64,000 bases of DNA from a virus: positions 19,406 to 83,405 of IMG/VR virus record IMGVR_UViG_3300044617_002200; one strand, 5' to 3'. Made by a program: the position numbers and the translations under genes. Each line of letters starts with the position of its first letter. Position 1 is the stretch's first letter. Positions 1 to 64,000 of this stretch are shown here, in pieces. The notes under the pieces were generated by a model, which saw only the letters and a program-made list of their open reading frames with translations, was not told the origin of the DNA and made no database searches.

Positions 1-3000
1 TCTATTTGACCGATAGAGTTTTTATAAATTTTACTGAAAATTGAGTTAAAAACAGAGCTATCTATTTGACCAGTAGCTTGTCCCATTTGTAAAGCGGCGA
101 TCTCTTTGGGATTGAATTGTTTTAAAGCATCAACAAAAGATCTATACTCTTGTCTAACATCATCTGGTAAAATAGCTCTTCCAGTATTCTGTCTAGAAAT
201 AGCATCATCCCGCAAGGCTTTTTCAAATTCTTTTATTTTATTTGAAATATCTTGAGTCAATCCCGCCATGGCTTTTTGGTAAGAATCAGATTGTGGATCT
301 ACCTCATATAGGCCTCCCGATAATGTTTGCAATGTCTTTATAAGAGATAAATAATTTCTTCCCAAATCAGGAATATCTGCAACTCTAGCATTTACAGATT
401 CTTTATTGTTATATCTAAAAGCACTTTTAGATTCTATGCCTTTGATTTCATTTACAAATGAATCTAAAGATTTTAAAGGGGTTATTTCATTACCAAATTC
501 GTCTTTTTGAGGAGATAAAAAACTTTCAGCACCTCCAAAAATACCAGTCGCCGATTGAAGTGTTTTTAAAACTAAATTTTGAGTAGCTCTATCAGCTAAA
601 CTTTTGTTAGCAAGTTTTTCTTGTTGGTTAATGCTGATTAATTCATTATTTGTTTTTTCAGCCAATATTTCAATATTTGTTAAAATTGAGTTTACATTTT
701 CTACACCAGCAGAAATCAAATAAGTTTTTAAACCTCTAAGTAAATTTTGAGTATCTATTTGTTCTCCTAAAGCTTTTCCAAGCAAAGTGTTAGAATTTTT
801 AAAACTTGATTCTAATTTCAAGTTCTGACTTTCTAACTGAAGACGGTTAGTACTAATTTGTTTGGGAGATAAATTTTCACCCGAAGCCTGGTCTATTATT
901 TTTTTTCTAACATCTTCAAAAGCAGACCCTAATAAAGTTGAGACTTGATTTTGAAAATCAAGATTTCTATTTTGAATAGAATTAATTCTATCATTGCTAT
1001 TTTTTAATATATCTTCCGCAATCTGGTATTGAGTTGCAATTCTAGAACCCTCGCCAGTTATTTGAGAAGCAGCCTCTCTTTTATTAGAAAAATTCTGTTC
1101 AATTATTCTATTTTGACTAAATTGTTGTAAAGCTAATTTAGATTGTTCTATACTAGAAATATAAGCTTGTGTTATTTCAATATTTTTTCGAATAGAATCT
1201 TTTGTTTTTTCTAATAATTGATTTTCAAAAGCCCTGCTCTTAGATAAATTTCGAATAGAATCATCATAATTTTTTTGAGCTGTAATAGAATCTTCAAAAG
1301 ATTTTTTAGAATTATCTAATCCAGCAGCAAAAGTTTTTACGATTACAGATAAAGAGTCGAAAGGTATTGTTGCTAATTCGTTTTTTAAACTTCTAACTTC
1401 TTCTGTGTCTGGCAATCCAGAAGCAAAAGCTTCCGCGAAATCTTGCGATGAATTAATATTCGAACTAAATCCTTGCCCACCACCAACAGCGTTAATCTTA
1501 CCAAGACCAGACCTCTCATCTAATCCTTGAAAAAATATTGATTGCAATGTTTTATTTAATTTTTCTAATTCTTTAGAATCATTTTCTAATAATCCTGATC
1601 CGAATAAACCGCCACTCACATTTCTAATATTAGCGTTTGATCTCTCCTGCCCAAGTATTTTTCCTACATCCTGTAAATTAGAAGTAAATTCAGTTACAAC
1701 TTGTTTATTTTGAAGTATTTTAGCTATTTTTTCTCTAGCTTCAGATAAACTTTTGGAACTTAGAATTGATTTTTTTTCTTCTTCTGAAACACCATTCAAA
1801 GATTCATTTAAAGCTTTTCTAGCTTTATTTACAGTATCTAAATCAGCGCCATCTTCAAGAAGTTTTTGGTAATTTTCAGATGCAGTTAAAAATTTAGAAG
1901 AACTGTCGGAAAAATTCTGAAGACTTTCTCTTGATTTTTCTGCTGCTGAAGAGAGTTCTGGAAAATTAGAATTTAATTCATCTAATAATGGGCCTAGCGA
2001 TAATAAACCACCAGCCACACCGCCTACAGCGGCTCCGATAGGTCCTCCTACTAAAAATCCCGCTCCTGCAAAAGATGCGGTTTGCCCGAGAGCACTTACA
2101 GCTGCACCAGTTCTTCTATCTTCTGGATTATTTCTACCTATAGAATTAGCAATTGTTTCAGCTATAATAGGAGCTGAAGTTAAACCTAATGCGCCACCAG
2201 AAGACAAGCCAGCTTTAATTCCAGCTCCAGAAAAAATTCTTTTAAAAGTCCCTGCCACACCGGAAGACCCGGCTATTTTTTCTAACTTCCCTAAAGAAGT
2301 TTCTGATTTAGATATTTGAGCTTCAAGTTTTCTGAATTGTTTACTATTCTTATCTAGAGAGGATAACTCTTCTTTTCTTATCGAAATAGAAGACCTTATT
2401 TTGTCGATTTCAGAATTAAACTCAGAATTAAAACTTCTAAATCCAATCGAAAGTAAAGCTAACTGAGTTAAAACAGCACCTATAGATCCAAAATCAGCCT
2501 GCTCTGCAAAGTTAGGAATATATCCAGTAGACTTGCTTTTTACAGCTTTATTTTCTTTTGATTTAGTCCCCTCGTCTCTACTATTAAAAACGCCCAAACC
2601 AAAAGGGTTAGATTTTGATACTAAATCTTTATTATTAGCTACATAAATTTTATTATTTGGTAATCCTGACTCATTAGTCTCTCTAATTATAGCATCTTTT
2701 AAGGCATTTGAAAAATTTGGAATAAAACCTTTAGAGCGCGACTTCATTTTTGGAACTCTAAAAATATTCTCTTTCAATCCTTTGCGTATAACATCAGGAG
2801 CTAAAGACTCGGAAATTTTTGCTTCATAGTCCCCAGGTGTATTATTAAATAATGACCTTAATTCTTGGTTTGGGTTAATAAAATCTATAACAGCACTAGC
2901 CCCGCCCTCTCTAGATGATTGAGCCATAACGGAATTAGTTCCTTTTGTGACAGCTGTTTCAAATACAGTTCCAGCTATACTAGGAAGCGAACCAAGATTT

Positions 3001-5276
3001 GATAATTCCGAAACATCTTTAATTCTTGCTAGCGAAGATTTATTTCCAAAAAAACTTACATAGCGATTTGTATAATCAACAATATAATCGCCAATTCCTC
3101 TAGCAAGATCCTGATCTTCTGGCTCGATAGCTTCTTTTGGATTAAATCCACTTGAATTAAAACGCGCTTTATATATTTGCCCTCTTGCCCCAAATTGCCC
3201 GTCTTTATCTTTCCAAGAAGCCTCTATTTTCTTATAAGAATTCGTTTGTTTACCATAGATTAGACTTAATCTATCTGTAGAGCCCAAGTCGATTGGAGGC
3301 GAGGCAACTTTATTATCCTGAGTTTTACCAATTTGATATTTTAACTGACTTAATCTTTGTTTTTCTTGATCAGTGAGGGTTTTCTTTCTTTCTAAATTAT
3401 AAAGTTCAGTTTTTGGATTTACAGCAAAATTAGGTATATAACCCAAAGCCATTGAGAGTCCCTTTTGCATTTCGCGAGTAAGAATTGCCGTTTCTTTGCT
3501 TCCTCCAAAATTTTCTACAAGCCTCTCTCCTGTATTTATTACAGTTGGTTCTCCATTTATATTGAATGGGCCAATTGGTTTATCACTAGGCTTTGCGCCC
3601 CCAACTCTTTTCTGTATATCTTTTTGTTCTTTTTTAAAAGCAGGTATATAACCATCCGCCCTAGTTTTAGGAGTCGGTGCGTTAGGAATTCCCTCTGAAA
3701 CTCTTACGCCTCTATTAAATAATTGAGAAGCAATTTTAGCCGTTAATATATCCTGTTTTTGTAATTCAGTTGTTTGTGCTCTTAAACTAGCCAATAGTTG
3801 TTCAGTTGCCTTAGCTACACCCTGAGTACCTTGCTGCATTAACTGAAGCAACTGTGGATTTTGACTAAGAATACTCGTTATACTTTTTTGTAAATCAGCT
3901 TGTTGTTTCGCAGCATTATTTAGACCCAGAAGTTCCTTAGAACTGCCTATTGCAAATTTAGAAAAATCCTTAAATAATTTAGCAAGAACACCTCCTATTA
4001 AAGCAATTCCTGGACCAGCTAATATTTTACCTATACCGTCTAAAATACCAGTACCTAGTTTAGCGCCGAATCCTTCACTATCTACATTGTTTAAATTTTC
4101 TAATATCAAATTACCCCCGCCTACCACTCTTTCAAACGATGGTCCAATTACTCTTTCCCCTGCTGCAGCAGCTAATTGCACAGCATTCTCTCTTAAAGCA
4201 TTCAATTGAGCTGCGTAGGTTTTATTTAATTCTTCATTTCTTCTTATAGCTTGATCAGTTGTCGATTCAGCAACTTTTAAAGCATTATTATATATAGAAA
4301 ATTCTTTACCTAAATCTGCAAGAGCAGACTTCAAAATATTTATTTGGAACACTCCGCCAACTTTTTCAGCAACTTCCGCCTGCTGAAGCGTACCTAACTT
4401 ATCATAAACCGACCCTAAGTCTTGGAGTAATGCTATTGTTGATTTCAATTGACCTGTTCCATCTGTAGTCGAAATCCCCAATCCTTCTAAAAGGTCTACT
4501 ACTTTTGTTCTTTGTAATCTTGTAAAAATAGTTTTAAAGGAGTTACCAATAACAGCTCCACCTCTAGCCGTAGTTTGTTGAGCGGCTGTAACAATTGCGA
4601 TTAATTCATTTAAACTAACTCCTGATTGAGCAGCGCTGCTACCTACACGGCTAATAGCGTCAGCTAAATCAGCTGAACTCACCGCGAAAGCTGCGTCAAC
4701 ATTTGCGAATTTATTGACTATTTCAGTTGCAGTTACGGCTTCTGAGGCGAAAGAATTTACTGCTGCTGTTAAAGCCTCGACGCTTTTAGCAGCATCTAGA
4801 CCGCTCAATCTAGACAATATTAAAGCTTCATTTGTTCTTTTTAAAGTTTCTGATATCCCTAAACCCTGTCTTGAAAATTCCGTAGCAGCTTTTGCTACAG
4901 CTTCAAAAGATTGACCCGTATTTTTAGCAATATTAAATAAATCTGCTCCAAATTTATTTAATTCAGTAGATGATGCATTTAAAATTACATTTATATCTTG
5001 TAAAGATTTTTGAACTTCAATAGTAGATGAGACTAAAGATTGAAAAGCTTTCTCAATACCAAAAATAATACCCGCACTTGCGCCGAAGGCTATAACTCTT
5101 GCGTTAGAAGCATCTAATGATTTGTTAAATTCATTAATTTTTCCAGTTATACGACCCAAAGGCTGCTCGCCTTTAGTTTTTAAGTCAATTTCAAAAACCT
5201 TATTAACGCTTTTTCGTATATCACGATCTAAGCGTTTTGTATTCCCACCAATATCTAAATCAATTGAAGCTGGCAT
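1..5276 (-). CDS. Tail tape measure protein (partial, C-terminus outside window)
   Basis: Open reading frame of at least 1758 codons that starts at ATG 5276 (an AGG-containing ribosome site lies just upstream) and runs off the left edge. The N-terminal 250 residues read like the TP901-type tape measure core: an alpha-helical, Ala-rich region with the pattern AAKAATEFSRQGL and NRxxxxxKTIFTRLQ-like stretches. A Gly/Ala-rich hydrophobic segment (about 2000-2100 on the DNA) may be the membrane-active part, and the rest is helical and Gln/Asn/Ser-rich. Tape measures set tail length and are injected with DNA. At about 1.5 A per residue the visible part alone predicts a tail over 250 nm (inference). 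Four G-(Y/F)-I-P-(N/A)-F motifs lie in the middle. The preceding genes (tube, probable chaperones) agree with the assignment. Confidence 0.9.
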   Translation of the reverse strand, partial: MPASIDLDIGGNTKRLDRDIRKSVNKVFEIDLKTKGEQPLGRITGKINEFNKSLDASNARVIAFGASAGIIFGIEKAFQSLVSSTIEVQKSLQDINVILNASSTELNKFGADLFNIAKNTGQSFEAVAKAATEFSRQGLGISETLKRTNEALILSRLSGLDAAKSVEALTAAVNSFASEAVTATEIVNKFANVDAAFAVSSADLADAISRVGSSAAQSGVSLNELIAIVTAAQQTTARGGAVIGNSFKTIFTRLQRTKVVDLLEGLGISTTDGTGQLKSTIALLQDLGSVYDKLGTLQQAEVAEKVGGVFQINILKSALADLGKEFSIYNNALKVAESTTDQAIRRNEELNKTYAAQLNALRENAVQLAAAAGERVIGPSFERVVGGGNLILENLNNVDSEGFGAKLGTGILDGIGKILAGPGIALIGGVLAKLFKDFSKFAIGSSKELLGLNNAAKQQADLQKSITSILSQNPQLLQLMQQGTQGVAKATEQLLASLRAQTTELQKQDILTAKIASQLFNRGVRVSEGIPNAPTPKTRADGYIPAFKKEQKDIQKRVGGAKPSDKPIGPFNINGEPTVINTGERLVENFGGSKETAILTREMQKGLSMALGYIPNFAVNPKTELYNLERKKTLTDQEKQRLSQLKYQIGKTQDNKVASPPIDLGSTDRLSLIYGKQTNSYKKIEASWKDKDGQFGARGQIYKARFNSSGFNPKEAIEPEDQDLARGIGDYIVDYTNRYVSFFGNKSSLARIKDVSELSNLGSLPSIAGTVFETAVTKGTNSVMAQSSREGGASAVIDFINPNQELRSLFNNTPGDYEAKISESLAPDVIRKGLKENIFRVPKMKSRSKGFIPNFSNALKDAIIRETNESGLPNNKIYVANNKDLVSKSNPFGLGVFNSRDEGTKSKENKAVKSKSTGYIPNFAEQADFGSIGAVLTQLALLSIGFRSFNSEFNSEIDKIRSSISIRKEELSSLDKNSKQFRKLEAQISKSETSLGKLEKIAGSSGVAGTFKRIFSGAGIKAGLSSGGALGLTSAPIIAETIANSIGRNNPEDRRTGAAVSALGQTASFAGAGFLVGGPIGAAVGGVAGGLLSLGPLLDELNSNFPELSSAAEKSRESLQNFSDSSSKFLTASENYQKLLEDGADLDTVNKARKALNESLNGVSEEEKKSILSSKSLSEAREKIAKILQNKQVVTEFTSNLQDVGKILGQERSNANIRNVSGGLFGSGLLENDSKELEKLNKTLQSIFFQGLDERSGLGKINAVGGGQGFSSNINSSQDFAEAFASGLPDTEEVRSLKNELATIPFDSLSVIVKTFAAGLDNSKKSFEDSITAQKNYDDSIRNLSKSRAFENQLLEKTKDSIRKNIEITQAYISSIEQSKLALQQFSQNRIIEQNFSNKREAASQITGEGSRIATQYQIAEDILKNSNDRINSIQNRNLDFQNQVSTLLGSAFEDVRKKIIDQASGENLSPKQISTNRLQLESQNLKLESSFKNSNTLLGKALGEQIDTQNLLRGLKTYLISAGVENVNSILTNIEILAEKTNNELISINQQEKLANKSLADRATQNLVLKTLQSATGIFGGAESFLSPQKDEFGNEITPLKSLDSFVNEIKGIESKSAFRYNNKESVNARVADIPDLGRNYLSLIKTLQTLSGGLYEVDPQSDSYQKAMAGLTQDISNKIKEFEKALRDDAISRQNTGRAILPDDVRQEYRSFVDALKQFNPKEIAALQMGQATGQIDSSVFNSIFSKIYKNSIGQI

Positions 5277-5294
5277 ACCTTTTTCCTATATAAT

Positions 5295-5305
5295 TATTTA
5301 CACTT
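5295..5305 (-). promoter_or_regulatory. Candidate late promoter motif AAGTGTAAATA
   Basis: Reads AAGTGTAAATA on the minus strand, 18 nt before the tape measure ATG and overlapping the stop region of the upstream gene. It is the best example of a motif repeated upstream of many minus-strand genes in this window. Confidence 0.5.
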
Positions 5306-6336
5306 CAATTATTTTCTCGAACATTCAAATAATCAGACTTTTCTATAATCCCGCCGCTTTCCTTAGCCATTTCTAATAAACTTTTACCTTTTATTTTTTC
5401 AACTTTCACACCCATTTCTTTTAAGTCTTGTTGTGAAGCTCCAACGTAACTACCAACAGCATTTTTAGTATTAGTTTTATTAGATTTTTTTATAAATTTA
5501 TTTCCTTTACTAGGGGAGGAATTATAATTATCAAACCATTCTACTAATTTATCAGAATCATTTAAAATATCGTCGCTTATTTGTTTTCCAGTTTCTGACT
5601 GCATTTTGATAAAATTCTTAAACATTTTCCCATACATTAACAAATCTATCTGATATTTTGTACATTTAGAAGCTGCAATACCCCAAAAATTTAAAGCATC
5701 TTCGCTTAAAAACATTAAATTTTGAAAAAACCCACTAGCCCCGACTTTCTTTAAAGATTGGCTATTGAATATATCAGTATAATTAAAATAAGCATTACGT
5801 ATTTCTTCAGCGTCATTATCTGTTAAATCATAATAATCATTTTTATCTTTAAAATATTTATTCGTAAATTTAGAATCTTCAAATGTATATTCTATCAATA
5901 ATTCTTCTGTTAATTTGTTATTTGCATATTCTTCTAAACAAAAACCTATAAGCTCTCTTCTTTGTTTATTATAAGATATTAAAATAGAGTTATTTTTTTC
6001 TATCTGCTCATCTATAGATTTTTTTTGAGAAGGATAAAGAAGTTTATCTTTTGTAATTTTTAAGTTATTAATTGTTTTAATCAATAAATCTATTTTAGAT
6101 TCATACTCTAAACTCCACCAGCTATTTGAAATAGCCTCTTCTATTTTTTCTTTTTCAGAAACTAAGCCCTTTTTAGACCCTTCTTTTAAAAAGAATTCGT
6201 AGTTTGAATAATTCTTAAAATGTTCTGCTACGGTAGGGTGTTTGAAAAAAATTTTATTTTTGTTTTTTAATAAAACACCAGTAAAGCCATCGCATATATT
6301 GCTATACAGTATGCCTAATTCATAGCTTTTATCCAC
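5305..6336 (-). CDS. Probable tail assembly protein (unknown family)
   Basis: A 343-residue, Lys/Asn-rich, mostly helical soluble protein with no signal peptide or membrane segment. I do not recognise the family. Its place between the tail-tube gene and the tape measure is where tail assembly chaperones normally lie, so that role is an inference. The only workable start is GTG at 6336, because the overlapping ATG one base earlier is in another frame and closes quickly. The gene is in the same frame as the upstream gene, separated from it by adjacent TGA and TAA stops, with no clear ribosome site. Translation by re-initiation is therefore likely. Confidence 0.6.
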   Translation of the reverse strand: MDKSYELGILYSNICDGFTGVLLKNKNKIFFKHPTVAEHFKNYSNYEFFLKEGSKKGLVSEKEKIEEAISNSWWSLEYESKIDLLIKTINNLKITKDKLLYPSQKKSIDEQIEKNNSILISYNKQRRELIGFCLEEYANNKLTEELLIEYTFEDSKFTNKYFKDKNDYYDLTDNDAEEIRNAYFNYTDIFNSQSLKKVGASGFFQNLMFLSEDALNFWGIAASKCTKYQIDLLMYGKMFKNFIKMQSETGKQISDDILNDSDKLVEWFDNYNSSPSKGNKFIKKSNKTNTKNAVGSYVGASQQDLKEMGVKVEKIKGKSLLEMAKESGGIIEKSDYLNVRENN

Positions 6337-6342
6337 ATTTTA

Positions 6343-7152
6343 TCAACTAACTTGTATTTTTTCTATTACATTATCTGCTTCGTTAGGAGGAGTCGGTTGA
6401 CTTGAAGAAGCACTTTCTATGTTTTTATTCTCTTCAGTTTTATCTATGATGTTTTCTTCTTCGTTTTCACTAATATAATTTTTGTCAAATAAAGAGAAAT
6501 CCTCTTTAGTCTCGGCCCTACCCAAAAACCACAAAGTTATTAAATAAGTGAGTCTTCTTATTATTCCTAATAAAAACTCGTTTTTTTCAGAGTCATCTTC
6601 TAACGAATCATATTTTAATAATTTTTCATTAAATTCATTACCTTCGAATAAAGCAACAAAATTTCCGTTTTCATCTTGACGATAAGAAAGGAACATAACC
6701 CACCATAATATGGTTCTATTCCGAGCTTTTGCTTCAGCAGTATTTTCAAAAATTGCTATTTGAGAAGCCTCAAAAGCCTGTATATCTTTTTTTACAGAAT
6801 CAAGTTCTTCTATTAAAGAATCTACCCTGCTTTTTTCGACATCTGTTCTTTCTGATTCGCCCTTTATAAGAATAGATTGTAAATCAAAAGATTTATCTCT
6901 AAACTTTATAAGTAAACTTCCATATAACTCCCTGTCTTGCTCGCTAATGCTACCACCGCCATTTGAAAGAATGGTGTTCCATGCGGCTTTAGGCAAAACT
7001 CCGGCTTTTGCGAATCTAGATGTTTCGGTAGCATAAAACAACTCCCCGTCTTCTCTTAATTTACGATTAGGTTTTAATATAGCGAACTTCTTAGCACCGC
7101 CGCTATTTTTTGTTTCAAACTCATACATCCAAGAATTTTTATGTTTTTCCAT
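6343..7152 (-). CDS. Probable tail assembly chaperone (unknown family)
   Basis: A 269-residue protein beginning MEKHKNSWMYEFETKNSG. The first 70 residues look like a small beta-rich domain (Phe/Lys/Pro patches). A coiled-coil-prone helix with many Glu/Lys residues lies around residues 100-135, and the C-terminal 40 residues are Glu/Asn-rich and probably disordered. Gene order (tube, this gene, next gene, tape measure) suggests the first tail chaperone. I looked for a programmed -1 slip near its end as in the lambda gpG-gpGT pair and found none that would join it to the next gene. The function is an inference from position only. Confidence 0.55.
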   Translation of the reverse strand: MEKHKNSWMYEFETKNSGGAKKFAILKPNRKLREDGELFYATETSRFAKAGVLPKAAWNTILSNGGGSISEQDRELYGSLLIKFRDKSFDLQSILIKGESERTDVEKSRVDSLIEELDSVKKDIQAFEASQIAIFENTAEAKARNRTILWWVMFLSYRQDENGNFVALFEGNEFNEKLLKYDSLEDDSEKNEFLLGIIRRLTYLITLWFLGRAETKEDFSLFDKNYISENEEENIIDKTEENKNIESASSSQPTPPNEADNVIEKIQVS

Positions 7153-7161
7153 ATAAGAATA

Positions 7162-7386
7162 TTATTTGTCTTTTAATATAAAATCAAAAGAATTTACTTG
7201 TTCCTCTATATTTCTAGAGCAATCATTACCATAATCTAAGACCCGCTTTCTTAATTTAGAAAACTCTTCTTCAGAAATTTTTTTATCGTTTCTTAAATCT
7301 TCTAAAATATAGAGAAAACCCAAATAAAGTTTTTTTACGTCTCTATATATGAAAGTCCTTATAAGATTATTTAAATCTATGTTCAT
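7162..7386 (-). CDS. Small hypothetical protein in tail cluster
   Basis: 74 residues (MNIDLNNLIRTF...), helical and charged, beginning right after a transcription boundary: the tube-gene terminator and a late-promoter-like motif lie just upstream. It is probably co-transcribed with the two tail genes that follow. The family is not recognised. Confidence 0.55.
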   Translation of the reverse strand: MNIDLNNLIRTFIYRDVKKLYLGFLYILEDLRNDKKISEEEFSKLRKRVLDYGNDCSRNIEEQVNSFDFILKDK

Positions 7387-7414
7387 TTTCCTTTTAAAAA
7401 CCTTTACCTTTATT

Positions 7415-7425
7415 TATTTACACAT
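7415..7425 (-). promoter_or_regulatory. Candidate late promoter motif
   Basis: Reads ATGTGTAAATA on the minus strand, 28 nt before the ATG at 7386 and directly downstream of the tube-gene terminator, so it could restart transcription for the chaperone and tape measure genes. Confidence 0.45.
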
Positions 7426-7433
7426 CTAAAAAA

Positions 7434-7463
7434 AAACGACCACTTATATTTAAGTGGTCGTTT
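7434..7463 (-). terminator. Rho-independent terminator after the tail tube gene
   Basis: Perfect 12-bp inverted repeat (AAACGACCACTT with its complement) around a 6-nt loop. On the minus strand it is followed by a run of T. It lies about 20 nt beyond the stop of the tail tube gene, as expected for a highly expressed structural gene. Confidence 0.85.
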
Positions 7464-7481
7464 ATATAATTTATTATTATT

Positions 7482-8561
7482 TTATAATACGCTTCCAGAA
7501 ATAAAGACGCCTCTAGCAGTATCTTGAGGACCACCGATTTGGACTTCGTAAGTTGCACTCATTGTTGCGTTACTTCCGATTGCTGAACTAAAATTCTGAG
7601 AAACAAGTTTTGCTTGTTTGAAAAGATAAGCTAAAGAAGCATCGCCTGTTCCATTACAGTTCGGTTTCTTTAGAATTATGTTAAAATCATAATTTGGATT
7701 CGAGCATAATAAATCGGCCAAATTAGCATTATCTAAATCTCCTACTTCGGCATTAACTTCTAAAGTAGCAGTAACAGGAAAATCTATTTCTCTAGAGAAA
7801 GCGAATCTACTACCTAATTTTTGCAGAGGAGTACGACTTAATTCGAAAGATAAAGTAAAATCTTGAACTTTTAAATTTGTTTCATCATAACCAAATGCAC
7901 TATTATTGGGCAGGCTGAAAACAATATCTCCAGGTTGAAGCGCTGTAGCTTGAGATGCATTGTCATCTTCTTTTGCCGATGGTAAAGAAAAGAAAACGTT
8001 ATTTAATGGTTGTCCAGTAGCAGGATCAACAGCAGGACTTGCGCCACTTTCCCCAATAGAAGAATAAACTCTAATATTTAAGCCTTCTATATCAACACTC
8101 GCTGTAGGTATATCTCCAACTGCAGCAGTAACGCTATAAGAAGTTAAGAAACCATTTCCAATAGCGATAACACCAGTATTGGGTAAGTTATAACCATTCG
8201 CATCATTTCCTTCGTCAGCAATTAAAAGATAATAATTTTTTTCATCAGTTGCTTTTTGTAAAAGTTGCGAAATACAAGACTGTACGCCACTTGTATTCAA
8301 GCCCAAATACTTTTCGTTACTTCCATCTGTAACATAATACGATAAACTAGCATTAACAGTTGGCGCTTCAGTTTCGATACGGTCAATAGCAGCAAGATTA
8401 CCGAACTGATTTACGTCTGTAAAATTACGACTAAAGTCTTCATCGAAAGATTGAACTCTAGTCAATTGTTTAATTGATCCGTCAATAGTTTGATCTATTT
8501 CAGGCTTGACTTGACTAGCATAGACAGCCAAAACGTTATATATAACTCTATTTCTGCTCAT
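7482..8561 (-). CDS. Putative major tail tube protein
   Basis: A 359-residue, beta-rich, acidic protein (MSRNRVIYNVLAVYASQ...) with many short Val/Thr/Ser strands, ending in GGPQDTARGVFISGSVL. It is followed by its own strong terminator and lies upstream of the probable chaperones and tape measure, the usual place for the tube protein. Phrases such as TLSFELSRTPLQKLGSRFAF and SATYEVQIGG fit a beta-barrel that polymerises. No contractile-sheath gene was seen beside it, which leans towards a siphovirus, although a sheath could lie outside the window. The role rests on position and composition, not on a recognised signature. Confidence 0.65.
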   Translation of the reverse strand: MSRNRVIYNVLAVYASQVKPEIDQTIDGSIKQLTRVQSFDEDFSRNFTDVNQFGNLAAIDRIETEAPTVNASLSYYVTDGSNEKYLGLNTSGVQSCISQLLQKATDEKNYYLLIADEGNDANGYNLPNTGVIAIGNGFLTSYSVTAAVGDIPTASVDIEGLNIRVYSSIGESGASPAVDPATGQPLNNVFFSLPSAKEDDNASQATALQPGDIVFSLPNNSAFGYDETNLKVQDFTLSFELSRTPLQKLGSRFAFSREIDFPVTATLEVNAEVGDLDNANLADLLCSNPNYDFNIILKKPNCNGTGDASLAYLFKQAKLVSQNFSSAIGSNATMSATYEVQIGGPQDTARGVFISGSVL

Positions 8562-8567
8562 AACAAT

Positions 8568-8578
8568 AATTACATTAT
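8568..8578 (-). promoter_or_regulatory. Candidate late promoter motif (weak)
   Basis: Reads ATAATGTAATT on the minus strand, 6 nt before the tail tube ATG. It is a degenerate match to the AGTGTAAWTA-type motif. Confidence 0.3.
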
Positions 8579-8610
8579 ATTTAGATTGCCGACACTTAAT
8601 TTATAAAAAA

Positions 8611-9456
8611 TTATTTTCTAGGACTTCTCACAGAGGATAATTCAAAATCTACTAATGCAGCAAGACACTTTTTATTAATTTTAGAATTTTCAACTTCACT
8701 TAATTTCGAAACAGTAACGTTTTTAATAAAACTATAATCCTGAACAGAAACAAAAGATGCGTAATTTTTATAATTAAAATTAATACCACTTTTTATATCA
8801 CCATAAATATCAAAAGGCAATTCCTTGGAATCAAATATTGGTATGTTCTTCTTATTAGAATCATTAAGTAATGATAGCAAAGAATCTAAAGAAAAGCTAT
8901 TAGAAGCAAGAATTATACATCTAACCATCGACTCTGTAGAATCTTGTCCTCCGAAAGAAAAAGGATAATTTTGTATATTTGTATTTTTAATGAAAATACA
9001 AGGAAAAGGGCGATCTAAATAATTTAAAGACCCAGTAATTGCATTTATTTTTGGAGTTACAGAATAAGCGTTTTCAAAAATAAGTTTTTCTTCTTTTTCG
9101 TCTGTATAATATATATTATATTCTTTTAAAGCATAAGACGAAGTTATATTTTTCCCAATATTTTTAGAAACATAAATAGCTCGGCCTCTATTATAATCAA
9201 TTTTTAAGCCATTATTTTTTGGTTCGTATACGCCATTATTAAAAACCCCAGAAATAATATTCGCACCTGTTATACTAGTATCATAAACCCATTGGCGAAA
9301 AGGAGACCCATAAATAGAGCTTAATGCAAAATTTGGGTCAGCTGTTTCAAAAAGTTTACCACTATAGTTAGTATAAGCTTCTCCATGATATAAAATTTCA
9401 TGATCTAACCACAAATAGAAACTAGACATTAAATTATTTAAATAAGAATTTTTCAT
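8611..9456 (-). CDS. Putative neck/tail-completion protein
   Basis: 281 residues (MKNSYLNNLMSSFYLWLDHEILYHGEAYTNY...). It is aromatic-rich with alternating strands and no membrane segment. It overlaps the upstream gene by 4 nt (ATGA), so the two are translationally coupled. The head-to-tail order capsid, connectors, this gene, tube suggests a tail terminator or neck component. The family is not recognised; the role is an inference. Confidence 0.5.
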   Translation of the reverse strand: MKNSYLNNLMSSFYLWLDHEILYHGEAYTNYSGKLFETADPNFALSSIYGSPFRQWVYDTSITGANIISGVFNNGVYEPKNNGLKIDYNRGRAIYVSKNIGKNITSSYALKEYNIYYTDEKEEKLIFENAYSVTPKINAITGSLNYLDRPFPCIFIKNTNIQNYPFSFGGQDSTESMVRCIILASNSFSLDSLLSLLNDSNKKNIPIFDSKELPFDIYGDIKSGINFNYKNYASFVSVQDYSFIKNVTVSKLSEVENSKINKKCLAALVDFELSSVRSPRK

Positions 9457-10031
9457 TTAATTTTTAAGTTATTTATATTTTTTATGAAATCATCATATAA
9501 CGCAGTAAAATAAGGGACTGATTTAAAAACAGCATTTCTAAAATCCGTCGCCTGTATACCGGTACCAGTACGAGAAGATTTGAACTTTCCATATAAATAA
9601 GCGCTCAAACCAGATATATATTTCTCTATATCGAACAACCAACTTCTACCATTCTCCCATGGCATTTTAGTAACTTTTTTAATTTCCGAAATAGAAGGTA
9701 TAAGTATCTTAAATTTATAAGAATCTTGTTTTCTTATAACACTTCCAATTTTTATATTTTTCAATAAACTTTTAACGCCTAATGTTGGATTGTTATCAGT
9801 AAACCCAATAAAAGAAAATAAATTTCCGTATCCACCTAAAGTAGAAGATATATTTTTGGCTAGCGGACCGCCTTCAATTTCTTTAGTTACAGGATGGTTG
9901 TTAAATTTTTTTATAAATATATTTTTTTCTTTTATAACTTCTTGTTCTACTATATTAGTAATTAATTTTTGAACATTTTTGTTAGCAAAAATTTCTTTGT
10001 TAAGTTGTTTTCTGTTTATTCTTGCCGCCAT
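9453..10031 (-). CDS. Putative neck/connector protein
   Basis: 192 residues, strongly basic (MAARINRKQLNKEIF...), with a helical N-terminus and a segment about residues 120-165 (WLFDIEKYISGLSAYLYGKF). It is coupled by a 4-nt overlap to the following gene and lies 2 nt after the previous one. In size, charge and position it resembles HK97 gp10-type tail-completion proteins, but no diagnostic motif is visible. Confidence 0.5.
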   Translation of the reverse strand: MAARINRKQLNKEIFANKNVQKLITNIVEQEVIKEKNIFIKKFNNHPVTKEIEGGPLAKNISSTLGGYGNLFSFIGFTDNNPTLGVKSLLKNIKIGSVIRKQDSYKFKILIPSISEIKKVTKMPWENGRSWLFDIEKYISGLSAYLYGKFKSSRTGTGIQATDFRNAVFKSVPYFTALYDDFIKNINNLKIK

Positions 10032-10033
10032 AT

Positions 10034-10465
10034 TTATTCACTTTCTTTAAAGTAAATTATATAAAAATATATATCAAATAACCCAATTGGACGACTAGTA
10101 CCTACTTGCTGAACTACACGCCCATCTATTTCTATTCGCTCAGCGTCTGAAATAAAATCTAGCATTTCTTTTTTTACCTTTACTCTGCAAAAGTTACCTC
10201 GAATTTCTTCTTTTATTTCGGGTATCCCACCTAATTCGGAAGCGTCGCCCCATTTTATTCTACAATCAAAAATTCCAGACACGGGCTGATAACTTACAGA
10301 AACAGAGTCTTGTTCATTATACAAAAAATTATAAGATATATCACTTGAGATAATAGTTCTCTCTGGTGTTTTCCAAACAATTACGGGTCTTGCAAAAGTA
10401 TCATGGATATCATTCATCAATGATGCATATACTAATTTAGAATTTTCATCAACTAAAGAAGGCAT
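10034..10465 (-). CDS. Putative head-closure protein
   Basis: 143 residues, predicted mostly beta, beginning MPSLVDENSKLVYASLMNDIH. It lies 1 nt from its upstream neighbour in the capsid-to-tail block. Small beta-barrel stoppers occupy this position in many siphoviruses, so head closure is the likely role by synteny only. Confidence 0.5.
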   Translation of the reverse strand: MPSLVDENSKLVYASLMNDIHDTFARPVIVWKTPERTIISSDISYNFLYNEQDSVSVSYQPVSGIFDCRIKWGDASELGGIPEIKEEIRGNFCRVKVKKEMLDFISDAERIEIDGRVVQQVGTSRPIGLFDIYFYIIYFKESE

Positions 10466-10466
10466 A

Positions 10467-11384
10467 TCAAGTTATATTTCTAGGTTTTTCATTACTATAA
10501 TAGTAATTAACTCCAATAAAATCATCTCCAGATATTTGTTCCGCTGAGGATGTTTTCTTCAGATACATTTTAATTAAAAATTGCAACTCTTCATAACTAT
10601 CTTTATAAAGCGCTCTTAGATTTTTTGAAATTTCATTTTTATTAATTCTAGTTATAGAAGAATCCCCATCTTTTATAGATACCCAATCGCCCACCATGCT
10701 AACCGATTTTGCTATGTCAAAAGATTGTTTCTTATAAAAATTACATTCAAACAGTTTTTTATAAATAGCCATTTGATCATTATTAAGCTCTGGTTCTAAA
10801 TAATAATAAACAGGTATCTCGACTGTTGATCCATCTTCTGATATTTTTTCAGAACCGGAAGCGACTATTGGATAAAGACCTATCGAAGGAGGAACCGTAT
10901 TAAGCCACCAATTCCCAGTTATCTCAGTCACATCAAAAGCATCTGATTCTATAAGACCCCAAACTATAAAATCTACGCCAGGAACTCCTATTGAATCATC
11001 TTGAGAAACCCAGCCAGTAAAATTTGCTTTACCATAAACTGAATAATCTTGATTAACTACATACTTAATAACGTTTGAAACAATACTAGGGTCTGGATTT
11101 GTATAAATATAAACTGGACGATTATTTAAAAACGATGTTTGCGTATAAATTAAAGGCGAAGACGCGGGAAAGGTTTCTTCTATATATTTCGGAAATAAGC
11201 GCGGGCCAGGAGGAGTAGAACATCTTTGTATATCGGTACCTATTAAATTATTTAAATTACCTATATTAGAATCGTCTAAAAACCAGCTAGAGACTCTCGA
11301 AATAGGATACTCAGTTGGATTATTTAAATCCAAATAAACGCCTGAAACAAAATTATAAAAAGAATCTATAGCTGAATTATTCAC
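10467..11384 (-). CDS. Putative head-tail connector/adaptor protein
   Basis: 305 residues. The C-terminal part (about 215-300) is helical and resembles connector proteins that pack against the portal (KKQSFDIAKSVSMVGDW, then SYEELQFLIKMYLKK). The start is GTG at 11384; the preceding ATG is in another frame and is followed at once by TGA. A GTGTAAATT motif ends only 6 nt before this GTG, so the mRNA may be leaderless. Head-completion role by synteny. Confidence 0.5.
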   Translation of the reverse strand: MNNSAIDSFYNFVSGVYLDLNNPTEYPISRVSSWFLDDSNIGNLNNLIGTDIQRCSTPPGPRLFPKYIEETFPASSPLIYTQTSFLNNRPVYIYTNPDPSIVSNVIKYVVNQDYSVYGKANFTGWVSQDDSIGVPGVDFIVWGLIESDAFDVTEITGNWWLNTVPPSIGLYPIVASGSEKISEDGSTVEIPVYYYLEPELNNDQMAIYKKLFECNFYKKQSFDIAKSVSMVGDWVSIKDGDSSITRINKNEISKNLRALYKDSYEELQFLIKMYLKKTSSAEQISGDDFIGVNYYYSNEKPRNIT

Positions 11385-11390
11385 ATAAGA

Positions 11391-11401
11391 AATTTACACA
11401 A
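11391..11401 (-). promoter_or_regulatory. Candidate late promoter motif
   Basis: Reads TTGTGTAAATT on the minus strand. Its TAAATT would be a -10 box lying exactly 6 nt before the GTG start at 11384. Confidence 0.4.
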
Positions 11402-11405
11402 AAAA

Positions 11406-11762
11406 TCAGGCCCCTTCTCTTAATATCTTGCGCGCTTTAGCTGGCAAATCATCCAGGTTTGTTTTTGCAACAGCTTGGACGCAAGAATTAGTTTTTGATT
11501 GCCATTTAATAAATTCAGCAACTAATCTATCGGTAAGAACTTTTCTATCTTGCGTTGGAACAAGGCCAATTTTATAAGCATGAGCTTGTAAATCAGTCAT
11601 ATTCATTTCTGATAAAAATTTAGAATATTCTTCTGTATTAGTTGTCTTATAAAGACATAAACTTTCTCCGAGTATCTCATCTAAGGAAGAAAAAGACTTT
11701 GGATTTAAAGTTTCATCTTTACCGTGAATTTCCATATTTTTTTTTGTTTTTTTTGATTTCAT
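11406..11762 (-). CDS. SAP/Rho-N-like small head protein
   Basis: 118 residues. Residues about 50-88 (MNMTDLQAHAYKIGLVP followed by ..RKVLTDRLVAEF) have the helix-turn-helix pattern of SAP/HeH or Rho-N-like domains, which bind nucleic acid or act as short structural modules in phage head genes. The N-terminus is very basic (MKSKKTKKN). The gene is next to the major capsid gene and after its terminator. DNA binding in the head is a possibility, not shown. Confidence 0.55.
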   Translation of the reverse strand: MKSKKTKKNMEIHGKDETLNPKSFSSLDEILGESLCLYKTTNTEEYSKFLSEMNMTDLQAHAYKIGLVPTQDRKVLTDRLVAEFIKWQSKTNSCVQAVAKTNLDDLPAKARKILREGA

Positions 11763-11812
11763 AAAAATAGACCTCTATTCTATTCTAGATATAAAGGCTT
11801 GTTTTTTCAAAA

Positions 11813-11839
11813 AAAAGAGCCGCGTAAAGCGGCTCTTTT
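11813..11839 (-). terminator. Rho-independent terminator after the major capsid gene
   Basis: Stem GAGCCGC/GCGGCTC with a 5-nt loop, flanked by A and T runs that give a U-tract on the minus strand. It lies about 30 nt past the capsid stop codon. Confidence 0.88.
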
Positions 11840-11871
11840 AAAGAATTAATTTCTTTTATGTTAGGTTCAGC

Positions 11872-12972
11872 TTAAACAATAAGTCCAACTGCAGCCTTAG
11901 CATCAACAGCCACGCGGCCCTCTTCTACAAAGCTGTAGAATCCAACCTTTTGACTGCGAGCTAAAAATTGGTCGTCTGGTAAAACCTTTACCTGTCCACG
12001 AGTTTCGCTTTGAATAGCGACTGGTCGCAAGAAAGCGTTACGAGTGGAATCGACACCAATAATTAATTCACTAGCAGCACTATTAAAAGCACTTCCACCG
12101 AATTGAGTATTACCAGCTAAAGCTCCAAATAAATCATTATATTTGCGAGATCTACCTAACTCTAAGAGTTCGTGAATTTTAACACCAAATATTTCATTTG
12201 TTCCGGCACTGCGGTAAATGTCTTCTCTAACATTATCTGGAAGAGCTACATTACCGGCACTGTTTCCAGCACCATTTCTGGTGTTCATTGGCTGATAAGC
12301 AAAACCACGAATTTGCTCTTTGATTTCGGGACTAACATAAATATCTGTTAGACCACGGCTTTGATTTCCAACAGGAGTACCTCCAGTGTAAGCAGTGTTT
12401 AATCTACGAACTAAAGTCCATAGCTTATTCATATCATCGAGCTGGAATGTTCCTGGAGTACCAGCGCGGAAAACGTGCTTAGAATTATTAGTTTCGGCGT
12501 CAGCCAAAAGCTTTAAAATAACAGCCCAAGCATTTCTCTCTTGCTTAACTAAAAGTTCATTGGCCATTCTCTCTAAACCTGCAGCGACAACATCTAATCT
12601 TGCTCTACGAACATATCTTTTATCCATAGAAATAGCGCTATCAAGACGATAAGTATTTACTTTCATTTCTTGAAGCCCTTGGACAAAATTAGTTGGAAGA
12701 CCACCACCAACAGTTTGGCTCCAAACGCTAATATGACCCTCATTTAAACCATAATAAAGGTCTAAAGGAATCGAGGGAGAGTCGTCCTCATCAAATTCTA
12801 CATCACGATAGAAAGCCGAGGCTGTAGATGATTGCAACAAAACTTGCTGAATGACATCTCCGATAAATGCAGCAAATGCTTCTTGAGCTTCAGCAGCGAC
12901 AATTTTATTGTCCGATGCCAAGGCTTTAATTAGTTCTATTTGCTCTGGATTTTTTTCAAATTGAATTTTCAT
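11872..12972 (-). CDS. Major capsid protein, HK97-like fold
   Basis: 366 residues of moderate acidity and low Lys, as usual for capsid subunits, and more GC-rich than its neighbours. It has a helical N-terminus, an E-loop-like section (residues about 60-110, with SVWSQTVGGG and the MKVNTYRLDSAISM strand), a long spine-type helix (RARLDVVAAGLERMANELLVKQERNAW), and a P-domain/A-domain alternation ending in VEEGRVAVDAKAAVGLIV. It lies directly downstream of protease-scaffold and decoration genes and upstream of a strong terminator, the classic head order. Upstream, two near-identical copies of an AAAAAATAGAAG block precede the start and supply an AGAAG ribosome site. Confidence 0.88.
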   Translation of the reverse strand: MKIQFEKNPEQIELIKALASDNKIVAAEAQEAFAAFIGDVIQQVLLQSSTASAFYRDVEFDEDDSPSIPLDLYYGLNEGHISVWSQTVGGGLPTNFVQGLQEMKVNTYRLDSAISMDKRYVRRARLDVVAAGLERMANELLVKQERNAWAVILKLLADAETNNSKHVFRAGTPGTFQLDDMNKLWTLVRRLNTAYTGGTPVGNQSRGLTDIYVSPEIKEQIRGFAYQPMNTRNGAGNSAGNVALPDNVREDIYRSAGTNEIFGVKIHELLELGRSRKYNDLFGALAGNTQFGGSAFNSAASELIIGVDSTRNAFLRPVAIQSETRGQVKVLPDDQFLARSQKVGFYSFVEEGRVAVDAKAAVGLIV

Positions 12973-13006
12973 ATATTTTTTTCTTCTATTTTTTTTCTTC
13001 TATTTT

Positions 13007-13543
13007 TTAAAGTTCGATTTTTAAAAGTGCATATCCTTCTGCATCTTTAGGTCCTAAGAATTTGCCTACAGTCTTAGAAGAATAAGCAACAACTTTTAGA
13101 TCGCCGTTACCAGCATCAGCAACAGCGGCTCCACTACCAAAACCGGGGTTACCTTGTGCTACATGAGCTAAAACGATACCCTTGGTTAATATTGGAGCAG
13201 CCTGTCCACTAACAATAACGTCCATCTCAGCTGCTTTGCGGGGGTTAAATAACAAAACTTCTCCGTTTTCATCAAACTTACGAACATCTTTTAATAAAAG
13301 CCCAACAATATTGCCAGCAGTGGATCCAGAAGCGGCAGGCGCGACTGTCCAGGGAACATTAAATTGAGCGGAAAAAGTGTTATCATAAGCTGATAAATTA
13401 TCAACAGATGTGTTTGCTTTTAAATCGATGCCATTACCAACAGCTGTTACAACTGCTCCTTTATTAACGGATTCTGCATTAACAGCAAAAAGGTTAATAA
13501 CATCGTGTTCATCATAATCTCTAAATGGTTTTAAATTTGCCAT
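13007..13543 (-). CDS. Putative capsid decoration/stabilisation protein (paralogue A)
   Basis: 178 residues (MANLKPFRDYDEHDVINLFAV...), beta-rich and acidic, immediately upstream of the major capsid gene. The central block RKAAEMDVIVSGQAAPILTKGI and the C-terminal block VGKFLGPKDAEGYALLKIEL recur almost unchanged in a second protein at 46307-46867. A small beta-barrel protein in this slot usually binds the capsid surface. Function is inferred from position and from having a diverged duplicate. Confidence 0.65.
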   Translation of the reverse strand: MANLKPFRDYDEHDVINLFAVNAESVNKGAVVTAVGNGIDLKANTSVDNLSAYDNTFSAQFNVPWTVAPAASGSTAGNIVGLLLKDVRKFDENGEVLLFNPRKAAEMDVIVSGQAAPILTKGIVLAHVAQGNPGFGSGAAVADAGNGDLKVVAYSSKTVGKFLGPKDAEGYALLKIEL

Positions 13544-13560
13544 AATTTTTTTATCTTTCT

Positions 13561-15414
13561 TTATTTAATTTTTACGCTATTTTTATTAAAAGCTGCATTG
13601 ATTTTTTCGACCAACGAGGCTTCTTGAGGAGAGGATGCGTTAGGAAGAACTTCTTCTTTCACCTCTGCACTCGAAATTATTTCTTCTACAGATTTATTTT
13701 CACTAGCTTTAACTTCTTCTTTAACTTTTTCTTCGTTAACTTTTTTACTTTCCATTTTCTTGTTGGATTTCTTTTTCGCGGCAGCTAGTGTTGAAAATTT
13801 CTTATACCACTTTTCAAATTGCTCATCGTTCTCTATAGTATTTAAATCTTCTGCTACTATAGAGCGATCTTCTTCAGACAATTCGAATTCTTCATCTATT
13901 AAAGACATTCTGTTTTGAAAGTTAACTTCAATCTCTTTTGCTCGCAAGTCTTCTTGAAGTTTTGAAAAATCATTTTTCACTTGTTCGCTTTCAGTTTTTA
14001 TTTTGTCTATTTCTGCATTTAAGGAAGAAAGTTTTTCTTCAGCTAATTGCAAAGCATTTTCTTTTTCTTCAACTTTAGTTTTCCATTCAGAAGCCAGCTC
14101 GTTAATTTTATTAGAAATAAAATCTCTAACTTCGCTAGCAGCCAATTCTTTAATGGAAGACTCCGTTATATCTTCAATAGTTTTTACTTGCATAGTATTT
14201 TTTACATTTTTATTTTCTTCTTGGACACTTTTTTTATTAATTTTAATTTCAGAAGATTCGATTTCATTTTCATCTAAACTATCTTCCTCGCTTTCATCCA
14301 TATCATCTTGCTTTTCTAATTTAATATATTCTTCGGCTTTCTCTTTAGAGTCAAAGCATTTTTCCATTTCACCATCTTCAAAAACAGCGTATCCATCACA
14401 ACCTTCTACATCTTGTTTAATTTCATAATTAGAAGCTTTAGATTGCTGGTCTTTATTTTTTTGAATATTCCTATCAGAAACAATCACTCCGCTTACTTCA
14501 GCTGCGGGGTTATTTGTAAACCCAATACCGAGAGGTAAAACATTTCCTGTTAAATTTAAAAGCAATAAATCTCCATCTTCCGCAAAACCATTACCGCCGA
14601 AAACTTTTAACTTGTCTTTCAAACTAACAATCTCTTTATCATTTTCTATGATAGTTGCTTCAGCTAGATTTTTATTACCTTTTGCTATATTAAATTCATT
14701 AAATCCAAGTTCCCAACTCGCACTTATAGATAAATATTTAGAAGAAGACGGGTCATTACTATCAATTAATTCAGATGCAAACTCTGGATTAGCTACTTTC
14801 CATATATATCCAGAAAGAACAACGTTAAATGGATCTTTCGTATTTTTAATATCTTCTAAAGATAATGGGCGACTACTACCAAATTCACTAAAACCATAAC
14901 CAGTACAAACGCCTACTATAACTCTACGATTATGCTCTATATTAAAAGGCTTGTTAACAAAATTTTCCACCATAGATAAAGCAACGTCTGTTCCTATAAT
15001 ATGTCCGTTTTTGTTTCCACGGTTTACAACAAATGCATCGAATGCAACTGCCATCAAATCCTTGTTAACATCTAAGTTTATATTTTCTGGGATATATTGT
15101 TTTAATTGATCTATAGAAGCCATTGCTAAATATTTATCTTCTTCTAGAGATATCATTGCTTGTACCAATATTCCGTCAAATTTAATTGAATATTTAAAAT
15201 CCTCAAATGCTCTCATTTTACAATTTACACTTCCATCTGATAAAAATGCAATATTTTTCAATTTATTATTAATTTTAATTCTATTATCTTTTAGATGATT
15301 TAACTCAAAGGCACAAACAGAAATAGGTCTCGAAAAAGAATATAAAACATCGGATAGATCAAACCCACTTTTAGGATCAATAATTTCTGTTATTGTTTCG
15401 TCATAAAAAGGCAT
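13561..15414 (-). CDS. Prohead protease fused to scaffold domain
   Basis: 617 residues. Residues 1-240 look like a phage head maturation protease: FNIEHNRRVIVGVCTGYGF with candidate catalytic His161, and SKYLSISASWELGF with candidate catalytic Ser229 or Ser231. A short Cys-containing insert follows (CDGYAVFEDGEMEKCFDSKE, about 345-365), like the CHxxxxEA module found in phage head proteins. Residues about 370-590 are highly charged Glu/Lys/Ser coiled coil, typical of a scaffold (delta) domain. The protein would organise procapsid assembly and then cleave itself and the capsid. It lies just upstream of the decoration and major capsid genes. Which Ser is catalytic is uncertain. Confidence 0.82.
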   Translation of the reverse strand: MPFYDETITEIIDPKSGFDLSDVLYSFSRPISVCAFELNHLKDNRIKINNKLKNIAFLSDGSVNCKMRAFEDFKYSIKFDGILVQAMISLEEDKYLAMASIDQLKQYIPENINLDVNKDLMAVAFDAFVVNRGNKNGHIIGTDVALSMVENFVNKPFNIEHNRRVIVGVCTGYGFSEFGSSRPLSLEDIKNTKDPFNVVLSGYIWKVANPEFASELIDSNDPSSSKYLSISASWELGFNEFNIAKGNKNLAEATIIENDKEIVSLKDKLKVFGGNGFAEDGDLLLLNLTGNVLPLGIGFTNNPAAEVSGVIVSDRNIQKNKDQQSKASNYEIKQDVEGCDGYAVFEDGEMEKCFDSKEKAEEYIKLEKQDDMDESEEDSLDENEIESSEIKINKKSVQEENKNVKNTMQVKTIEDITESSIKELAASEVRDFISNKINELASEWKTKVEEKENALQLAEEKLSSLNAEIDKIKTESEQVKNDFSKLQEDLRAKEIEVNFQNRMSLIDEEFELSEEDRSIVAEDLNTIENDEQFEKWYKKFSTLAAAKKKSNKKMESKKVNEEKVKEEVKASENKSVEEIISSAEVKEEVLPNASSPQEASLVEKINAAFNKNSVKIK

Positions 15415-15440
15415 AAATAATATTAATTATATATAAAATT

Positions 15441-15448
15441 ATACACTT
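15441..15448 (-). promoter_or_regulatory. Candidate late promoter motif
   Basis: Reads AAGTGTAT on the minus strand, 26 nt before the protease-scaffold ATG, in a 50-bp AT-rich gap after the endolysin gene. Confidence 0.35.
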
Positions 15449-15464
15449 ATTAAATTTTAATATA

Positions 15465-15938
15465 CTATAAAAGTGCTGCTTGAAAATGCATCCAATCATA
15501 ATTTCTAGCTCTACCCAAGCTAACCCAGTTTTCTGATTCTACTATTTTCCAGAAATCTCTATACTCTGCTTTAGCAAAACTTGCTTGTTTATTGGTCATT
15601 TTCAAAGTATTTCTATCTGGATCTAAATCCACTGCAGCGCCCCAAGAATGAATAGACCAACTAGACCCACCCCTCATTTTTCTAACATTTAAACACCCGC
15701 CAAAAACATCAAGTCTTAGTCGTTGTATTTCTTTCAAACCATATGTTTTGAGTGTTTTTTCAAAAATTGTATGTAAAGATTCCGAAACTTTTTTATTACA
15801 AGTTAATCTTTTTATCACAGTGTTAGTATCCCATGCAAGCTTTAAAGAATACGGTAAATCTAATCTAGATTGGTTTTCGCCAACTGGACCATAATAATCT
15901 AGCATAGATTGTAAATTTTGTTTAGGCCAATTATTCAT
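15465..15938 (-). CDS. Endolysin, M15-type (VanY-like) peptidase
   Basis: 157 residues from ATG 15938, chosen because it overlaps the stop of the upstream membrane protein (ATGAATAA). An upstream start at 15980 would add 14 residues. The motif SSWSIHSWGAAVDLDP (His97, Asp104) and the C-terminal DWMHFQ (His151) give the H-x6-D...H zinc site of M15 D-Ala-D-Ala/L-Ala-D-Glu peptidases. The protein would cleave peptidoglycan cross-bridges or stems. No signal peptide is present, so it depends on the holin for export. It is the last gene of the lysis cassette. Confidence 0.87.
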   Translation of the reverse strand: MNNWPKQNLQSMLDYYGPVGENQSRLDLPYSLKLAWDTNTVIKRLTCNKKVSESLHTIFEKTLKTYGLKEIQRLRLDVFGGCLNVRKMRGGSSWSIHSWGAAVDLDPDRNTLKMTNKQASFAKAEYRDFWKIVESENWVSLGRARNYDWMHFQAALL

Positions 15939-16404
15939 TATCTTTTTGTATCCACTCCAAAGGGGCATAAGAAGGATCATTCTTAAATTTTTCAGCGTAA
16001 TTTATTATAACGTTCTCATTTATTTCTTCACTTGTATATTTATGATCGCCTTCTAAATTTACACTGCTATTAGATTGCATTTTATAATCTAAAACCGTTT
16101 GAACACCTAAATAGCTAGCAATTATTACGGCTAATATTTTTATAGTTTCTGTAAATATAGAAACAAAAGGCAATGTCAAATTAGGGAAACTAGCAGTTAA
16201 AAACAAAACGACAATACTAGCTAAATAAAAAATTGCCAATATCACAACAGAGCAAAAAACAACATAAAACTTTTTTGAAGTAAAAAAATTAATTTTACTA
16301 AAATCTTCCTTATATTTTATGGGAGTATTTATTGGCGATTTATTAAACTGCAACATAGAAACGAGGGAAGATGCTATATTAGCTATGGAGCGTTGTAAGT
16401 ACAT
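15931..16404 (-). CDS. Putative holin (two transmembrane segments)
   Basis: 157 residues from ATG 16404; a TTG at 16428 is an alternative start adding 8 residues. The ATG is preferred because a GTGTAATATT late-promoter-like motif lies 12 nt upstream of it. Two hydrophobic helices are seen (about residues 45-70, FYVVFCSVVILAIFYLASIVV, and about 80-103, TIKILAVIIASYLG). The C-terminus is charged. Position directly before and overlapping the endolysin start supports a holin. The length is above a typical small holin, so it could also be a lysis regulator. Confidence 0.62.
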   Translation of the reverse strand: MYLQRSIANIASSLVSMLQFNKSPINTPIKYKEDFSKINFFTSKKFYVVFCSVVILAIFYLASIVVLFLTASFPNLTLPFVSIFTETIKILAVIIASYLGVQTVLDYKMQSNSSVNLEGDHKYTSEEINENVIINYAEKFKNDPSYAPLEWIQKDNE

Positions 16405-16515
16405 GACTTTATTAATAATATTACACAACCTAATAATAATCCTGACATAAATAATAAAACATCAAGGTTTCTTTTTAAGAATTGTAAAATTACTTTTTTA
16501 AATAAAGTTTTCATA
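16383..16515 (-). CDS. Small single-pass membrane protein in lysis cassette
   Basis: 43 residues from ATG 16515 (MKTLFKKVILQFLKRN...), with a basic N-terminal amphipathic part, then one hydrophobic helix (LLFMSGLLLGCVILLI) and a short tail KSCTYNAP. It starts 4 nt after the spanin-like gene and overlaps the start of the holin candidate. It might be a small holin or antiholin. Confidence 0.5.
16417..16428 (-). promoter_or_regulatory. Candidate late promoter motif inside lysis cassette
   Basis: Reads TTGTGTAATATT on the minus strand, 12 nt before ATG 16404. It could give separate timing to holin and endolysin. Confidence 0.35.
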
Positions 16516-16519
16516 TATT

Positions 16520-17206
16520 TTATAATACGCCCTTCATTCTTAAGTAAACTCCGCCTCCGATCATAAGACAAAGAAAAGCTATAACAATATATAATTTCAA
16601 AATATGAAGATCTTTTTTAATTGTTTCTTTTTGTAATTTATTTAAATCTTCAATCATTTTTGTATTGTATTTTTGTTGCTTTAATAACTCGTCGTCAATA
16701 TCTTGAGCTAATTGCTTAAGCCTGAGGTTGTCTTTTTCTAACTGCTCTTTAAATTCTTTGGTTTGTAAAAGTTCCTTCCATTCTTCCGAATTTTCAACCA
16801 GAAGTTTTGCGTGTTTAAGATTTTCTGGAATAACAAGTCTTAAAATAGTTTCTTCTTCGTCTTTATAAGAAGTAGAAGTAATAATGTTACTAACTAGCTT
16901 ATCGGTACGGCTCGAATTACCAGGCGAAGTTTTAATGTCGTTATTAGTATTTACAGAGCTAATAGATTTTATTTTTTTAGTTAAAATAGGAGGTATTTTT
17001 ATAGGATTTTTAGGAGGATAAGCTAATTTCTTAGCTTGTTCAGCGTATTCAAAAGCTTTTTCAAATCTAGCATTTTTAATTCCTTCGGAAGTAGCAAAAA
17101 CAGCTTGAGACAAAGCCTCGCTTCTTTTTTCTGTATAAATAGTACAAGAGCTACCAATAAAACAAAACAAAAATATAAGAATAAAAGTAAAATATTTCTT
17201 TTTCAT
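16520..17206 (-). CDS. Putative unimolecular spanin (u-spanin) lipoprotein
   Basis: 228 residues. The N-terminus is a lipoprotein signal (hydrophobic stretch, then IGSSC with Cys21 as acylation site). A long periplasmic region ends in a coiled-coil-prone helix (about 135-195: EEWKELLQTKEFKEQLEKD, then more Lys/Glu/Leu heptads). The C-terminus has a transmembrane helix (about 200-222: LYIVIAFLCLMIGGGVYL). Outer-membrane lipid anchor plus C-terminal inner-membrane helix is the architecture of T1 gp11-type u-spanins, which fuse the two membranes in the last step of lysis. It begins the cassette followed by two membrane proteins and the endolysin, and implies a Gram-negative host. Confidence 0.72.
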   Translation of the reverse strand: MKKKYFTFILIFLFCFIGSSCTIYTEKRSEALSQAVFATSEGIKNARFEKAFEYAEQAKKLAYPPKNPIKIPPILTKKIKSISSVNTNNDIKTSPGNSSRTDKLVSNIITSTSYKDEEETILRLVIPENLKHAKLLVENSEEWKELLQTKEFKEQLEKDNLRLKQLAQDIDDELLKQQKYNTKMIEDLNKLQKETIKKDLHILKLYIVIAFLCLMIGGGVYLRMKGVL

Positions 17207-17216
17207 AAAGATAATG

Positions 17217-17228
17217 TATATTACACTT
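17217..17228 (-). promoter_or_regulatory. Candidate late promoter motif before lysis cassette
   Basis: Reads AAGTGTAATATA on the minus strand, 10 nt before the spanin ATG. Confidence 0.45.
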
Positions 17229-17246
17229 TATTCTTTTTAAGATATA

Positions 17247-20099
17247 TTAATTATCCAAATCGGTTATTACTAATTGATCATTAGAATTATAGTAGGATAA
17301 ACGAGATTGGTTATTTGAATTTTTTAAAAATTTTACAGAATAAGACGAATAAACATGTGCATTCTGTGCAGCAAGATTCAAATTAGAACCAGAAAAAGAA
17401 CCTTCATTATATCTAAAATTATCACCAATTACATTTTTTTCGAAATTGTTGAAAATATTATTTTCAAAAAAATTACCTATTAATAAGTTACTATTAAAGT
17501 TTTGCCCTATGTAATTTTTATAGAAAGAACCCTTTATTAAATTTCCCGAAAAAGAGTTTGATATTTCATTATTAAAACACTTAGAAATATTATTTGAATT
17601 AAATTGGTCACCTACTGCATTAGAATAAAATCCACTTCCTATAATATTTGAAGAAAACTCGTCTCCTATTTTATTTCTATAAAAATATCGAGCATCAATA
17701 GTATTATTGCTAAAATCTGACCCTATTTCATTAGAATAACAATTAATGTTTTGACCGCTAGGAACATAAAAAACACTGTTTATTAATTTTTTAATATATA
17801 TATCTTTAACACCTGTAGAATTTAAAATCCCCGTATTAGTAATTGAGTTTGAAAAAATCGGCTGTTGTATCAAAGCTCCTGTTAAAACTGGTAGTGTCAA
17901 AATATTTGTTGAGCCATTTGATTTTATATTAAAAAAGTCTAACTCGTCACTTGTAGCAAAATAACTATCTGCTTCAATAAAAGGAGTTAACTGCTGCCAC
18001 CAATCAGAATTCTGATCTGGGCTTTTATTTATATTTGAATTTTTTAGAGAGATAAATAACTTACCAGCACTTGTTTTTACAACATCGTCTTTACTATAAT
18101 TATAGGATGTGCTGTATAAAACAACCGAGCTTAAATCTAATTTACCGCAATTTACGGTCAAATTTCTCCAATCACAAGATATATCAATACTATTTTTAGT
18201 GTCTATTCTTCTATAAATCCAACCCTTAAAATCATTTATTTCTGTATTATTATTGCTCTCCCAAGTATAACTGGTTTTAGCTTCGTCATCATAATATATA
18301 ATATCTTCTGGATATATTGTTGAAAAAGCATTTTTGGCGATGGAATTTTTGGTTAAAGCCATAACAACCAAAGGTTCAAAGTATTTCCCACTTTTTACTG
18401 TTTTATCTGTACTACTTTTGTTCCACCATTTAGAAATAAAATCGGTTATCTCATAATAAGAACCTTCTGTTAAAAGGTTGTTGTTTTTTAAATTTTTGAA
18501 CCCACTAAAAGTTAATTTATTATAATTTTGATAATTCTCTGATTCTATTACTTGTTGGTTTGAATAATTTTTAAGCCTCCACTCCGGAGAAATAAATACA
18601 AACTCCGCAAAATCGCCTATTTTAGGATTTTGTATATTATACAATGTTAAATTCTCGGAAAAAGAGTTTCCAGTTAAATATTTAAATCTAAAACTTAAAG
18701 AGTCTGGATTCTGAATATTTAAAGAAACATTGTAATATAATATATCTCCATTTTGAGCGTTTTGACCAGAAACATCTGGTAAATCAATTATACATGCTCC
18801 TGTCGTATCAAAAAGACAATCAATATATAAATTTCTAGATGCAGGCGTTTTCGAAATTAAAAAATCATCAACAAACCATGCGCTGTTAACTTTATCATAG
18901 CCAGTCAAATAATTTAGAGTTTCTTCTAATAAGAAGATATCCCCCATTTCATGCGGGTGTTCTGATTTAGCGTATTGTAGAAACGGAATAGACTCTAATG
19001 TCCAAAAATTCGAATTTTTATTCTTAAATTCTATAAAATAATCTCTATTAGAAATCTCTGAATATATATTATATAAAGAATAATAGTCAGGCCCCTCTAA
19101 TAAATTTTGCCCGTTAAAAGATATTTTGTATTCATAACCAGATTTAATTTTATTAATTAAAACTGGATCTACATATGACAATTTAAATTTTATATTATTT
19201 CCAGATTCAGATAAGTTCAAATCCGGTAAGTTTATATTAAAATCCCCAGTTTGGTAAATATAAATATCGTATTCAGTATTATTTTTATTCGTTAAAAAAA
19301 TATTTCTATTTCCACTCAAAAAAATACTTTCAAAGTTTATTTTATTTGAAAAGGCACTATTTGAACCCCAATTTATTTTTTTTAGCGCTCTTTTCTCATA
19401 AAGGGGATGAATGATAGGATAAACAAGATTAGGAATTAAAGGCCCATCATATTCTATCATCACATAAGATTCAAAATCTGAATTTAAATCTTGTTGATTT
19501 TGTTTTGATATATTAACGATATTTCCAGTTCTTATCCCTAAAGGTAAATCAACCGATTCAGTAAATGGTACTCCAAATAAATTATATATTCCAAAAGAAG
19601 TATGTCCGTTAATCGTATCAATATAAGAATTTCCCTCTAAAATTATATTAGAGTCTTTATCAAAAACTACGTCTACTCCAGAAAAATAAACTCCAGAAGT
19701 AAAAAAAGATTTTGACCCAGAAATAAAATTTTGAAGACCAACAATATCCCCTTCCAACAAGATTTTTTTACCGCTTATATATATTGCTTTATCAAATATT
19801 TTTTCTCCAGAAATTATTTGATCACCAGTTGTATAAACTACATTTTCTAAATTTATAATCCCGGTGCCAGAAATGATATTATTAGTGATATCGCCTTCAA
19901 GTAAAACTCTTTTGTTATCAACTATAGGTCTGTTCGAAAAAGTTTTTTGACCTTGTATATTTTGATTTCCAGTAGTATATACAACATCTTTAATTAAACT
20001 ATCAACTTGCCCAAAAGATGGGAAAAGTAATTGTCCATATTCATAAACTGCTCCGCTAATATCAGCGTCAATTTGTCTTCTTTTAATTAAACTTCTCAT
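17247..20099 (-). CDS. Tail fibre-like protein with beta-solenoid repeats (fibre A)
   Basis: 950 residues. The N-terminal 150 residues carry repeated (I/V)VYTTGNQNI.G.KTF....I and VLLEGDI units, found also in the 933-residue fibre. The middle (about 555-700) matches the 856-residue fibre (DFISKWWN, EPLVVMAL, GWIYRRIDTKNSIDI). Residues about 800-905 are imperfect 9-residue repeats N-x-I-G-x-x-F-x-x, predicted to form a beta-solenoid. The last 40 residues (HVYSSYSVKFL...SRLSYYNSNDQLVITD) are a module shared with the 856-residue fibre. It lies between portal and lysis genes and overlaps the portal stop by 4 nt (ATGA). Receptor binding or host attachment is likely. Confidence 0.7.
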   Translation of the reverse strand: MRSLIKRRQIDADISGAVYEYGQLLFPSFGQVDSLIKDVVYTTGNQNIQGQKTFSNRPIVDNKRVLLEGDITNNIISGTGIINLENVVYTTGDQIISGEKIFDKAIYISGKKILLEGDIVGLQNFISGSKSFFTSGVYFSGVDVVFDKDSNIILEGNSYIDTINGHTSFGIYNLFGVPFTESVDLPLGIRTGNIVNISKQNQQDLNSDFESYVMIEYDGPLIPNLVYPIIHPLYEKRALKKINWGSNSAFSNKINFESIFLSGNRNIFLTNKNNTEYDIYIYQTGDFNINLPDLNLSESGNNIKFKLSYVDPVLINKIKSGYEYKISFNGQNLLEGPDYYSLYNIYSEISNRDYFIEFKNKNSNFWTLESIPFLQYAKSEHPHEMGDIFLLEETLNYLTGYDKVNSAWFVDDFLISKTPASRNLYIDCLFDTTGACIIDLPDVSGQNAQNGDILYYNVSLNIQNPDSLSFRFKYLTGNSFSENLTLYNIQNPKIGDFAEFVFISPEWRLKNYSNQQVIESENYQNYNKLTFSGFKNLKNNNLLTEGSYYEITDFISKWWNKSSTDKTVKSGKYFEPLVVMALTKNSIAKNAFSTIYPEDIIYYDDEAKTSYTWESNNNTEINDFKGWIYRRIDTKNSIDISCDWRNLTVNCGKLDLSSVVLYSTSYNYSKDDVVKTSAGKLFISLKNSNINKSPDQNSDWWQQLTPFIEADSYFATSDELDFFNIKSNGSTNILTLPVLTGALIQQPIFSNSITNTGILNSTGVKDIYIKKLINSVFYVPSGQNINCYSNEIGSDFSNNTIDARYFYRNKIGDEFSSNIIGSGFYSNAVGDQFNSNNISKCFNNEISNSFSGNLIKGSFYKNYIGQNFNSNLLIGNFFENNIFNNFEKNVIGDNFRYNEGSFSGSNLNLAAQNAHVYSSYSVKFLKNSNNQSRLSYYNSNDQLVITDLDN

Positions 20100-22018
20100 T
20101 GTCTATCAAGATTTTTTTTACTGTGAAAAAGTACGATAGCAGTTTTTATATCAACGCCGAAATTCTCAGAAATCTTATTAATTTCTTCTAAATTATGCGC
20201 TTTAATAGTTTTTGGTTCTTTGCAATATTCTTCTATTTTTGAATTCCAATTAAGAGGGTCTTCATTTATTGCAATCATTTCCGAGACATCTTTTATTATG
20301 TTTCTTTGATCTGCTGTAAGTCTTTTTTTATTAAATTGATTCTTCAGTTTAGAAGTAATATTACTTTCTAATTGATCATACGATAGTAAATTTTTTGTAA
20401 CTAAATTTGCATCAATTAAATCATTATAGGAAGAAGCCGTACCTATTTTACCAGGAGTTTTAGTTGATTGCTTTACACCGGTTGTTCCACCTGGACGACC
20501 AGCTTCCGTATTTAAATTTTGAGCTTTGTTTAATAGAGGTTGATACAAACCGTCTTCTTGAAGTTTCGTAAACTTTTTTTGAGATTCTATACTTTCTTCA
20601 GGAAGCGGAAGTCTTCCTGTATCAATAGCGGTGAGTCCTTCTTCTGGAGTCAAAACTCCAAGTTCTATCAATCTAGAATATATCCGTGTTAAATTCGAAT
20701 CACTTTTGAAGTCAGCGTCTTTGAACCTTGGCGTCGGCAAGTTTTTAAAGTTTAAATTTTTACCTATTTTTTTAATTTCTGGTATTATAAACTCATTCAA
20801 AAAGGTTTCTCTAGCGTGTTTTAAACGTGACAAAAAAACTTCAATTTTCGTTGAGGTATTAGCATACTTTTCCTCTCCAAATAAAACATTGTTCAACCCA
20901 TATCTAATGTCCCTATCAACAACTTCATATTTTTTGGGATCCAGAATCTGGCCAATTTCGGGTATAATGAACTTTATATTAGTTGTGTAATCTGTAACTA
21001 AAATTCTACCAACGCTTTCGTTTTCAAAAATTTTTCTTAAGTTTCCAATTTGGTCTTTTGTCGGCATACCAACTTCGTCATTCCCCATAGTTACTAATAA
21101 AACAGCTTGCTGTATTGTTCTGCTAATAGCCATATCCATATTTTTAAGCTCCGCTTTCCAGTTAATATCTTCTAAAACAGGAAAACCCATTGGTACACTA
21201 AAAGGTTCGTAATCTTGTTTTTTATAAAAAATTGGTATAAATTTTTCTTCATCTAAATCAAAAACCATTTGTTGATGTAAGTTGGATGTTTTAGCGTCCT
21301 TAAATTTTTTAATATCAACTATTTTTTCAGATAATTGTTTATCCTGAGGAGTACTAGGATTTAATAAAACTTGCATTTCAAAATCATTTAGTATTTTAAT
21401 ATATTTTGGAGTTATAAAAGAAGCTGACCCTACAGCCTGTATATCGGCTGGATTCAATATAACATATCTAATTGGAATTTGATTAGATTTAGCCTCGCCA
21501 ATCATTAAGTCTGAAATAACACGCATATCTTGTTTATTAAATTCAGCGCTTAATTTATATAAAAATACGTTGCCACTTCTAAAAAACTCGCGAAAAAACA
21601 TATCCTGCAGTCTCCACAAATTAATTTTGTCTGACCAGCTTGTGAAAAATTTTCTTGATTGCTCGTTTCCTCCTGTAAAATATATTGGAGAACAGCTAAA
21701 TTCAGTCATTAAATCAATAGTATTTCTAAATATTGAAAAATTATAATAAGCTTTTTGACACAAAATAATAGTGTCTTTTATACTAATGTTAGAATTGTAT
21801 TTTCCTCCTCCACTTCCATAAGTAAAAGGTATAACCCCTCCCTCTATATTTGCATACTTATCAGATCTTGATATTGAGGCGGAACGATTCCTTCTTACCG
21901 AAGAAGATTGATTAGATGTAGACGTATCTACTGACCTAGAACCCTTAACTTGAATCAAAGAATCACTCGAGGCTTGTATTACTTGCGGAACCGGGAAATT
22001 AATATTTTTTTTATTCAT
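20096..22018 (-). CDS. Portal protein
   Basis: 640 residues directly downstream of the large terminase, the standard position. A Ser/Arg-rich disordered N-terminus (about 1-55) is followed by a portal-like core (NISIKDTIILCQKAYYNFSI, FRNTIDLMTEFSCSP, then RLQDMFFREFFRSGNVFLYKL) with alternating strands and helices (ILNPADIQAVGS, AISRTIQQAVLLVTMGNDE). A long C-terminal helical crown region follows. The portal forms the dodecameric DNA channel and docks the terminase. The first 60 residues are unusually rich in Ser and basic residues. Confidence 0.8.
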   Translation of the reverse strand: MNKKNINFPVPQVIQASSDSLIQVKGSRSVDTSTSNQSSSVRRNRSASISRSDKYANIEGGVIPFTYGSGGGKYNSNISIKDTIILCQKAYYNFSIFRNTIDLMTEFSCSPIYFTGGNEQSRKFFTSWSDKINLWRLQDMFFREFFRSGNVFLYKLSAEFNKQDMRVISDLMIGEAKSNQIPIRYVILNPADIQAVGSASFITPKYIKILNDFEMQVLLNPSTPQDKQLSEKIVDIKKFKDAKTSNLHQQMVFDLDEEKFIPIFYKKQDYEPFSVPMGFPVLEDINWKAELKNMDMAISRTIQQAVLLVTMGNDEVGMPTKDQIGNLRKIFENESVGRILVTDYTTNIKFIIPEIGQILDPKKYEVVDRDIRYGLNNVLFGEEKYANTSTKIEVFLSRLKHARETFLNEFIIPEIKKIGKNLNFKNLPTPRFKDADFKSDSNLTRIYSRLIELGVLTPEEGLTAIDTGRLPLPEESIESQKKFTKLQEDGLYQPLLNKAQNLNTEAGRPGGTTGVKQSTKTPGKIGTASSYNDLIDANLVTKNLLSYDQLESNITSKLKNQFNKKRLTADQRNIIKDVSEMIAINEDPLNWNSKIEEYCKEPKTIKAHNLEEINKISENFGVDIKTAIVLFHSKKNLDRQ

Positions 22019-22042
22019 TACAATATTATATAGATTATAATC

Positions 22043-22053
22043 AAATTACACCT
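22043..22053 (-). promoter_or_regulatory. Candidate late promoter motif before portal
   Basis: Reads AGGTGTAATTT on the minus strand, 24 nt before the portal ATG. A TATAAT also lies closer to the start, so the functional box is uncertain. Confidence 0.35.
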
Positions 22054-22062
22054 AAATACCTA

Positions 22063-23964
22063 TTACAGAAGCTCAGCTATAAAAGTAGTATTTTTTTTAA
22101 CAAAATTTTCTGGGTCTACAATATCAAAATATATCTTTAACCCCCAATTACTTAACATCAACGTGGTATAATTATCTTTTCTTGCTCTATTTATGCTAGT
22201 AGACCTTTTAAGATGATAAGGCAAATCAAAGCTCTGAGTTCCTCTAGAAGTAGTAGTAACTTCAATGTTTGCGCATTGTTCTTTCGTATCTTTTATTATA
22301 AAGTCCTGTTCTTCTATAAATTCTCTAACAGTCAATTTTTTTGTTTCATATTCGGTGTCTGCTTTATCTCCTATACCTCTAGGACAAATATCTGACATCG
22401 GTAAGTTCATTGAAAAAACATTTTCTAAAATGTCGGGGTGACAGCTAGCACGAGATGCAAACCATATTTTTTTATGGTCTATACATGTTTGAAGATAAGA
22501 GTTTGCTCTAGATAAAAAAGCAGAAGTAAAATATTGTTTCACACATATTGAACCAAAGTCTCTGTTATATTGAGACGCGCAATTTTTTACCATTTTTACG
22601 TAATCTTCATTTTCTTTATCTGAATCAAAATCTATAAAACCTATTTTTTTATTAATTTTTTTAAAAAATTCTGAATTATTTACTGCATCTATAAAAGTGT
22701 CTGCTCCGGCATGATCAATAATAACTAACGCTATATTAAAATGTTTATATAAATAATAAAAATATTTAATATGATCTTGCAATGAAGCTCCCGCTACTTG
22801 GTAACCATGAACTACGACTCCTTGTTTTTTTTCCTCATCTATTTCAACAACACTCATCGCAAAATAATCTGCTGTTTTAGAAGCAGAAAAATTAGGGTCT
22901 ATTCCTAAAATATATTTTTTGTCACTATCACCGACTATTTTCGTTGTAGGGTATTCTCCATCTGGTATAGTACACAAATGCATTTTTTGAGGAGAAAAAT
23001 AACTATCCCCACCATCAATGAATCTAGCGCAATATTCTCTTAAAAATGAATGATGAGAACTTCCCCCGCTTTTAGCTACTTGAATTGCAGCTTGGTCTAC
23101 CATATGAGAAGGTAAGGCCTCGTAACTCAATTGTGAAATAAAATAAGTTCCCGGCAATTCTCCATCTTTAGCTGTTTGAACGTCAGGATTTTCAATTAAA
23201 TGCGACCATTTTTGATAAACATTAAATAAATGCTCGAAAGTATAACTAGCGGAACTCAAAGCTAACATTTGAGAAGTGTTTTCAAAAATTTGACGATTAT
23301 CAGGATGTAGTAATCCTTTTTGAATTAATTCCTCTTCAAGTCTTCTAATTCGGATTCTTTCTCCAACATCACGAGGGGAACTTAAAAATGGAATCAATAC
23401 ATTATCAATAATATCTGCTGGTAATAATAAAAACTCATCCAGAATCAGAACATTAGCTCTGATACCTCTAATTTTTTCTCCAGTCAATGGAATTGCTGTT
23501 ATGCTACCCCCATTTATCTGCCATTCATATTGATCATTCCTCTTACTTTTTAAACCAAAACATTGCATAGCTAACCGGGCGACAGATGAACTCAAGAATT
23601 TTTCTATTTCATTAAAAACTCTACGGCTAGTTCTAAAATTTACAGAAGCTATTAATATTTTAGTTCCTGGTTCAAATATACATTTCAATATGCAATAAAT
23701 GGCCGCACAAAAACTTTTAGCGCACCCTCTTCCCCATATCAGCATACAATAATTCTTATTAAAAAAAGAATTAAGAGTTAGTTCTTGATATGATTCTAAC
23801 GTCAAACCTAATATTAAATCAGTCGTAAAGCCTAGATTATATCTCAAAAACTTCGCTAAAGAAATTCGAGCGTCCATATCAGAAAGCTCTCCTTTAAGAG
23901 ACAGGAGTTCTTTATTTACATTCTTTATATTTTTTTTATTTTGATTACCTATTATTAAACTCAT
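22063..23964 (-). CDS. terL: Terminase large subunit
   Basis: 633 residues. An N-terminal ATPase carries Walker A GRGCAKS (78-84) and Walker B VLILDE (172-177), followed by a coupling motif region around SSAS (237-240). A C-terminal RNase H-like nuclease has candidate metal-binding acids in LGIDPNFS (Asp356), LVIIDHAGAD (Asp417) and a third acidic cluster near residue 545 (GDKADTEYE). This is the motor that packages DNA into the prohead and cuts concatemers. It overlaps the upstream ERCC4-nuclease gene by 20 nt and is followed by the portal gene. Confidence 0.93.
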   Translation of the reverse strand: MSLIIGNQNKKNIKNVNKELLSLKGELSDMDARISLAKFLRYNLGFTTDLILGLTLESYQELTLNSFFNKNYCMLIWGRGCAKSFCAAIYCILKCIFEPGTKILIASVNFRTSRRVFNEIEKFLSSSVARLAMQCFGLKSKRNDQYEWQINGGSITAIPLTGEKIRGIRANVLILDEFLLLPADIIDNVLIPFLSSPRDVGERIRIRRLEEELIQKGLLHPDNRQIFENTSQMLALSSASYTFEHLFNVYQKWSHLIENPDVQTAKDGELPGTYFISQLSYEALPSHMVDQAAIQVAKSGGSSHHSFLREYCARFIDGGDSYFSPQKMHLCTIPDGEYPTTKIVGDSDKKYILGIDPNFSASKTADYFAMSVVEIDEEKKQGVVVHGYQVAGASLQDHIKYFYYLYKHFNIALVIIDHAGADTFIDAVNNSEFFKKINKKIGFIDFDSDKENEDYVKMVKNCASQYNRDFGSICVKQYFTSAFLSRANSYLQTCIDHKKIWFASRASCHPDILENVFSMNLPMSDICPRGIGDKADTEYETKKLTVREFIEEQDFIIKDTKEQCANIEVTTTSRGTQSFDLPYHLKRSTSINRARKDNYTTLMLSNWGLKIYFDIVDPENFVKKNTTFIAELL

Positions 23965-24898
23965 ATTTATTAAAGTAATATTGTAAATCTAAATTTTTAA
24001 GCTTATCTTTTTCAAGACTTAATATCTTCAAGGAATATTTAGTAGCCTCTTCTTTATTTTTGGCAAAAACAAATTGAAGATTATTAAAATCTTTATTTAA
24101 AACTCTCATTCGGTGAGCTATAAACTCACCTGAAGCTTTTCCAAAAAAATTTTTTTTGTATAATATGTCGTTTAAAGTTGACTCAACAACTACTATTAAA
24201 TACCCATCTAAATCCAAACTTCTTTTTATTTCGTTTTGAAAGCGTATAAAACCTTTACTTAAAGTATTTATAAAATCTGACGCGCTTTTTCTTTCTATTG
24301 AAACCGAAGGATCTTCCAAAGAAGCGTAATCTCCAAATTCTAACTTTTTATTTGTAACATTTACGCAACTGTCAAAAACAAAAGGCTTTTGCTCTCTAGT
24401 ATCGACAATTAAGTTAGAAACTTTATTAAATTTTAAACTTTTTAAAAATTTTTCATTATATTTAAATAATGATTTTAAACTTAAAATTTCACAAATTTCG
24501 TCGAAGTTCATATTAATAGACTCTTCGATATAAGAAATTGGTAATAAACAATTAACAGTGCTAATAATAGCTTCCGGCAACGCATTTTCTATATTTTTTA
24601 ATAATATATAATTTTTATATTTATTAAATATATAATCGCGCCTTTCTTCTACAGATTTAGACTTCAACCATAATTTTAAATTTTTTCTATTATTAAAATC
24701 GCTTAACAAGTATTGTTCTAATGATTTAAATTTTATAGCGCTTTTATCATAAAAGTCAAATTTTTTTTCGTATTTATTTATATAATCTTTTAAAGAAATA
24801 TTATGTTTAGATTTTAAATAATTTATAAAAGTTTTTACTTCTACCTCTTTATTATCAATCTTACAATAGATTTTATAATTATCCATAGACCATTTCAT
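23945..24898 (-). CDS. ERCC4-type nuclease in the packaging cluster
   Basis: 317 residues. The C-terminal half has the ERCC4 (XPF/MUS81-type) nuclease core: VDTREQKPF (165-173), GDYA (189-192) and IERKSASDF (201-209), i.e. the D-TREQ-GDY-ERKxxxD pattern with all acidic residues present. The N-terminus (YKIYCKIDNKEVEVKTF..KHNISLKDYINKY) looks like the zinc-finger segment of phage DNA-binding proteins with the metal ligands mostly lost. It overlaps terL by 20 nt and the upstream gene by 20 nt, so expression is tightly coupled to packaging. The start could instead be ATG 24886. Possible roles are resolution of branched DNA before packaging or host DNA degradation. Confidence 0.8.
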   Translation of the reverse strand: MKWSMDNYKIYCKIDNKEVEVKTFINYLKSKHNISLKDYINKYEKKFDFYDKSAIKFKSLEQYLLSDFNNRKNLKLWLKSKSVEERRDYIFNKYKNYILLKNIENALPEAIISTVNCLLPISYIEESINMNFDEICEILSLKSLFKYNEKFLKSLKFNKVSNLIVDTREQKPFVFDSCVNVTNKKLEFGDYASLEDPSVSIERKSASDFINTLSKGFIRFQNEIKRSLDLDGYLIVVVESTLNDILYKKNFFGKASGEFIAHRMRVLNKDFNNLQFVFAKNKEEATKYSLKILSLEKDKLKNLDLQYYFNKYEFNNR

Positions 24899-25973
24899 CT
24901 ATATCAATACCTTTTATTATAGCTTTTAATTCATCCATCGATGACAGACGCTTCGCTTCCTGTTCTAAATTTTGCTTCTGGGCCTCTGCTAAATTAATAA
25001 TAGATTTTCTTTTTTCTTCGTCTTTCCAAGCTTGAACCAAATTTAGAATACTCGCATTTTCTTCTTTTCGTTCTTGTAATTTTTTAGACCTATCATCCAC
25101 TAGAGATTTATAAAGTTTATTTTGTCTTCCGCGACATTGATTATATTCTGTCTGAAGATTATTAATAGCTTCATTTAACTGCATTTTTATGTTTCTACCC
25201 TCGTCTTCTTCAGAAGACTGCCTTAACATCTGCCTAAGTTCTTCAACTTGTTGTAAAATAGTAGAAGCAGTGACCACTTCTGTACATAATGTAATAAATT
25301 GATCTAATTCTTCTTGAGAAAGATCTTCTTTATTATAAGTATAACGAATAAAAGCGTCCTCAAACAACTTTCTATCATCTTCTCTTTTGTAGGTATTTAT
25401 TTGATAACAAAAACTAAAAGTATTCAAATATCTTTGAAGAGACTCTGCTTGTTTTAACTGTATTGCTTTTAATTCTAAAGTCCAATTTAAATTTAAGTAT
25501 CTATTAATTCTGGCTACAGTTTGGTCTAATCTTCTAGGTGGGAAATATTCAGTTATTATATTGTCGTTATCTTGTTTTTCTTCAGGGATATAATCAATTT
25601 GTTCAAAAGAATTTTCTTCTTTACTTTTTAATAAATTTATATATTTACTAACCTCTTTAGATTCTAAACTCAAATGTGTTAATTCTTTTTTAAAAATTAA
25701 TTTAGCGATATCTAAATAGTGCTGATCTTTAAAATTATTTTTTATAAACTCTTTTTGATCTTCTGTTAAAGAAATTCTTTCCCTTTGATAAACGGAACGA
25801 CTTTTATATTCAATATTGTTATCGATTATGAATTTTTTAATTTCCCTGCCCTGTTTGCTTCTCGTGTCTATATTTTTATTTTCATAAACAAAAGCTGTAA
25901 TCTCTGTAAGAGTCGCTTCTGGGTTCTTATTTAGTATTTCATAAATACGACTTTTATGATTTTCATTTAACAT
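24879..25973 (-). CDS. Putative terminase small subunit-like DNA-binding protein
   Basis: 364 residues, Gln/Glu/Arg-rich and almost entirely helical. Residues 1-100 contain two helix-turn-helix-like units (KSRIYEILNKNPEATLTEIT and LTEDQKEFIKNNFKDQHYLD). The middle and C-terminus (about 165-345) look like coiled coil. A DNA-binding helical oligomer just upstream of terL is what one expects of a small terminase, but it is longer than usual (about 150-200 residues) and the nuclease gene lies in between. Function inferred. Confidence 0.55.
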   Translation of the reverse strand: MLNENHKSRIYEILNKNPEATLTEITAFVYENKNIDTRSKQGREIKKFIIDNNIEYKSRSVYQRERISLTEDQKEFIKNNFKDQHYLDIAKLIFKKELTHLSLESKEVSKYINLLKSKEENSFEQIDYIPEEKQDNDNIITEYFPPRRLDQTVARINRYLNLNWTLELKAIQLKQAESLQRYLNTFSFCYQINTYKREDDRKLFEDAFIRYTYNKEDLSQEELDQFITLCTEVVTASTILQQVEELRQMLRQSSEEDEGRNIKMQLNEAINNLQTEYNQCRGRQNKLYKSLVDDRSKKLQERKEENASILNLVQAWKDEEKRKSIINLAEAQKQNLEQEAKRLSSMDELKAIIKGIDIDEMVYG

Positions 25974-25975
25974 AA

Positions 25976-26677
25976 TCAGATAACTTCTTTAACTAAAATC
26001 CTAGCTTTTTGTAAAATTCTAGATTTTATTTTACCTATCTGCCTATAAGCTGGGCGTCCTTCTTTTAAACTCAATTTATAGCCCATCTTACTTGCGACTT
26101 CATTTTCTTCTAAATTTTGCAAGAATAATAAGTCGTAAACTTTCCATTCTATTACTGTTAAATTTTTTTTCATTAATTCATGAAAATGAGGTAAAACCTT
26201 GTCTATATCAAAAAAAGATACAGACTCTTGTATCGAGTGCTCTAATGTTATTTCTGGAATATCTGAAATCGGAGTATGGATGCTTATTGGAAATTTTATA
26301 TCATAAGCGGGTTTTTTATTTTTTTCCCATTTTGAATAATCTTTGCATTGACTATTTTGCAATCCATATACAGCGCAATTATTTTCGCCCATGTTAAATT
26401 TGCATTTAAGGCACGGTCTAGAAAAATTTGAATAATAATTACGAATCATATTTGTCATCTGATGATTAATTACTTGGTTAAGCCAAGGTCTAAGGGGTCT
26501 AGACGCGTCCCATTTAACCCATTTTTTATAAATATGTAATTTTAGTTTTTGAGAAACATCTTCAAAATCCATCCAAGATATAGCTGTTAAGTGCCATCGA
26601 TGTTTTCTTTTTTGTATTTCTGAGTCAATTATTTCTATACTTTCTTCAAAAGAGGGTCTTAAAATTTTTTTTCTCAT
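25976..26677 (-). CDS. Phage RNA polymerase sigma factor with Cys insertion
   Basis: 233 residues. Residues about 35-85 match sigma-70 region 2 (WMDFEDVSQKLKLHIYKKW, WDASRPLRPWLNQVINHQM, TNMIRNYY), and the C-terminal 60 residues (TVIEWKVYDLLFLQNLEEN, then EVASKMG) resemble region 4. Between them is a Cys-rich insert, CLKCKFNMGENNC...C, with four Cys that could bind zinc. It probably directs host RNA polymerase to late promoters; the AGTGTAAATA motifs upstream of structural genes are the natural target candidates. It sits 3 nt downstream of a Zn-ribbon protein gene. Confidence 0.75.
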   Translation of the reverse strand: MRKKILRPSFEESIEIIDSEIQKRKHRWHLTAISWMDFEDVSQKLKLHIYKKWVKWDASRPLRPWLNQVINHQMTNMIRNYYSNFSRPCLKCKFNMGENNCAVYGLQNSQCKDYSKWEKNKKPAYDIKFPISIHTPISDIPEITLEHSIQESVSFFDIDKVLPHFHELMKKNLTVIEWKVYDLLFLQNLEENEVASKMGYKLSLKEGRPAYRQIGKIKSRILQKARILVKEVI

Positions 26678-26680
26678 GTT

Positions 26681-27100
26681 TCATTTATTTCTAGAACAAC
26701 CGGCTTCATTTTTGAAAGCTTCTAAAATTTCGTTAGAAGACCTTGGTGAATCACTTATATATTGTTCGGTTTTAATTTTAATTGAATCAGTTCCCTCATT
26801 ATTTTCATCAAAATAATCTGAATTTTCATTAGCATTGATTAAATCTCCTAAAGTATGATTTGATTTACTTATATCTGCTTGAAAAGTAAAAGACGGTTTT
26901 ACACGTTTAAAATTTACAAATTGAGAAACTTCTATCGAATCTTCTTTATAAAGATTATCTTTATAAGCTAAAGTATTAGGTAAAACTGGTTTATTTTTTT
27001 CTAAAACTGAAGAAAAAATTGTTTTACAAAAACTACACACATCAGGCCTTTTTGAGAAAAAAGTATTACCTTTACCGCATTTATAGCAATAATATTTCAT
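26681..27100 (-). CDS. Zinc-ribbon protein
   Basis: 139 residues. The N-terminus MKYYCYKCGKGNTFF...CSFCKTIF gives a CxxC-x14-CxxC zinc ribbon. The rest is polar, acidic and probably disordered. It lies immediately upstream of the sigma-factor gene and may be a transcription accessory; that is inference from the neighbour. Confidence 0.6.
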   Translation of the reverse strand: MKYYCYKCGKGNTFFSKRPDVCSFCKTIFSSVLEKNKPVLPNTLAYKDNLYKEDSIEVSQFVNFKRVKPSFTFQADISKSNHTLGDLINANENSDYFDENNEGTDSIKIKTEQYISDSPRSSNEILEAFKNEAGCSRNK

Positions 27101-27116
27101 TATATTAATTATAATG

Positions 27117-27125
27117 TGTACACTT
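27117..27125 (-). promoter_or_regulatory. Candidate late promoter motif (minus strand)
   Basis: Reads AAGTGTACA on the minus strand, 16 nt before ATG 27100. It is one of two such motifs in a 71-bp divergent promoter region. Confidence 0.4.
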
Positions 27126-27155
27126 TACTTTAACAAAATTTTTCTTTCTATAAAA

Positions 27156-27168
27156 AGTGTAATTAATA
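27156..27168 (+). promoter_or_regulatory. Candidate phage promoter motif (plus strand)
   Basis: Reads AGTGTAATTAATA on the plus strand. GTG-TAATTA is followed by 6 nt and then ATG 27172, so the transcript may be leaderless. This is the clearest plus-strand copy of the late motif. Confidence 0.45.
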
Positions 27169-27171
27169 AAC

Positions 27172-27774
27172 ATGAAAGATTTTTTAAAATCTGATTTATA
27201 TCAATATATATTAAACGATATCGAAGACTACGATGGGAAAATTGTTTTTTGTAAAGGCAAGTATTGCGGAGGAGATAATCAGTGCGCAGGTATTTTCTAT
27301 ATTGATTCAAAAGACCAACCAGTTTTAAAAGTAGCTACAAAAACAACCCTTCCAGAAGAGTGGATCGGAGCTTTAATACATGAATATTGTCATTTCATAC
27401 AATGGAGAGATGATTGTAAAGAATGGAGAGATTTTGAATTAAAAGGTCTAGCTTTCTCAGAAATAATACAAACGCCGAAAAAATATAAAAAAGAATTATT
27501 AGTTTTGTTAAATCTAGAATTAGATTGCGAAAAAAAAGTTGTATCTATACTAGGGAAAAAAAATCTCTTTTTGGATAAAAAAAAATATGTTCAAACAGCA
27601 AACGCAATTCTTTATAAATATGGATTCCTTTATAAGGAAGGCAAGTGGCCAATAATAAACAAAAATAGATTTGAAAAAATTACCGAGCTTTGTAATACAA
27701 AATTATTTTCAGATCCACTCCAATACACAGATCTGCCGATAAAAATAAAAGATTTTTTTAAAAATAAAAGTTAA
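27172..27774 (+). CDS. HExxH putative zinc metallopeptidase
   Basis: 200 residues. IGALIHEYCHFIQW gives the zincin motif H70-E-x-x-H74. A Cys-rich segment lies ahead of it (CKGKYCGGDNQC). No signal peptide, so it would act in the cytoplasm. It lies alone on the plus strand, divergent from the Zn-ribbon/sigma operon, and its last 4 nt overlap the end of the convergent PhoH gene. Substrate unknown. Confidence 0.65.
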   Translation: MKDFLKSDLYQYILNDIEDYDGKIVFCKGKYCGGDNQCAGIFYIDSKDQPVLKVATKTTLPEEWIGALIHEYCHFIQWRDDCKEWRDFELKGLAFSEIIQTPKKYKKELLVLLNLELDCEKKVVSILGKKNLFLDKKKYVQTANAILYKYGFLYKEGKWPIINKNRFEKITELCNTKLFSDPLQYTDLPIKIKDFFKNKS

Positions 27775-28505
27775 TTAATTTTTAATTTCTCAAATTCATC
27801 AATAATAAAGCTTAATATTTCAGATCTAACTATATCTGTTTTGTCAAATTCAAAAGTGTAAATACCATTTTTTTTAGCTTCTTCTGTATTAAATAAAGAG
27901 AATATTTTTTCAAATCCACTATTTTTAATATCGGATTGCTTAACATCACCACAAATAAATAAATTAGAAAATTTAGCCATGCGTGTCATAACTAATAAAA
28001 AATCTTCCACACGGCAATTTTGAGCTTCATCCAGAATAAAACAGGCATTTGATATATTAAGACCTCTTAAAAACCCCAAAGGAACTCCTATAATTCTATT
28101 ATCTGACATTAAAGATTTAATTTGATTTTCTGGTATTAATTCATTTAATTTATCAGTTAAAGGCTGGAGATAAGGATTCATTTTTTCCTCCGTAGATCCT
28201 TTTATATATCCGATACCATGGACAGAAGATTCAACGGGAACACGACTATAATAAATTTCGCTAATTTTTTTATTTTTTATCTTATTTAATGCCGTATAAA
28301 CAGATAATAAAGTTTTTGCAGTTCCAGCGACGCCCTTCACTATAAGAATCTTAACGTCTTTTTTTTCAGCTAGCTCCAAAAATATTTTTTGTTTTTCTGT
28401 CCAAGGTAGTTCTTTTATTTTTAAATCTACAGAGTAAAATTTGTTTCTTTTTTTTTCTGTATATGGAGAAGTATCTTTTTGATTTTCTTTAGTTTCTTTT
28501 TTCAT
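27771..28505 (-). CDS. phoH: PhoH-like ATPase
   Basis: 244 residues. Walker A is KGVAGTAKT (57-65). PhoH-typical GIGYIKGSTEEKMNPYLQPL and a Walker B in ACFILDEAQN follow, with a GDVKQSD motif after that. PhoH-like proteins are common in large phages; the suggested role is RNA-related ATPase/helicase or phosphate stress, not settled. The N-terminal 35 residues are Lys-rich and disordered. A CAGTGTAATT motif lies 15 nt before the start. Confidence 0.85.
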   Translation of the reverse strand: MKKETKENQKDTSPYTEKKRNKFYSVDLKIKELPWTEKQKIFLELAEKKDVKILIVKGVAGTAKTLLSVYTALNKIKNKKISEIYYSRVPVESSVHGIGYIKGSTEEKMNPYLQPLTDKLNELIPENQIKSLMSDNRIIGVPLGFLRGLNISNACFILDEAQNCRVEDFLLVMTRMAKFSNLFICGDVKQSDIKNSGFEKIFSLFNTEEAKKNGIYTFEFDKTDIVRSEILSFIIDEFEKLKIN

Positions 28506-28520
28506 GCAAACTATAAATAT

Positions 28521-28530
28521 AATTACACTG
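28521..28530 (-). promoter_or_regulatory. Candidate late promoter motif before phoH
   Basis: Reads CAGTGTAATT on the minus strand, 15 nt before the PhoH ATG. Confidence 0.4.
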
Positions 28531-28577
28531 GTATTTTTTATTGAACATATTTAGTATTAAATAGTCTAATAGAGTCT

Positions 28578-28994
28578 ATGAATATAAATACTACACTTAT
28601 TCCTAAATCTTATATCAGCGGTAATAATTCTTGGGACATTATAGATAGGTTAACAAATGCCTTCCCAAAATGGGATTCAATGTTTGATTTAATAGCTAGC
28701 CCTACCTATAGTTTTTCAGAAGCTTTCGGTTTTACCGAAAATCCAAAAATAAAAAATCAATTTAATTTAGAAATCGAAATACCTCGATTTAGAAAAGAAA
28801 ATATCAAAATAACAACAGAAAATAATAAACTTTTTATAAATGCTGAACAAGATGGGCTTAAATTTTATCACTCTATTAATATCCCAGATCATTTAGATCA
28901 AGAGTCTATTGAAGCAGAATTAGATCATGGTGTTTTGACTATAAAAGCAGACAAAATTCAAAAATTCAGAAGTAAAAAAGTCAATATTAAATAA
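28578..28994 (+). CDS. Small heat-shock protein (Hsp20/alpha-crystallin)
   Basis: 138 residues. Residues about 62-135 form an alpha-crystallin domain: NLEIEIPRFRKENIKITTEN, LFINAEQDG, HSINIPDHLDQESIEAEL, then the diagnostic A-x-L-x-x-GVL-type motif AELDHGVLTIKA. Hsp20 proteins hold unfolding clients and are found in cyanophages and other large phages, where help in capsid or tail assembly is suspected. It is followed by a terminator shared with the convergent phosphoesterase gene. Confidence 0.85.
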   Translation: MNINTTLIPKSYISGNNSWDIIDRLTNAFPKWDSMFDLIASPTYSFSEAFGFTENPKIKNQFNLEIEIPRFRKENIKITTENNKLFINAEQDGLKFYHSINIPDHLDQESIEAELDHGVLTIKADKIQKFRSKKVNIK

Positions 28995-29014
28995 GTAAAA
29001 AAATAAATTAATAA

Positions 29015-29053
29015 AAAAACGCGCTTATCCTTAATAGAGGTAAGCGCGTTTTT
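29015..29053. terminator. Bidirectional terminator
   Basis: Long stem AAAAACGCGCTTA paired with TAAGCGCGTTTTT, with A/T tails on both sides so it can work in both directions between the convergent Hsp20 and PhoD-like genes. The right arm contains part of the stop codon of the minus-strand gene. Confidence 0.88.
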
Positions 29054-30482
29054 ACTTATATAAAAATGACAGAGGGTTAACAAATAAATTTTGTTTATTA
29101 TGACAAACGTTTATAAAAGATACAATACTACCACATAAAATTTGCTGATCAGCACCTTCTGAAGAACCCGAGGAACTTGACGAACTTGACGAACTTGACG
29201 AACTTGACGAACTTGACGATATAGGAATACCAGCAATTAAATCAAAACTAACATCTATTGCAATAGATTCTGTAAAATCTATTTTACTAACAACTATACC
29301 TTTAAAATTAATATTTATACTAGTATTGCCCGTATCGTTTATTTCTATTACGCCATATTGTGTAACCCATCCAGTTCCAGAATCATTTGTTATCGGACCT
29401 AATGTGTATGGACCACCTTTAGGGCGAGCTTGTTGATCTAAAGCTGCGGCATGACATACTTTTAAAGAACCATAATTGTTAATACTAGATCCATCATCAA
29501 AAGCCAGAGCATGCATGTCTCCTGATAAAATAACTATTCTATCACGTAAATTATTTTGATTGATGAAATCTACTATCTCTAGCCTCGCTGCATGATATCC
29601 ACCCCAATCATCTTTCCCGTCTCCTGTTGAAGAAATCCAAGGCTTGGTATTTACCCAAACAATTATTTGAGAATTATTTTTAGCCGCCAGCATTTCTGAA
29701 AAAAACCAAGATTTTTGATCTGGAGATAATACTTGCTGTCGAGAATCTGTAGATGGATAGGTACCTTTTTCTTCACGTTCACTTCTAATATCTGTAACTA
29801 TAAACCTTGCACGACCTCTAACAAAACTATAATATGGGGAATCTGTATTTCCATTCTTAGCTAGTATCGATGAATATGGAACCCTTCGTCTATATGCAGC
29901 TATAGCTGCATTTCGTGAAGGATTTAATTTACTGCCATCATTGGGACCATAATCATGATCATCCCACATATAATACATTGGGAGATTTTTCCAACAATTA
30001 TTTTGACGAGGAGCATTAAATACCCCGTCATAAGATTGATGAAAAAGGGCTTCATTATTTGTACTTATATCGCTATAATGCATGTCCCCCAAATGCAAAA
30101 ATAAATCAATTTCATTATTAATAGCTTTTTGGGCTATTCTATCGTATATAATTTGATTTGAAGCGGTTACCCCCGGACCTGGGACAGAAGAAGAAAAAGA
30201 ACACGAAGCAAATCCTAATTTAAAACTATAAACACCACTCACCGGGGTTTTAAAACTTCCTACATAATTATCGATAGGCACTCCATTACTATAACAAATT
30301 CTAACATAATATTTAGTATTTGGTAATAAGTTTGAAATTTGAAATTTAGCTAAATTAAAATTATCAACTGACGCAGCAGAACTCGTTAAATTTATTATTG
30401 AAAAATTATTAAAAATAGAGCATTGGGCAATATAAAAATTATCACTTGCATTTAAAATTTTAGCCGTAATATTTATTGTCAT
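29052..30482 (-). CDS. PhoD-like phosphoesterase with serine-rich linker
   Basis: 476 residues. An N-terminal fibronectin-like strand-rich region (1-90) is followed by a PhoD-type metallophosphoesterase core: GFASCSFS, LHLGDMHYSD, MWDDHDYGPND, and SGDMHALAF carry the metal ligands (Asp, His, Asn) in the expected order. The C-terminus has a run of about 18 Ser with one Gly, then a 35-residue tail ending CHNKQNLFVNPLSFLYK. PhoD enzymes cleave phosphodiesters or phosphate monoesters. Here, beside a Ser-rich protein in the fibre block, it may be a virion-attached enzyme acting on cell-wall or surface polymers (inference). No signal peptide. Confidence 0.82.
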   Translation of the reverse strand: MTINITAKILNASDNFYIAQCSIFNNFSIINLTSSAASVDNFNLAKFQISNLLPNTKYYVRICYSNGVPIDNYVGSFKTPVSGVYSFKLGFASCSFSSSVPGPGVTASNQIIYDRIAQKAINNEIDLFLHLGDMHYSDISTNNEALFHQSYDGVFNAPRQNNCWKNLPMYYMWDDHDYGPNDGSKLNPSRNAAIAAYRRRVPYSSILAKNGNTDSPYYSFVRGRARFIVTDIRSEREEKGTYPSTDSRQQVLSPDQKSWFFSEMLAAKNNSQIIVWVNTKPWISSTGDGKDDWGGYHAARLEIVDFINQNNLRDRIVILSGDMHALAFDDGSSINNYGSLKVCHAAALDQQARPKGGPYTLGPITNDSGTGWVTQYGVIEINDTGNTSININFKGIVVSKIDFTESIAIDVSFDLIAGIPISSSSSSSSSSSSSSSSSGSSEGADQQILCGSIVSFINVCHNKQNLFVNPLSFLYK

Positions 30483-30487
30483 AAGAT

Positions 30488-32062
30488 TTATCCTATCCAG
30501 AGCGATTGAGTTTGAGGTAATTGTAATAAAGATGAAGAGCTACCGCTTGTTGAAGAACTGTCTGTTACAGAACTAACGCTAGAAGAAGAACTACTTTTCG
30601 AAGAAGAAGAAGAACTACTTCTCGAAGAAGAGGAAGAACTTCTCGAAGAAGAGGAAGAACTTCTCCTCAAAGGTTGTTCGGAAGACGAGCTTGAAGATTC
30701 ATCGCCAGGAAGATCTCCTCCTGATCCTGAAGAACCATCGAAAAAAGAACTAGACGAAGAACTAGACGAAGAACTAGACGAAGAACTAGACGAAGAACGA
30801 GACGAAGAACGAGACGAAGAACTAGACGAAGAACGAGACGAAGAACTAGATAAAGAGCGAGAAGAAGATCCAAGAAAAGATATCGACGATGGAGCGTTAG
30901 AATCTCCGTCACCTCCTAATATTTCTGGTGTCACGCAATCTCCACCACAACCAGATTCTGTTTGTAATATCCAAGCAGTTCCAGGGTTATTTGTTTGAAC
31001 TTCTATTTGAAGTTGTCTTATATTAGCAGGAACTTCAATGCATCCAGTAACAGGAGTACCATTAGTAGAAATAAAACCCGTATCTCCTAAAAAAGAAAGA
31101 GAAGACGCTGTTGAAGTTGAAGATGAACCAGCGCAAATACAATTTAACGCTTGGGGATCATCACTTTCAGTACCGACAATTAATAATCTATCCGGAACAG
31201 AAAAAGTCTCAAAGTTTACTTTTATCCATCTTTTCGGGCAACCTTCGCTTTGATTTTTTTGGTTATTAGGAACACCATTTGTAGGAGGATCAAAAGCTTG
31301 ATTCAGATTAATGGGTATTCTTGTGTGTTCTTCTTCGAGATCAATCCCTAAAAAATTTAAATCTTCTATTATTAAATCATCTAATAATGATAATATTTGT
31401 TCTTGGGAAAAAGTACTATTCCCGATTCCAGAAGAGCTTGAATTATTATTGTTTGAGGAGCTACTCCCTCCACTTGAAGAGCTACTGCTTGAAGAGCTAC
31501 TGCTTGAAGAGCTACTGCTTGAAGAGCTACTGCTTGAAGAGCTACTGCTTGAAGAATCTGAAAAGCTACTGCTTGAAGAAGAACCTCTGCCACTACTCGA
31601 AGACGAACGAGAAGAAGAAGATGACGAACGAGAAGAAGAAGATGACGAACGAGAAGAAGAAGATGACGAACGAGATGATGATGATGATGAACGAGAAGAA
31701 GAAGAAGAAGAAGACGAAGAACTAGAAGAAGATGAGCATATATAACAATAAATTTCACAGAGACCCTCTACACCGCCACTAGTTTCTATAGGAGGAGGTA
31801 GAGCATTACAGTCTGGACATCCACTACTACTACTACTACTACTATTAGGACATGAAAAAATAGGTATACACGGAGGCGGGCAAGGAGTTTGTGACTGAAC
31901 AACTAGGTTAGGAGGAGTATTTAAAAAAGATCCTGCCGCTGAATTATAATCTGGGTCTGCAAAAATTCTATTCAAGAAAGAACGCTTTGCGAATTCATAC
32001 TTGGTCGGAAGATTATATACGAAGTCAAGAGCTTCGTCTCTAGTTTGGAATTTATCGAACAT
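30488..32062 (-). CDS. Serine-rich repeat virion-associated protein
   Basis: 524 residues. Residues 1-50 are ordinary (MFDKFQTRDEALDFVYNLPT...), then a Pro/Cys-rich bit, then long poly-Ser and SSSSSR repeats (about 105-205), an ordinary domain (about 215-380, with ILSLLDDLIIEDLNFLG and GCPKRWIKVNFETFSV), and a second Ser/Arg-rich block (about 395-515). Ser codons are a mix of TCN and AGY, so the amino-acid run is selected rather than being a simple DNA slip. It lies 5 nt upstream of the PhoD-like gene, whose C-terminus has a similar Ser run, and divergent from two glycosyltransferase genes. A flexible stalk, perhaps glycosylated, is the likely role. Confidence 0.7.
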   Translation of the reverse strand: MFDKFQTRDEALDFVYNLPTKYEFAKRSFLNRIFADPDYNSAAGSFLNTPPNLVVQSQTPCPPPCIPIFSCPNSSSSSSSGCPDCNALPPPIETSGGVEGLCEIYCYICSSSSSSSSSSSSSSRSSSSSSRSSSSSSRSSSSSSRSSSSSSRSSSSSGRGSSSSSSFSDSSSSSSSSSSSSSSSSSSSSSSSSSSSSGGSSSSNNNNSSSSGIGNSTFSQEQILSLLDDLIIEDLNFLGIDLEEEHTRIPINLNQAFDPPTNGVPNNQKNQSEGCPKRWIKVNFETFSVPDRLLIVGTESDDPQALNCICAGSSSTSTASSLSFLGDTGFISTNGTPVTGCIEVPANIRQLQIEVQTNNPGTAWILQTESGCGGDCVTPEILGGDGDSNAPSSISFLGSSSRSLSSSSSRSSSSSSSRSSSRSSSSSSSSSSSSSSSSSFFDGSSGSGGDLPGDESSSSSSEQPLRRSSSSSSRSSSSSSRSSSSSSSKSSSSSSVSSVTDSSSTSGSSSSLLQLPQTQSLWIG

Positions 32063-32070
32063 TTTTCATG

Positions 32071-32081
32071 TATTTACACTT
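32071..32081 (-). promoter_or_regulatory. Candidate late promoter motif
   Basis: Reads AAGTGTAAATA on the minus strand, identical to the tape measure copy, 8 nt before the Ser-rich protein ATG. Confidence 0.5.
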
Positions 32082-32148
32082 TTTTTGGCTAGTTTAAAGT
32101 TATTTTATTTTTTTATAAAAAAACTGCATTCATACTATAATATAGTAA

Positions 32149-33195
32149 ATGTTAACAAATTTATATTTTTTCCATTGGCCTTCCGATTTAGGTGGAGCAG
32201 ACACAAGATTAAAAGAATTAATTCAATTATTTAGCTCTAATAAAAACTATAAATTGTACTGCATCCCAAATGACAATTTTAGATTGAAAGAACAACATCA
32301 TGTTGATTTTTTAAAAAAAAATAATGTAGAAATTTTAACTTGGGAAAGTCTGCCCGAAAAAACACATGGCTATGCTATAGCATTTTGTAATTTTCGAATC
32401 TTTACAGAAAAATGGAGATTAGAAAAAATTAAGAGTATAGGTTTAAAATTTCTTTGGTCGAATGATATGATGTGGGTGACTAACGAAGAATTAGCAGTAA
32501 TTGAAAATAATCTTGTAGATGCCCATTTATATACAAGTCAATTTCACCAATTCACTCTAGAAAAAAAATACCCTAAACTAAAGGATGTTAAAAATAGTTT
32601 CATAATACCAAACTACTTTCATCTTGAAAATTATAAAACAAAAAAAATAAAAAAGAAATATCCTAATAAATTTGTAGTAGGAAAGTTAAGCAGAGCCGAT
32701 TTTGGTAAATTTAGCGAAAATTTCCCGCTTTTCTATGAAAAAATGCCTATAAAAAACCCATTATTTAGAGTAATGGGTGTCGATAAAAAAATACTCGAAA
32801 AATATTCTTGGCATTCTTTTGAAAATCAAAAATGGGAATTACTTCCAGAAAATTCTGAAAATTCTATAGATTTTTTATCTCAATTAGATCTTTATGTATT
32901 TAATGCTAATCATAATTATACAGAAAATCAAACACGTGCAATGGTAGAGGCGCTATTATGCGGCGTTCCCGCTATCGCTCCTAATTATGGAAATTTTCCA
33001 AATATAATTTGGCACGGCAAAAATGGTTTTATATATGATTCTATAGAGGAATGTTACGAATATATTAAACTCTTGTCTTCTAATAAAGCTTTATTAAAAT
33101 TTATGAAAACAAACAGTGAAATTTTCGCCAAACAAATTTGGTGCAACAAAGAATTACAAACATTGGAGTGGGAATCTATTTTTAAAAATTTATGA
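32149..33195 (+). CDS. Glycosyltransferase, GT4/GT-B-like
   Basis: 348 residues. The C-terminal half has the GT4 signature: TENQTRAMVEALLCGVPAIA with the E-x7-E type arrangement, followed by PNYGNFPNIIWHGKNGFIYD. The N-terminus (FFHWPSDLGGADTRLKELIQ) fits the GT-B acceptor domain with a Gly-rich loop. It would transfer a sugar from a nucleotide donor. A TATAAT box lies 7 nt before the ATG. It overlaps the next glycosyltransferase by 4 nt and is divergent from the serine-rich gene. Target unknown: virion protein or host surface. Confidence 0.78.
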   Translation: MLTNLYFFHWPSDLGGADTRLKELIQLFSSNKNYKLYCIPNDNFRLKEQHHVDFLKKNNVEILTWESLPEKTHGYAIAFCNFRIFTEKWRLEKIKSIGLKFLWSNDMMWVTNEELAVIENNLVDAHLYTSQFHQFTLEKKYPKLKDVKNSFIIPNYFHLENYKTKKIKKKYPNKFVVGKLSRADFGKFSENFPLFYEKMPIKNPLFRVMGVDKKILEKYSWHSFENQKWELLPENSENSIDFLSQLDLYVFNANHNYTENQTRAMVEALLCGVPAIAPNYGNFPNIIWHGKNGFIYDSIEECYEYIKLLSSNKALLKFMKTNSEIFAKQIWCNKELQTLEWESIFKNL

Positions 33196-33983
33196 AAAAA
33201 TATTGTTATTGGTCAATAGCTTGGGGAGATTATAGCTATATGCTACAATCTTTAGTTAATTCAGCCAGAAGCGTAGGAGTAGAAGAAGATTTTATAACTT
33301 TCAGTGATATACCAATATCTAATTCTATAAATTACGAACTAGATAAAAATATTGAACTAGATCAACTTCAGTTTTTTAAATTTGAATATTTAGTAAAAAA
33401 AATGAAAGAAATGGACTATGAATATTTTATATTTATAGATGCAGATCATTTCTTTTTAAGAAAACCCGAAATGGATTTAAATGAAATAATGCGCAATTCT
33501 CCATGGCATTCTTTTCTAGAAAGTCCTATTAATGGCATTAAAACGCAAAGAAAAGATTGGTGGAGCGTACAGAATAAAATAATGGTTCAGTACATGAAAT
33601 TAATGGGAGTACAATGCGAAGAAATGCGGAATACAAACGGCGGTTTTTGGATTTGTCATAAAAATTTTTGCCAGCAAGCGCATACTCTTGCTTACGAATT
33701 TCATAATAAATTAAAAAACATGGGGCTTATTGTTCCAGAAGAAGTTTCGATTGGTTATCTTTCTCATTTAATGAGTCCCAATGTATCAGATCGTTTCGCA
33801 GAACGGTTTACAAAATACTGGGCAAGCGATTGGACTGGGATTTTTCAAGATAAACTTCCTGAAGATATAGAGTGGGAAAGCACTTCTTATATGACTTTTG
33901 AAAAAATACCGGTTCAACCAGCAATCATTCATGCGATGAGAAGTAAAAAAGCTTTAATAGATAAAAGTAAAATTACTCAATAA
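33192..33983 (+). CDS. Glycosyltransferase, GT-A-like with DxD motif
   Basis: 263 residues. MDYEYFIFIDADHFFLRKP carries the hydrophobic strand and DAD metal/nucleotide-binding motif of GT-A enzymes. NTNGGFWICHK resembles the acceptor-side loop of GT8-like families. It is coupled to the preceding glycosyltransferase by an ATGA overlap, so the two probably act in sequence to build a short glycan. Confidence 0.7.
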   Translation: MKKYCYWSIAWGDYSYMLQSLVNSARSVGVEEDFITFSDIPISNSINYELDKNIELDQLQFFKFEYLVKKMKEMDYEYFIFIDADHFFLRKPEMDLNEIMRNSPWHSFLESPINGIKTQRKDWWSVQNKIMVQYMKLMGVQCEEMRNTNGGFWICHKNFCQQAHTLAYEFHNKLKNMGLIVPEEVSIGYLSHLMSPNVSDRFAERFTKYWASDWTGIFQDKLPEDIEWESTSYMTFEKIPVQPAIIHAMRSKKALIDKSKITQ

Positions 33984-34334
33984 TTATAAATTATCATCGG
34001 CCCACTTCTTAAGGAATGACCTGCTATCATAGCCCGACTGTACAGTAGTAAATAAAGAAACTCCGTTACCTCCTAGAAGAGGTTCTCCGCTATCATCTAA
34101 AATTGATTGGTTAGATGTAATATATGTATTTTCGCCACTAATAAAAGGTTGAATTATTTCTGATATTTCTTCTTTTCTATTCAGTCTTAAAAGAGCTTCT
34201 GCTTTAATAAAGGCTTCAACTTCTTCAATCGAATATTCAGAAAAAAGCATATTCCAAAAATTAACTTTTTCTCCTTCATATTCTGCAACTGAATGAGTTT
34301 TATTTTTTTCATCTATAAATAAATAGTTTATCAT
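33984..34334 (-). CDS. Small protein downstream of fibre gene
   Basis: 116 residues from ATG 34334 (MINYLFIDEKNK...), chosen because a strong GGGAGGAATAATT ribosome site precedes it; an upstream ATG at 34349 lies inside the previous gene. Acidic, mixed fold. Such small proteins after fibre genes are often fibre-assembly helpers or minor virion proteins, but no signature is visible. It ends 1 nt from the convergent glycosyltransferase. Confidence 0.55.
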   Translation of the reverse strand: MINYLFIDEKNKTHSVAEYEGEKVNFWNMLFSEYSIEEVEAFIKAEALLRLNRKEEISEIIQPFISGENTYITSNQSILDDSGEPLLGGNGVSLFTTVQSGYDSRSFLKKWADDNL

Positions 34335-34336
34335 AA

Positions 34337-35995
34337 TTATTCCTCCCAAAGCGAAACATTCCAGTTTGTATCAATTACCCCTCCTCCACATTGGTTCACA
34401 ACTCGAATCGAACCGCCTGTTGTATTAGAAAGAATACCATTCGGAAATTGCAAAGTATGTGGCTGACCACTTTTTAACCGAGTTTTTAATATCTCTAAAC
34501 TAAAAGTTCCTGCTTGATTAAAATATTGAAAAATAAATTGACCGAACAAATCTACAGCAGTACTTCCCTGATACATCCATGAGAATATTATTTGGTTCAA
34601 ACGGATTCGGCGAAAACTAGCAGAGCTAGTATAGATTGTTGCTATAGAATTATTAGCTAAAGAATTCCACTCTCCGGCTAGAGAAATATCCGGCAATCTT
34701 GAGTCAACATAAGTCTCGGAGCTTAAACGATTAACATTTATATTTTTAACAACAAGGCCTACATCAGTACTAAGCATCCCGTCATTTAAATTTCTTAAAG
34801 CAGCACTTAATAATCTACCATTATTTTGAATAACGACCCCAAGAGCAGAATTAGTAGCTGATTGTACAATCAAAGGATTCGAATCGCTTATAGGATTATT
34901 ATTCCTTATAATTTCCGCTTGTGTTTTAAGATTTGATGCTGTAGACTGAGTCGCTATAAGCATACCAGTAACAGGTATATCACTTGCGCGAAGCTGTTGA
35001 TTTGTTATCGGGCCACTTACAGGCTGTGTTGCCTGCCAAAAAACGCCTGAAACCCCAATAGGAGTATCTCTGAGTTGTGTATTAGTAAGCGGGCCAGTAA
35101 CAGCTTGAGATAAAGGGAAAACTACATCAGCATTAACGGATCCTGTAACTATAACCGGATTTGAGTTTGGACTTAAAGCAACAACTAATGATCTATCCGA
35201 AGCTTGAGCATTTTGCCCCGATGGTTTTACAGATACTTCGATACCATCTCTATCAACCAGTTGTATTTTTTTTGGTAATGTAGGACTAATATTTGCACCA
35301 TACACTTGTAAACTAGCAGAACCAGAACCATTACCTACAAGCCTAAGGGATCCGCGTTTTGCTTTAATTAAAATCCATAAAGGGTCCGCATCAGAACCAA
35401 ATACAATATTTCCATTTAGTTCGGGATACTTTTCTCCATTAATCCAATATTCTGTTTCTGAATAATTTGATGAAAAATCAGAAGGATTAGCTGACCATTG
35501 AATTTGTAAAGAGTAAGCTTCTTGAATGCTGCTAGAAGCCTTTAAAGCAACCCATTCATATTCAAAAGAAGAAACCGAAACAGCTGTAGAGGATTGGTTC
35601 CCAAGCGTAGAAAGCGTTCCTAATAAATTTCCTATTTGAATATCTGACGAGAATGTTTTTATGGAAGCTGCATTAAAACTAGGATGAGTATCAAAACTAT
35701 ATTGCTGTATTTGAAATTTATCTCTAAGCGATCTATCATCATAATGTATAGCTAGAATATCAGTAGATTGATGTCCAGCACTAGCGGTATCAAAATTTAA
35801 AGTAAAAACCGTATTACCACCAGAATAAGATCTGTTACTAACCCCTAACCCAGGCTGAGCTAAATTATAAAGAATTGTATTATCCCTAGTTTTATTTATT
35901 ATTAGAGAAAGACCTTCAGTAGATACGTCCTGACCAACAATCGTAACTGTCTTTAAAGTCGGATTAAAAGTATAATTTGTTGCTATTTGTTTCAT
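34337..35995 (-). CDS. Virion structural protein with LTxxQLR repeats
   Basis: 552 residues, beta-rich, Ser/Thr/Asn-rich. The mid region (about 305-365) has the repeats VTGPLTNTQLRDTPIGVSG and VSGPITNQQLRASDIPVTG, a module seen in many phage tail-tip and fibre-linked proteins. The N-terminus (TFNPTLKTVTIVGQ) resembles beta-sandwich head-binding parts. It lies 4 nt downstream of the 933-residue fibre gene. Probably part of the tail tip or adhesion device. Confidence 0.65.
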   Translation of the reverse strand: MKQIATNYTFNPTLKTVTIVGQDVSTEGLSLIINKTRDNTILYNLAQPGLGVSNRSYSGGNTVFTLNFDTASAGHQSTDILAIHYDDRSLRDKFQIQQYSFDTHPSFNAASIKTFSSDIQIGNLLGTLSTLGNQSSTAVSVSSFEYEWVALKASSSIQEAYSLQIQWSANPSDFSSNYSETEYWINGEKYPELNGNIVFGSDADPLWILIKAKRGSLRLVGNGSGSASLQVYGANISPTLPKKIQLVDRDGIEVSVKPSGQNAQASDRSLVVALSPNSNPVIVTGSVNADVVFPLSQAVTGPLTNTQLRDTPIGVSGVFWQATQPVSGPITNQQLRASDIPVTGMLIATQSTASNLKTQAEIIRNNNPISDSNPLIVQSATNSALGVVIQNNGRLLSAALRNLNDGMLSTDVGLVVKNINVNRLSSETYVDSRLPDISLAGEWNSLANNSIATIYTSSASFRRIRLNQIIFSWMYQGSTAVDLFGQFIFQYFNQAGTFSLEILKTRLKSGQPHTLQFPNGILSNTTGGSIRVVNQCGGGVIDTNWNVSLWEE

Positions 35996-35999
35996 ATTA

Positions 36000-38801
36000 T
36001 TATAATGCCAACGCCATCGCGGTTGATATATTTGTTATATTGTTTGTTATATATGTTACACTTTCTACATTTTTATTTGTCCATAAATTGTTTTCAAAAA
36101 CTAAAATCTGGCCAGATTGAGGATTAACAATTTTTACATCATGAAGTTCATCTATTTCATACCCATTTTGCACTTTAACGTACATAATGCCATTATTACC
36201 ATTACTTGGTCTTTCTACTACACCAAGAAATACAGCATGTTGCGGAGCTTGTGGTTTTGTTTTTGTAAGAGTACCATCTCCAGAACCTAACCAAACCATA
36301 TCGCCAGTATCAAATCCGGTTAATATACTTAAATTTTGCAGTTGTCCGTTAGTAAGAATATATCCATCAGCGCCACTAGCGATAGATTGTGCAGCCAAAC
36401 CGAAAGTTCTTGCTGATGTTCCTTCACTGAGATTATTTGCTTTTTTAACTGTTGCTCTATCACCTTGCGCACCAGCAATATAAACAGTTTCTCCTTTAGT
36501 TAAATTTGCTCCGTTGTTTCTTACATAAGCAACCGTAGAAAAACCAAGAGGCACGCGAACATCACTATTCGGTAGTGAACTAGTTAGCACTCCAGTTATA
36601 TCTTGGTCTCCTGATTTAGAAAGAGCATTGATATCATTTGGAGTAATATTTATATTAGCTTGTTTTACTAATGAATTAAAAGTATAACCTCCTAAAACTG
36701 AAACCCAGCCAGTAGCTAAATCCGGGGTCGCGACATCGCTAGAGGATCTAAAGAATAGAGTCTGAAAAGAACTGAGGCCTATTTCCCATCTAGAAGATGT
36801 AGAGTTCCACCCAATTTGGGTTGTGTTTGATAATCCATCTTTTGAATATAAAGGTCTTCCATTTCTAGTTCCTATTATTTTATAAATACCAGCACCAGAG
36901 GACCAACTAATATTTAAAATTAAATTATCAGTATAATAATTCGAACCAATTGAAACAGCGTTAATGTCTTTAGGGTATATTGGATCGTTTCCACCAACAA
37001 AATGAGAATCTGCATGTCTTGTTACGGGTTCAATTAACCATTGATTTTCAAATCTTTCTCCGTAAATAAATCTAGCAGATTGATTAAAATAAAGCGTAGT
37101 AAGCAAACCTTGCTCAACATCGTACGCTGCGAAAGTAGGATATACGCGTAGTTCTCTATACAAATCATTGCTAAAATCAGAAGTCAAAGTGACCTCTACA
37201 AAAGAACCTTTTTCTAAATTTGTTTCTGGTAAAACTAAAAAAGAATGCCCTTCAACATTCATGAAGATATTAGCATAAGTATCTTTATTTTGAATTTGAA
37301 AGACATCTCCGCTACCGAGGTTCGCTCCAGTATAAACGGGAGATAAAGCCACTCTATTATTACCAACAATTATTCTATTATTAAAAGTTTTTATTCCATT
37401 AATAGTTTGATTTCCAGTTATATAAACTAAATCTTGAGAATTTATTTCTGCAGGATTGATTTGAAAATAACTAGATCCGCCCCATCTATATGTTTTTGCG
37501 TCTCCGGTTGTTACATAAATTTTGCCAGCTTCTCCAGAAACCCCAGTAAGAGTGCTATAGTTTGGATATTCTATAACATCATCTACATAACTAGGTAATT
37601 GGCTAGAAGGAATTTTCCCATTTATTAATGATGCTGCATTAGAATCTCTAACAGGTACCTCTTTCTTCCATCGTAAATCTGATCCATTATATAATAATCT
37701 ATAAACTCTGCTTTCGTATTGATTTGTAAAATCATAATAATCCCAATTGTCTACAGTAGTACTATTATAATTTCTTATGTTAAAAGAAACCATACCATTT
37801 ATTTGAGTTCTTATTTCAATTCTATCTCCAAATCTAGCAGTACCACCTGAAAGTATATCTCTAGGCAATGCAATAACAGCTGATGCAAAGGCAAGCGATG
37901 CTGGACTATGATTAACTTCAACAATAGCATTTCTTCCAATATCTGGGCCATTAAAATTTTGGAGTGTAGATGTCAAGGATACTTCTTCATTAGGAGAAGT
38001 TAAGATAGCTGTTTTGTAATATACAGGTAAAGATTCAGATTCCCCAACAAGAGCTATCCCAGTATTATTAACTGTAGGTCTATTTAAAAAATTCCAATTA
38101 TCATATAAGGTATGATTACCACTTTGTCTTAATTCAAAAACCGAGGGTTCACCAGGTGCATTTAAACGCTTTATAGTTAAATTTTGATCATAATTAGCCG
38201 AAGGATCTTGTATAACACCCCATAATCTTTTAAAACCACTAGAATCACCGCTAGCGCCGAAATCGATTCCAATTCTATTATGAGCGCCAGACGGAGAATA
38301 AAGTCTTAATGCTGTATCGTTTTTTATACAATTAATATTTCCATCTTTATCAATATAAAATGGAGTCGTGTCTGGATTATTAGAATCTTCAACCAGAAAT
38401 ACATGACCATTTCCGGTTGTTCTCTGCGTTAACCTTAATACAGGATCCGCAGACTCATTTTCAAATATAACAGAACCACCAGATACATGAAGCTTTGCTT
38501 TTGGATCTGATGTATTTACGCCAACATTTCCATTATCAGAAACAAAAAACGATATATTGCCCGTACCTATTTGTAAAGGATCTAGAAATGTTTTTACCCC
38601 GCTAATGTTTTGATTACCCGTAGTATAAACGATTGTATTAGGTAATTGAATACCATTAGTAGAAGAAACCTCCCCGATTAATAAAACTCCAGTGCCATTT
38701 ACTCTGGGTCTACTGGCGAAATCTTTAATCCCACTTATATTAGACTGGTCACCAGTTGTCGAAACAACTTGGTCTATATGGGCATGTATTTTTGTTGGCA
38801 T
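36000..38801 (-). CDS. Tail fibre-like protein (fibre B)
   Basis: 933 residues. The N-terminal region carries several TTGDQSNISGIKDF / TTGNQNISGVKTF / ITGNQTINGIKTF repeats, as in fibre A, alternating with Ig-like or carbohydrate-binding-like stretches (residues about 85-340). Residues about 725-930 (GYTFNSL..., LTKGETVYIAGAQGDRATV, NPQSGQILVFENNLWTN) resemble phage fibre C-terminal beta domains. A late-promoter-like motif precedes it. A host-recognition role is likely; no catalytic motif was found. Confidence 0.68.
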   Translation of the reverse strand: MPTKIHAHIDQVVSTTGDQSNISGIKDFASRPRVNGTGVLLIGEVSSTNGIQLPNTIVYTTGNQNISGVKTFLDPLQIGTGNISFFVSDNGNVGVNTSDPKAKLHVSGGSVIFENESADPVLRLTQRTTGNGHVFLVEDSNNPDTTPFYIDKDGNINCIKNDTALRLYSPSGAHNRIGIDFGASGDSSGFKRLWGVIQDPSANYDQNLTIKRLNAPGEPSVFELRQSGNHTLYDNWNFLNRPTVNNTGIALVGESESLPVYYKTAILTSPNEEVSLTSTLQNFNGPDIGRNAIVEVNHSPASLAFASAVIALPRDILSGGTARFGDRIEIRTQINGMVSFNIRNYNSTTVDNWDYYDFTNQYESRVYRLLYNGSDLRWKKEVPVRDSNAASLINGKIPSSQLPSYVDDVIEYPNYSTLTGVSGEAGKIYVTTGDAKTYRWGGSSYFQINPAEINSQDLVYITGNQTINGIKTFNNRIIVGNNRVALSPVYTGANLGSGDVFQIQNKDTYANIFMNVEGHSFLVLPETNLEKGSFVEVTLTSDFSNDLYRELRVYPTFAAYDVEQGLLTTLYFNQSARFIYGERFENQWLIEPVTRHADSHFVGGNDPIYPKDINAVSIGSNYYTDNLILNISWSSGAGIYKIIGTRNGRPLYSKDGLSNTTQIGWNSTSSRWEIGLSSFQTLFFRSSSDVATPDLATGWVSVLGGYTFNSLVKQANINITPNDINALSKSGDQDITGVLTSSLPNSDVRVPLGFSTVAYVRNNGANLTKGETVYIAGAQGDRATVKKANNLSEGTSARTFGLAAQSIASGADGYILTNGQLQNLSILTGFDTGDMVWLGSGDGTLTKTKPQAPQHAVFLGVVERPSNGNNGIMYVKVQNGYEIDELHDVKIVNPQSGQILVFENNLWTNKNVESVTYITNNITNISTAMALAL

Positions 38802-38807
38802 AAAATG

Positions 38808-38819
38808 ATATTACACTAT
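38808..38819 (-). promoter_or_regulatory. Candidate late promoter motif before fibre B
   Basis: Reads ATAGTGTAATAT on the minus strand. TAATAT is followed by exactly 6 nt and the ATG, so the transcript may be leaderless. Confidence 0.42.
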
Positions 38820-39071
38820 ATTTATTTTATTTTCCCATGTTAAACGATTAGACTCTATTTGATTATCTAATTCACTTTCTTCTTCTATCCAATTTAACCT
38901 TTCACAAAATAAAAGATAATCATCTATCTTTTCAATTTCTTTTTGTTCTGGTTTATTGGATTCCTTGTTAAATTCGAATTCTTTGATTTTAAAAACATGA
39001 TCTTTTTCCCAGTAATTAACTCTTACTGTGTTGTCTATATATGCGTCTTTTGTAACAAAAACATTTTTCAT
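38811..39071 (-). CDS. Small hypothetical protein between fibre genes
   Basis: 86 residues (MKNVFVTKDAYIDNTV...), acidic with a Glu-rich second half. It lies 5 nt after the 856-residue fibre gene. Family not recognised; probably co-translated with the fibres. Confidence 0.5.
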   Translation of the reverse strand: MKNVFVTKDAYIDNTVRVNYWEKDHVFKIKEFEFNKESNKPEQKEIEKIDDYLLFCERLNWIEEESELDNQIESNRLTWENKINIV

Positions 39072-39076
39072 AAATT

Positions 39077-41647
39077 TTAAGCTGTTGGATCTGTTACTAC
39101 CAATTGATCAGTTGTGTTAAAGTAACTTAAACGAACCGTGTTATTAGAATTTGAGAAGATTCTAGTATTATAATTGTTATATACGTGAGTTGCTCCTGTA
39201 ACATCACCTATACTATTATTATTTTCTATAGTATTTCTTCTAAAATTGTTTCCAACGGCGTTGTTGGTGAAGCTGCTTCCAACGGCGTTGTCGGTGAAGC
39301 TGCTTCCAATGGTGTTGGAGTTGAAGTAGTTTCCAATGGTGTTGTAGCTGAAGTTGTTTTCAACGGTGTTGTAGCTGAAGTTGTTTTCAATGGTGTTGGT
39401 GTAAAAGGACTCGTTTCCAATGGTGTTGGAGTTGAAGTAGTTTCCAATGGTGTTGGAGTAGAATAAGTTTCCAATGGTGTTGGAGTTGAAGTTGTTTCCA
39501 ATGGTGTTGTAGTAGAAGCTGCTTCCAATGGTGTTGGATTGGAAGTCGACTCCAATGGTGTTGCGGTTGAAGTTGTTTCCGATGGTGTTGGAGATGAAGT
39601 TGTTTCCAATGGTGTTATGTAAGAAGTAGTTTCCAACAGCGTTATTGGTGAAGTCTTTTCCAATATTATTATAATTAAAATCACTTCCTATTTTGTTTTC
39701 TAAAAAGAAAATATCTACAGAATTAAATATAAAAGGCCCGCTAGTGGTATTAAAATAAAAATTAGCGACTATATTATTACCGTAAAAACTGTTACTGATA
39801 ATATTAGAATAAAAAGCTTCTCCGATTGTATTGGTGGTAAAACCATTACCGATAACATTAGTATCAAAGCGATTACCAATCGAGTTTACCTGAAAACCTT
39901 CTCCGATTGTATTGGAGTGAAAACCTTCTCCGATTGTATTGGAATAAAAATTATTACCAATAATAACATTTTGAAAACCGTTTTGTATTTTTATATTATT
40001 GACGTTTTCGATATTTAATTGACTTTCTTGATCTAAAGATGTTACAAAAGTAGGTTGTTGAATTCTTGTTTGATACAAAGGAGGTAATGAAACTGATATA
40101 TTATTATTTGTTTTAAACGCAAGCTCACCGTCTTCCGTTATGTAAGTTGCAAAATAAGTTTGAGATTCATTAAACGGAGAAACCGGCAACCAGAAATTAG
40201 TGTTTGTTAAATTATTATTTGTATTTGAATTAACCACAGAATAATAAAGCTTACCACTAACATCTTTTACGACATTATGTAAATTATATGTAGTACCAGA
40301 ATTGTATAAATTAACCGATGACATATCTGGACGGCAGCAGTTATTAGTTATATATCTCCAGTCCCAACCGATATCAATATTTTTCTTTGTATCATTTCTT
40401 CTATAAATCCAACCCTTAAAATTGGGTATTGGTGTATTGATATTTCTTGTGCCCCAAGTATTTGAACTTGTTGCATCTATATCATAATACACAATATCTT
40501 CTGGGTGGAGTGTAGATTTCGCTTCAGTATGAATTCCACTCGCATTAACAGCTGTGACAACCAGTGGTTCTATTGCGCTACCAGTTAAAACAACAGTATT
40601 GTTTACAGATTGGTTCCACCATCTTAATTGGAAGTCATTGATAATGTAATTTTGCCCACTCTTTAATAGACCGCTATTTTTTAAATTTTTTAAATCATTA
40701 TAAGGTAATGAAATTGCAGATTGAATAGAAGAAATATCTACACCAGTTATAAATCCGCTAGGATTTGAAGCTGGGTATGCACCGATTTCTTGAGGAGTAT
40801 GGAGGTGATTACCAGAAGCGACCGTGCCTGCAGTATCGCCTTTTCTTATAAATCTATCTTCAATAAAAGCACCCAGTGGAGTGTTTAAAAGAATTGGTAT
40901 ACCTCCACCAACATTAATAGGGAAAGTATTTAAAATTTCAGGACCTAGAGATTGAAAAAACGCATACCCCTCAAAAAAACCGCCATCCTCATTGTAAATG
41001 TTTGTTTGTATTCGAGGAATATCTTTAATTTTTAAATTATTTAAAGTATTATTATTCCCAGTTATTATTGAATGAGTTCTGATATAATTACTATTAAAAC
41101 CAACTTTAGAAGGCGTTGGAGGAGAACCGCTAACAAAAAAACAACTTATATATGTCCCACTAGCAGGAACAATTGGGCTATTTGAAGCTGAAACCTCAAA
41201 ATCTAAAGCAAATGTAGATCCTGGTAAAACAACTGCTGAACCGAGAGACTCAAAATTAAGAACATCTCCGGCTTCCCATCCTGTTCTGGGTATTTTTATT
41301 TTTGTGTTTCCGTTAGGAATACTTGACAAAATATACTTAGCGTATCTTTTAGGCTGTATTAAAAATTCATTATTTAAAAAATTGCTAGAATTTATCTCGA
41401 TATATTCATATTCGTGAGAATGTAATTTTTTAGCAGCACCAATATTCTCAGGATTAATTGGGTCTGTTCCACTTAAACTATGGACATAAGCATGAGAAGG
41501 TAAACTCCCAGAAGGTAAAACGCCGCTAATATCATTTAGCTTTAAATCAACATTTCCATTAATAGGTAATTTTCCGTTTACCGATAGTAATGCAGAATCA
41601 GGAACTGATGAATTTTCTATTGTCGAAATACCTATTTGATTAATCAT
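39077..41647 (-). CDS. Tail fibre-like protein with 9-residue tandem repeats (fibre C)
   Basis: 856 residues. The N-terminus contains LNDISGVLPSGSLPSHAYVH and a DAxHxHxxxxI-like element, then a domain shared with fibre A (YIINDFQLRWWNQ, EPLVVTAV, GWIYRRNDTKKNIDI). Residues about 560-815 are a near-continuous array of 9-residue units N-T-I-G-x-x-F-x-x (about 25 copies, Thr/Ala and Gly/Glu variants), predicted to be a beta-solenoid. The central copies are almost identical in DNA. The last 40 residues (HVYNNYNTRIF...VRLSYFNTTDQLVVTD) match the end of fibre A. Likely receptor-binding fibre. Confidence 0.7.
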   Translation of the reverse strand: MINQIGISTIENSSVPDSALLSVNGKLPINGNVDLKLNDISGVLPSGSLPSHAYVHSLSGTDPINPENIGAAKKLHSHEYEYIEINSSNFLNNEFLIQPKRYAKYILSSIPNGNTKIKIPRTGWEAGDVLNFESLGSAVVLPGSTFALDFEVSASNSPIVPASGTYISCFFVSGSPPTPSKVGFNSNYIRTHSIITGNNNTLNNLKIKDIPRIQTNIYNEDGGFFEGYAFFQSLGPEILNTFPINVGGGIPILLNTPLGAFIEDRFIRKGDTAGTVASGNHLHTPQEIGAYPASNPSGFITGVDISSIQSAISLPYNDLKNLKNSGLLKSGQNYIINDFQLRWWNQSVNNTVVLTGSAIEPLVVTAVNASGIHTEAKSTLHPEDIVYYDIDATSSNTWGTRNINTPIPNFKGWIYRRNDTKKNIDIGWDWRYITNNCCRPDMSSVNLYNSGTTYNLHNVVKDVSGKLYYSVVNSNTNNNLTNTNFWLPVSPFNESQTYFATYITEDGELAFKTNNNISVSLPPLYQTRIQQPTFVTSLDQESQLNIENVNNIKIQNGFQNVIIGNNFYSNTIGEGFHSNTIGEGFQVNSIGNRFDTNVIGNGFTTNTIGEAFYSNIISNSFYGNNIVANFYFNTTSGPFIFNSVDIFFLENKIGSDFNYNNIGKDFTNNAVGNYFLHNTIGNNFISNTIGNNFNRNTIGVDFQSNTIGSSFYYNTIGNNFNSNTIGNLFYSNTIGNYFNSNTIGNESFYTNTIENNFSYNTVENNFSYNTIGNYFNSNTIGSSFTDNAVGSSFTNNAVGNNFRRNTIENNNSIGDVTGATHVYNNYNTRIFSNSNNTVRLSYFNTTDQLVVTDPTA
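39218..39990 (-). repeat. Tandem 27-bp repeats encoding fibre C solenoid
   Basis: The DNA is a tandem 27-bp repeat (for example the unit GGTGTTGGAGTTGAAGTAG plus 8 nt on the plus strand), with near-perfect copies between 39250 and 39620 and diverged copies towards 39990. One unit has an extra codon. Such arrays expand and contract by recombination. Confidence 0.85.
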
Positions 41648-41653
41648 AACTTT

Positions 41654-41965
41654 TTAATTTTGATATGTTACTGCTGCCCAAAAATTGCCATTACCACTTG
41701 CGACAGCCCTAATAATACCAAAAGGAGTAGTCATGTATGCTGGAGTCGCATATCCACTGGATAGGTTATTAAATCTATAAAAATCAATGAAATCTTTTTC
41801 AAAAAATGGACTTTGATATTGTAAAGTTATGTTTGCTGGAGAATTTCCGCTATAGAAAACTGAAAAAGCGGCGTCTCTTGCTCTAGAAATATTAACATAT
41901 TCGCCAGTAACAGGTCCGGATTGACCACTCAATAATAGATCCGGTTTAAATAAAAAACTATTCAT
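41654..41965 (-). CDS. Small beta-rich structural protein
   Basis: 103 residues (MNSFLFKPDLLLSGQSGPVTG...), aromatic and Gly/Ser-rich, predicted beta sandwich. It heads the fibre C transcription unit, with a late-promoter-like motif directly upstream. Family not recognised. Confidence 0.55.
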   Translation of the reverse strand: MNSFLFKPDLLLSGQSGPVTGEYVNISRARDAAFSVFYSGNSPANITLQYQSPFFEKDFIDFYRFNNLSSGYATPAYMTTPFGIIRAVASGNGNFWAAVTYQN

Positions 41966-41971
41966 ACTATA

Positions 41972-41983
41972 TTAATACACTAT
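41972..41983 (-). promoter_or_regulatory. Candidate late promoter motif
   Basis: Reads ATAGTGTATTAA on the minus strand; TATTAA is followed by exactly 6 nt and ATG 41965. Confidence 0.4.
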
Positions 41984-41987
41984 AATT

Positions 41988-42875
41988 TTAATATTTAATA
42001 TTATATTTTTGTATGTAAGTATTAATAGTAGACATAAATTTATACTTGTCACACACAAGGTGGCACATACCTGTACCAGTTATCGTATAGGGCATTGTAT
42101 AATGATTAATATTTTTTTCATTTTCATCTACTAGACTGTCCTCTGAATTAAAAGACGGAAGTAAAACAATTTTTTCTCCAATTTTTAAAGGTCTTTCGCA
42201 CATTAATCTATAACATACCTGCTCTAAGCTAACTGGAAAATACGCAGTAAATGTTTTGTGGGAATCGACTATTCTCTGAAATTTATTACTTTCAAAAAAG
42301 AATTTATTTTGTTTTACATAATTCAAGATTATATTTGCATTATTTTTTAATACATTTAAATATTCTGGACAACTAGTTCCGAATACTCCGAAATTTCTCG
42401 ATATAAAAATATCTTTTTCCATATTCATATTCGGTAAAAATCCTGTATTTTCGAACATATCTTGAACGAAATTTTTCATCACCTTATGTTTTACCCAAGG
42501 CTCATCGTTCAAAGTAAAAAATTTAGAATTTTCTACTTTTTTAAAGATTTCTTTGTGAAATAAAAAAAAGTCAAAATCTACATGAACAAAGGGTCTTTCA
42601 TGGTTTTTTATAGCAATAAATTTTCCGCCACTCCAAAATGGGATAGGAATTAAAGATAAATCTGATAATGACATTATGCGGACTTCATCATAAGGAATAT
42701 TTTTAAAAATATGAGAACTTAATTCATCCACATACAAAATAGTTTTATACCCCTGTCTTCTCATTAAAAAGTTACTAAACGCGGCTAATTTTTTTTGTGT
42801 TTCTAATTCTTCTTGTTGATTAAAATCCCACCTATCTTTTCTATCTACTGTCCACCAGCTATAAATTGCGTCCAT
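41988..42875 (-). CDS. Putative GT-A-type glycosyltransferase
   Basis: 295 residues (MDAIYSWWTVDRKDRWDF...). The strand-plus-acidic motif RPFVHVDFDFFLF, with an upstream YKTILYVDE, resembles the GT-A nucleotide-sugar fold of uncharacterised phage and Bacteroidota glycosyltransferase-like families. Trp/Phe-rich throughout. It lies 3 nt after a GT25-like gene, so the two should act together. The enzyme class is an inference. Confidence 0.55.
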   Translation of the reverse strand: MDAIYSWWTVDRKDRWDFNQQEELETQKKLAAFSNFLMRRQGYKTILYVDELSSHIFKNIPYDEVRIMSLSDLSLIPIPFWSGGKFIAIKNHERPFVHVDFDFFLFHKEIFKKVENSKFFTLNDEPWVKHKVMKNFVQDMFENTGFLPNMNMEKDIFISRNFGVFGTSCPEYLNVLKNNANIILNYVKQNKFFFESNKFQRIVDSHKTFTAYFPVSLEQVCYRLMCERPLKIGEKIVLLPSFNSEDSLVDENEKNINHYTMPYTITGTGMCHLVCDKYKFMSTINTYIQKYNIKY

Positions 42876-42878
42876 ATA

Positions 42879-43976
42879 TTATATTACAAATTCAAAAGTT
42901 AAAGATTTATGTAAAATTTCTCCATAATTAACGAATTCTTTTTTACAAAAATCTAATTTTTCGGGCCACTTTGGTTTTGGGCTGTCAATAACCCTGCCAT
43001 CTGGATGCACATAGTATATATGCAATTTATATTTATTTTTATTTTTTAAAATTAATTTTAAGTCTTTAAAGGTGACTGTTACCGCCGTTGGTATTTTTGG
43101 ACAGTCTTCAAAATTCAATTTAATATGGTTGTCTATAGGTATTATATTTTTTTCAGAATCTTCTATTAAGAATTTAAAAACGCGATATTTATCTACATCT
43201 AAAATCATGTTGGGATGAATTTGGATTTCTATTTTGGAAAAATCGCATAAATACTTGATTAATTCATGATCAACTATATTAAATAAATAAGAAATATTTG
43301 GCGCGTTTATATATTTTCGCAACGATACGGGTTTGTCACCGCTTGCTTTTAATTCCGGATTTAAAAGATAACTATTTAGACTTGGATTAAAGCCACCAAT
43401 AGTATTATTGTCTATAGTATCTTTTAACGGTAAAAGAGTATTTATTATATGATCTATTTTTCGCCCATTAACAAAATATGTATACGTTCCCCAAGCATCG
43501 CCCTTTTGAAGAGTGTCTTTTGTTATTTTTTTTAAATTCGGCTGAACTTCTTCGTCCAAAAATTCGTAACACTTTTTACACCAAGTAAACATATGTAAAA
43601 AATCATAATCGGGAGGAAAAGATGGTATTAAATTTAAAAAGTTAGGGTGCAAGATACAATCATCCTCTATGACTAAGACATCTTCTTGTAAGTTAAGTCT
43701 TTTAATTTCATGTAATATTTTTAAATGACTCAACGCACATCCAAGAGTCCCCTTTAATTGTATCAATCCGTTGTCAAACCATTTTGGTCCTAGCCATTTA
43801 TTATAATCCATAGTAAAGTCTTCGCCATGAATCCCTAATATATGTAAATTTTCAACCTTATCAACTAAATTGGCTCGCTTTATTTCTTTGAATAAATCCT
43901 TTAAACGTTTTTTGTAAGAATTTTTCCAAAAGACATTGACAGTACTAAAATATGGAGATACTATAAATATATGCAC
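42879..43976 (-). CDS. Glycosyltransferase family 25-like
   Basis: 365 residues. Residues about 70-115 show the GT25 pattern: LKGTLGCALSHLKILHEI and then DVLVIEDDCILHPNF, with EDD as metal/nucleotide-sugar site. GT25 enzymes (LpsA/LgtB-type) add galactose or similar sugars to lipo-oligosaccharides or proteins. The C-terminal 120 residues are less typical. This is the fourth glycosyltransferase in the fibre region; it could modify virion proteins or the host surface. Confidence 0.75.
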   Translation of the reverse strand: MHIFIVSPYFSTVNVFWKNSYKKRLKDLFKEIKRANLVDKVENLHILGIHGEDFTMDYNKWLGPKWFDNGLIQLKGTLGCALSHLKILHEIKRLNLQEDVLVIEDDCILHPNFLNLIPSFPPDYDFLHMFTWCKKCYEFLDEEVQPNLKKITKDTLQKGDAWGTYTYFVNGRKIDHIINTLLPLKDTIDNNTIGGFNPSLNSYLLNPELKASGDKPVSLRKYINAPNISYLFNIVDHELIKYLCDFSKIEIQIHPNMILDVDKYRVFKFLIEDSEKNIIPIDNHIKLNFEDCPKIPTAVTVTFKDLKLILKNKNKYKLHIYYVHPDGRVIDSPKPKWPEKLDFCKKEFVNYGEILHKSLTFEFVI

Positions 43977-44029
43977 TTAATAATTATATTGATTTTATTA
44001 AACAAGTCAAATACAGATAATAAATAATT

Positions 44030-45352
44030 TTATGCGGTTATTGCTTTAGAGGCGCTGCCAATAAGGGTTGCATACGCTCTACGTTCATCATCATATTGAT
44101 TACCAGATCTGAACCAAGAATTTTTATTAGTTTTTATATTAACATTAACTCTAACTGCAATATTAGAAGAAGATTTACCTGCTTGGTTTGGGTTAATGAA
44201 ATCAAATTTATCCCCTATATAAATAGAATTTGGGTCTCGTCTCATGCAATAATATAGTTCAATATTATCAGATAAAGCTTCATAAGCGCCATCATGAATA
44301 CCCATGTTAGATTCTATATATATATTAGCTTGTCCGCCCGTCACGCCGGTATTTTCTAATATATTAGACCCATTAATTAAACTATCTGTAGCCGCCAGGA
44401 AGGGTTGTGGGAAACTAGCTGTATGTATCCTTGGCTCTAAGAGCAACTTACGATAAGAATTTCTAACTCTTACTCTTCTCGTTACCCCTCCAGCAAATGT
44501 CGCATCGACCAACCTAGTTTGATTCAATTTATCGTAGTTAGTTATATCTATCGTCTTACTTAAAGAGGTAAACGAGCCATCGGTTCTTGTAATATTGTTA
44601 GTATATGGATTGAAAATACCACCACTATTAAACTCGCTGTCATTAACCCTTGATTGGCCGTCCGTGGTGGAAAAAATACCTCTTCTTTGTAAACTTGAAT
44701 TAATAATTGATATTGGAAGCCAAGTTCCATACATGGGCTGTTTAATAGATGTATTTAAAAAAGCATCTAATCTAGGAATGGTTCCATTTACTGACTTTAC
44801 CGTCCCTGCCGTGCGAATAGGGTTCGTAAAAGCGTCAATTTGCGTTGGTAGTTTTATAATTCTAAACAGTATTGGCTTAAATGCACTTTGATATGGCGAT
44901 GTGGGATGACTGGAAAAAGAAGGTATGGCTGTTGCTGATAAAGCCCTTGTTTCGCATCGACAAATATCCTCGCCCGAACATCGAAATGGACTTATATTAG
45001 GGTCAAAATTTATGCATACCGTGCTAACCCCAACTGGACCATCTATAAAAGCTGATAAGTTATTGGTTAACATTCTAATATTACGACCACCACCGTAAGG
45101 GTTGATATTAACAGCTCCTGTAGATGTAATATAAAAATTTGAATTATTTAAAAGATAATTAATTCGATTCTCATTCATGGGGCGCATCAAAGTTAAATTA
45201 AGGCCATTAACGAAAAACTCTTCCACAAGAAGATTTAAAAAATCACTTACAAGAGTCCTTGTAGCACTTTGGTTTGATACATTCCCAGCGATTATTATAT
45301 TTTTATTTCCGCCGTATAGTACGCGACAACTTTTTTTGATATGAGTAGACAT
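44030..45352 (-). CDS. Hypothetical virion-region protein
   Basis: 440 residues, Asn/Ser/Arg-rich and predicted beta (MSTHIKKSCRVLYGGNKN...). A short Cys motif is present (CSGEDICRCE, about 125-135). No membrane segment or catalytic motif. It sits between a glycosyltransferase and another unknown large protein, downstream of the decoration-protein paralogue, so it is probably structural. Family not recognised. Confidence 0.5.
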   Translation of the reverse strand: MSTHIKKSCRVLYGGNKNIIIAGNVSNQSATRTLVSDFLNLLVEEFFVNGLNLTLMRPMNENRINYLLNNSNFYITSTGAVNINPYGGGRNIRMLTNNLSAFIDGPVGVSTVCINFDPNISPFRCSGEDICRCETRALSATAIPSFSSHPTSPYQSAFKPILFRIIKLPTQIDAFTNPIRTAGTVKSVNGTIPRLDAFLNTSIKQPMYGTWLPISIINSSLQRRGIFSTTDGQSRVNDSEFNSGGIFNPYTNNITRTDGSFTSLSKTIDITNYDKLNQTRLVDATFAGGVTRRVRVRNSYRKLLLEPRIHTASFPQPFLAATDSLINGSNILENTGVTGGQANIYIESNMGIHDGAYEALSDNIELYYCMRRDPNSIYIGDKFDFINPNQAGKSSSNIAVRVNVNIKTNKNSWFRSGNQYDDERRAYATLIGSASKAITA

Positions 45353-45371
45353 AAATTTATTGTTTTAGATA

Positions 45372-46298
45372 TTACATGGGGTCTTCCATCGAAGTAGACG
45401 TCCCTGCTGCAGGGTGACCATACGCGAAGCCATTAAATTGATTGTTAGACGTTATTATCAAACTTACATCCGTAATCCTTGAAGCAGAAGGAGAGCCTGT
45501 GTTTATAAAATTTGAAAAAACAAAACCTCCGTTTGATCCAGGGTCGTATTCCAGTGCAAAAGGCGATACGGGGCTAGGTCTTTGTCTTGGGATTAAATCT
45601 CCACTTGAATTTCTGGCAAATCTGTCATGGGTGGTGATTACTTTAGTTAGACCAGACTGAGATACTACTTGTCTTATTATTTCGCATTTAGGTAAATCAG
45701 ATCCTGTAAAATTTTGACCAGTTAATTTATTTCCTGTAAGATTTTCGCAGCCCGCCATTAAAACCCGAATAGTCCACTGACCAACTCCATTTGGAACGCT
45801 AATCGTGGAAAATAATGTCGAAGAGAAACCTGGAAGTTGAGCTCCAGTTGAGCTATTACATAGCGGAGAAGGGGGCTCATGACCCATTGTTCCGGCTCTT
45901 ATAAATCGACTTGAGGAGGGCATTGTACAATTTCCCCATTTTGTAATTCCGATTGAAACTTGAGACTTGGCTTGTTCTTTTGTAAGATTAGATGGCCATG
46001 TTAATAGATCCCAATAAGCTAGAACTTTTACAGTTGAACTTCTAGGGTCTTGTATTCCCCATCCCCATGCACCCCATGCCGATTGTCTATATGCAGATAT
46101 ATTAAGATCTATACCTCCGGGAGGGGGTATTAAGGCAGGAAAGATGGGACCTGGATTTTCAACAATATCTCTAATTTCTTCTTCTGTTATTCCTCCATCA
46201 AAAAAATTTGATAAATAAGCATAATCAGTTTGTATATCTGGCTCTGAAATAGCAAGAGCCGGCAACCCTAGTTTTCTAAATTTTAGTCTTTTGCTCAT
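45372..46298 (-). CDS. Hypothetical virion-region protein
   Basis: 308 residues beginning MSKRLKFRKLGLPALAISEP, with an aromatic stretch SAWGAWGWGIQDP and Pro-rich regions. It shares its style (Ser/Pro/Gly-rich, beta) with the next gene and lies 8 nt after the decoration paralogue. Family not recognised; structural role inferred from context. Confidence 0.5.
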   Translation of the reverse strand: MSKRLKFRKLGLPALAISEPDIQTDYAYLSNFFDGGITEEEIRDIVENPGPIFPALIPPPGGIDLNISAYRQSAWGAWGWGIQDPRSSTVKVLAYWDLLTWPSNLTKEQAKSQVSIGITKWGNCTMPSSSRFIRAGTMGHEPPSPLCNSSTGAQLPGFSSTLFSTISVPNGVGQWTIRVLMAGCENLTGNKLTGQNFTGSDLPKCEIIRQVVSQSGLTKVITTHDRFARNSSGDLIPRQRPSPVSPFALEYDPGSNGGFVFSNFINTGSPSASRITDVSLIITSNNQFNGFAYGHPAAGTSTSMEDPM

Positions 46299-46306
46299 AA
46301 GCGTGG

Positions 46307-46867
46307 TTAAAAATTAATTTTAATTATAGCGTAACCGTCATTATCGATGGTGCTTAAAAATTTACCCACAACAACCAGTCCGTCTGTGGCAAAAGACCCG
46401 TTATTGCCCATGTAAGCTGCGTCGCCAGGACTTGGAGCCCCTCCTCCTAGACCTCTATCGTTAGTATCAATTTCATTTACACATATAATACCTTTAGTTA
46501 AAATTGGCACAGCTTGAGTTGGAATTACGACATCCATTTCGGCCGCCTTGCGAGTATTATGGATTAATAAGTTTCCATTTTCATCCTCAGTTGCAACAGA
46601 TTTTAATATAATTCCTATTACATTCTCGTCGTCATAATTTTGTACTGTTTCTACTTTCCCAATAGGCGAAAAAATAGCAGAAAGAGTATTGGGAACGCCT
46701 GACATATTTTCAAGATCGAAAATATTGTTACCAGAGTTATCTTTATAATTTGAAGTAATTCTAACAATAGATCCTGCTGCAGCTGAATTACCATTATAAG
46801 AAAACAACCCGTTTATTACATCATACTCACCGTACTGTCTAAAAGGCTTTAAATTAATCATAATCAA
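46307..46867 (-). CDS. Putative capsid decoration protein (paralogue B)
   Basis: 186 residues, clearly homologous to the protein at 13007-13543: both begin NLKPFR-Y-E-DVIN, share RKAAEMDV...QAxPILTKGI and end VGKFL...DGYAxIKI. Identity is moderate and insertions occur in loops (GGGAPSPGDAAYMGN). It is the first gene of the leftward block, about 33 kb from the major capsid gene, so the copies are unlikely to be a recent tandem duplication. It may decorate a different capsid site or form part of the fibre apparatus. Confidence 0.62.
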   Translation of the reverse strand: MIMINLKPFRQYGEYDVINGLFSYNGNSAAAGSIVRITSNYKDNSGNNIFDLENMSGVPNTLSAIFSPIGKVETVQNYDDENVIGIILKSVATEDENGNLLIHNTRKAAEMDVVIPTQAVPILTKGIICVNEIDTNDRGLGGGAPSPGDAAYMGNNGSFATDGLVVVGKFLSTIDNDGYAIIKINF

Positions 46868-47144
46868 AATATATATACACCCAAACTATTATGAATATAC
46901 ATTGCTATTTTAAATATGATAAAACTAAGATATATTAGTTCATAAGGTTTAGCGAGGTTAAATTAAATTAATAAAATAAAAATATCCTGAGATTGAAATT
47001 AGACCCTCCCGGCAACTCTTTTATAAAAGTCAAGTAAAAAATTTTCAAAAATAGGGGGGGGTTGGCATGATTCTTGCTCTAAAAAAAATACAATCGCACG
47101 AAAATAGTTGTTGTGTTTTTGGCGATCTGTGATACATTAAAACC
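46868..47144. promoter_or_regulatory. Divergent control region between late and accessory blocks
   Basis: A 277-bp gap with no gene. The left half is AT-rich with a GGGTGTATATA motif 10 nt upstream of the minus-strand gene. The right half has a G8 run at about 47054-47061 followed by a sigma-54-like box (47062-47078, TTGGCATG-N4-TTGCT), an A-tract, and a sigma-70-like leaderless promoter (TTGTGT 47111-47116, TACATT 47133-47138). It separates the two differently organised halves of the window. Confidence 0.55.
47111..47138 (+). promoter_or_regulatory. Leaderless-type promoter for 47145 gene
   Basis: TTGTGT, 16-nt spacer ending TGTGA, TACATT, then 6 nt and ATG. No ribosome site fits between the predicted start of transcription and the ATG. 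Confidence 0.6.
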
Positions 47145-47312
47145 ATGAACAACGAACCAACCAAAGAACAGAAAGACGAAATCGCGAAAGCTCTCATGCA
47201 ACGCGCCAGCATGGGCAAACGCTCCGGCTGGGGCTACGCAATCAAGTGGTTCGCCGCTTGGGAAAAGAATTTCTGGGAAAAAGAAAATCAAAAAAAATCC
47301 TTGCAATCCTAA
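47145..47312 (+). CDS. Small accessory protein (55 aa)
   Basis: 55 residues, helical, rich in Lys/Glu and Trp (SGWGYAIKWFAAWEKNFWEKE). First gene of the accessory block, expressed from the leaderless promoter. No family recognised; the size and Trp pattern suggest a host-interacting peptide. Confidence 0.55.
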   Translation: MNNEPTKEQKDEIAKALMQRASMGKRSGWGYAIKWFAAWEKNFWEKENQKKSLQS

Positions 47313-47335
47313 TCTGAATCTATAAAATAAACACC

Positions 47336-47563
47336 ATGCAAATCAAATCCACAATCGAGTTCAACGCCACCCGTTCCGTGTCTGCTAGCGGCAACACCGA
47401 ATGGTGGAAATTCACCATCACCGCGAACCGCTCGCTTTCCAAGGCGTCAGTCGAACACATCTGTCAAATCCACGGATGCTTCGGCCAGTCATTCAGCTAC
47501 AACGAAAACAAAGACAATGGCATCTTTACCTACTCTGGTGAAGCCACTTGCTACTGCGACTAA
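47336..47563 (+). CDS. Small protein family A, copy 1
   Basis: 75 residues with conserved pattern TxSVSxSGNTEWWKFTITANRSLSK, EHICQIHGCFGQSFSY and the terminal FTYSGEATCYCD. Cys and His residues (two close to the C-terminus, CIxHGC in the middle) could bind a metal. Nearly the same protein is encoded at 48255-48482. Function unknown. Confidence 0.65.
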   Translation: MQIKSTIEFNATRSVSASGNTEWWKFTITANRSLSKASVEHICQIHGCFGQSFSYNENKDNGIFTYSGEATCYCD

Positions 47564-47574
47564 GGAATAAAAAT

Positions 47575-47784
47575 ATGTATTGTCCTCATAATGAACATGA
47601 TGAAGTCTTCGACAAAGTCGAAGGAGGTTGGTTCCATGTTAGCCACTATGAACTGAGCAAAAACAAATATCGCTATGTGTATGCAGGCGATACTTTTACA
47701 AGCCCCAAAACGGGTAAGAAGTGGCAATACTACCGGAAAGGAAATGAGCTTAAAGTTCGTCCTTTCAAGGAGTTAGCTAGTTAA
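47575..47784 (+). CDS. Small protein family B, copy 1
   Basis: 69 residues from ATG 47575 (MYCPHNEHDEVFDK...), chosen because AGGAATAAAAAT precedes it. A longer in-frame start at 47548 overlaps the previous gene. The pattern F-x-H-x-x-Y/F-L-S-K, then YVYAGDTFTSPKTGKKWQYYRKGNEL is shared with the protein at 50406-50648. Predicted small beta-barrel. Function unknown. Confidence 0.65.
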   Translation: MYCPHNEHDEVFDKVEGGWFHVSHYELSKNKYRYVYAGDTFTSPKTGKKWQYYRKGNELKVRPFKELAS

Positions 47785-47814
47785 ATAAAAAACTCCTCAT
47801 AAGTAACTCAAACA

Positions 47815-47859
47815 CAATGAGTTGCGCAAGGCCGCCCCCCCGCCGGTTGCAAGTTGTTG
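47815..47859. repeat. C-rich hairpin repeat 1
   Basis: Arms GAGTTGC and GCAAGTT around a core GGCCGCCCCCCC; one of 12 copies in intergenic gaps. Confidence 0.75.
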
Positions 47860-47986
47860 AAAATAAAATAGTTATAATGAAAACACTAGCAGGAATCATG
47901 CCAGCCATACCGAGTATGGTTGCCATATCAAGTATGGTTGGCACGGGAGTTGCTTCAAAAAAAATGCAATCGCACGAAAAAATTTG

Positions 47987-48014
47987 TTGCATTCGAGACG
48001 ATCTGTGATAGATT
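47987..48014 (+). promoter_or_regulatory. Leaderless-type promoter for 48021 gene
   Basis: TTGCAT, 16 nt ending TGTGA, TAGATT, 6 nt, ATG. Confidence 0.6.
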
Positions 48015-48020
48015 AGAACC

Positions 48021-48215
48021 ATGAAAGACACCATAACACTCGACCACGGACACCACATCGCCATCCGCGTTGCTCTCATGCAACACATCCGCACTCAATT
48101 CGGGATTCGTCGCTTGCTCAATAATCGCGAGTCAATCACCGATGCAATCTCGGCCCTTCGTCTCGTCCGCAACTCGGACAAGCTGGAATCCACACCCTAC
48201 TCTTTCAAAAAATAA
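48021..48215 (+). CDS. Small protein family C, copy 1
   Basis: 64 residues, helical and basic (MKDTITLDHGHHIAIRVALM...). The pattern I-A-L/I-x-V-A/S-L-x-x-x-I/V-R ... R-x-S/I-I-x-A/D-x-x-x-x-I/L-x-x-V is shared with the 49185-49382 gene. Expressed from a promoter with no room for a ribosome site. Function unknown. Confidence 0.6.
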   Translation: MKDTITLDHGHHIAIRVALMQHIRTQFGIRRLLNNRESITDAISALRLVRNSDKLESTPYSFKK

Positions 48216-48254
48216 TTCTTGCAATCAATCAATCAACCCACTAATCTCTAAACA

Positions 48255-48482
48255 ATGAACATCAAATCCACAATCCAATTCGACGCCACTCGTTCCGTGT
48301 CCTCTTCGGGAAATACAGAATGGTGGAAATTCACCATCACCGCCAATCGTTCTTTGTCCAAGAACACCATCGAACACATCTGCCAGATTCATGGGTGCTT
48401 CGGTCAGTCTTTCAGCTACACCGATAGCAAAGTCGAAGGCGTGTTTACCTATTCGGGCGAAGCCACTTGCTACTGCGACTAA
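48255..48482 (+). CDS. Small protein family A, copy 2
   Basis: 75 residues, about 80% identical to copy 1 at 47336-47563 (shared GNTEWWKFTITANRSLSK, HICQIHGCFGQSFSY, FTYSGEATCYCD). Start chosen at ATG 48255 to match copy 1. Function unknown. Confidence 0.65.
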   Translation: MNIKSTIQFDATRSVSSSGNTEWWKFTITANRSLSKNTIEHICQIHGCFGQSFSYTDSKVEGVFTYSGEATCYCD

Positions 48483-48483
48483 T

Positions 48484-48552
48484 ATGATCGCCACTATAAT
48501 CTTCGCATTACTAATGCTTTTACTCTTCAGATTGTTAGATTCTAACTACTAA
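48484..48552 (+). CDS. Very small hydrophobic peptide (22 aa)
   Basis: MIATIIFALLMLLLFRLLDSNY: a single membrane-spanning helix followed by a short charged tail, beginning 1 nt after the family A copy and so translationally linked. Could be a real membrane peptide or chance. Confidence 0.3.
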   Translation: MIATIIFALLMLLLFRLLDSNY

Positions 48553-48556
48553 AAAC

Positions 48557-48658
48557 ATGGATAACATCATAAAAACTATAGCCTTCTGCGTGTTTGGGTA
48601 TGCGATGGTAAGCCTCTTCTTTGAGCTTGCCGATTACATAGGCAGGCACGGGCTGTAG
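48557..48658 (+). CDS. Small membrane peptide (33 aa)
   Basis: 33 residues with one hydrophobic segment (IIKTIAFCVFGYAMVSLFF) and a charged end. Directly after another hydrophobic mini-gene and just before module 3. No ribosome site is clear; weak support. Confidence 0.35.
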   Translation: MDNIIKTIAFCVFGYAMVSLFFELADYIGRHGL

Positions 48659-48708
48659 GTTGGCACGATTCTTGCTAGCAAAAATAACTCAAATAAGTTA
48701 CTATAAAC

Positions 48709-48753
48709 CAATGACTTGCAGAGGGCCGCCCCCCGCGCAGTCGTAAGTCTTTG
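48709..48753. repeat. C-rich hairpin repeat 2
   Basis: Arms CAATGACTTGC and (weaker) AAGTCTTTG around core GGGCCGCCCCCCGCGC. Confidence 0.75.
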
Positions 48754-48914
48754 AGAATAAGTTGTTTATACTTGGCACGCTTCTTGCTGTGGTAGGTGGA
48801 AGTGTTAGCAGAAACCATGCCAACCATATCCGATATGGCAACCATACAGCGTATGGCATTACTACCTTGGCACGCTTCTTGCTTCAAAAAAATGCAATCA
48901 CACAAAAAAATTTG

Positions 48915-48943
48915 TTGCGTTCGCGGTGCTTCCGTGGTAGTCT
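48915..48943 (+). promoter_or_regulatory. Leaderless-type promoter for 48950 gene
   Basis: TTGCGT, 17-nt spacer, TAGTCT, 6 nt, ATG. Confidence 0.6.
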
Positions 48944-48949
48944 ATAAAC

Positions 48950-49180
48950 ATGAAAGTGAAAAACACAAAGACCACCGAACTGAAACCCTTCGTCCTCCGC
49001 GCTCAATTCGGGCTGATGCCAGTTGCCATGAAGCGGGTTTACTTGCCTTGCTACCGCAAGGCGACACGCAATCACCCGCAATGGGACGCCGCCGTTGCGG
49101 CCAGCATCTCCGCTCTTGCCGAAGACCTCGGCTTGTCAGCTTCCTTCCGTCCTGCTTTCTATCAAATCAACTCCCTCTAA
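48950..49180 (+). CDS. Small basic accessory protein (76 aa)
   Basis: 76 residues, Lys/Arg-rich N-terminus and a helical C-terminus (WDAAVAASISALAEDLGLS). Leaderless promoter. Family not recognised. Confidence 0.55.
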   Translation: MKVKNTKTTELKPFVLRAQFGLMPVAMKRVYLPCYRKATRNHPQWDAAVAASISALAEDLGLSASFRPAFYQINSL

Positions 49181-49184
49181 TATA

Positions 49185-49382
49185 ATGAAATACAACCTCG
49201 ACTTCAACGAAAAAATTGCATTGCAAGTCTCTCTTATCCGTCAAGTTAGGGAGCTTAATTCTCTCCGCAATACTTGGGTTGTTAGCTCTCGCGCCAGCAT
49301 TCGCGCTGATCTTCGCCGGACAATCTCGATCCTTCGCAAAGTTCAGAAATCTGTAAATGTGCAACTCGAAACTGTTGAATAA
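49185..49382 (+). CDS. Small protein family C, copy 2
   Basis: 65 residues from ATG 49185 (MKYNLDFNEKIALQVSLI...). Shares with 48021-48215 the run V-x-L-I/M-x-x-x-R followed by R-A/E-S-I-x-x-x-x-x-x-I-S-x-L-R/L. Basic, helical. Starts 5 nt after the preceding gene. Confidence 0.55.
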   Translation: MKYNLDFNEKIALQVSLIRQVRELNSLRNTWVVSSRASIRADLRRTISILRKVQKSVNVQLETVE

Positions 49383-49385
49383 CTT

Positions 49386-49556
49386 ATGAACATAACACAA
49401 AAAGAAAAACTGATGCGTAAACTTCATGAAAGCGCGCAATGTTTTGCAAACAAAGCACATAAAGCAGATAGAAATGGTAAAATGGTATCTTCTTTTATAA
49501 ATCTCAATCTTTATAATCTGTGCTATAATCTTAGAGACATAATCCGTTCAAAATAA
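49386..49556 (+). CDS. Small protein family D, copy 1
   Basis: 56 residues (MNITQKEKLMRKLHESAQCF...), ending INLNLYNLCYNLRDIIRSK. The block F-x-N-x-x-H-x-A-D-R followed by INxxLYNLCYNLRxxIR is nearly repeated in 51231-51386. Helical, basic. Function unknown. Confidence 0.55.
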   Translation: MNITQKEKLMRKLHESAQCFANKAHKADRNGKMVSSFINLNLYNLCYNLRDIIRSK

Positions 49557-49569
49557 ACAATATAAAAAT

Positions 49570-49779
49570 ATGACAAAAATACTAAAAGCAATAGTGCCGG
49601 CAACAAAAAACCAAGGAAGTTGTTGCATTCTAGGAACTTGTAGTTTTTTTGAAACATACAAGCAAAATGTCCTGTGGCAATATAACAAGATGAGAGAACA
49701 TGATGGTTTTCCGCCTGTAATGAGGATGCCGTCTGGGACAAAATACGCATACAAACCATACTTGGGGGTAATTGTATAA
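49570..49779 (+). CDS. Small Cys-containing protein (69 aa)
   Basis: 69 residues with a CCILGTC cluster and a beta-rich end (MPSGTKYAYKPYLGVIV). ATG 49570 lies 13 nt after the previous stop. Family not recognised. Confidence 0.5.
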   Translation: MTKILKAIVPATKNQGSCCILGTCSFFETYKQNVLWQYNKMREHDGFPPVMRMPSGTKYAYKPYLGVIV

Positions 49780-49829
49780 TGATTTTTGTAATTGCTTCTA
49801 TCGTAGGTGTTTACCTAATGAGTAAATGA
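49779..49829 (+). CDS. Mini-ORF, hydrophobic (16 aa)
   Basis: MIFVIASIVGVYLMSK: overlaps the last base of the previous gene and is entirely hydrophobic apart from its end. Too short to judge; recorded because hydrophobic mini-genes recur in this region. Confidence 0.2.
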   Translation: MIFVIASIVGVYLMSK

Positions 49830-49849
49830 ACATAAACCCCTCTACAACA

Positions 49850-49893
49850 ACAACTTGCAGAGGGCCGCCCCCCGCGCGATTACAAGTCATTAA
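49850..49893. repeat. C-rich hairpin repeat 3
   Basis: Arms AACTTG and CAAGTC around core GGGCCGCCCCCCGCGC. Confidence 0.7.
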
Positions 49894-50028
49894 AAATAAA
49901 CAACTTATAAAAAATCTGATAGCAGGATTCATGCCAGAGTTGTTGCCATACTAAGTATGTATTGCCATACTCGATATGGTTGGCACGAAAACTGCTTCAA
50001 AAAAAATGCAGCCGGATAAAAATAATTG

Positions 50029-50057
50029 TTGTGTTTCCGATCATCCCGTGATACCTT
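50029..50057 (+). promoter_or_regulatory. Leaderless-type promoter for 50064 gene
   Basis: TTGTGT, 17-nt spacer ending CGTGA, TACCTT, 6 nt, ATG. Confidence 0.6.
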
Positions 50058-50063
50058 TTAACC

Positions 50064-50363
50064 ATGAACAACACGAACACCGAAGCCAGCAACGAAATCC
50101 TCGACTCCGAAATCTCCGCTCTCGCCGCTCATGCACCACAAGAGCAACCTTTCCCCAATGACGACGATTATAGCGACGATTCCTATGGGGTCACTCGCGA
50201 CGACGACACAACTGATGGCGACGATTGTTCGGAGTTCGACGGGGAACCCGAACCACGCGAAGATCACTTCCGCGACGATGTGGACGCTGACGCCGACACT
50301 CTCGCGAGTGCTGGCTACGGCACGGACGAGGACTACGGATACTTCGGGGGCGAAGATTACTAA
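50064..50363 (+). CDS. Strongly acidic accessory protein
   Basis: 99 residues, of which about 40% are Asp or Glu and very few are basic, with repeated DDD, DGD and EPREDHF-type runs. Charge density resembles DNA-mimic proteins that bind nucleases or DNA-binding proteins (Ocr, ArdA types), but there is no sequence match I can cite. Predicted disordered. Leaderless promoter, early-type region. Confidence 0.6.
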   Translation: MNNTNTEASNEILDSEISALAAHAPQEQPFPNDDDYSDDSYGVTRDDDTTDGDDCSEFDGEPEPREDHFRDDVDADADTLASAGYGTDEDYGYFGGEDY

Positions 50364-50405
50364 TCAACTAACTCACTCAACATCAACCAATAACTAATAA
50401 AATAT

Positions 50406-50648
50406 ATGTATTCACCTCATACTGAACACGATCAAGTTTGGGACAAATGGAACAACGAATGGGCGTATGTCAGCCACTTCGAGCTTGAGAAACGCCAAAA
50501 TCGTTTCCGCTTTGTTTACCACGGCGACACTTTCACAAGTTCCAAGACTGGAAAGGTTTGGCAATACTACAAGAAGGGCGACGAACTTGGAGTCCGTCCT
50601 TACAAACCCGCCTCTTCAACCCCTTCTCTTGCAACTACTAATGCTTAA
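50406..50648 (+). CDS. Small protein family B, copy 2
   Basis: 80 residues (MYSPHTEHDQVWDKWNNEW...). Shares with 47575-47784 the run MY-x-P-H-x-E-H-D, VSH-x-E-L, (Y/F)-x-G-D-T-F-T-S-x-K-T-G-K and W-Q-Y-Y-x-K-G. A Ser/Thr/Pro-rich tail is extra. Function unknown. Confidence 0.62.
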   Translation: MYSPHTEHDQVWDKWNNEWAYVSHFELEKRQNRFRFVYHGDTFTSSKTGKVWQYYKKGDELGVRPYKPASSTPSLATTNA

Positions 50649-50652
50649 TAAT

Positions 50653-50799
50653 ATGAAAACAAAACTAATCCATCTACTGTTTGGATCTCCCGAAATTGTT
50701 GGCACGCTTCTTGCTTGCAACATTGCATGGTTCACGCAATCAACTTGGCTGCAACGGCTTGAGCGCAATGGCGAACTCTACAGATACCTTATGAAGTAA
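50653..50799 (+). CDS. Small protein containing a sigma-54-like box in its coding DNA
   Basis: 48 residues (MKTKLIHLLFGSPEIVGTLLACN...), with a hydrophobic first half and a basic second half. A complete TTGGCACG-N4-TTGCT box lies inside the gene (50699-50715) and encodes VGTLLAC, so coding and regulatory use overlap. Confidence in the gene is moderate, as the box could have created part of the frame. Confidence 0.4.
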   Translation: MKTKLIHLLFGSPEIVGTLLACNIAWFTQSTWLQRLERNGELYRYLMK

Positions 50800-50810
50800 A
50801 TCTTTAATAT

Positions 50811-50857
50811 TCAATAACTTACGCAAGCGCGCCCCCCCGTCAGTTGCAAGTCATTGA
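50811..50857. repeat. C-rich hairpin repeat 4
   Basis: Arms TCAATAACTT and AAGTCATTGA around core GCGCGCCCCCCC. Confidence 0.72.
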
Positions 50858-50994
50858 AAACAAAACACTTGACCATCCAAATTGCTAGCAGGATTCATGC
50901 CAAGAATCAAGCCATACGCTATATGGCAAGCCATACTTGGTATGGTTGGCACACTTTTTGCTTCAAAAAAAATTCAACCGCATGAAAATAATCG

Positions 50995-51023
50995 TTGCTT
51001 TTCTGTGAGTCCCGTGATACCTT
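50995..51023 (+). promoter_or_regulatory. Leaderless-type promoter for 51030 gene
   Basis: TTGCTT, 17-nt spacer ending CGTGA, TACCTT, 6 nt, ATG. Confidence 0.6.
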
Positions 51024-51029
51024 TACAGC

Positions 51030-51185
51030 ATGAAAGTTGAAATGATTGAACGCTACGCTGAAGCCTTCCGCAAGTTTGAAGCGGGTGAAATCACCCTCCA
51101 GCAATGGACTGATCTTTGTCTTTTGGTTCTTGAGGAAATTATGAACGAGCACAAGGAAATGTTTGTTCGGTTGAAAAACCGCTAA
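51030..51185 (+). CDS. Small helical protein (51 aa)
   Basis: 51 residues of amphipathic helix (MKVEMIERYAEAFRKFEAGEI...), predicted to form a helical bundle or coiled-coil. No family recognised. It is the first gene after module 5. Confidence 0.55.
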   Translation: MKVEMIERYAEAFRKFEAGEITLQQWTDLCLLVLEEIMNEHKEMFVRLKNR

Positions 51186-51230
51186 AATTCTCTGGACACA
51201 TAACAAAAAACCAATTAAATTCTAACCACC

Positions 51231-51386
51231 ATGAAAAACAAACTGCTCCTCGCCCTTCATCAAAACGCTCAACGCTTCATCAACCGCTCTCATCTCGCTG
51301 ATCGCCGTGGGAACCAAGTCTGCGCGTTTATCAACTTTCACCTCTACAATCTTTGCTACAATCTCCGCAATGCAATCCGCAACTAA
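51231..51386 (+). CDS. Small protein family D, copy 2
   Basis: 51 residues (MKNKLLLALHQNAQRFINRS...). Shares with 49386-49556 the run F-x-N-x-x-H-x-A-D-R and INxxLYNLCYNLRxxIR. Basic and helical. Confidence 0.55.
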   Translation: MKNKLLLALHQNAQRFINRSHLADRRGNQVCAFINFHLYNLCYNLRNAIRN

Positions 51387-51393
51387 TAAAAAA

Positions 51394-51573
51394 ATGAAAA
51401 TATCTTTTGCACATCTTTTGACGGCTCTTTTTATCGGATTAAAACTCACGGGATACATCAACTGGTCGTGGGTTTGGGTTCTGTCTCCCATCTGGATCAC
51501 ATTGTTGTTTGCGCTTACTTTTATCGCCATAGGTGCGACGCTTGGCGTAATCATAAAAAAAAGGGAAAAATAG
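51394..51573 (+). CDS. Small two-helix membrane protein (TM Fragile-X-F-like)
   Basis: 59 residues from ATG 51394. Two hydrophobic helices flank WSWVWVLSPIWITL; the pattern KLTGxIxWSWxWVLSPxW is familiar from short phage membrane proteins sometimes annotated TM Fragile-X-F. Basic C-terminus KKREK is likely cytoplasmic. Probably acts at the inner membrane; function unknown. Confidence 0.65.
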   Translation: MKISFAHLLTALFIGLKLTGYINWSWVWVLSPIWITLLFALTFIAIGATLGVIIKKREK

Positions 51574-51617
51574 TTCTTTACCCCCACTCTTAAAATTAGT
51601 AAAATAAAACTCACACC

Positions 51618-52112
51618 ATGAAGCTAACCACCAAAACCAAAGACCCGTTGAACTACATCGAAGCAAACTTGATCCTTCACAAGATCGGCAATCAGCTTCC
51701 ATACTTTTCCCTCACGGGGCGCATTGTTAAGCACGGACACGAGACTACAAGCGGAGCAATCCACAAAGAAATTCTTGAGGCATTCCCGCAACTCGAAGAT
51801 GCCGCCGCACTTCACCTTTCCGATATGAACGGCAAACCGATGCACTCTTTCGAGAATGGAAAGTATTGGGCTGGGTTTACAAAGTTGAACGAATGCAGTA
51901 GCAAAAACCTTGCAAGCCTTTGGAGAATTAGTCAAAATCGTGCGGCGGGTCTTACTCGTGACGCGCTCATGGCTCAACTCTGGCAGGATGGCGACAGCGA
52001 CACTTTGCCGGAAACTCTTCTCAAAGACTTTCACGATAGACAGTTGCGCCGTTGGAAGCAGGAAGCTGATAATGTCATCAAGAAGTATAATCTGGAAATT
52101 GTTCTTTCTTAA
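51618..52112 (+). CDS. Hypothetical accessory protein (164 aa)
   Basis: 164 residues (MKLTTKTKDPLNYIEANLIL...), predicted mixed alpha/beta, basic C-terminal helix. No catalytic motif seen. Next gene starts at its last base, so translation is linked. Family not recognised. Confidence 0.55.
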   Translation: MKLTTKTKDPLNYIEANLILHKIGNQLPYFSLTGRIVKHGHETTSGAIHKEILEAFPQLEDAAALHLSDMNGKPMHSFENGKYWAGFTKLNECSSKNLASLWRISQNRAAGLTRDALMAQLWQDGDSDTLPETLLKDFHDRQLRRWKQEADNVIKKYNLEIVLS

Positions 52113-52165
52113 TGAGTTCAATCGTCTATCAAATTATAGTAAGCAAAAAACAAAAACAAAACACC

Positions 52166-52429
52166 ATGAAAAAACTAATACAAAACATCAAACGCAAGGT
52201 CATTCTTATCTCATTCTGTATCAATTTGATGCTATGCTTTGCTTCATGTGCATACTTTAGCGCGGCAGAAACTAAAATGCGAGAAGTTCGTGATATTCAA
52301 CGAGATGCAAAAGAAGTTCTTGACACGCCTGATCTTACTGGTTGGAGCATTGATGAATTAGAGGATGCTGTCAATAAAGACATTAAAACTTTAGAAAAGG
52401 CGTATAAACAGAGAGGGGGAAAAATATGA
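52166..52429 (+). CDS. Putative small lipoprotein
   Basis: 87 residues from ATG 52166 (MKKLIQNIKRKVILISF...). Basic N-terminus, hydrophobic stretch, then CFASCAYF with a lipobox-like FASC, so acylation is likely. The rest is helical and charged (REVRDIQRDAKEVLDT...). An upstream in-frame ATG at 52112 would bury the signal. Envelope protein of unknown function, perhaps a superinfection or lysis regulator. Confidence 0.55.
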   Translation: MKKLIQNIKRKVILISFCINLMLCFASCAYFSAAETKMREVRDIQRDAKEVLDTPDLTGWSIDELEDAVNKDIKTLEKAYKQRGGKI

Positions 52430-52456
52430 ATACTCGCTAACGCAAAGCTCTCGTAA

Positions 52457-52504
52457 TCAATGGGTTGCGAGAGCGCGCCCCCCCCGCCCGACGCAACTCA
52501 TTGA
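52457..52504. repeat. C-rich hairpin repeat 5
   Basis: Best formed stem: TCAATGGGTTGCG pairs with CGCAACTCATTGA around core GCGCGCCCCCCCC. Confidence 0.78.
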
Positions 52505-52690
52505 AATACAATAACTTATGCAAAAGTTAAAGTTTTGAAATTAAAAAACTTATATCGCAAACCGCTTTCGTTCAATTATTTGCGGCTTTCAAGATTCTTA
52601 TTTGTCTATTTAGTATTTTACTATTTCACTATTTGTCGCTCGATTGGCACGGAACTTGCTTGCAAAAAAATAATTTTTTTGTAAAAAAAC

Positions 52691-52720
52691 TTGTCCTCAC
52701 GAAAAAAAATGAGATAATAA
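52691..52720 (+). promoter_or_regulatory. Leaderless-type promoter for 52727 gene
   Basis: TTGTCC, 18-nt spacer, TAATAA, 6 nt, ATG. A weaker -10 than the others. Confidence 0.45.
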
Positions 52721-52726
52721 AAAACG

Positions 52727-53401
52727 ATGAAACTCCTATCTGCTAACAACACCAAAATCAAAAAAGGCGAGAAACTTGGATGGCGCACTCTCGGGTTGTC
52801 GCTTGCTCCTGCTAATCTGTCCGGCAAACAACTTTGCCCTCATCGCTCTGCTGGCTGTGAAGCGGCTTGCCTCAATACTTCTGGAATGGGGGCTTTCTCG
52901 AATGTTCAAGAGGCACGAATTAAAAAAGCAAAACTGCTGATTGAAAACCGCGCTGTTTTTCTTGCTCAACTCGAAAAAGAGCTTGTCAATCTAAACAAAC
53001 GCGCTGGCAAAGGAAATCAAACCGCCGTGCGTCTTAATGTGCTTTCCGATCTTCCTTGGCATAATTTGATTGACATGGAAAAATTTCCAAACCTCAAATT
53101 TTATGATTACACGCCAAACCCTGCGCGAATGATTCAATTCCTGCGCGGGGAACTTCCTGCAAATTATCACTTGACATTTTCTCGCAAGGAAAGCAATCAA
53201 GCGCAAGTTCAACTAATCTCCAGCATGGGCGGCAATGTAGCCGTTGTTTTTGACAATCTCCCGGAAACCTATCTCGGCAAGCCTGTTATAGATGGAGATG
53301 AAACCGATTTGCGTTTTCTTGACCCTAAAAATGTAGTAATTGGCTTAAAAGCAAAGGGTAAAGCCAAAAAAGATTATTCTGGATTTGTTGTCAAAATCTG
53401 A
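52727..53401 (+). CDS. GP88-like protein with CX5CX3C motif
   Basis: 224 residues. Residues 37-48 (CPHRSAGCEAAC) followed by LNTSG match the Cys-rich motif of phage proteins related to mycobacteriophage gene product 88 and similar DUFs, which may bind a metal or iron-sulfur centre. The C-terminal half is an alpha/beta fold (FPNLKFYDYTPNPARM, LTFSRKES). Function unknown; widespread in phages and mobile elements. Confidence 0.68.
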   Translation: MKLLSANNTKIKKGEKLGWRTLGLSLAPANLSGKQLCPHRSAGCEAACLNTSGMGAFSNVQEARIKKAKLLIENRAVFLAQLEKELVNLNKRAGKGNQTAVRLNVLSDLPWHNLIDMEKFPNLKFYDYTPNPARMIQFLRGELPANYHLTFSRKESNQAQVQLISSMGGNVAVVFDNLPETYLGKPVIDGDETDLRFLDPKNVVIGLKAKGKAKKDYSGFVVKI

Positions 53402-53412
53402 TACGATATGGC

Positions 53413-53481
53413 ATGGAAACATGGATAACGCTTTTATGTATAGCATTGGTTTTCTTTGCTTTAATCAAATCAAAAAAATAA
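53413..53481 (+). CDS. Very small membrane peptide (22 aa)
   Basis: METWITLLCIALVFFALIKSKK: one hydrophobic helix with basic C-terminal end. Fits the pattern of hydrophobic mini-genes in this region but is weak alone. Confidence 0.3.
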   Translation: METWITLLCIALVFFALIKSKK

Positions 53482-53549
53482 TGCGATAAGAAAAAAATAG
53501 TTGGCACGATTCTTGCTTGTGTCTCGCGTTTAAGTAAACCACTAAACGC

Positions 53550-53595
53550 CAACGACTTGCGGCGGGCCGCCTCCCGCGCAAAAGCAAGTTCTTGA
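53550..53595. repeat. C-rich hairpin repeat 6
   Basis: Arms CGACTTGC and GCAAGTTCTTG around core GGGCCGCCTCCCGCGC. Confidence 0.72.
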
Positions 53596-53730
53596 AAGAG
53601 AATGACTTATGTAAAATGCATTAGCAAGAACCATGCCAAGATTCAAACCATATCTAGTATGGCAAGCCATATTGAGTATGGTTGGCACGATACCTGCTAT
53701 AAAAAAAATTCAAAAATAAAAAAATAATTG

Positions 53731-53759
53731 TTGCGCTTCAACAAGGGCTGTGATAAATT
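53731..53759 (+). promoter_or_regulatory. Leaderless-type promoter for 53766 gene
   Basis: TTGCGC, 17-nt spacer ending TGTGA, TAAATT, 6 nt, ATG. Confidence 0.6.
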
Positions 53760-53765
53760 TTAATC

Positions 53766-53957
53766 ATGCTGAACACAATGACTATTGAACTCGATGATTT
53801 CATCACTCATTCTCATTCAGACGAATTTTCTTCCGAATGGGAGGAACAACAAAAAATTCTGAAAGCCTGTGCCTATGAGGCATGGCTTGACGAACAAGAA
53901 AGAAAATACTGGGAAAATCTTTCGCTAAAAAGTGAAGGTTTCTCTTGCACACACTAA
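53766..53957 (+). CDS. Small acidic helical protein (63 aa)
   Basis: 63 residues (MLNTMTIELDDFITHSHSDE...), acidic with an amphipathic helix (EEQQKILKACAYEAWLDEQE). No family recognised. Leaderless promoter. Confidence 0.55.
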   Translation: MLNTMTIELDDFITHSHSDEFSSEWEEQQKILKACAYEAWLDEQERKYWENLSLKSEGFSCTH

Positions 53958-53981
53958 AACAAAACACTAATATCACCACTT

Positions 53982-54527
53982 ATGAAAAAAGCCAACATCA
54001 TCATCAGCACATACGGAAACGGAATCGCGGTCGGACTCCAAGGAACTAAGGATCAGATCGAACAATCTTTCAACCGCTTTTTTAATTGGGGCGCGGCGGC
54101 TCCAAATATAACATTCATGCGCTCAAACGAGGATTGCGAAACCAATATCGGTGACATGGGCGATTCTTACTTGCATGAAATTTTCGATGGTTTTTGCTAC
54201 TTCCTTTCTACTGAACAAGATATGATCAAAGCTCTTGCAAGTGAATATCTTTTTAACTGGCAAGATACTTCTATATCAAAACAATACAAAGGCGTTCGCA
54301 ATAACAAAAAAATTGCTGGATTAAAATTCCGAGAAGATGCCCAAAATGCTGCTCGCGAAGAGTTTAACAGCTACACTAAAGAAAACTTTATGCTTTACAA
54401 TAAATCAGAGTCACCCCTTTTCAAAGTCTCTGATGGAGGCGCGCCTTCATATGACTCATCATCAATGACTTTTGGAGAAGTCGCAAGAACTTATGGATAC
54501 AAAAGCCGATTAGCTCCAGCAGTATAA
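53982..54527 (+). CDS. Hypothetical accessory protein (181 aa)
   Basis: 181 residues (MKKANIIISTYGNGIAVGLQ...), ordinary composition, mixed fold with aromatic-rich middle (FDGFCYFLSTEQDMIK). No motif. It is the last protein gene before the tRNA region. It has an ordinary position relative to its neighbour (24 nt gap). Confidence 0.55.
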   Translation: MKKANIIISTYGNGIAVGLQGTKDQIEQSFNRFFNWGAAAPNITFMRSNEDCETNIGDMGDSYLHEIFDGFCYFLSTEQDMIKALASEYLFNWQDTSISKQYKGVRNNKKIAGLKFREDAQNAAREEFNSYTKENFMLYNKSESPLFKVSDGGAPSYDSSSMTFGEVARTYGYKSRLAPAV

Positions 54528-54620
54528 GCTGGCACGATAATTGCTAGGCTGGCGAGTGCGTAGCGCGGACCAGCCTGGCACGCTTTTTGCTTACAGTTTT
54601 TAAAGCAAATGATTGAATAT

Positions 54621-54667
54621 CAATGACTTGCAAAAGTTGGGCCACCCCCGCGCACGCAACTCTTTGA
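54621..54667. repeat. C-rich hairpin repeat 7
   Basis: Arms CAATGACTTGC and GCAACTCTTTG around a shorter C5 core. Confidence 0.68.
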
Positions 54668-54738
54668 AAGCAAACAAGTTATGACTTGAAATCACAAAAT
54701 GTGATTTTCACAATACTTTGGCGTTCATCTTGTTATAC

Positions 54739-54763
54739 AACTGGTCGAAATTTGCGACCAGTT
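54739..54763. repeat. Inverted repeat AACTGGTCG
   Basis: Perfect 9-bp arms around AAATTTG; flanked by direct TTATACAA copies. Could be an operator or an RNA hairpin. Confidence 0.6.
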
Positions 54764-54856
54764 ATACAAAACACATATTTGCTTATTATTAGATTCTTAT
54801 TTGGTCACGAATACGTTCCTATTTGATTTTAAATCTTTTAGCAATTCTAAAAACAA

Positions 54857-54885
54857 TTGACATTTTATAAAAATTAATTTATATT
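54857..54885 (+). promoter_or_regulatory. Sigma-70 promoter for tRNA-Lys
   Basis: TTGACA, 17-nt spacer, TATATT, then 13 nt to the tRNA. Near-perfect consensus. Confidence 0.7.
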
Positions 54886-54898
54886 AAACATATATTTG

Positions 54899-54973
54899 GG
54901 GTTGGTAGCTCAATGGTAGAGCAGTGCCCTTTTAAGGCATTGGTTCTGGGTTCGAGTCCCAGTCAACCCACCA
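54899..54973 (+). tRNA. tRNA-Lys(TTT)
   Basis: Standard cloverleaf: acceptor GGGTTGG, anticodon loop CTTTTAA (anticodon TTT), T-arm GGTTCGAGTCC, discriminator A and encoded CCA at 54971-54973. Confidence 0.92.
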
Positions 54974-54974
54974 T

Positions 54975-54991
54975 AGCAAGATTCATGCCAA
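54975..54991 (-). promoter_or_regulatory. Leftward sigma-54-like box after tRNA-Lys
   Basis: Reads TTGGCATGAATCTTGCT on the minus strand, directly next to the tRNA 3' end, so its leftward transcript would be antisense to the tRNA. Confidence 0.4.
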
Positions 54992-55028
54992 TTTTTTTTT
55001 CATAAAAATTATTTTTTGAAAAAATCTA

Positions 55029-55057
55029 TTGACTCGATATTCAAGATAGACTACTAT
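55029..55057 (+). promoter_or_regulatory. Sigma-70 promoter for 55067 gene
   Basis: TTGACT, 17-nt spacer, TACTAT, then 9 nt (including GAGG) and ATG. Confidence 0.6.
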
Positions 55058-55066
55058 GAGGTTGTC

Positions 55067-55315
55067 ATGAAAAACATCATCAATCAAATCAAACTCGCAG
55101 TTGCTGATTCCAAACTTGGTTCATTTATGAATCCCGTGTATGATCTGAAATACTGCCGAGAAGACGGAGTGGTCAAGAATTATTCTACCTCTCGTCCCTT
55201 TGACAAATTTAACGATGGTTTCGTAGCTTATTCTTTCGGAAACGGCATTCGACGCTTTCGTTTTGATCGAATCCTTGACCGCAGGGTGAGAACCTTGTTT
55301 GCAAAAAATGCTTGA
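55067..55315 (+). CDS. WYL-like small phage protein
   Basis: 82 residues from ATG 55067. The C-terminal part (DGVVKNYSTSRPFDK...GNGIRRFRFDRILD) resembles the beta-barrel of WYL-type domains with the typical RxFRxDRI end. WYL domains bind nucleic acids or act as ligand sensors. An in-frame ATG at 55016 lies upstream of the promoter -35, so it is rejected. Confidence 0.52.
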   Translation: MKNIINQIKLAVADSKLGSFMNPVYDLKYCREDGVVKNYSTSRPFDKFNDGFVAYSFGNGIRRFRFDRILDRRVRTLFAKNA

Positions 55316-55344
55316 CCTCGATTGAAAATTTGTGTAAAAAATAG

Positions 55345-55480
55345 TTTGTAGGAGCGGGTTGGTTCCCGATGAACCAATAGGCAGGTGTGTCACTTGCGAA
55401 ACAAAATCGGAAACCTTAAGTCTCTACCAAAGGTAGGAACTCCATAGAGGTTTGACCGCTGAACCAGCAATGCAAATCAG
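55345..55480 (+). ncRNA. Putative structured RNA 1
   Basis: No ORF of note. Strong nested stems: TTGGTTC-5-GAACCAA, GCAGGTG-TGT-CACTTGC, AAACCT...AGGTTT enclosing CTACC/GGTAG, and CCGCTGA...TCAGCGG. Reads as a folded RNA, but the class is not recognised. It does not match tmRNA, RNase P or a group I intron by the motifs I could check. Confidence 0.4.
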
Positions 55481-55511
55481 CGGTAATGATCTTTGAAAAT
55501 TTTAATATATG

Positions 55512-55584
55512 GTCGTCGGCTGAAGTGCAAGCGTCTGATTGGATCACCAGAGGGCACAATAATGCCGAGTTAACACGGCCACCT
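55512..55584 (+). ncRNA. tRNA-like 73-nt element
   Basis: 73 nt whose ends GGTCGTC and GGCCACC pair in 6 of 7 positions, with a TCTG/CAGA stem inside, but no standard T-loop. The size and end pairing look tRNA-like, but it would not be a working tRNA by normal rules. Confidence 0.3.
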
Positions 55585-55592
55585 TTTAGTAT

Positions 55593-55662
55593 GCGATTTA
55601 GCTCAAATAGTAGAGTCCTGCATAGTAGGCAGGAGGCTATCGGTGCAATTCCGATAATCGCA
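55593..55662 (+). tRNA. Degenerate tRNA-like element
   Basis: Acceptor GCGATTT/AATCGC, D-arm with AGCTC/GAG, anticodon stem CCTGC/GCAGG with loop ATAGTAG (would read AGT), T-arm ATCGG-TGCAATT-CCGAT whose loop lacks the standard TTC. No CCA. Probably a decayed or unusual tRNA. Confidence 0.45.
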
Positions 55663-55668
55663 GAAAAG

Positions 55669-55742
55669 TAACTCGTGGTGTAACCGCAAGCATCCTGCGC
55701 ATGAACGCGGGGGTGAGGGTTAAAGTCCCTCCGAGTTATCCA
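55669..55742 (+). tRNA. Unusual tRNA-like element with CCA
   Basis: Acceptor TAACTCG/CGAGTTA, T-arm GAGGG-TTAAAGT-CCCTC and an encoded CCA after a T, but the anticodon arm has a CTGCG/CGCGG stem with a 6-nt loop (or 8 nt with a shifted stem), so the anticodon cannot be read reliably. Confidence 0.4.
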
Positions 55743-55752
55743 ATTTTAGCTT

Positions 55753-55818
55753 GCTAGGGGACAAGAGGCTCCATGCCTCGTCCTGTAAGTGCGTAGCGCG
55801 ACAAAGGCTTACCCTAGC
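55753..55818 (+). ncRNA. Three-way-junction RNA with GTGCGTAGCGCG
   Basis: Outer stem GCTAGGG/CCCTAGC encloses hairpins GAC-AAGAGGC..GCCTC-GTC and GTAAG..CTTAC; the second contains GTGCGTAGCGCG, which also occurs in the 54546-54576 hairpin. A structured RNA of unknown class. Confidence 0.45.
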
Positions 55819-56010
55819 GTGGCTAGTTTTTTTGGTAAATAGAGTAGTAATACCTATTCCGGTGCCTCGAAAGCGGGGCGGTGCTTAATAAGGTGTTTCG
55901 AGAATATACACAGCCGCCTACCATTCATTTTCATAGAAACTAAAAAATAGTTAAAAGAATACTTGATGTATAGTGTAATTTATAGGTATCGCAATTTGCG
56001 ATACCAAAAC
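55819..56010. other. AT-rich spacer with palindrome
   Basis: No gene. A GC-rich short stretch (about 55830-55925, GGTGCC...GGGGCGGTGC) may fold. A perfect palindrome of 10-bp arms, GGTATCGCAA/TTGCGATACC, lies at 55985-56005 just before tRNA-Met. Confidence 0.4.
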
Positions 56011-56086
56011 TGCGATGGGCTAGGCCAGGTGGTCTGATGTGTCTCATAAGCACATAAACTGGGTTCGAGTCCCAGCGTCGCTACCA
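56011..56086 (+). tRNA. tRNA-Met(CAT)
   Basis: Anticodon stem TGTGT/GCACA, loop CTCATAA (anticodon CAT), T-arm GGGTTCGAGTCCC and encoded CCA at 56084-56086. The acceptor stem has one mismatch at its first position. Could also be a CAT-Ile2 type; the modification is not readable. Confidence 0.8.
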
Positions 56087-56169
56087 ATTTGGGGTAAACA
56101 TTAAACCGAGCCGCGACCCAAATACAGGGTGTTTATTCCAGAAGCGTCGCGGGTAAACGCTTCTACTTT
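56087..56169. other. Short structured gap between tRNAs
   Basis: 83 nt with no gene. ATTTGGG pairs with CCCAAAT, and GAAGCGT pairs with ACGCTTC near the end. It may be a leader or processing spacer of the tRNA transcript. Confidence 0.35.
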
Positions 56170-56241
56170 TGAAGTATAGCTCAATGGTAGAGCGGGGCGC
56201 TGTTAACGCCTAGGTTGTAGGTTCGAGTCCTACTACTTCAG
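56170..56241 (+). tRNA. tRNA-Asn(GTT)
   Basis: Acceptor TGAAGTA/TACTTCA, anticodon loop CTGTTAA (GTT), T-arm GTAGGTTCGAGTCCTAC. No encoded CCA. Confidence 0.9.
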
Positions 56242-56251
56242 TATTTATATG

Positions 56252-56323
56252 TGGCTCGTGGTGTAGCGGCTAGCATTACTCACTGTGACTGAGTCGGGAC
56301 GGGTTCAAATCCCGTCGAGCCAA
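56252..56323 (+). tRNA. tRNA-His(GTG)
   Basis: Acceptor TGGCTCG/CGAGCCA, anticodon stem ACTCA/TGAGT with loop CTGTGAC (GTG), T-arm GACGGGTTCAAATCCCGTC. A G lies at position -1. No encoded CCA. Confidence 0.9.
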
Positions 56324-56326
56324 TAC

Positions 56327-56400
56327 GCGGAATTAGTTTAATGGTAGAACTGGACTCTTCCAAAGTCAGGACGAGGGTTCGATTCCCTCATTCCGCACCA
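56327..56400 (+). tRNA. tRNA-Gly(TCC)
   Basis: Acceptor GCGGAAT/ATTCCGC, loop CTTCCAA (TCC), T-arm GAGGGTTCGATTCCCTC, encoded CCA at 56398-56400. One mismatch in the anticodon stem. Confidence 0.9.
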
Positions 56401-56401
56401 T

Positions 56402-56474
56402 ACCGAGATAGCATAATTGGTAGTGCAACAGAATTTGGATCTGTCGGTTGATCGTTCGAGTCGATCTCTCGGTG
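56402..56474 (+). tRNA. tRNA-Gln(TTG)
   Basis: Acceptor ACCGAGA/TCTCGGT, anticodon stem ACAGA/TCTGT with loop ATTTGGA (TTG), T-arm GATCGTTCGAGTCGATC. No encoded CCA. Confidence 0.9.
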
Positions 56475-56486
56475 CTTTTAATTTTT

Positions 56487-56585
56487 GCCGGTGTAGCTCA
56501 GCGGTAGAGCAGCAACCCACTCATGGTGAAGGACCTAATGCCGTGGGATAAAAGCAAGCCGTTGGTTCGAATCCAACCACTGGTT
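56487..56585 (+). tRNA. Anomalous tRNA-like gene, about 99 nt
   Basis: Acceptor GCCGGTG/CACTGGT, normal D-arm GCTC...GAGC and a normal T-arm GTTGGTTCGAATCCAAC, but the region between is about 50 nt and no standard anticodon arm can be drawn. A CCCAC/GTGGG stem would carry a 22-nt loop containing CAT. Either an insertion interrupts a tRNA, or it is a non-canonical tRNA-like RNA; the anticodon is undetermined. Confidence 0.5.
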
Positions 56586-56614
56586 CTCTGTAAATCTTTA
56601 TTAATAAGAGAGAT

Positions 56615-56652
56615 GCGAATGCAAGCCTGCCCGCCGCGCGCAAGTCTTTGAA
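56615..56652. repeat. C-rich hairpin repeat 8 (degenerate)
   Basis: Reduced core GCCCGCCGCGCG, right arm GCAAGTCTTTGAAAG. Confidence 0.55.
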
Positions 56653-56675
56653 AGAGAAGATCTTATCAAAATGGC

Positions 56676-56704
56676 TTGACAAAAAAATAAAAATTAATTA
56701 AAAT
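56676..56704 (+). promoter_or_regulatory. Leaderless-type promoter for 56710 gene
   Basis: TTGACA, 17-nt spacer, TAAAAT, 5 nt, ATG: the strongest -35 in the set. Confidence 0.65.
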
Positions 56705-56709
56705 TCGGC

Positions 56710-56844
56710 ATGAAGATTAAAACTTTTTATCTTATTATTAGCACCCCGAAGGTTCAGAAAACCATGCCCAAGCCTTGTCGTCCTATTTCAAAAAAAGGTT
56801 ACTCTCGAAAAATAAAACACAAAAATCTTCTTGCATTGGACTAA
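56710..56844 (+). CDS. Small basic protein (44 aa)
   Basis: 44 residues (MKIKTFYLIISTPKVQKTM...), rich in Lys. Leaderless promoter immediately upstream. No family recognised. The next gene's promoter lies inside its final codons. Confidence 0.5.
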   Translation: MKIKTFYLIISTPKVQKTMPKPCRPISKKGYSRKIKHKNLLALD

Positions 56845-56859
56845 AAAATCAGCTATCTT
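56831..56859 (+). promoter_or_regulatory. Leaderless-type promoter for 56867 gene
   Basis: TTGCAT, 17-nt spacer, TATCTT, 7 nt, ATG; overlaps the end of the previous gene. Confidence 0.6.
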
Positions 56860-56866
56860 AATAAAG

Positions 56867-57556
56867 ATGATCACCACTAACATCACCACGGAAAATATCG
56901 TTGCACCATTTATTCTCGCTCCAGTCGAGAGTTTTTTTGCGTCTATCACCGATTCTGAACGCACTTTTCAAACAGACTACTGGAAGGAAGTTTCTCCAGA
57001 AAATGATTCCGAATGTTTTCGGAGATTTTTGTTTGCGTATTGTAGCGTTCATACTACTTGGGAATCGAATATCAAAGCATACAATCTTATCAAGAATTGG
57101 TGGGAGTGGATCAATCAATGGGATGAATTAGAGAACCGCATCAAACAAAGCGGGGCGGGTCTTTATAGAAATCGTGTTCGTTTCATCAAAGATTTTTGTG
57201 CCAAGTTTTGGGCGAACCCTTGCTTTTATACCAAGCAGACAGAAAACGAATCTTGGACTGATTTTCGCAATCGCATTGAGAAAGCAATTCTCGGTCTTGG
57301 TATGGCAAAATCCAGCTTTGCAATCGAAATGATGTATCCTACAATCGGTCAAGTTTTTTGTGCCGATACTCATATGTTTCAACTCTATGGTTGTAATCAA
57401 ACCAAAGATTCTAAAAAATACCAAGACATCGAGAAACATTGGGTTCGTATGTCTTTCGAGTATGAAATCTCTCCATACATTGCTCGTTGCATTTTCTGGG
57501 ACAGAAAACAAAAGCAAGAAAATTCTCGCTACTGGTCGTATGTTTTGGAAAAATAA
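56867..57556 (+). CDS. Putative helix-hairpin-helix DNA glycosylase-like protein
   Basis: 229 residues from ATG 56867 (MITTNITTENIVAPF...). The core AILGLGMAKSSFAIEMMYPT...VFCADTHMFQLYG is reminiscent of the helix-hairpin-helix and catalytic Asp region of endonuclease III-type glycosylases (G-x-G-x-K-x-S/T-A plus D-T-H). The Gly pattern of the hairpin is weak. Base-excision or nick activity is possible; I am not sure of the family. Confidence 0.5.
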   Translation: MITTNITTENIVAPFILAPVESFFASITDSERTFQTDYWKEVSPENDSECFRRFLFAYCSVHTTWESNIKAYNLIKNWWEWINQWDELENRIKQSGAGLYRNRVRFIKDFCAKFWANPCFYTKQTENESWTDFRNRIEKAILGLGMAKSSFAIEMMYPTIGQVFCADTHMFQLYGCNQTKDSKKYQDIEKHWVRMSFEYEISPYIARCIFWDRKQKQENSRYWSYVLEK

Positions 57557-57559
57557 TCC

Positions 57560-57588
57560 TTGAATTTAAAATCAAAAAAATATATTCT
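57560..57588 (+). promoter_or_regulatory. Leaderless-type promoter for 57595 gene
   Basis: TTGAAT, 17-nt spacer, TATTCT, 6 nt, ATG. Confidence 0.6.
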
Positions 57589-57594
57589 TTCAAT

Positions 57595-57789
57595 ATGATC
57601 ATCACACGCAAATCACCATTCAGCGGTAAAATTAACAAGATGGATATCAATGTCACAGCGGGTCAAATTGTCCGTTGGGAAATGGGAGAGTTGATTCAAA
57701 ATGCCATGCCGAATTTAACCCCATCAGAACGCGAGTTCATTAAAACTGGGATAACTGATGAAGAATGGCAAGCAGCTTGTGGTGAATAA
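57595..57789 (+). CDS. Conserved small protein of unknown function (64 aa)
   Basis: 64 residues. The pattern RKSPFSGKINKMDINVT, QIVRWEMGELIQNAMPNL and SEREFIKTGITDEEWQ resembles a small protein found widely in phages and bacteria, whose function is not known. Start fixed by the promoter spacing. Confidence 0.65.
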   Translation: MIITRKSPFSGKINKMDINVTAGQIVRWEMGELIQNAMPNLTPSEREFIKTGITDEEWQAACGE

Positions 57790-57822
57790 TATAAACAAAC
57801 AAAACAAACAAACAAAAAACAT

Positions 57823-57999
57823 ATGAAAATAATCGAAGGCGCAATCTATAAATATAATGATGAACTCGTCCGCTTGCGTAAGCGAGTCGGAATCATGGCT
57901 GTCTTGTCTCGTCGCAAGAAAGCAGGGTTTATTGGTGTTACTAGCAAGCTTGAAAAGGTCAATAAGAAACAGGTAGCTAAATTTCTAGGACACACATGA
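57823..57999 (+). CDS. Small basic protein (58 aa)
   Basis: 58 residues from ATG 57823 (MKIIEGAIYKYNDELVRLRK...), with short strands and basic patches such as RLRKRVG and SRRKKAGFIG, resembling a small SH3-like nucleic-acid-binding fold. Function unknown. Confidence 0.5.
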   Translation: MKIIEGAIYKYNDELVRLRKRVGIMAVLSRRKKAGFIGVTSKLEKVNKKQVAKFLGHT

Positions 58000-58201
58000 A
58001 ATAAATACTTGAAACTCAAGGCCTTGCGAAAGGCCGCCCCCCCCGCGCGCCGCAAGTCCTTATAAATAAAGGGTTTATAAAATAACCTCTAGCAAGAATC
58101 ATGCCAACTTCTGAAGTCGAAAAATACGGCTTCAAACTTTAATAAAAAAAATCAAAAAAAAATCTTGCCGTGCGTTCAAATCATAGTATGATGAAATCTC
58201 A
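58000..58201 (+). promoter_or_regulatory. Compound regulatory module 9
   Basis: C-rich hairpin (58015-58062), leftward sigma-54-like box (58091-58107), small GAAG-CG...CG-CTTC hairpin, A-tract, then TTGCCG (58165-58170), 16-nt spacer, TATGAT (58187-58192), 9 nt, ATG. No rightward box. Confidence 0.55.
58015..58062. repeat. C-rich hairpin repeat 9
   Basis: Arms CTTGCG and CGCAAG around a core with eight C. Confidence 0.72.
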
Positions 58202-58993
58202 ATGAAAGCACTAAACCTAACACTACATTGCGGCGGCCACTCCGTCGAATCCACCGAAGTTCAACAGGTCGCCACTCCTATGGCTACCGACTCATGGCAT
58301 CCGATTCCTCACTTTTCGCTCATCGAGCGTCTTCGTGAGATTGTTTCTGACGCTGGAATGACAATCACGCAAGAAGCTCATGCCCTTGCTCGTAATGGAC
58401 TCCGCTATTTTGGGCTTTTCCAAGTGGCGGGAATCCCTAACTTCTCTCAAGAAGACAACATTGGAACTGTAATCGGGCTTCGCAATTCCCATGACAAGTC
58501 TTTTCCAGCCGGAATCAACGCGGGGTCTGCTCCGTTCGTTTGTGATAATCTTGCGTTCCATAACGAAATCAAGATTGCTCGTCGTCACACCAAGTTCATC
58601 ATGCGCGATTTACCGACGCTTTTAGCAGGAGCATTTGGTAAGCTGACTACAACTTGGGGCAACAATGCGGCACGAATCGAAGCCTATCAATCGCGTCAGC
58701 TTAATAACCCAGAAGCTCACGATATTCTTGCTAGAGCATATCGTTGCGGTGCAGTAAGTAAGACTCATCTTGCGGATGTGCTTGACCAATGGCATAATCC
58801 AGAACATGAGGAATGGAAACCAGAGCGTAATCTGTGGGGTCTGCATAATGCCTTCACTAATGTCATGCGTGGCAATGTGTTAGCACTACCAAAGCGTAGC
58901 GATGCCCTACATGGTCTGCTCGACCCGCTGGCGGGAGTAAAGTTCGCCAGAGCAGAAGAAGTTGGCGATGAGGCACTTGCCCTCCCTGCTTAA
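58202..58993 (+). CDS. DUF932-like phage protein
   Basis: 263 residues. The block GSAPFVCDNLAFHNEIKIARR, with earlier IGTVIGLRNSHDKSFPAGI, fits the DUF932 family found in many phages and plasmids. The function of the family is not known. The promoter upstream has a 9-nt leader. It ends in an early-block terminator at 59010. Confidence 0.7.
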   Translation: MKALNLTLHCGGHSVESTEVQQVATPMATDSWHPIPHFSLIERLREIVSDAGMTITQEAHALARNGLRYFGLFQVAGIPNFSQEDNIGTVIGLRNSHDKSFPAGINAGSAPFVCDNLAFHNEIKIARRHTKFIMRDLPTLLAGAFGKLTTTWGNNAARIEAYQSRQLNNPEAHDILARAYRCGAVSKTHLADVLDQWHNPEHEEWKPERNLWGLHNAFTNVMRGNVLALPKRSDALHGLLDPLAGVKFARAEEVGDEALALPA

Positions 58994-59009
58994 CCTATAA
59001 GCAATTAAG

Positions 59010-59043
59010 TTTAAGGCTCCAAATCGGAGCCTTAAATTTTTTT
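59010..59043 (+). terminator. Rho-independent terminator
   Basis: Stem TTTAAGGCTCC/GGAGCCTTAAA with 5-nt loop, followed by seven T. Confidence 0.92.
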
Positions 59044-59075
59044 GCGACTAGGTTCTTTTACAAGTCATTTAACAG

Positions 59076-59120
59076 TAATGAGTTGCGTGCGAGCGCCCCC
59101 CGGCCCGCCGCAAGTCTTTG
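59076..59120. repeat. C-rich hairpin repeat 10
   Basis: Arms GAGTTGCG and CGCAAGTC around core GCGCCCCCCGGCCCG. Confidence 0.7.
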
Positions 59121-59190
59121 CTAATCAAGGCGTTATAGCTGATTTTTTTTATTTGACACCGAGTAGAAATAACAATACTTTTATTTCGAT

Positions 59191-59535
59191 ATGTCACCAC
59201 AAGAAATCCAATCAATCGCAGACTTGACCGCTAAATTTTTAGGCTTGACAATTAGACCAAAAGCTATAATCAAAGAAACCAGCAGGGGCTATGCTTGGAC
59301 TGATAAAGGTTGGTTTACAATGCCACAATGGGCGATTGATCATAGCGAAGAATGTGCGATGTATATAATCATCCATGAAATTTGTCATTTTTTGAATGGA
59401 GGGTTAGATCATGGCACGGAATTTGCTTCCGTAGAAGATCGCGCTCTTGAATTTTGGAATTTGAAAATAGAAAGAACAAAAAAAAATGTATATGCAAAGA
59501 AAATAATTTCCAAACGAGGGGTTTTTTCTATTTGA
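59191..59535 (+). CDS. HExxH putative metalloprotease
   Basis: 114 residues. IIIHEICHFLNGGLDHGTEF gives H62-E-x-x-H66 with His74 as possible third ligand, like small SprT/M48-type zincins in phages. No signal peptide. The second HExxH protein of the window; no sequence similarity to 27172-27774 beyond the motif. Function unknown. Confidence 0.68.
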   Translation: MSPQEIQSIADLTAKFLGLTIRPKAIIKETSRGYAWTDKGWFTMPQWAIDHSEECAMYIIIHEICHFLNGGLDHGTEFASVEDRALEFWNLKIERTKKNVYAKKIISKRGVFSI

Positions 59536-59569
59536 CTTCTACCAAAAATAAAATTAAATTTATATTCCT

Positions 59570-59752
59570 ATGCCAAAACTAAAATCCTACAAAATTATTA
59601 GCGATACTGACGGAAACGATTTTTTCAAAGTTTCTGCAAGAGACGAGTGCGATGCCGCGATGGAGGGCTTGGAGCAACTTGGATGGTTTGTTTCTGAATC
59701 TAACTCCGAAGACGAAGAAGAAGACGAAAACCAATATCAATTTAATTTCTAA
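59570..59752 (+). CDS. Small acidic protein (60 aa)
   Basis: 60 residues (MPKLKSYKIISDTDGNDFF...), ending in a Glu/Asp-rich tail. A TTGACT-N17-TAAATT promoter with 9-nt leader precedes it. Family not recognised. Confidence 0.5.
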   Translation: MPKLKSYKIISDTDGNDFFKVSARDECDAAMEGLEQLGWFVSESNSEDEEEDENQYQFNF

Positions 59753-59759
59753 AAAAACA

Positions 59760-59788
59760 TTGACTCAATCATAAAAAAATACTATTCT
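59760..59788 (+). promoter_or_regulatory. Leaderless-type promoter for rIIB-like gene
   Basis: TTGACT, 17-nt spacer, TATTCT, 7 nt, ATG. Confidence 0.6.
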
Positions 59789-59795
59789 AAAAAAG

Positions 59796-60611
59796 ATGAA
59801 AACACTAACTGCCTTTATCAAAACCGACGACTCACTTACCATCGTTATCGACAACACCCCGAAAACGATGTCTGTTAATCACCCCTCTTTCGACGATGCA
59901 ATCTCTGCTCTTGAGAATGGCGACATCGACTTGCTCGACTCTCTTTTCGATGTGAAAAACAAAATCCAAAAAGAGTTTGTTTCTACAAGTTCCCGATTTG
60001 GTGGGGTTGAAATTTGTGATGATGGAACAATCCTCTATAATGGAGAAGTTATCCATAATTACATTGTTGACAAAATCTTCGAGTTCATGGATTGCCGACT
60101 GCCTTTCCAACCTCTTGTCAACTTCTTGGAGAAACTGATGGAGAACCCTTCTAAACGCGCAGTTGATGAACTTTACAAGTTCTTGGAACACAAGCATCTT
60201 CCTATCTGCGAAGATGGTGATTTCCTTGCCTACAAGAGTGTTCGCGAAGATTATATGGATCACCACTCTGGAAAGTTCAGTAATCATGTGGGGTCAGTTC
60301 TTGCGATGCCTCGCAATGCAGTCTGCGACGATGCTGATGTTGGTTGCTCTTATGGTTTCCATGCTGGTAGCTATGAATACGCTTCGACATTCGGCGGAAG
60401 TGGTTCTCGCCTTGTGATTGTCAAGATCAATCCTGCTGATGTTGTTAGTGTTCCGCGTGATTGTAATTGTCAGAAACTCCGCACTTCTCGATATGAAGTT
60501 ATGAAGGATTTCGAGGAAATCTACAATAAGCCTCTGAATACAGAGTTTAAGTCGAAAAACTCTCATAATCAACGAGATAGTAAGGGCAGGTTTGTTGCGA
60601 AAGCAAAATAG
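59796..60611 (+). CDS. rIIB: rIIB-like protein
   Basis: 271 residues. The middle reads as T4 rIIB-type: ENPSKRAVDELYKFLEHK, PICEDGDFLAYKSVREDYMD, HHSGKFSNHVGSVLAMPRN, then CSYGFHAGSYEYAS and VVSVPRDCNCQKLRTSRYEV. T4 rIIA/rIIB act at the membrane in lysis inhibition and in exclusion by lambda Rex. Here it is separated from the rIIA-like gene by a gap of about 290 bp and has its own leaderless promoter and terminator. Confidence 0.82.
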   Translation: MKTLTAFIKTDDSLTIVIDNTPKTMSVNHPSFDDAISALENGDIDLLDSLFDVKNKIQKEFVSTSSRFGGVEICDDGTILYNGEVIHNYIVDKIFEFMDCRLPFQPLVNFLEKLMENPSKRAVDELYKFLEHKHLPICEDGDFLAYKSVREDYMDHHSGKFSNHVGSVLAMPRNAVCDDADVGCSYGFHAGSYEYASTFGGSGSRLVIVKINPADVVSVPRDCNCQKLRTSRYEVMKDFEEIYNKPLNTEFKSKNSHNQRDSKGRFVAKAK

Positions 60612-60657
60612 TTTCAATACCGAGTAAGTATTGAAAGTTGGTTAGTGGTGGGTCAGC

Positions 60658-60696
60658 GGCGGCAAGACTTGTGGTGGGTCTTGCCGCCTTTTTTTT
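60658..60696 (+). terminator. Rho-independent terminator
   Basis: Stem GGCGGCAAGAC/GTCTTGCCGCC followed by eight T. Confidence 0.92.
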
Positions 60697-60728
60697 GTGC
60701 CACAGCTTTTGTTGTAAATTACTCCAAG

Positions 60729-60774
60729 TCAAAGAGTTGCGGCTGCCGCCCCCCCCGCGCTGTGCAAGTTGTTG
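60729..60774. repeat. C-rich hairpin repeat 11
   Basis: Arms GTTGC and GCAAGTTGTTG around core CCGCCCCCCCCGCGC. Confidence 0.72.
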
Positions 60775-60900
60775 ATAATCATGCTTTTATACTAAAACCT
60801 GTAAGCAAGAATCGTGCCATAAAAAAATAAATAAAAATTAAAAAAAAATGCTTGCGCGGTGTTCAAATTATAGTAATATGAGATTTCACCAATACCACAC

Positions 60901-63165
60901 ATGATTATAGCTCAATCCAAAGCAAATGTTGTCACTAACGGAATCCAAGGTGCTGTTTCTTTCGGCATCAAAAACGATGGTCTTGCTCACATTTTTAATG
61001 TGCTACGCAACCAACTTTATTCCGATAAAATTCTTGCCATTCTCCGCGAGTATTCTTGCAATGCCGTGGATGCCCATGTTGAAAACGGATGCGGTTCTCG
61101 ACCTATTGAGGTCACGCTTCCGAATCGTCTTGAACTCTCTCTCAAAATCCGTGACTTTGGTGCTGGATTGAGTGAAGAAGATATTCAAGAAATCTATGCG
61201 TTTTATGGAGAGTCCACTAAACGCCAAAGTAATTCTCTAATCGGTCAACTCGGTCTTGGTAGTAAATCCGCGTTTTCTTATGGTGACAATTTTGTAATCA
61301 ATAGTTTTAACAACGGACTAAAAACAACTTACAACGCATATATCGACCCTTCCCAAATCGGTCAAATTGCTAAACTTGCGAGTGTTAGTTCTAAAGAGGA
61401 AAGCGGAGTCGAGATTGTTATTCCTGTTAAACCTTCTGATGTTGAAACTTTTGCTGAAAAAGCCAAGCAGGTATTCAAATACTTTGCAGTAAAGCCTATC
61501 ATTAAGGGTGTTGCTCCTATTGACTTTGGAAATAGAGCATCTTCCTTGGAGGGTCAAAATTGGCGCATCGTTAGTAATGATAGAAGTGTTTATGGTAGCT
61601 CGCAAAAGTCCGTAGCTATAATGGGTAATATCGGTTATGTTATTAACCCTTCTTCATTGAAACTCGATGAGAATGTTTCTGATGATTCTATCTGCCAGAA
61701 ACTTGTGTCTAACTCTAATCTTGATTTTGAAGTTAAGTTCAATATCGGTGATTTGGACATTGCCGCATCCCGCGAAGGATTGCAATATACAGATAGGACT
61801 ATCAATGCTATCAAATCTAAATTCGTAGGAATCCACAACGAAATCGTTGATAAGGTTTCTAAAGAAATGGATACAGCACATAGCGAGTTTGCTTTCAAAA
61901 AAATGATTGGCAATATGTCTGATATGTCCAGTCCTTACTACTTTGTTAGTCGTGCTGTTAAGAATTTGAAGTGGAAAAACAAGGTTGTTTCTTCCAATAT
62001 GTTTACCTTTCCTTCTCCGAGTCGTGCTATTCGATATACTCCGAGGCGTGGATATGTGGGTGGTAATTATACTACAAAAGGCGGAGATTTAATTACTGAT
62101 ATGGATAATAAAAATATCCATCTCAACGACAAAGAAGTTTTTATTGAAAATACCCGTAAACTTCGTTCTTGTTTAGTTAATTATGCTTACAACTTTCTAA
62201 AGGATGGTAAATCTGTTTGTATTCTTACTTTCGATAATAAAACTCAACGCGACAATTATCTGAAAGCGAATGGGTTGGTTGATAGTGACTTGGTTGACAT
62301 TTCTACTCTCCAAAAAATCATCCTGCCTCGCAATACTCGCAGTCGTGTGAATACTAATGTTTCGACTGCTGTTCGTAGCAAGCACACTAAAAATGTTTTT
62401 CAGCTTAAAACTCAAAACATTCCTTCTTACACTTCTGTTCGTTCGGACTATTGGGAAGAAGTAAATGTCGATCTGGATGACAAAAACCTTAAATCCGAAT
62501 ACGCTTGGGTTGACATCGAAAGATTTGAAGCGGTTCTTAACAAAACCCGCGACATTGTAATCGCCCCTTCTTCCCTTGTTGCTCTTAATCGCCACATGGA
62601 AACAATTAAAAAGCAATATCCTTCTTTTGTTATTCCTAAAATCATTGGCGTTAAGTTCGGAAAAACAGATGGAGATTCTATTCGTAAAGCAACTCAAAAC
62701 CTAAAAGACTTTGTGACCGATCAACTTAAAAGTTTGTATGGCAAAGATAATCTTTCGGATAAGTTTTGGGCGGGAGAAATGAGTAGCAAGTTTTCTTCTG
62801 ACAATTATGTTCTATTCCGTTGCGTGTTTCCTTTGCTAAAAGAAACCATTGCTCCTAACGCTTTTAAGATTTTGAACGAGCTTAAAGATGCCTCTACCCC
62901 CTCTCAAAAAGAGACTCATCTTCTTACTCCTTCACGGGATATAAAGCAAATCTTGAAAATCAAAGATTCTGAAATTTACAAAAATCAATCAGACAATCTG
63001 AATAAACTTTCTGACAAATTAAACAAAGTTGAGAAAGCCCTTCCATTGCTGAAAGTTGTAGATCAATATGACTTCAATCAGTATCGTGATAAAAAAGATA
63101 TTGCAAAAAATGCTTCTATTGATTATGTTCAGACAAGAGACTTTATGCTATGTGGTGTAGCGTAA
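60901..63165 (+). CDS. rIIA: rIIA-like GHKL ATPase protein
   Basis: 754 residues. The N-terminus has a GHKL ATP-binding domain: ILREYSCNAVDAHVENG with candidate Glu50 and Asn54, KIRDFGAGL (82-90), and IGQLGLGSKSAFSYG (114-128). The rest is Lys/Asn-rich with no clear enzyme motif. This matches T4 rIIA-like proteins, which work with rIIB at the membrane. A terminator (63194) follows. Confidence 0.82.
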   Translation: MIIAQSKANVVTNGIQGAVSFGIKNDGLAHIFNVLRNQLYSDKILAILREYSCNAVDAHVENGCGSRPIEVTLPNRLELSLKIRDFGAGLSEEDIQEIYAFYGESTKRQSNSLIGQLGLGSKSAFSYGDNFVINSFNNGLKTTYNAYIDPSQIGQIAKLASVSSKEESGVEIVIPVKPSDVETFAEKAKQVFKYFAVKPIIKGVAPIDFGNRASSLEGQNWRIVSNDRSVYGSSQKSVAIMGNIGYVINPSSLKLDENVSDDSICQKLVSNSNLDFEVKFNIGDLDIAASREGLQYTDRTINAIKSKFVGIHNEIVDKVSKEMDTAHSEFAFKKMIGNMSDMSSPYYFVSRAVKNLKWKNKVVSSNMFTFPSPSRAIRYTPRRGYVGGNYTTKGGDLITDMDNKNIHLNDKEVFIENTRKLRSCLVNYAYNFLKDGKSVCILTFDNKTQRDNYLKANGLVDSDLVDISTLQKIILPRNTRSRVNTNVSTAVRSKHTKNVFQLKTQNIPSYTSVRSDYWEEVNVDLDDKNLKSEYAWVDIERFEAVLNKTRDIVIAPSSLVALNRHMETIKKQYPSFVIPKIIGVKFGKTDGDSIRKATQNLKDFVTDQLKSLYGKDNLSDKFWAGEMSSKFSSDNYVLFRCVFPLLKETIAPNAFKILNELKDASTPSQKETHLLTPSRDIKQILKIKDSEIYKNQSDNLNKLSDKLNKVEKALPLLKVVDQYDFNQYRDKKDIAKNASIDYVQTRDFMLCGVA

Positions 63166-63193
63166 TCGTGGAGTGTTAGTCATGGTGAAGACT

Positions 63194-63222
63194 GGGGGCG
63201 GGAAACCGCCCCCTTTCTTTTT
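63194..63222 (+). terminator. Rho-independent terminator after rIIA-like gene
   Basis: Stem GGGGGCGG/CCGCCCCC with a GAAA tetraloop followed by a T-rich tract. Confidence 0.92.
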
Positions 63223-63258
63223 GCCTTGGGGAAGACTGACGCAAAGTCCTCAATATAA

Positions 63259-63303
63259 AAGAGTTGCGACTGGCCGGGGGGGCGCGGCTCCGCAACTCAT
63301 TGG
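63259..63303. repeat. C-rich hairpin repeat 12 (core inverted)
   Basis: Arms GAGTTGC and GCAACTC flank a G-run core (GGCCGGGGGGGCGCGG), the reverse complement of the C-run core of the other copies, while the right flank keeps the usual orientation. Confidence 0.7.
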
Positions 63304-63349
63304 TATTCAATGCTTTATACAAACTTTAAAACAGTGATCTAGAAAAGGG

Positions 63350-63378
63350 TTGACATCGGCTTCAGGATGTATTATTAT
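63350..63378 (+). promoter_or_regulatory. Sigma-70 promoter for tRNA-Glu
   Basis: TTGACA, 17-nt spacer, TATTAT, 14 nt before the tRNA. Confidence 0.72.
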
Positions 63379-63392
63379 AGGTTGTATTATAA

Positions 63393-63468
63393 GTCTCCAT
63401 AGTGTAATCGGTTAGCACAGCACCCTTTCACGGTGTTAGTAGGGGTTCGAATCCCCTTGGGGATGCCA
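63393..63468 (+). tRNA. tRNA-Glu(TTC)
   Basis: Acceptor GTCTCCA/TGGGGAT, anticodon loop CTTTCAC (TTC), T-arm GGGGTTCGAATCCCC, discriminator G and encoded CCA. Confidence 0.92.
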
Positions 63469-63621
63469 ATACTTGTACGGGTTGGGGCTATTTAAGGGGA
63501 TCGGGTTCGCTAATATTGCCTATTTACTTCAGGGTAGTTCGCTAATCCCTACTTACCTGTAAGGATAGCGAGTGCCACATGGATCACAGTGCTGATTAAT
63601 ATAAAAATTTTTAAATCCATA
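63469..63621. other. Gap after tRNA-Glu with hairpin
   Basis: Holds two TTCGCTAAT copies and a hairpin (63540-63570) of CGCTAATCC with GGATAGCG, inside which CTTAC pairs with GTAAG. Possibly a terminator or processing site. No gene seen. Confidence 0.4.
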
Positions 63622-64000
63622 TTAATCCTCCTCCATGTAATCTAGATCATCAACACCAAGGGCTTCTTTCCACGATTGAGGTGCTTCGCTGAAATTATCA
63701 AAGCACTCATCGAAATCACCATCAGGCCCAGATATATACTTTCCGATATATGCGCCCCCCTTATCAACATAATCTAAAACAAATACTTTTCCAGTAAGCT
63801 TCGACAGTTCCTTGATAACGGGCAGAGGAGGAGACCAAGCTGTATAAAAAGAAAGGCTGGTATCGATTAGATGGCCATCATAGGAATTCCATTTAGTTCC
63901 CCAGTTAGCTACTGCCCACTCATACCAGTTCGAGTAGCCATACTTCTCTGCATTCTGACGATACTTTTCCCTAAGCTCCTCTTCTCCTACTGAACCAAGT
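63622..64000 (-). CDS. Api92-like protein (partial, N-terminus outside window)
   Basis: The last 126 codons of a minus-strand gene. The pattern YEWAVANWGTKWNSYD, FYTAWSPPLPVIKELSK and the acidic end resemble the ferredoxin-like-fold family of Api92-type phage proteins, found in many bacteria and phages, of unknown function. The 3' end faces the tRNA-Glu gene. Confidence 0.6.
   Translation of the reverse strand, partial: LGSVGEEELREKYRQNAEKYGYSNWYEWAVANWGTKWNSYDGHLIDTSLSFYTAWSPPLPVIKELSKLTGKVFVLDYVDKGGAYIGKYISGPDGDFDECFDNFSEAPQSWKEALGVDDLDYMEED

Follow-up and report, generated by a model that had tools for sequence, protein, structure and literature searches.

RpoN-like boxes in the accessory region of a viral genome and in unrelated lytic phages: candidate docking elements for host sigma-54 polymerase

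Organization of the box region

The window, a stretch of 64,000 nucleotides comprising positions 19406-83405 of an 83,405-base virus record, contains a region of gene cassettes in which RpoN (sigma-54)-like boxes lie in both orientations, close to leaderless sigma-70-type promoters, short dyads, GC hairpins and a tRNA-Lys gene. The features are as follows, in window coordinates:

47062..47078, +, RpoN-like box TTGGCATGATTCTTGCT, ends 67 bp before ATG 47145
47111..47147, +, leaderless sigma-70-type promoter TTGTGT..TACATT-N6-ATG, cassette lead gene 47145-47312
47888..47904, -, RpoN-like box CTGGCATGATTCCTGCT, left partner of 47938
47905..47919, no strand, dyad CCATACCGAGTATGG
47923..47937, no strand, dyad CCATATCAAGTATGG, adjoins right box
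47938..47954, +, RpoN-like box TTGGCACGGGAGTTGCT, 67 bp to ATG 48021
47987..48023, +, leaderless sigma-70-type promoter, gene 48021-48215
48660..48676, +, RpoN-like box, points into GC hairpin at 48709
48772..48788, +, RpoN-like box TTGGCACGCTTCTTGCT
48807..48823, -, RpoN-like box TTGGCATGGTTTCTGCT, left partner of 48867
48824..48838, no strand, dyad CCATATCCGATATGG
48842..48856, no strand, dyad CCATACAGCGTATGG
48867..48883, +, RpoN-like box, 67 bp to ATG 48950
48915..48952, +, leaderless sigma-70-type promoter, gene 48950-49180
49921..49937, -, RpoN-like box CTGGCATGAATCCTGCT
49946..49960, no strand, dyad CCATACTAAGTATGT
49965..49979, no strand, dyad CCATACTCGATATGG
49980..49996, +, RpoN-like box, 68 bp to ATG 50064
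50029..50066, +, leaderless sigma-70-type promoter, gene 50064-50363
50887..50903, -, RpoN-like box TTGGCATGAATCCTGCT
50912..50926, no strand, dyad CCATACGCTATATGG
50931..50945, no strand, dyad CCATACTTGGTATGG
50946..50962, +, RpoN-like box TTGGCACACTTTTTGCT, 68 bp to ATG 51030
50995..51032, +, leaderless sigma-70-type promoter, gene 51030-51185
52644..52660, +, RpoN-like box, 67 bp to ATG 52727 (GP88-family gene)
53501..53517, +, RpoN-like box, points into GC hairpin at 53550
53623..53639, -, RpoN-like box TTGGCATGGTTCTTGCT
53648..53662, no strand, dyad CCATATCTAGTATGG
53667..53681, no strand, dyad CCATATTGAGTATGG
53682..53698, +, RpoN-like box, 68 bp to ATG 53766
54529..54545, +, RpoN-like box CTGGCACGATAATTGCT
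54575..54591, +, RpoN-like box, points into GC hairpin at 54619
54975..54991, -, RpoN-like box, 2 bp past tRNA-Lys, pointing into the tRNA
58091..58107, -, RpoN-like box, points into GC hairpin at 58017
60804..60820, -, RpoN-like box ATGGCACGATTCTTGCT, points into GC hairpin at 60730

Duplicated cassettes are present in the region. An Rfam search of it returned tRNAs only, and a near-identity search in INPHARED gave no match.

A scan of the whole record for the exact core TGGCAYR-N4-YTGC gave 22 matches, all confined to window positions 47062-60820, and none for the reversed control; the core is absent from the 19.4 kb that precede the window and, as an earlier note on this DNA had claimed, from the leftward structural block. 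All 21 box coordinates in that note proved to be present, one further copy, at 59411 (+), having been overlooked. Because the latter lies inside ORF 59191-59535 and the box at 50699 inside a small ORF conserved in the relative L131, about 20 copies are intergenic. With at most one mismatch to TTGGCAYG-N4-TTGCT, the window holds 20 matches, against 0.15 expected and a maximum of 2 in dinucleotide shuffles. The prevalence of CATG in leftward copies holds (7/8, the exception being 60804, with CACG), while other details of the described motif needed correction: 47062, given as a TGGCACG copy, actually reads TTGGCATG, and 47888 and 49921 deviate from the TTGCT end, both reading CTGGCATG...CTGCT. 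Amino/keto composition skew is not supported as an account of the CACG/CATG strand rule.

The arrangement of the boxes is rigid in several respects. In all 7 of 7 cassettes of the window the rightward box ends 67-68 bp upstream of the leaderless sigma-70-type start. Across four phages, 13 leaders of this kind measure 66-68 bp at a mean identity of only ~51%; so fixed a spacing points to composite control more than to a plain sigma-54 promoter. Each of five divergent pairs in the window encloses two CCATAY-N3-RTATGG dyads, which lie directly beside a box and touch its -24 element, and the spacing of divergent pairs is periodic at ~11 bp. The dense alternating arrays share flanks, and the members of their convergent pairs are 19-22 bp apart. 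Leftward copies in the window are aimed at hairpins or gene ends; facing no gene, and with one adjoining a tRNA, they indicate that the boxes are not simply promoters. The GC hairpins are separable from the boxes, because L013 and others have hairpins without them.

Agreement with the RpoN consensus

The boxes carry the -24 GG and -12 GC core at the fixed 10-bp spacing that marks a sigma-54 promoter (YTGGCAYR-N4-YTGCW). Outside this selected core, their flanks (mrNrYTGGCACG-N4-TTGCWNNw) agree with the published RpoN consensus (PMC2725144), both in the upstream mrNrY and in the W after TGC. The flanks of clustered and isolated boxes differ at most positions tested, though not at -5, and W after TGC has a frequency of 0.86 in clustered versus 0.63 in isolated boxes (P about 1e-15). 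In an 18-contig family, conservation is 0.92 for the core versus 0.72 for N4, and RpoN-type flanks with the asymmetric -24/-12 spacing recur in unrelated phages of G+C 0.30-0.63. Judged by sequence, the boxes look like real RpoN elements. The earlier proposal of host RpoN as a regulon-wide switch thus survives in part: consensus, flanks, enrichment, constraint and the lack of a shared phage protein together give RpoN good support, while leftward copies without a gene, the orientation of 54975 towards a tRNA and the lack of an enhancer-binding protein (EBP) gene in the record argue against promoters throughout.

Occurrence in other phages and in cellular genomes

This phage shares with numerous unrelated water-borne phages the clustering of the boxes, often in head-to-head pairs and at a fixed distance from early gene starts. 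In IMG/VR, at least 120 stretches contain a convergent pair, and 0 contain the reversed pattern. Isolates that infect Vibrio and Pseudomonas also bear box pairs, and the named isolates with the pattern are VpV262, phiPMW, SYP and Vibrio T5-like phages; Vibrio and Pseudomonas have RpoN. The convergent pairs of phiPMW and SYP are located between genes, and the boxes of VpV262 and the Vibrio T5-like phages in the first or an early non-coding region. Phage tf has no exact boxes, and L012 and L013, close relatives by GP88, have no boxes. Cellular genomes, prophages included, contain 36 convergent pairs in 257 Gb, and a scan of cellular-genome contigs returned mostly chance matches in high-GC genomes. 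The dyad-plus-box combination was not found in a host search of 289 Verrucomicrobiota genomes, which gave one chance-like hairpin match.

Source of the acting factor

An EBP gene elsewhere in the phage, a prospect raised in the earlier note, was not found in the record. More broadly, EBP domain PF00158 was detected in none of 44 box-rich phage records and RpoN domain PF04552 in none of 34, and on these records a phage-encoded EBP or RpoN was rejected as the factor; promoter function is compatible with this result, since a host EBP may act. The box phages compared, namely four isolates, the window record and four contigs, have no protein family in common to all of them. The largest of the families shared in the neighbourhood of the arrays has the VpV262 ORFG terminase homologue among its members, a sharing that is due to podovirus relatedness. 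For the phages compared, a shared phage binding protein was therefore rejected as the factor, and the suggestion that a phage factor uses a sigma-54-like operator is weakened. With neither an EBP or RpoN gene nor a shared protein family found, the factor acting on the boxes is likely host-encoded.

Possible functions of the boxes

We favour a reading, to which we give just under an even chance on the sequence evidence, in which the boxes are binding elements for host RpoN and the docking of RNAP-sigma-54 is wired to early promoters; titration is the main rival. Lytic phages without an RpoN or EBP gene of their own would use the boxes in their early or accessory regions. The promoter-proximal rightward box would set host RNAP-sigma-54 at a fixed helical position behind the leaderless sigma-70-type start, with GG at about -80 and GC at about -68, giving a composite early promoter in which an ungated sigma-70-type start is combined with a sigma-54 complex poised upstream. 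This complex may fire about 55 nt upstream under an active host EBP, or may tune the sigma-70 start. Leftward and array copies would dock RNAP-sigma-54 with no gene driven, and inverted box pairs on one DNA face could, with the intervening dyads, assemble a multi-protein complex. Beyond the observed elements, spacings, enrichment and constraint, we infer RpoN occupancy, EBP gating and an effect on transcription. Against docking stand the many copies without a gene to drive, the lack of an orientation bias towards genes over all loci, the box-free relatives L012 and L013, and the contact of the dyads with the -24 box, unlike canonical EBP sites, which lie about 100 bp or more upstream, within a range of 80-200 bp from the sigma-54 promoter.

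Rather unlikely, in our estimate, is a sponge, in which decoy arrays, multiplied by replication of the phage genome, titrate the cell's scarce RNAP-sigma-54 and so turn off the host RpoN regulon (motility, pili, envelope and stress), with no transcription from the boxes required. The dense, alternating, flank-sharing arrays with their convergent pairs would suit this role, as would the near-consensus boxes (73% with the exact core), an orientation to genes that is unbiased over all loci (134 forward, 127 reverse, on naive gene calls), the lack of an EBP in the 44 records, and the fact that cellular genomes, even with their prophages, are almost free of the convergent pair. For titration, however, both the 67-68 bp geometry and the ~11-bp phasing of divergent pairs are superfluous, convergent pairs are probably too tightly set for two holoenzymes at once, and in some phages the boxes are few.

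We think it improbable that the boxes are a sigma-54-like operator, centred at about -75, for another DNA-binding protein of phage or host origin that acts in a class I-like manner on the sigma-70-type promoter: the fixed, class I-like upstream distance, the inverted pairs and the adjoining dyads speak for such an operator, but no protein is common to the phages compared, and the RpoN flanks and asymmetric spacing recur across phages of widely differing G+C. Even less probable is a roadblock or insulator, in which RNAP-sigma-54 closed complexes block transcription two ways between early cassettes. Boxes that aim into GC hairpins from either side, the box at the tRNA end and the intergenic convergent pairs of isolates like phiPMW and SYP are consistent with this arrangement, which has no need of a fixed distance to starts and is at odds with the box-free hairpins of relatives such as L013 and L014. 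A reading without any link to RpoN, whether as a hairpin in DNA or RNA, a recombination site or a chance repeat, is already largely refuted and deserves very little weight, for although convergent pairs are imperfect inverted repeats and the region has duplicated cassettes, boxes also occur singly, the reversed control is 0, and the N4 arms are not complementary, as a hairpin, cruciform or attC-like element would require (1.15 versus a random 1.25, sd 0.05, i.e. lower, in 306 convergent pairs).

Implications

Phage use of host sigma-70 is textbook knowledge; the present arrays suggest that lytic phages tap into, or sequester, a host regulator that is not known as a phage target. It is possible, though we stop short of calling it probable, that arrays of RpoN sites serve many lytic phages of unrelated lineages, independently of one another, to capture host RNAP-sigma-54, whether as a sponge or as a poised composite promoter. 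If so, a phage would sense or silence the host sigma-54 regulon without encoding any protein for doing so. Motility, pili, envelope and nitrogen response are under RpoN control, so that early arrays would couple infection to the state of the host, or would switch off receptors and defences through DNA alone. In the literature searched we found no phage with an RpoN-element system and no natural phage RpoN arrays, and the phiPMW paper describes only sigma-70 promoters plus a weak unrelated motif. The question is testable at once, because the pattern is present in named isolated phages.

Comparison with known systems

Canonical sigma-54 -24/-12 promoters have the same core, 10-bp GG-GC spacing and flank preferences as the phage boxes, and the window's rightward copies share the AT-rich stretch after -12. 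Unlike those promoters, the phage boxes have no detected EBP and no canonical upstream activator site, are inverted and packed with many facing no gene, and are rigidly linked to a sigma-70-type start. The PEP-CTERM RpoN element with PrsK/PrsR likewise has multiple sigma-54 sites, accompanied by a further motif, in the non-coding DNA that precedes short operons, with a similar mean distance from site to start codon (71 nt, S.D. 38.5) (PMC1569441), and Haft motif 2 of that element resembles the phage box; it differs in being chromosomal, upstream of PEP-CTERM genes, in one orientation and at variable distance.

Phage early promoters that host sigma-70 holoenzyme reads, as at the T7 left end and in the T5 pre-early region, occupy the same first or early non-coding location as the boxes of VpV262 and the Vibrio T5-like phages, whereas the element added here belongs to the sigma-54 type and comes in pairs or arrays. 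Class I activator sites of the CRP type occupy a fixed, helix-phased position upstream of -35 at sigma-70 promoters, as the phage box does, but the phage element is an RpoN box and thus itself a polymerase binding site. Transcription factor decoy or titration arrays consist of dense near-consensus copies without target genes, a description that fits many of the phage boxes, while, unlike in decoy arrays, some phage copies are tied to promoters.

Sigma-54-like boxes in the accessory region

Boxes resembling the -24/-12 element of RpoN (sigma-54) promoters are concentrated in one part of this phage. The earlier note had listed 21 such 17-mers at 47062-60820, and direct search found them all. With at most one mismatch allowed, TTGGCAYG-N4-TTGCT has 20 matches in the 64-kb window as opposed to 0.15 in shuffles; the other two listed boxes, at 47888 and 49921, carry CTGGCATG...CTGCT. 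In the whole 83,405-base record, of which the window covers bases 19406-83405, there are 22 exact cores (TGGCAYR-N4-YTGC), always within window positions 47062-60820; the reversed pattern used as a control gives no match. Two boxes are intragenic:

50699: inside a small ORF, whose relative in contig L131 has the same stretch
59411: inside the ORF at 59191-59535; absent from the earlier list

Across 1,229 distinct clustered boxes, positions that the search pattern left free agree with the published consensus of 186 RpoN promoters, mrNrYTGGCACG-N4-TTGCWNNw (PMC2725144), with frequencies of 0.58 for M at -5, 0.64 for R at -4, 0.53 for R at -2, 0.78 for Y at -1, and 0.89 for W after TGC. Isolated boxes in the same loci have significantly weaker flank preferences, except at -5, and presumably represent chance occurrences. 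Conservation in an 18-contig family is 0.92 at core positions (somewhat inflated, as the boxes themselves define the core), 0.72 in N4, and 0.80 in spacers. Neither the window record nor 43 other box-rich records contain a sigma-54 activator domain, an RpoN DNA-binding domain was found in none of 34 box-rich records, and no protein family is common to all box phages compared. Recognition by RpoN is very probable and is the best-supported step of the mechanism. To this extent the earlier proposal of an RpoN switch is supported, but several boxes do not fit the role of ordinary promoters.

Boxes facing hairpins and a tRNA gene

Leftward boxes at 47888, 49921, 50887, 53623, 58091, and 60804 face GC-rich inverted repeats that close the preceding cassette, and rightward boxes at 48660, 53501, and 54575 face repeats of the same kind from the opposite side. 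The box at 54975 lies 2 bp past tRNA-Lys and is directed into it. Judged by their placement, none of these boxes is an ordinary promoter. Hairpins can occur apart from boxes: L013 and several further contigs are rich in hairpins but lack a box array.

The inverted repeat, CAAnGACTTGC-[C-rich ~20 nt]-GCAAGTCATTG followed by AAAATAAA..ACTTAT, is located at cassette ends and is probably a terminator or insulator. It has 12 copies at 47815-63302 and also occurs in L013, L009, L131, L216, L209, and L211; its arms stay paired, while the loop sequence differs from phage to phage. A palindrome of type TAAGTnnnTGAnnATCAACGACTTA precedes it in L013. A tRNA cluster (Lys, Thr, Met, Asn, His, Gly, Gln, Glu) lies at 54899-56585 and 63393-63468, including a tRNA with an insert at 56487-56585 detected by Rfam only.

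Fixed geometry upstream of lead genes

Five units share a common plan of leftward box, two dyads, rightward box, A-rich tract, promoter, and ATG. All 10 CCATAY-N3-RTATGG dyads in the window fall within these units, two in each, separated from the adjacent box by 0 or 8-10 bp, the latter approximately one helical turn. The unit promoter, TTGNNT-N16/17-TANNNT, has its ATG 5-6 bp downstream, as in leaderless genes. Distances from rightward box end to start codon, which are not fully independent since the cassettes are partly paralogous, are as follows:

Lead gene start 47145: 67 bp
Lead gene start 48021: 67 bp
Lead gene start 48950: 67 bp
Lead gene start 50064: 68 bp
Lead gene start 51030: 68 bp
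Lead gene start 52727 (GP88-family gene): 67 bp
Lead gene start 53766: 68 bp

The GP88-family leader shares no more than 36-52% identity with the other lead-gene leaders, and mean pairwise identity among 13 leaders of 66-68 bp is 51%. Equivalent distances in the related contigs L009, L131, and L216 are mostly 66-69 bp (74-79 in three cases); there, a second box may stand in tandem upstream of the first, at a distance of exactly 33 bp in five instances and 27 bp in one. That the distance to the start holds to within 1-2 bases across leaders so divergent points more strongly than any other feature to a putative cis mechanism linking box and start.

Small early genes at 47145-53957 are preceded by leaderless sigma70-type promoters (TANNTT-N6-ATG), with no Shine-Dalgarno-like sequence seen, a combination helpful in guessing the host phylum. 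Recently duplicated small genes (47336-47563 and 48255-48482; 47575-47784 and 50406-50648) indicate that the cassette region grows by duplication. The related contig L012 (IMGVR_UViG_3300023174_000243) encodes a 76% identical GP88 and lacks boxes; its genes are preceded instead by repeated TTCTTGACTTTACCAGAAAT promoters and TTGTAAGATA...TATCTTACAA inverted repeats, which suggests that regulatory elements are exchanged wholesale.

Candidate mechanism

The sigma-54 closed complex covers about -34 to -5 relative to its own start. With a distance of 67-68 bp, this complex would sit just upstream of a sigma-70 holoenzyme positioned on the leaderless start. What RpoN recognition does at the boxes we infer: the fixed geometry favours a composite early promoter, with the remaining boxes docking RNAP-sigma-54 unproductively. 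The main rival is that the boxes titrate RNAP-sigma-54, and titration may act together with the composite promoter.

Pairing rules and arrays in other phages

Convergent neighbouring boxes are nearly always 19-22 bp apart, and complementarity of their N4 is slightly below random, so that selection appears to avoid rather than favour perfect palindromes. Divergent spacings cluster near 23, 35, 44, and 55 bp, an ~11-bp periodicity (R 0.39 vs 0.09 in a jittered null) by which the two GG elements tend toward one DNA face. Neighbours that face opposite ways carry different forms (CACG or CATG) in 68% of cases, and those facing the same way carry the same form in 65%. This strand rule, noticed in IMG/VR loci L091-L365, is above chance within loci, and amino/keto skew does not explain it.

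The divergent-pair pattern matched 115 IMG/VR stretches, in loci with up to 34 boxes vs 0-2 control matches and G+C of 0.30 to 0.63. The convergent-pair pattern matched at least 120 (reversed, 0), and in 257 Gb of cellular genomes 36 times, mostly scattered in high-GC genomes without arrays. As such loci are preselected for a pair, the evidence lies in the extra boxes, control, and flanks rather than in the pair itself. Of 297 records with a match of any length to a 36-nt consensus pair, 291 matched across 80% or more of the query; these were nearly all phages of Vibrio or Pseudomonas, and most of them near-copies from one Vibrio lineage. Matches to the reversed control were mainly chance ones of 17-22 nt.

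Full-text searches of open-access papers bearing on the question brought up no account of phages with RpoN-site arrays, and on that scope novelty is provisional. In the phiPMW paper, the elements reported are sigma-70 promoters and a weak motif distinct from the box. Exact-core vs control counts are 9/0 in D260, 9/0 in SYP, 6/0 in phiPMW, 5/0 in D419, 1/0 in T5, and 0/1 in tf. Podovirus contigs (L264, L267, L274, L280, L284, L289, and relatives) carry a conserved array of convergent pairs repeating every 46-47 bp, close to a gene homologous to the VpV262 terminase gene. Among isolated phages, convergent pairs lie between genes in Pseudomonas phages phiPMW and vB_PpS_SYP, boxes occur close to the pre-early end in Vibrio phages D419 and D260, and Vibrio phage VpV262 has six at 173-346, in the stretch between the terminal repeat and the first gene.
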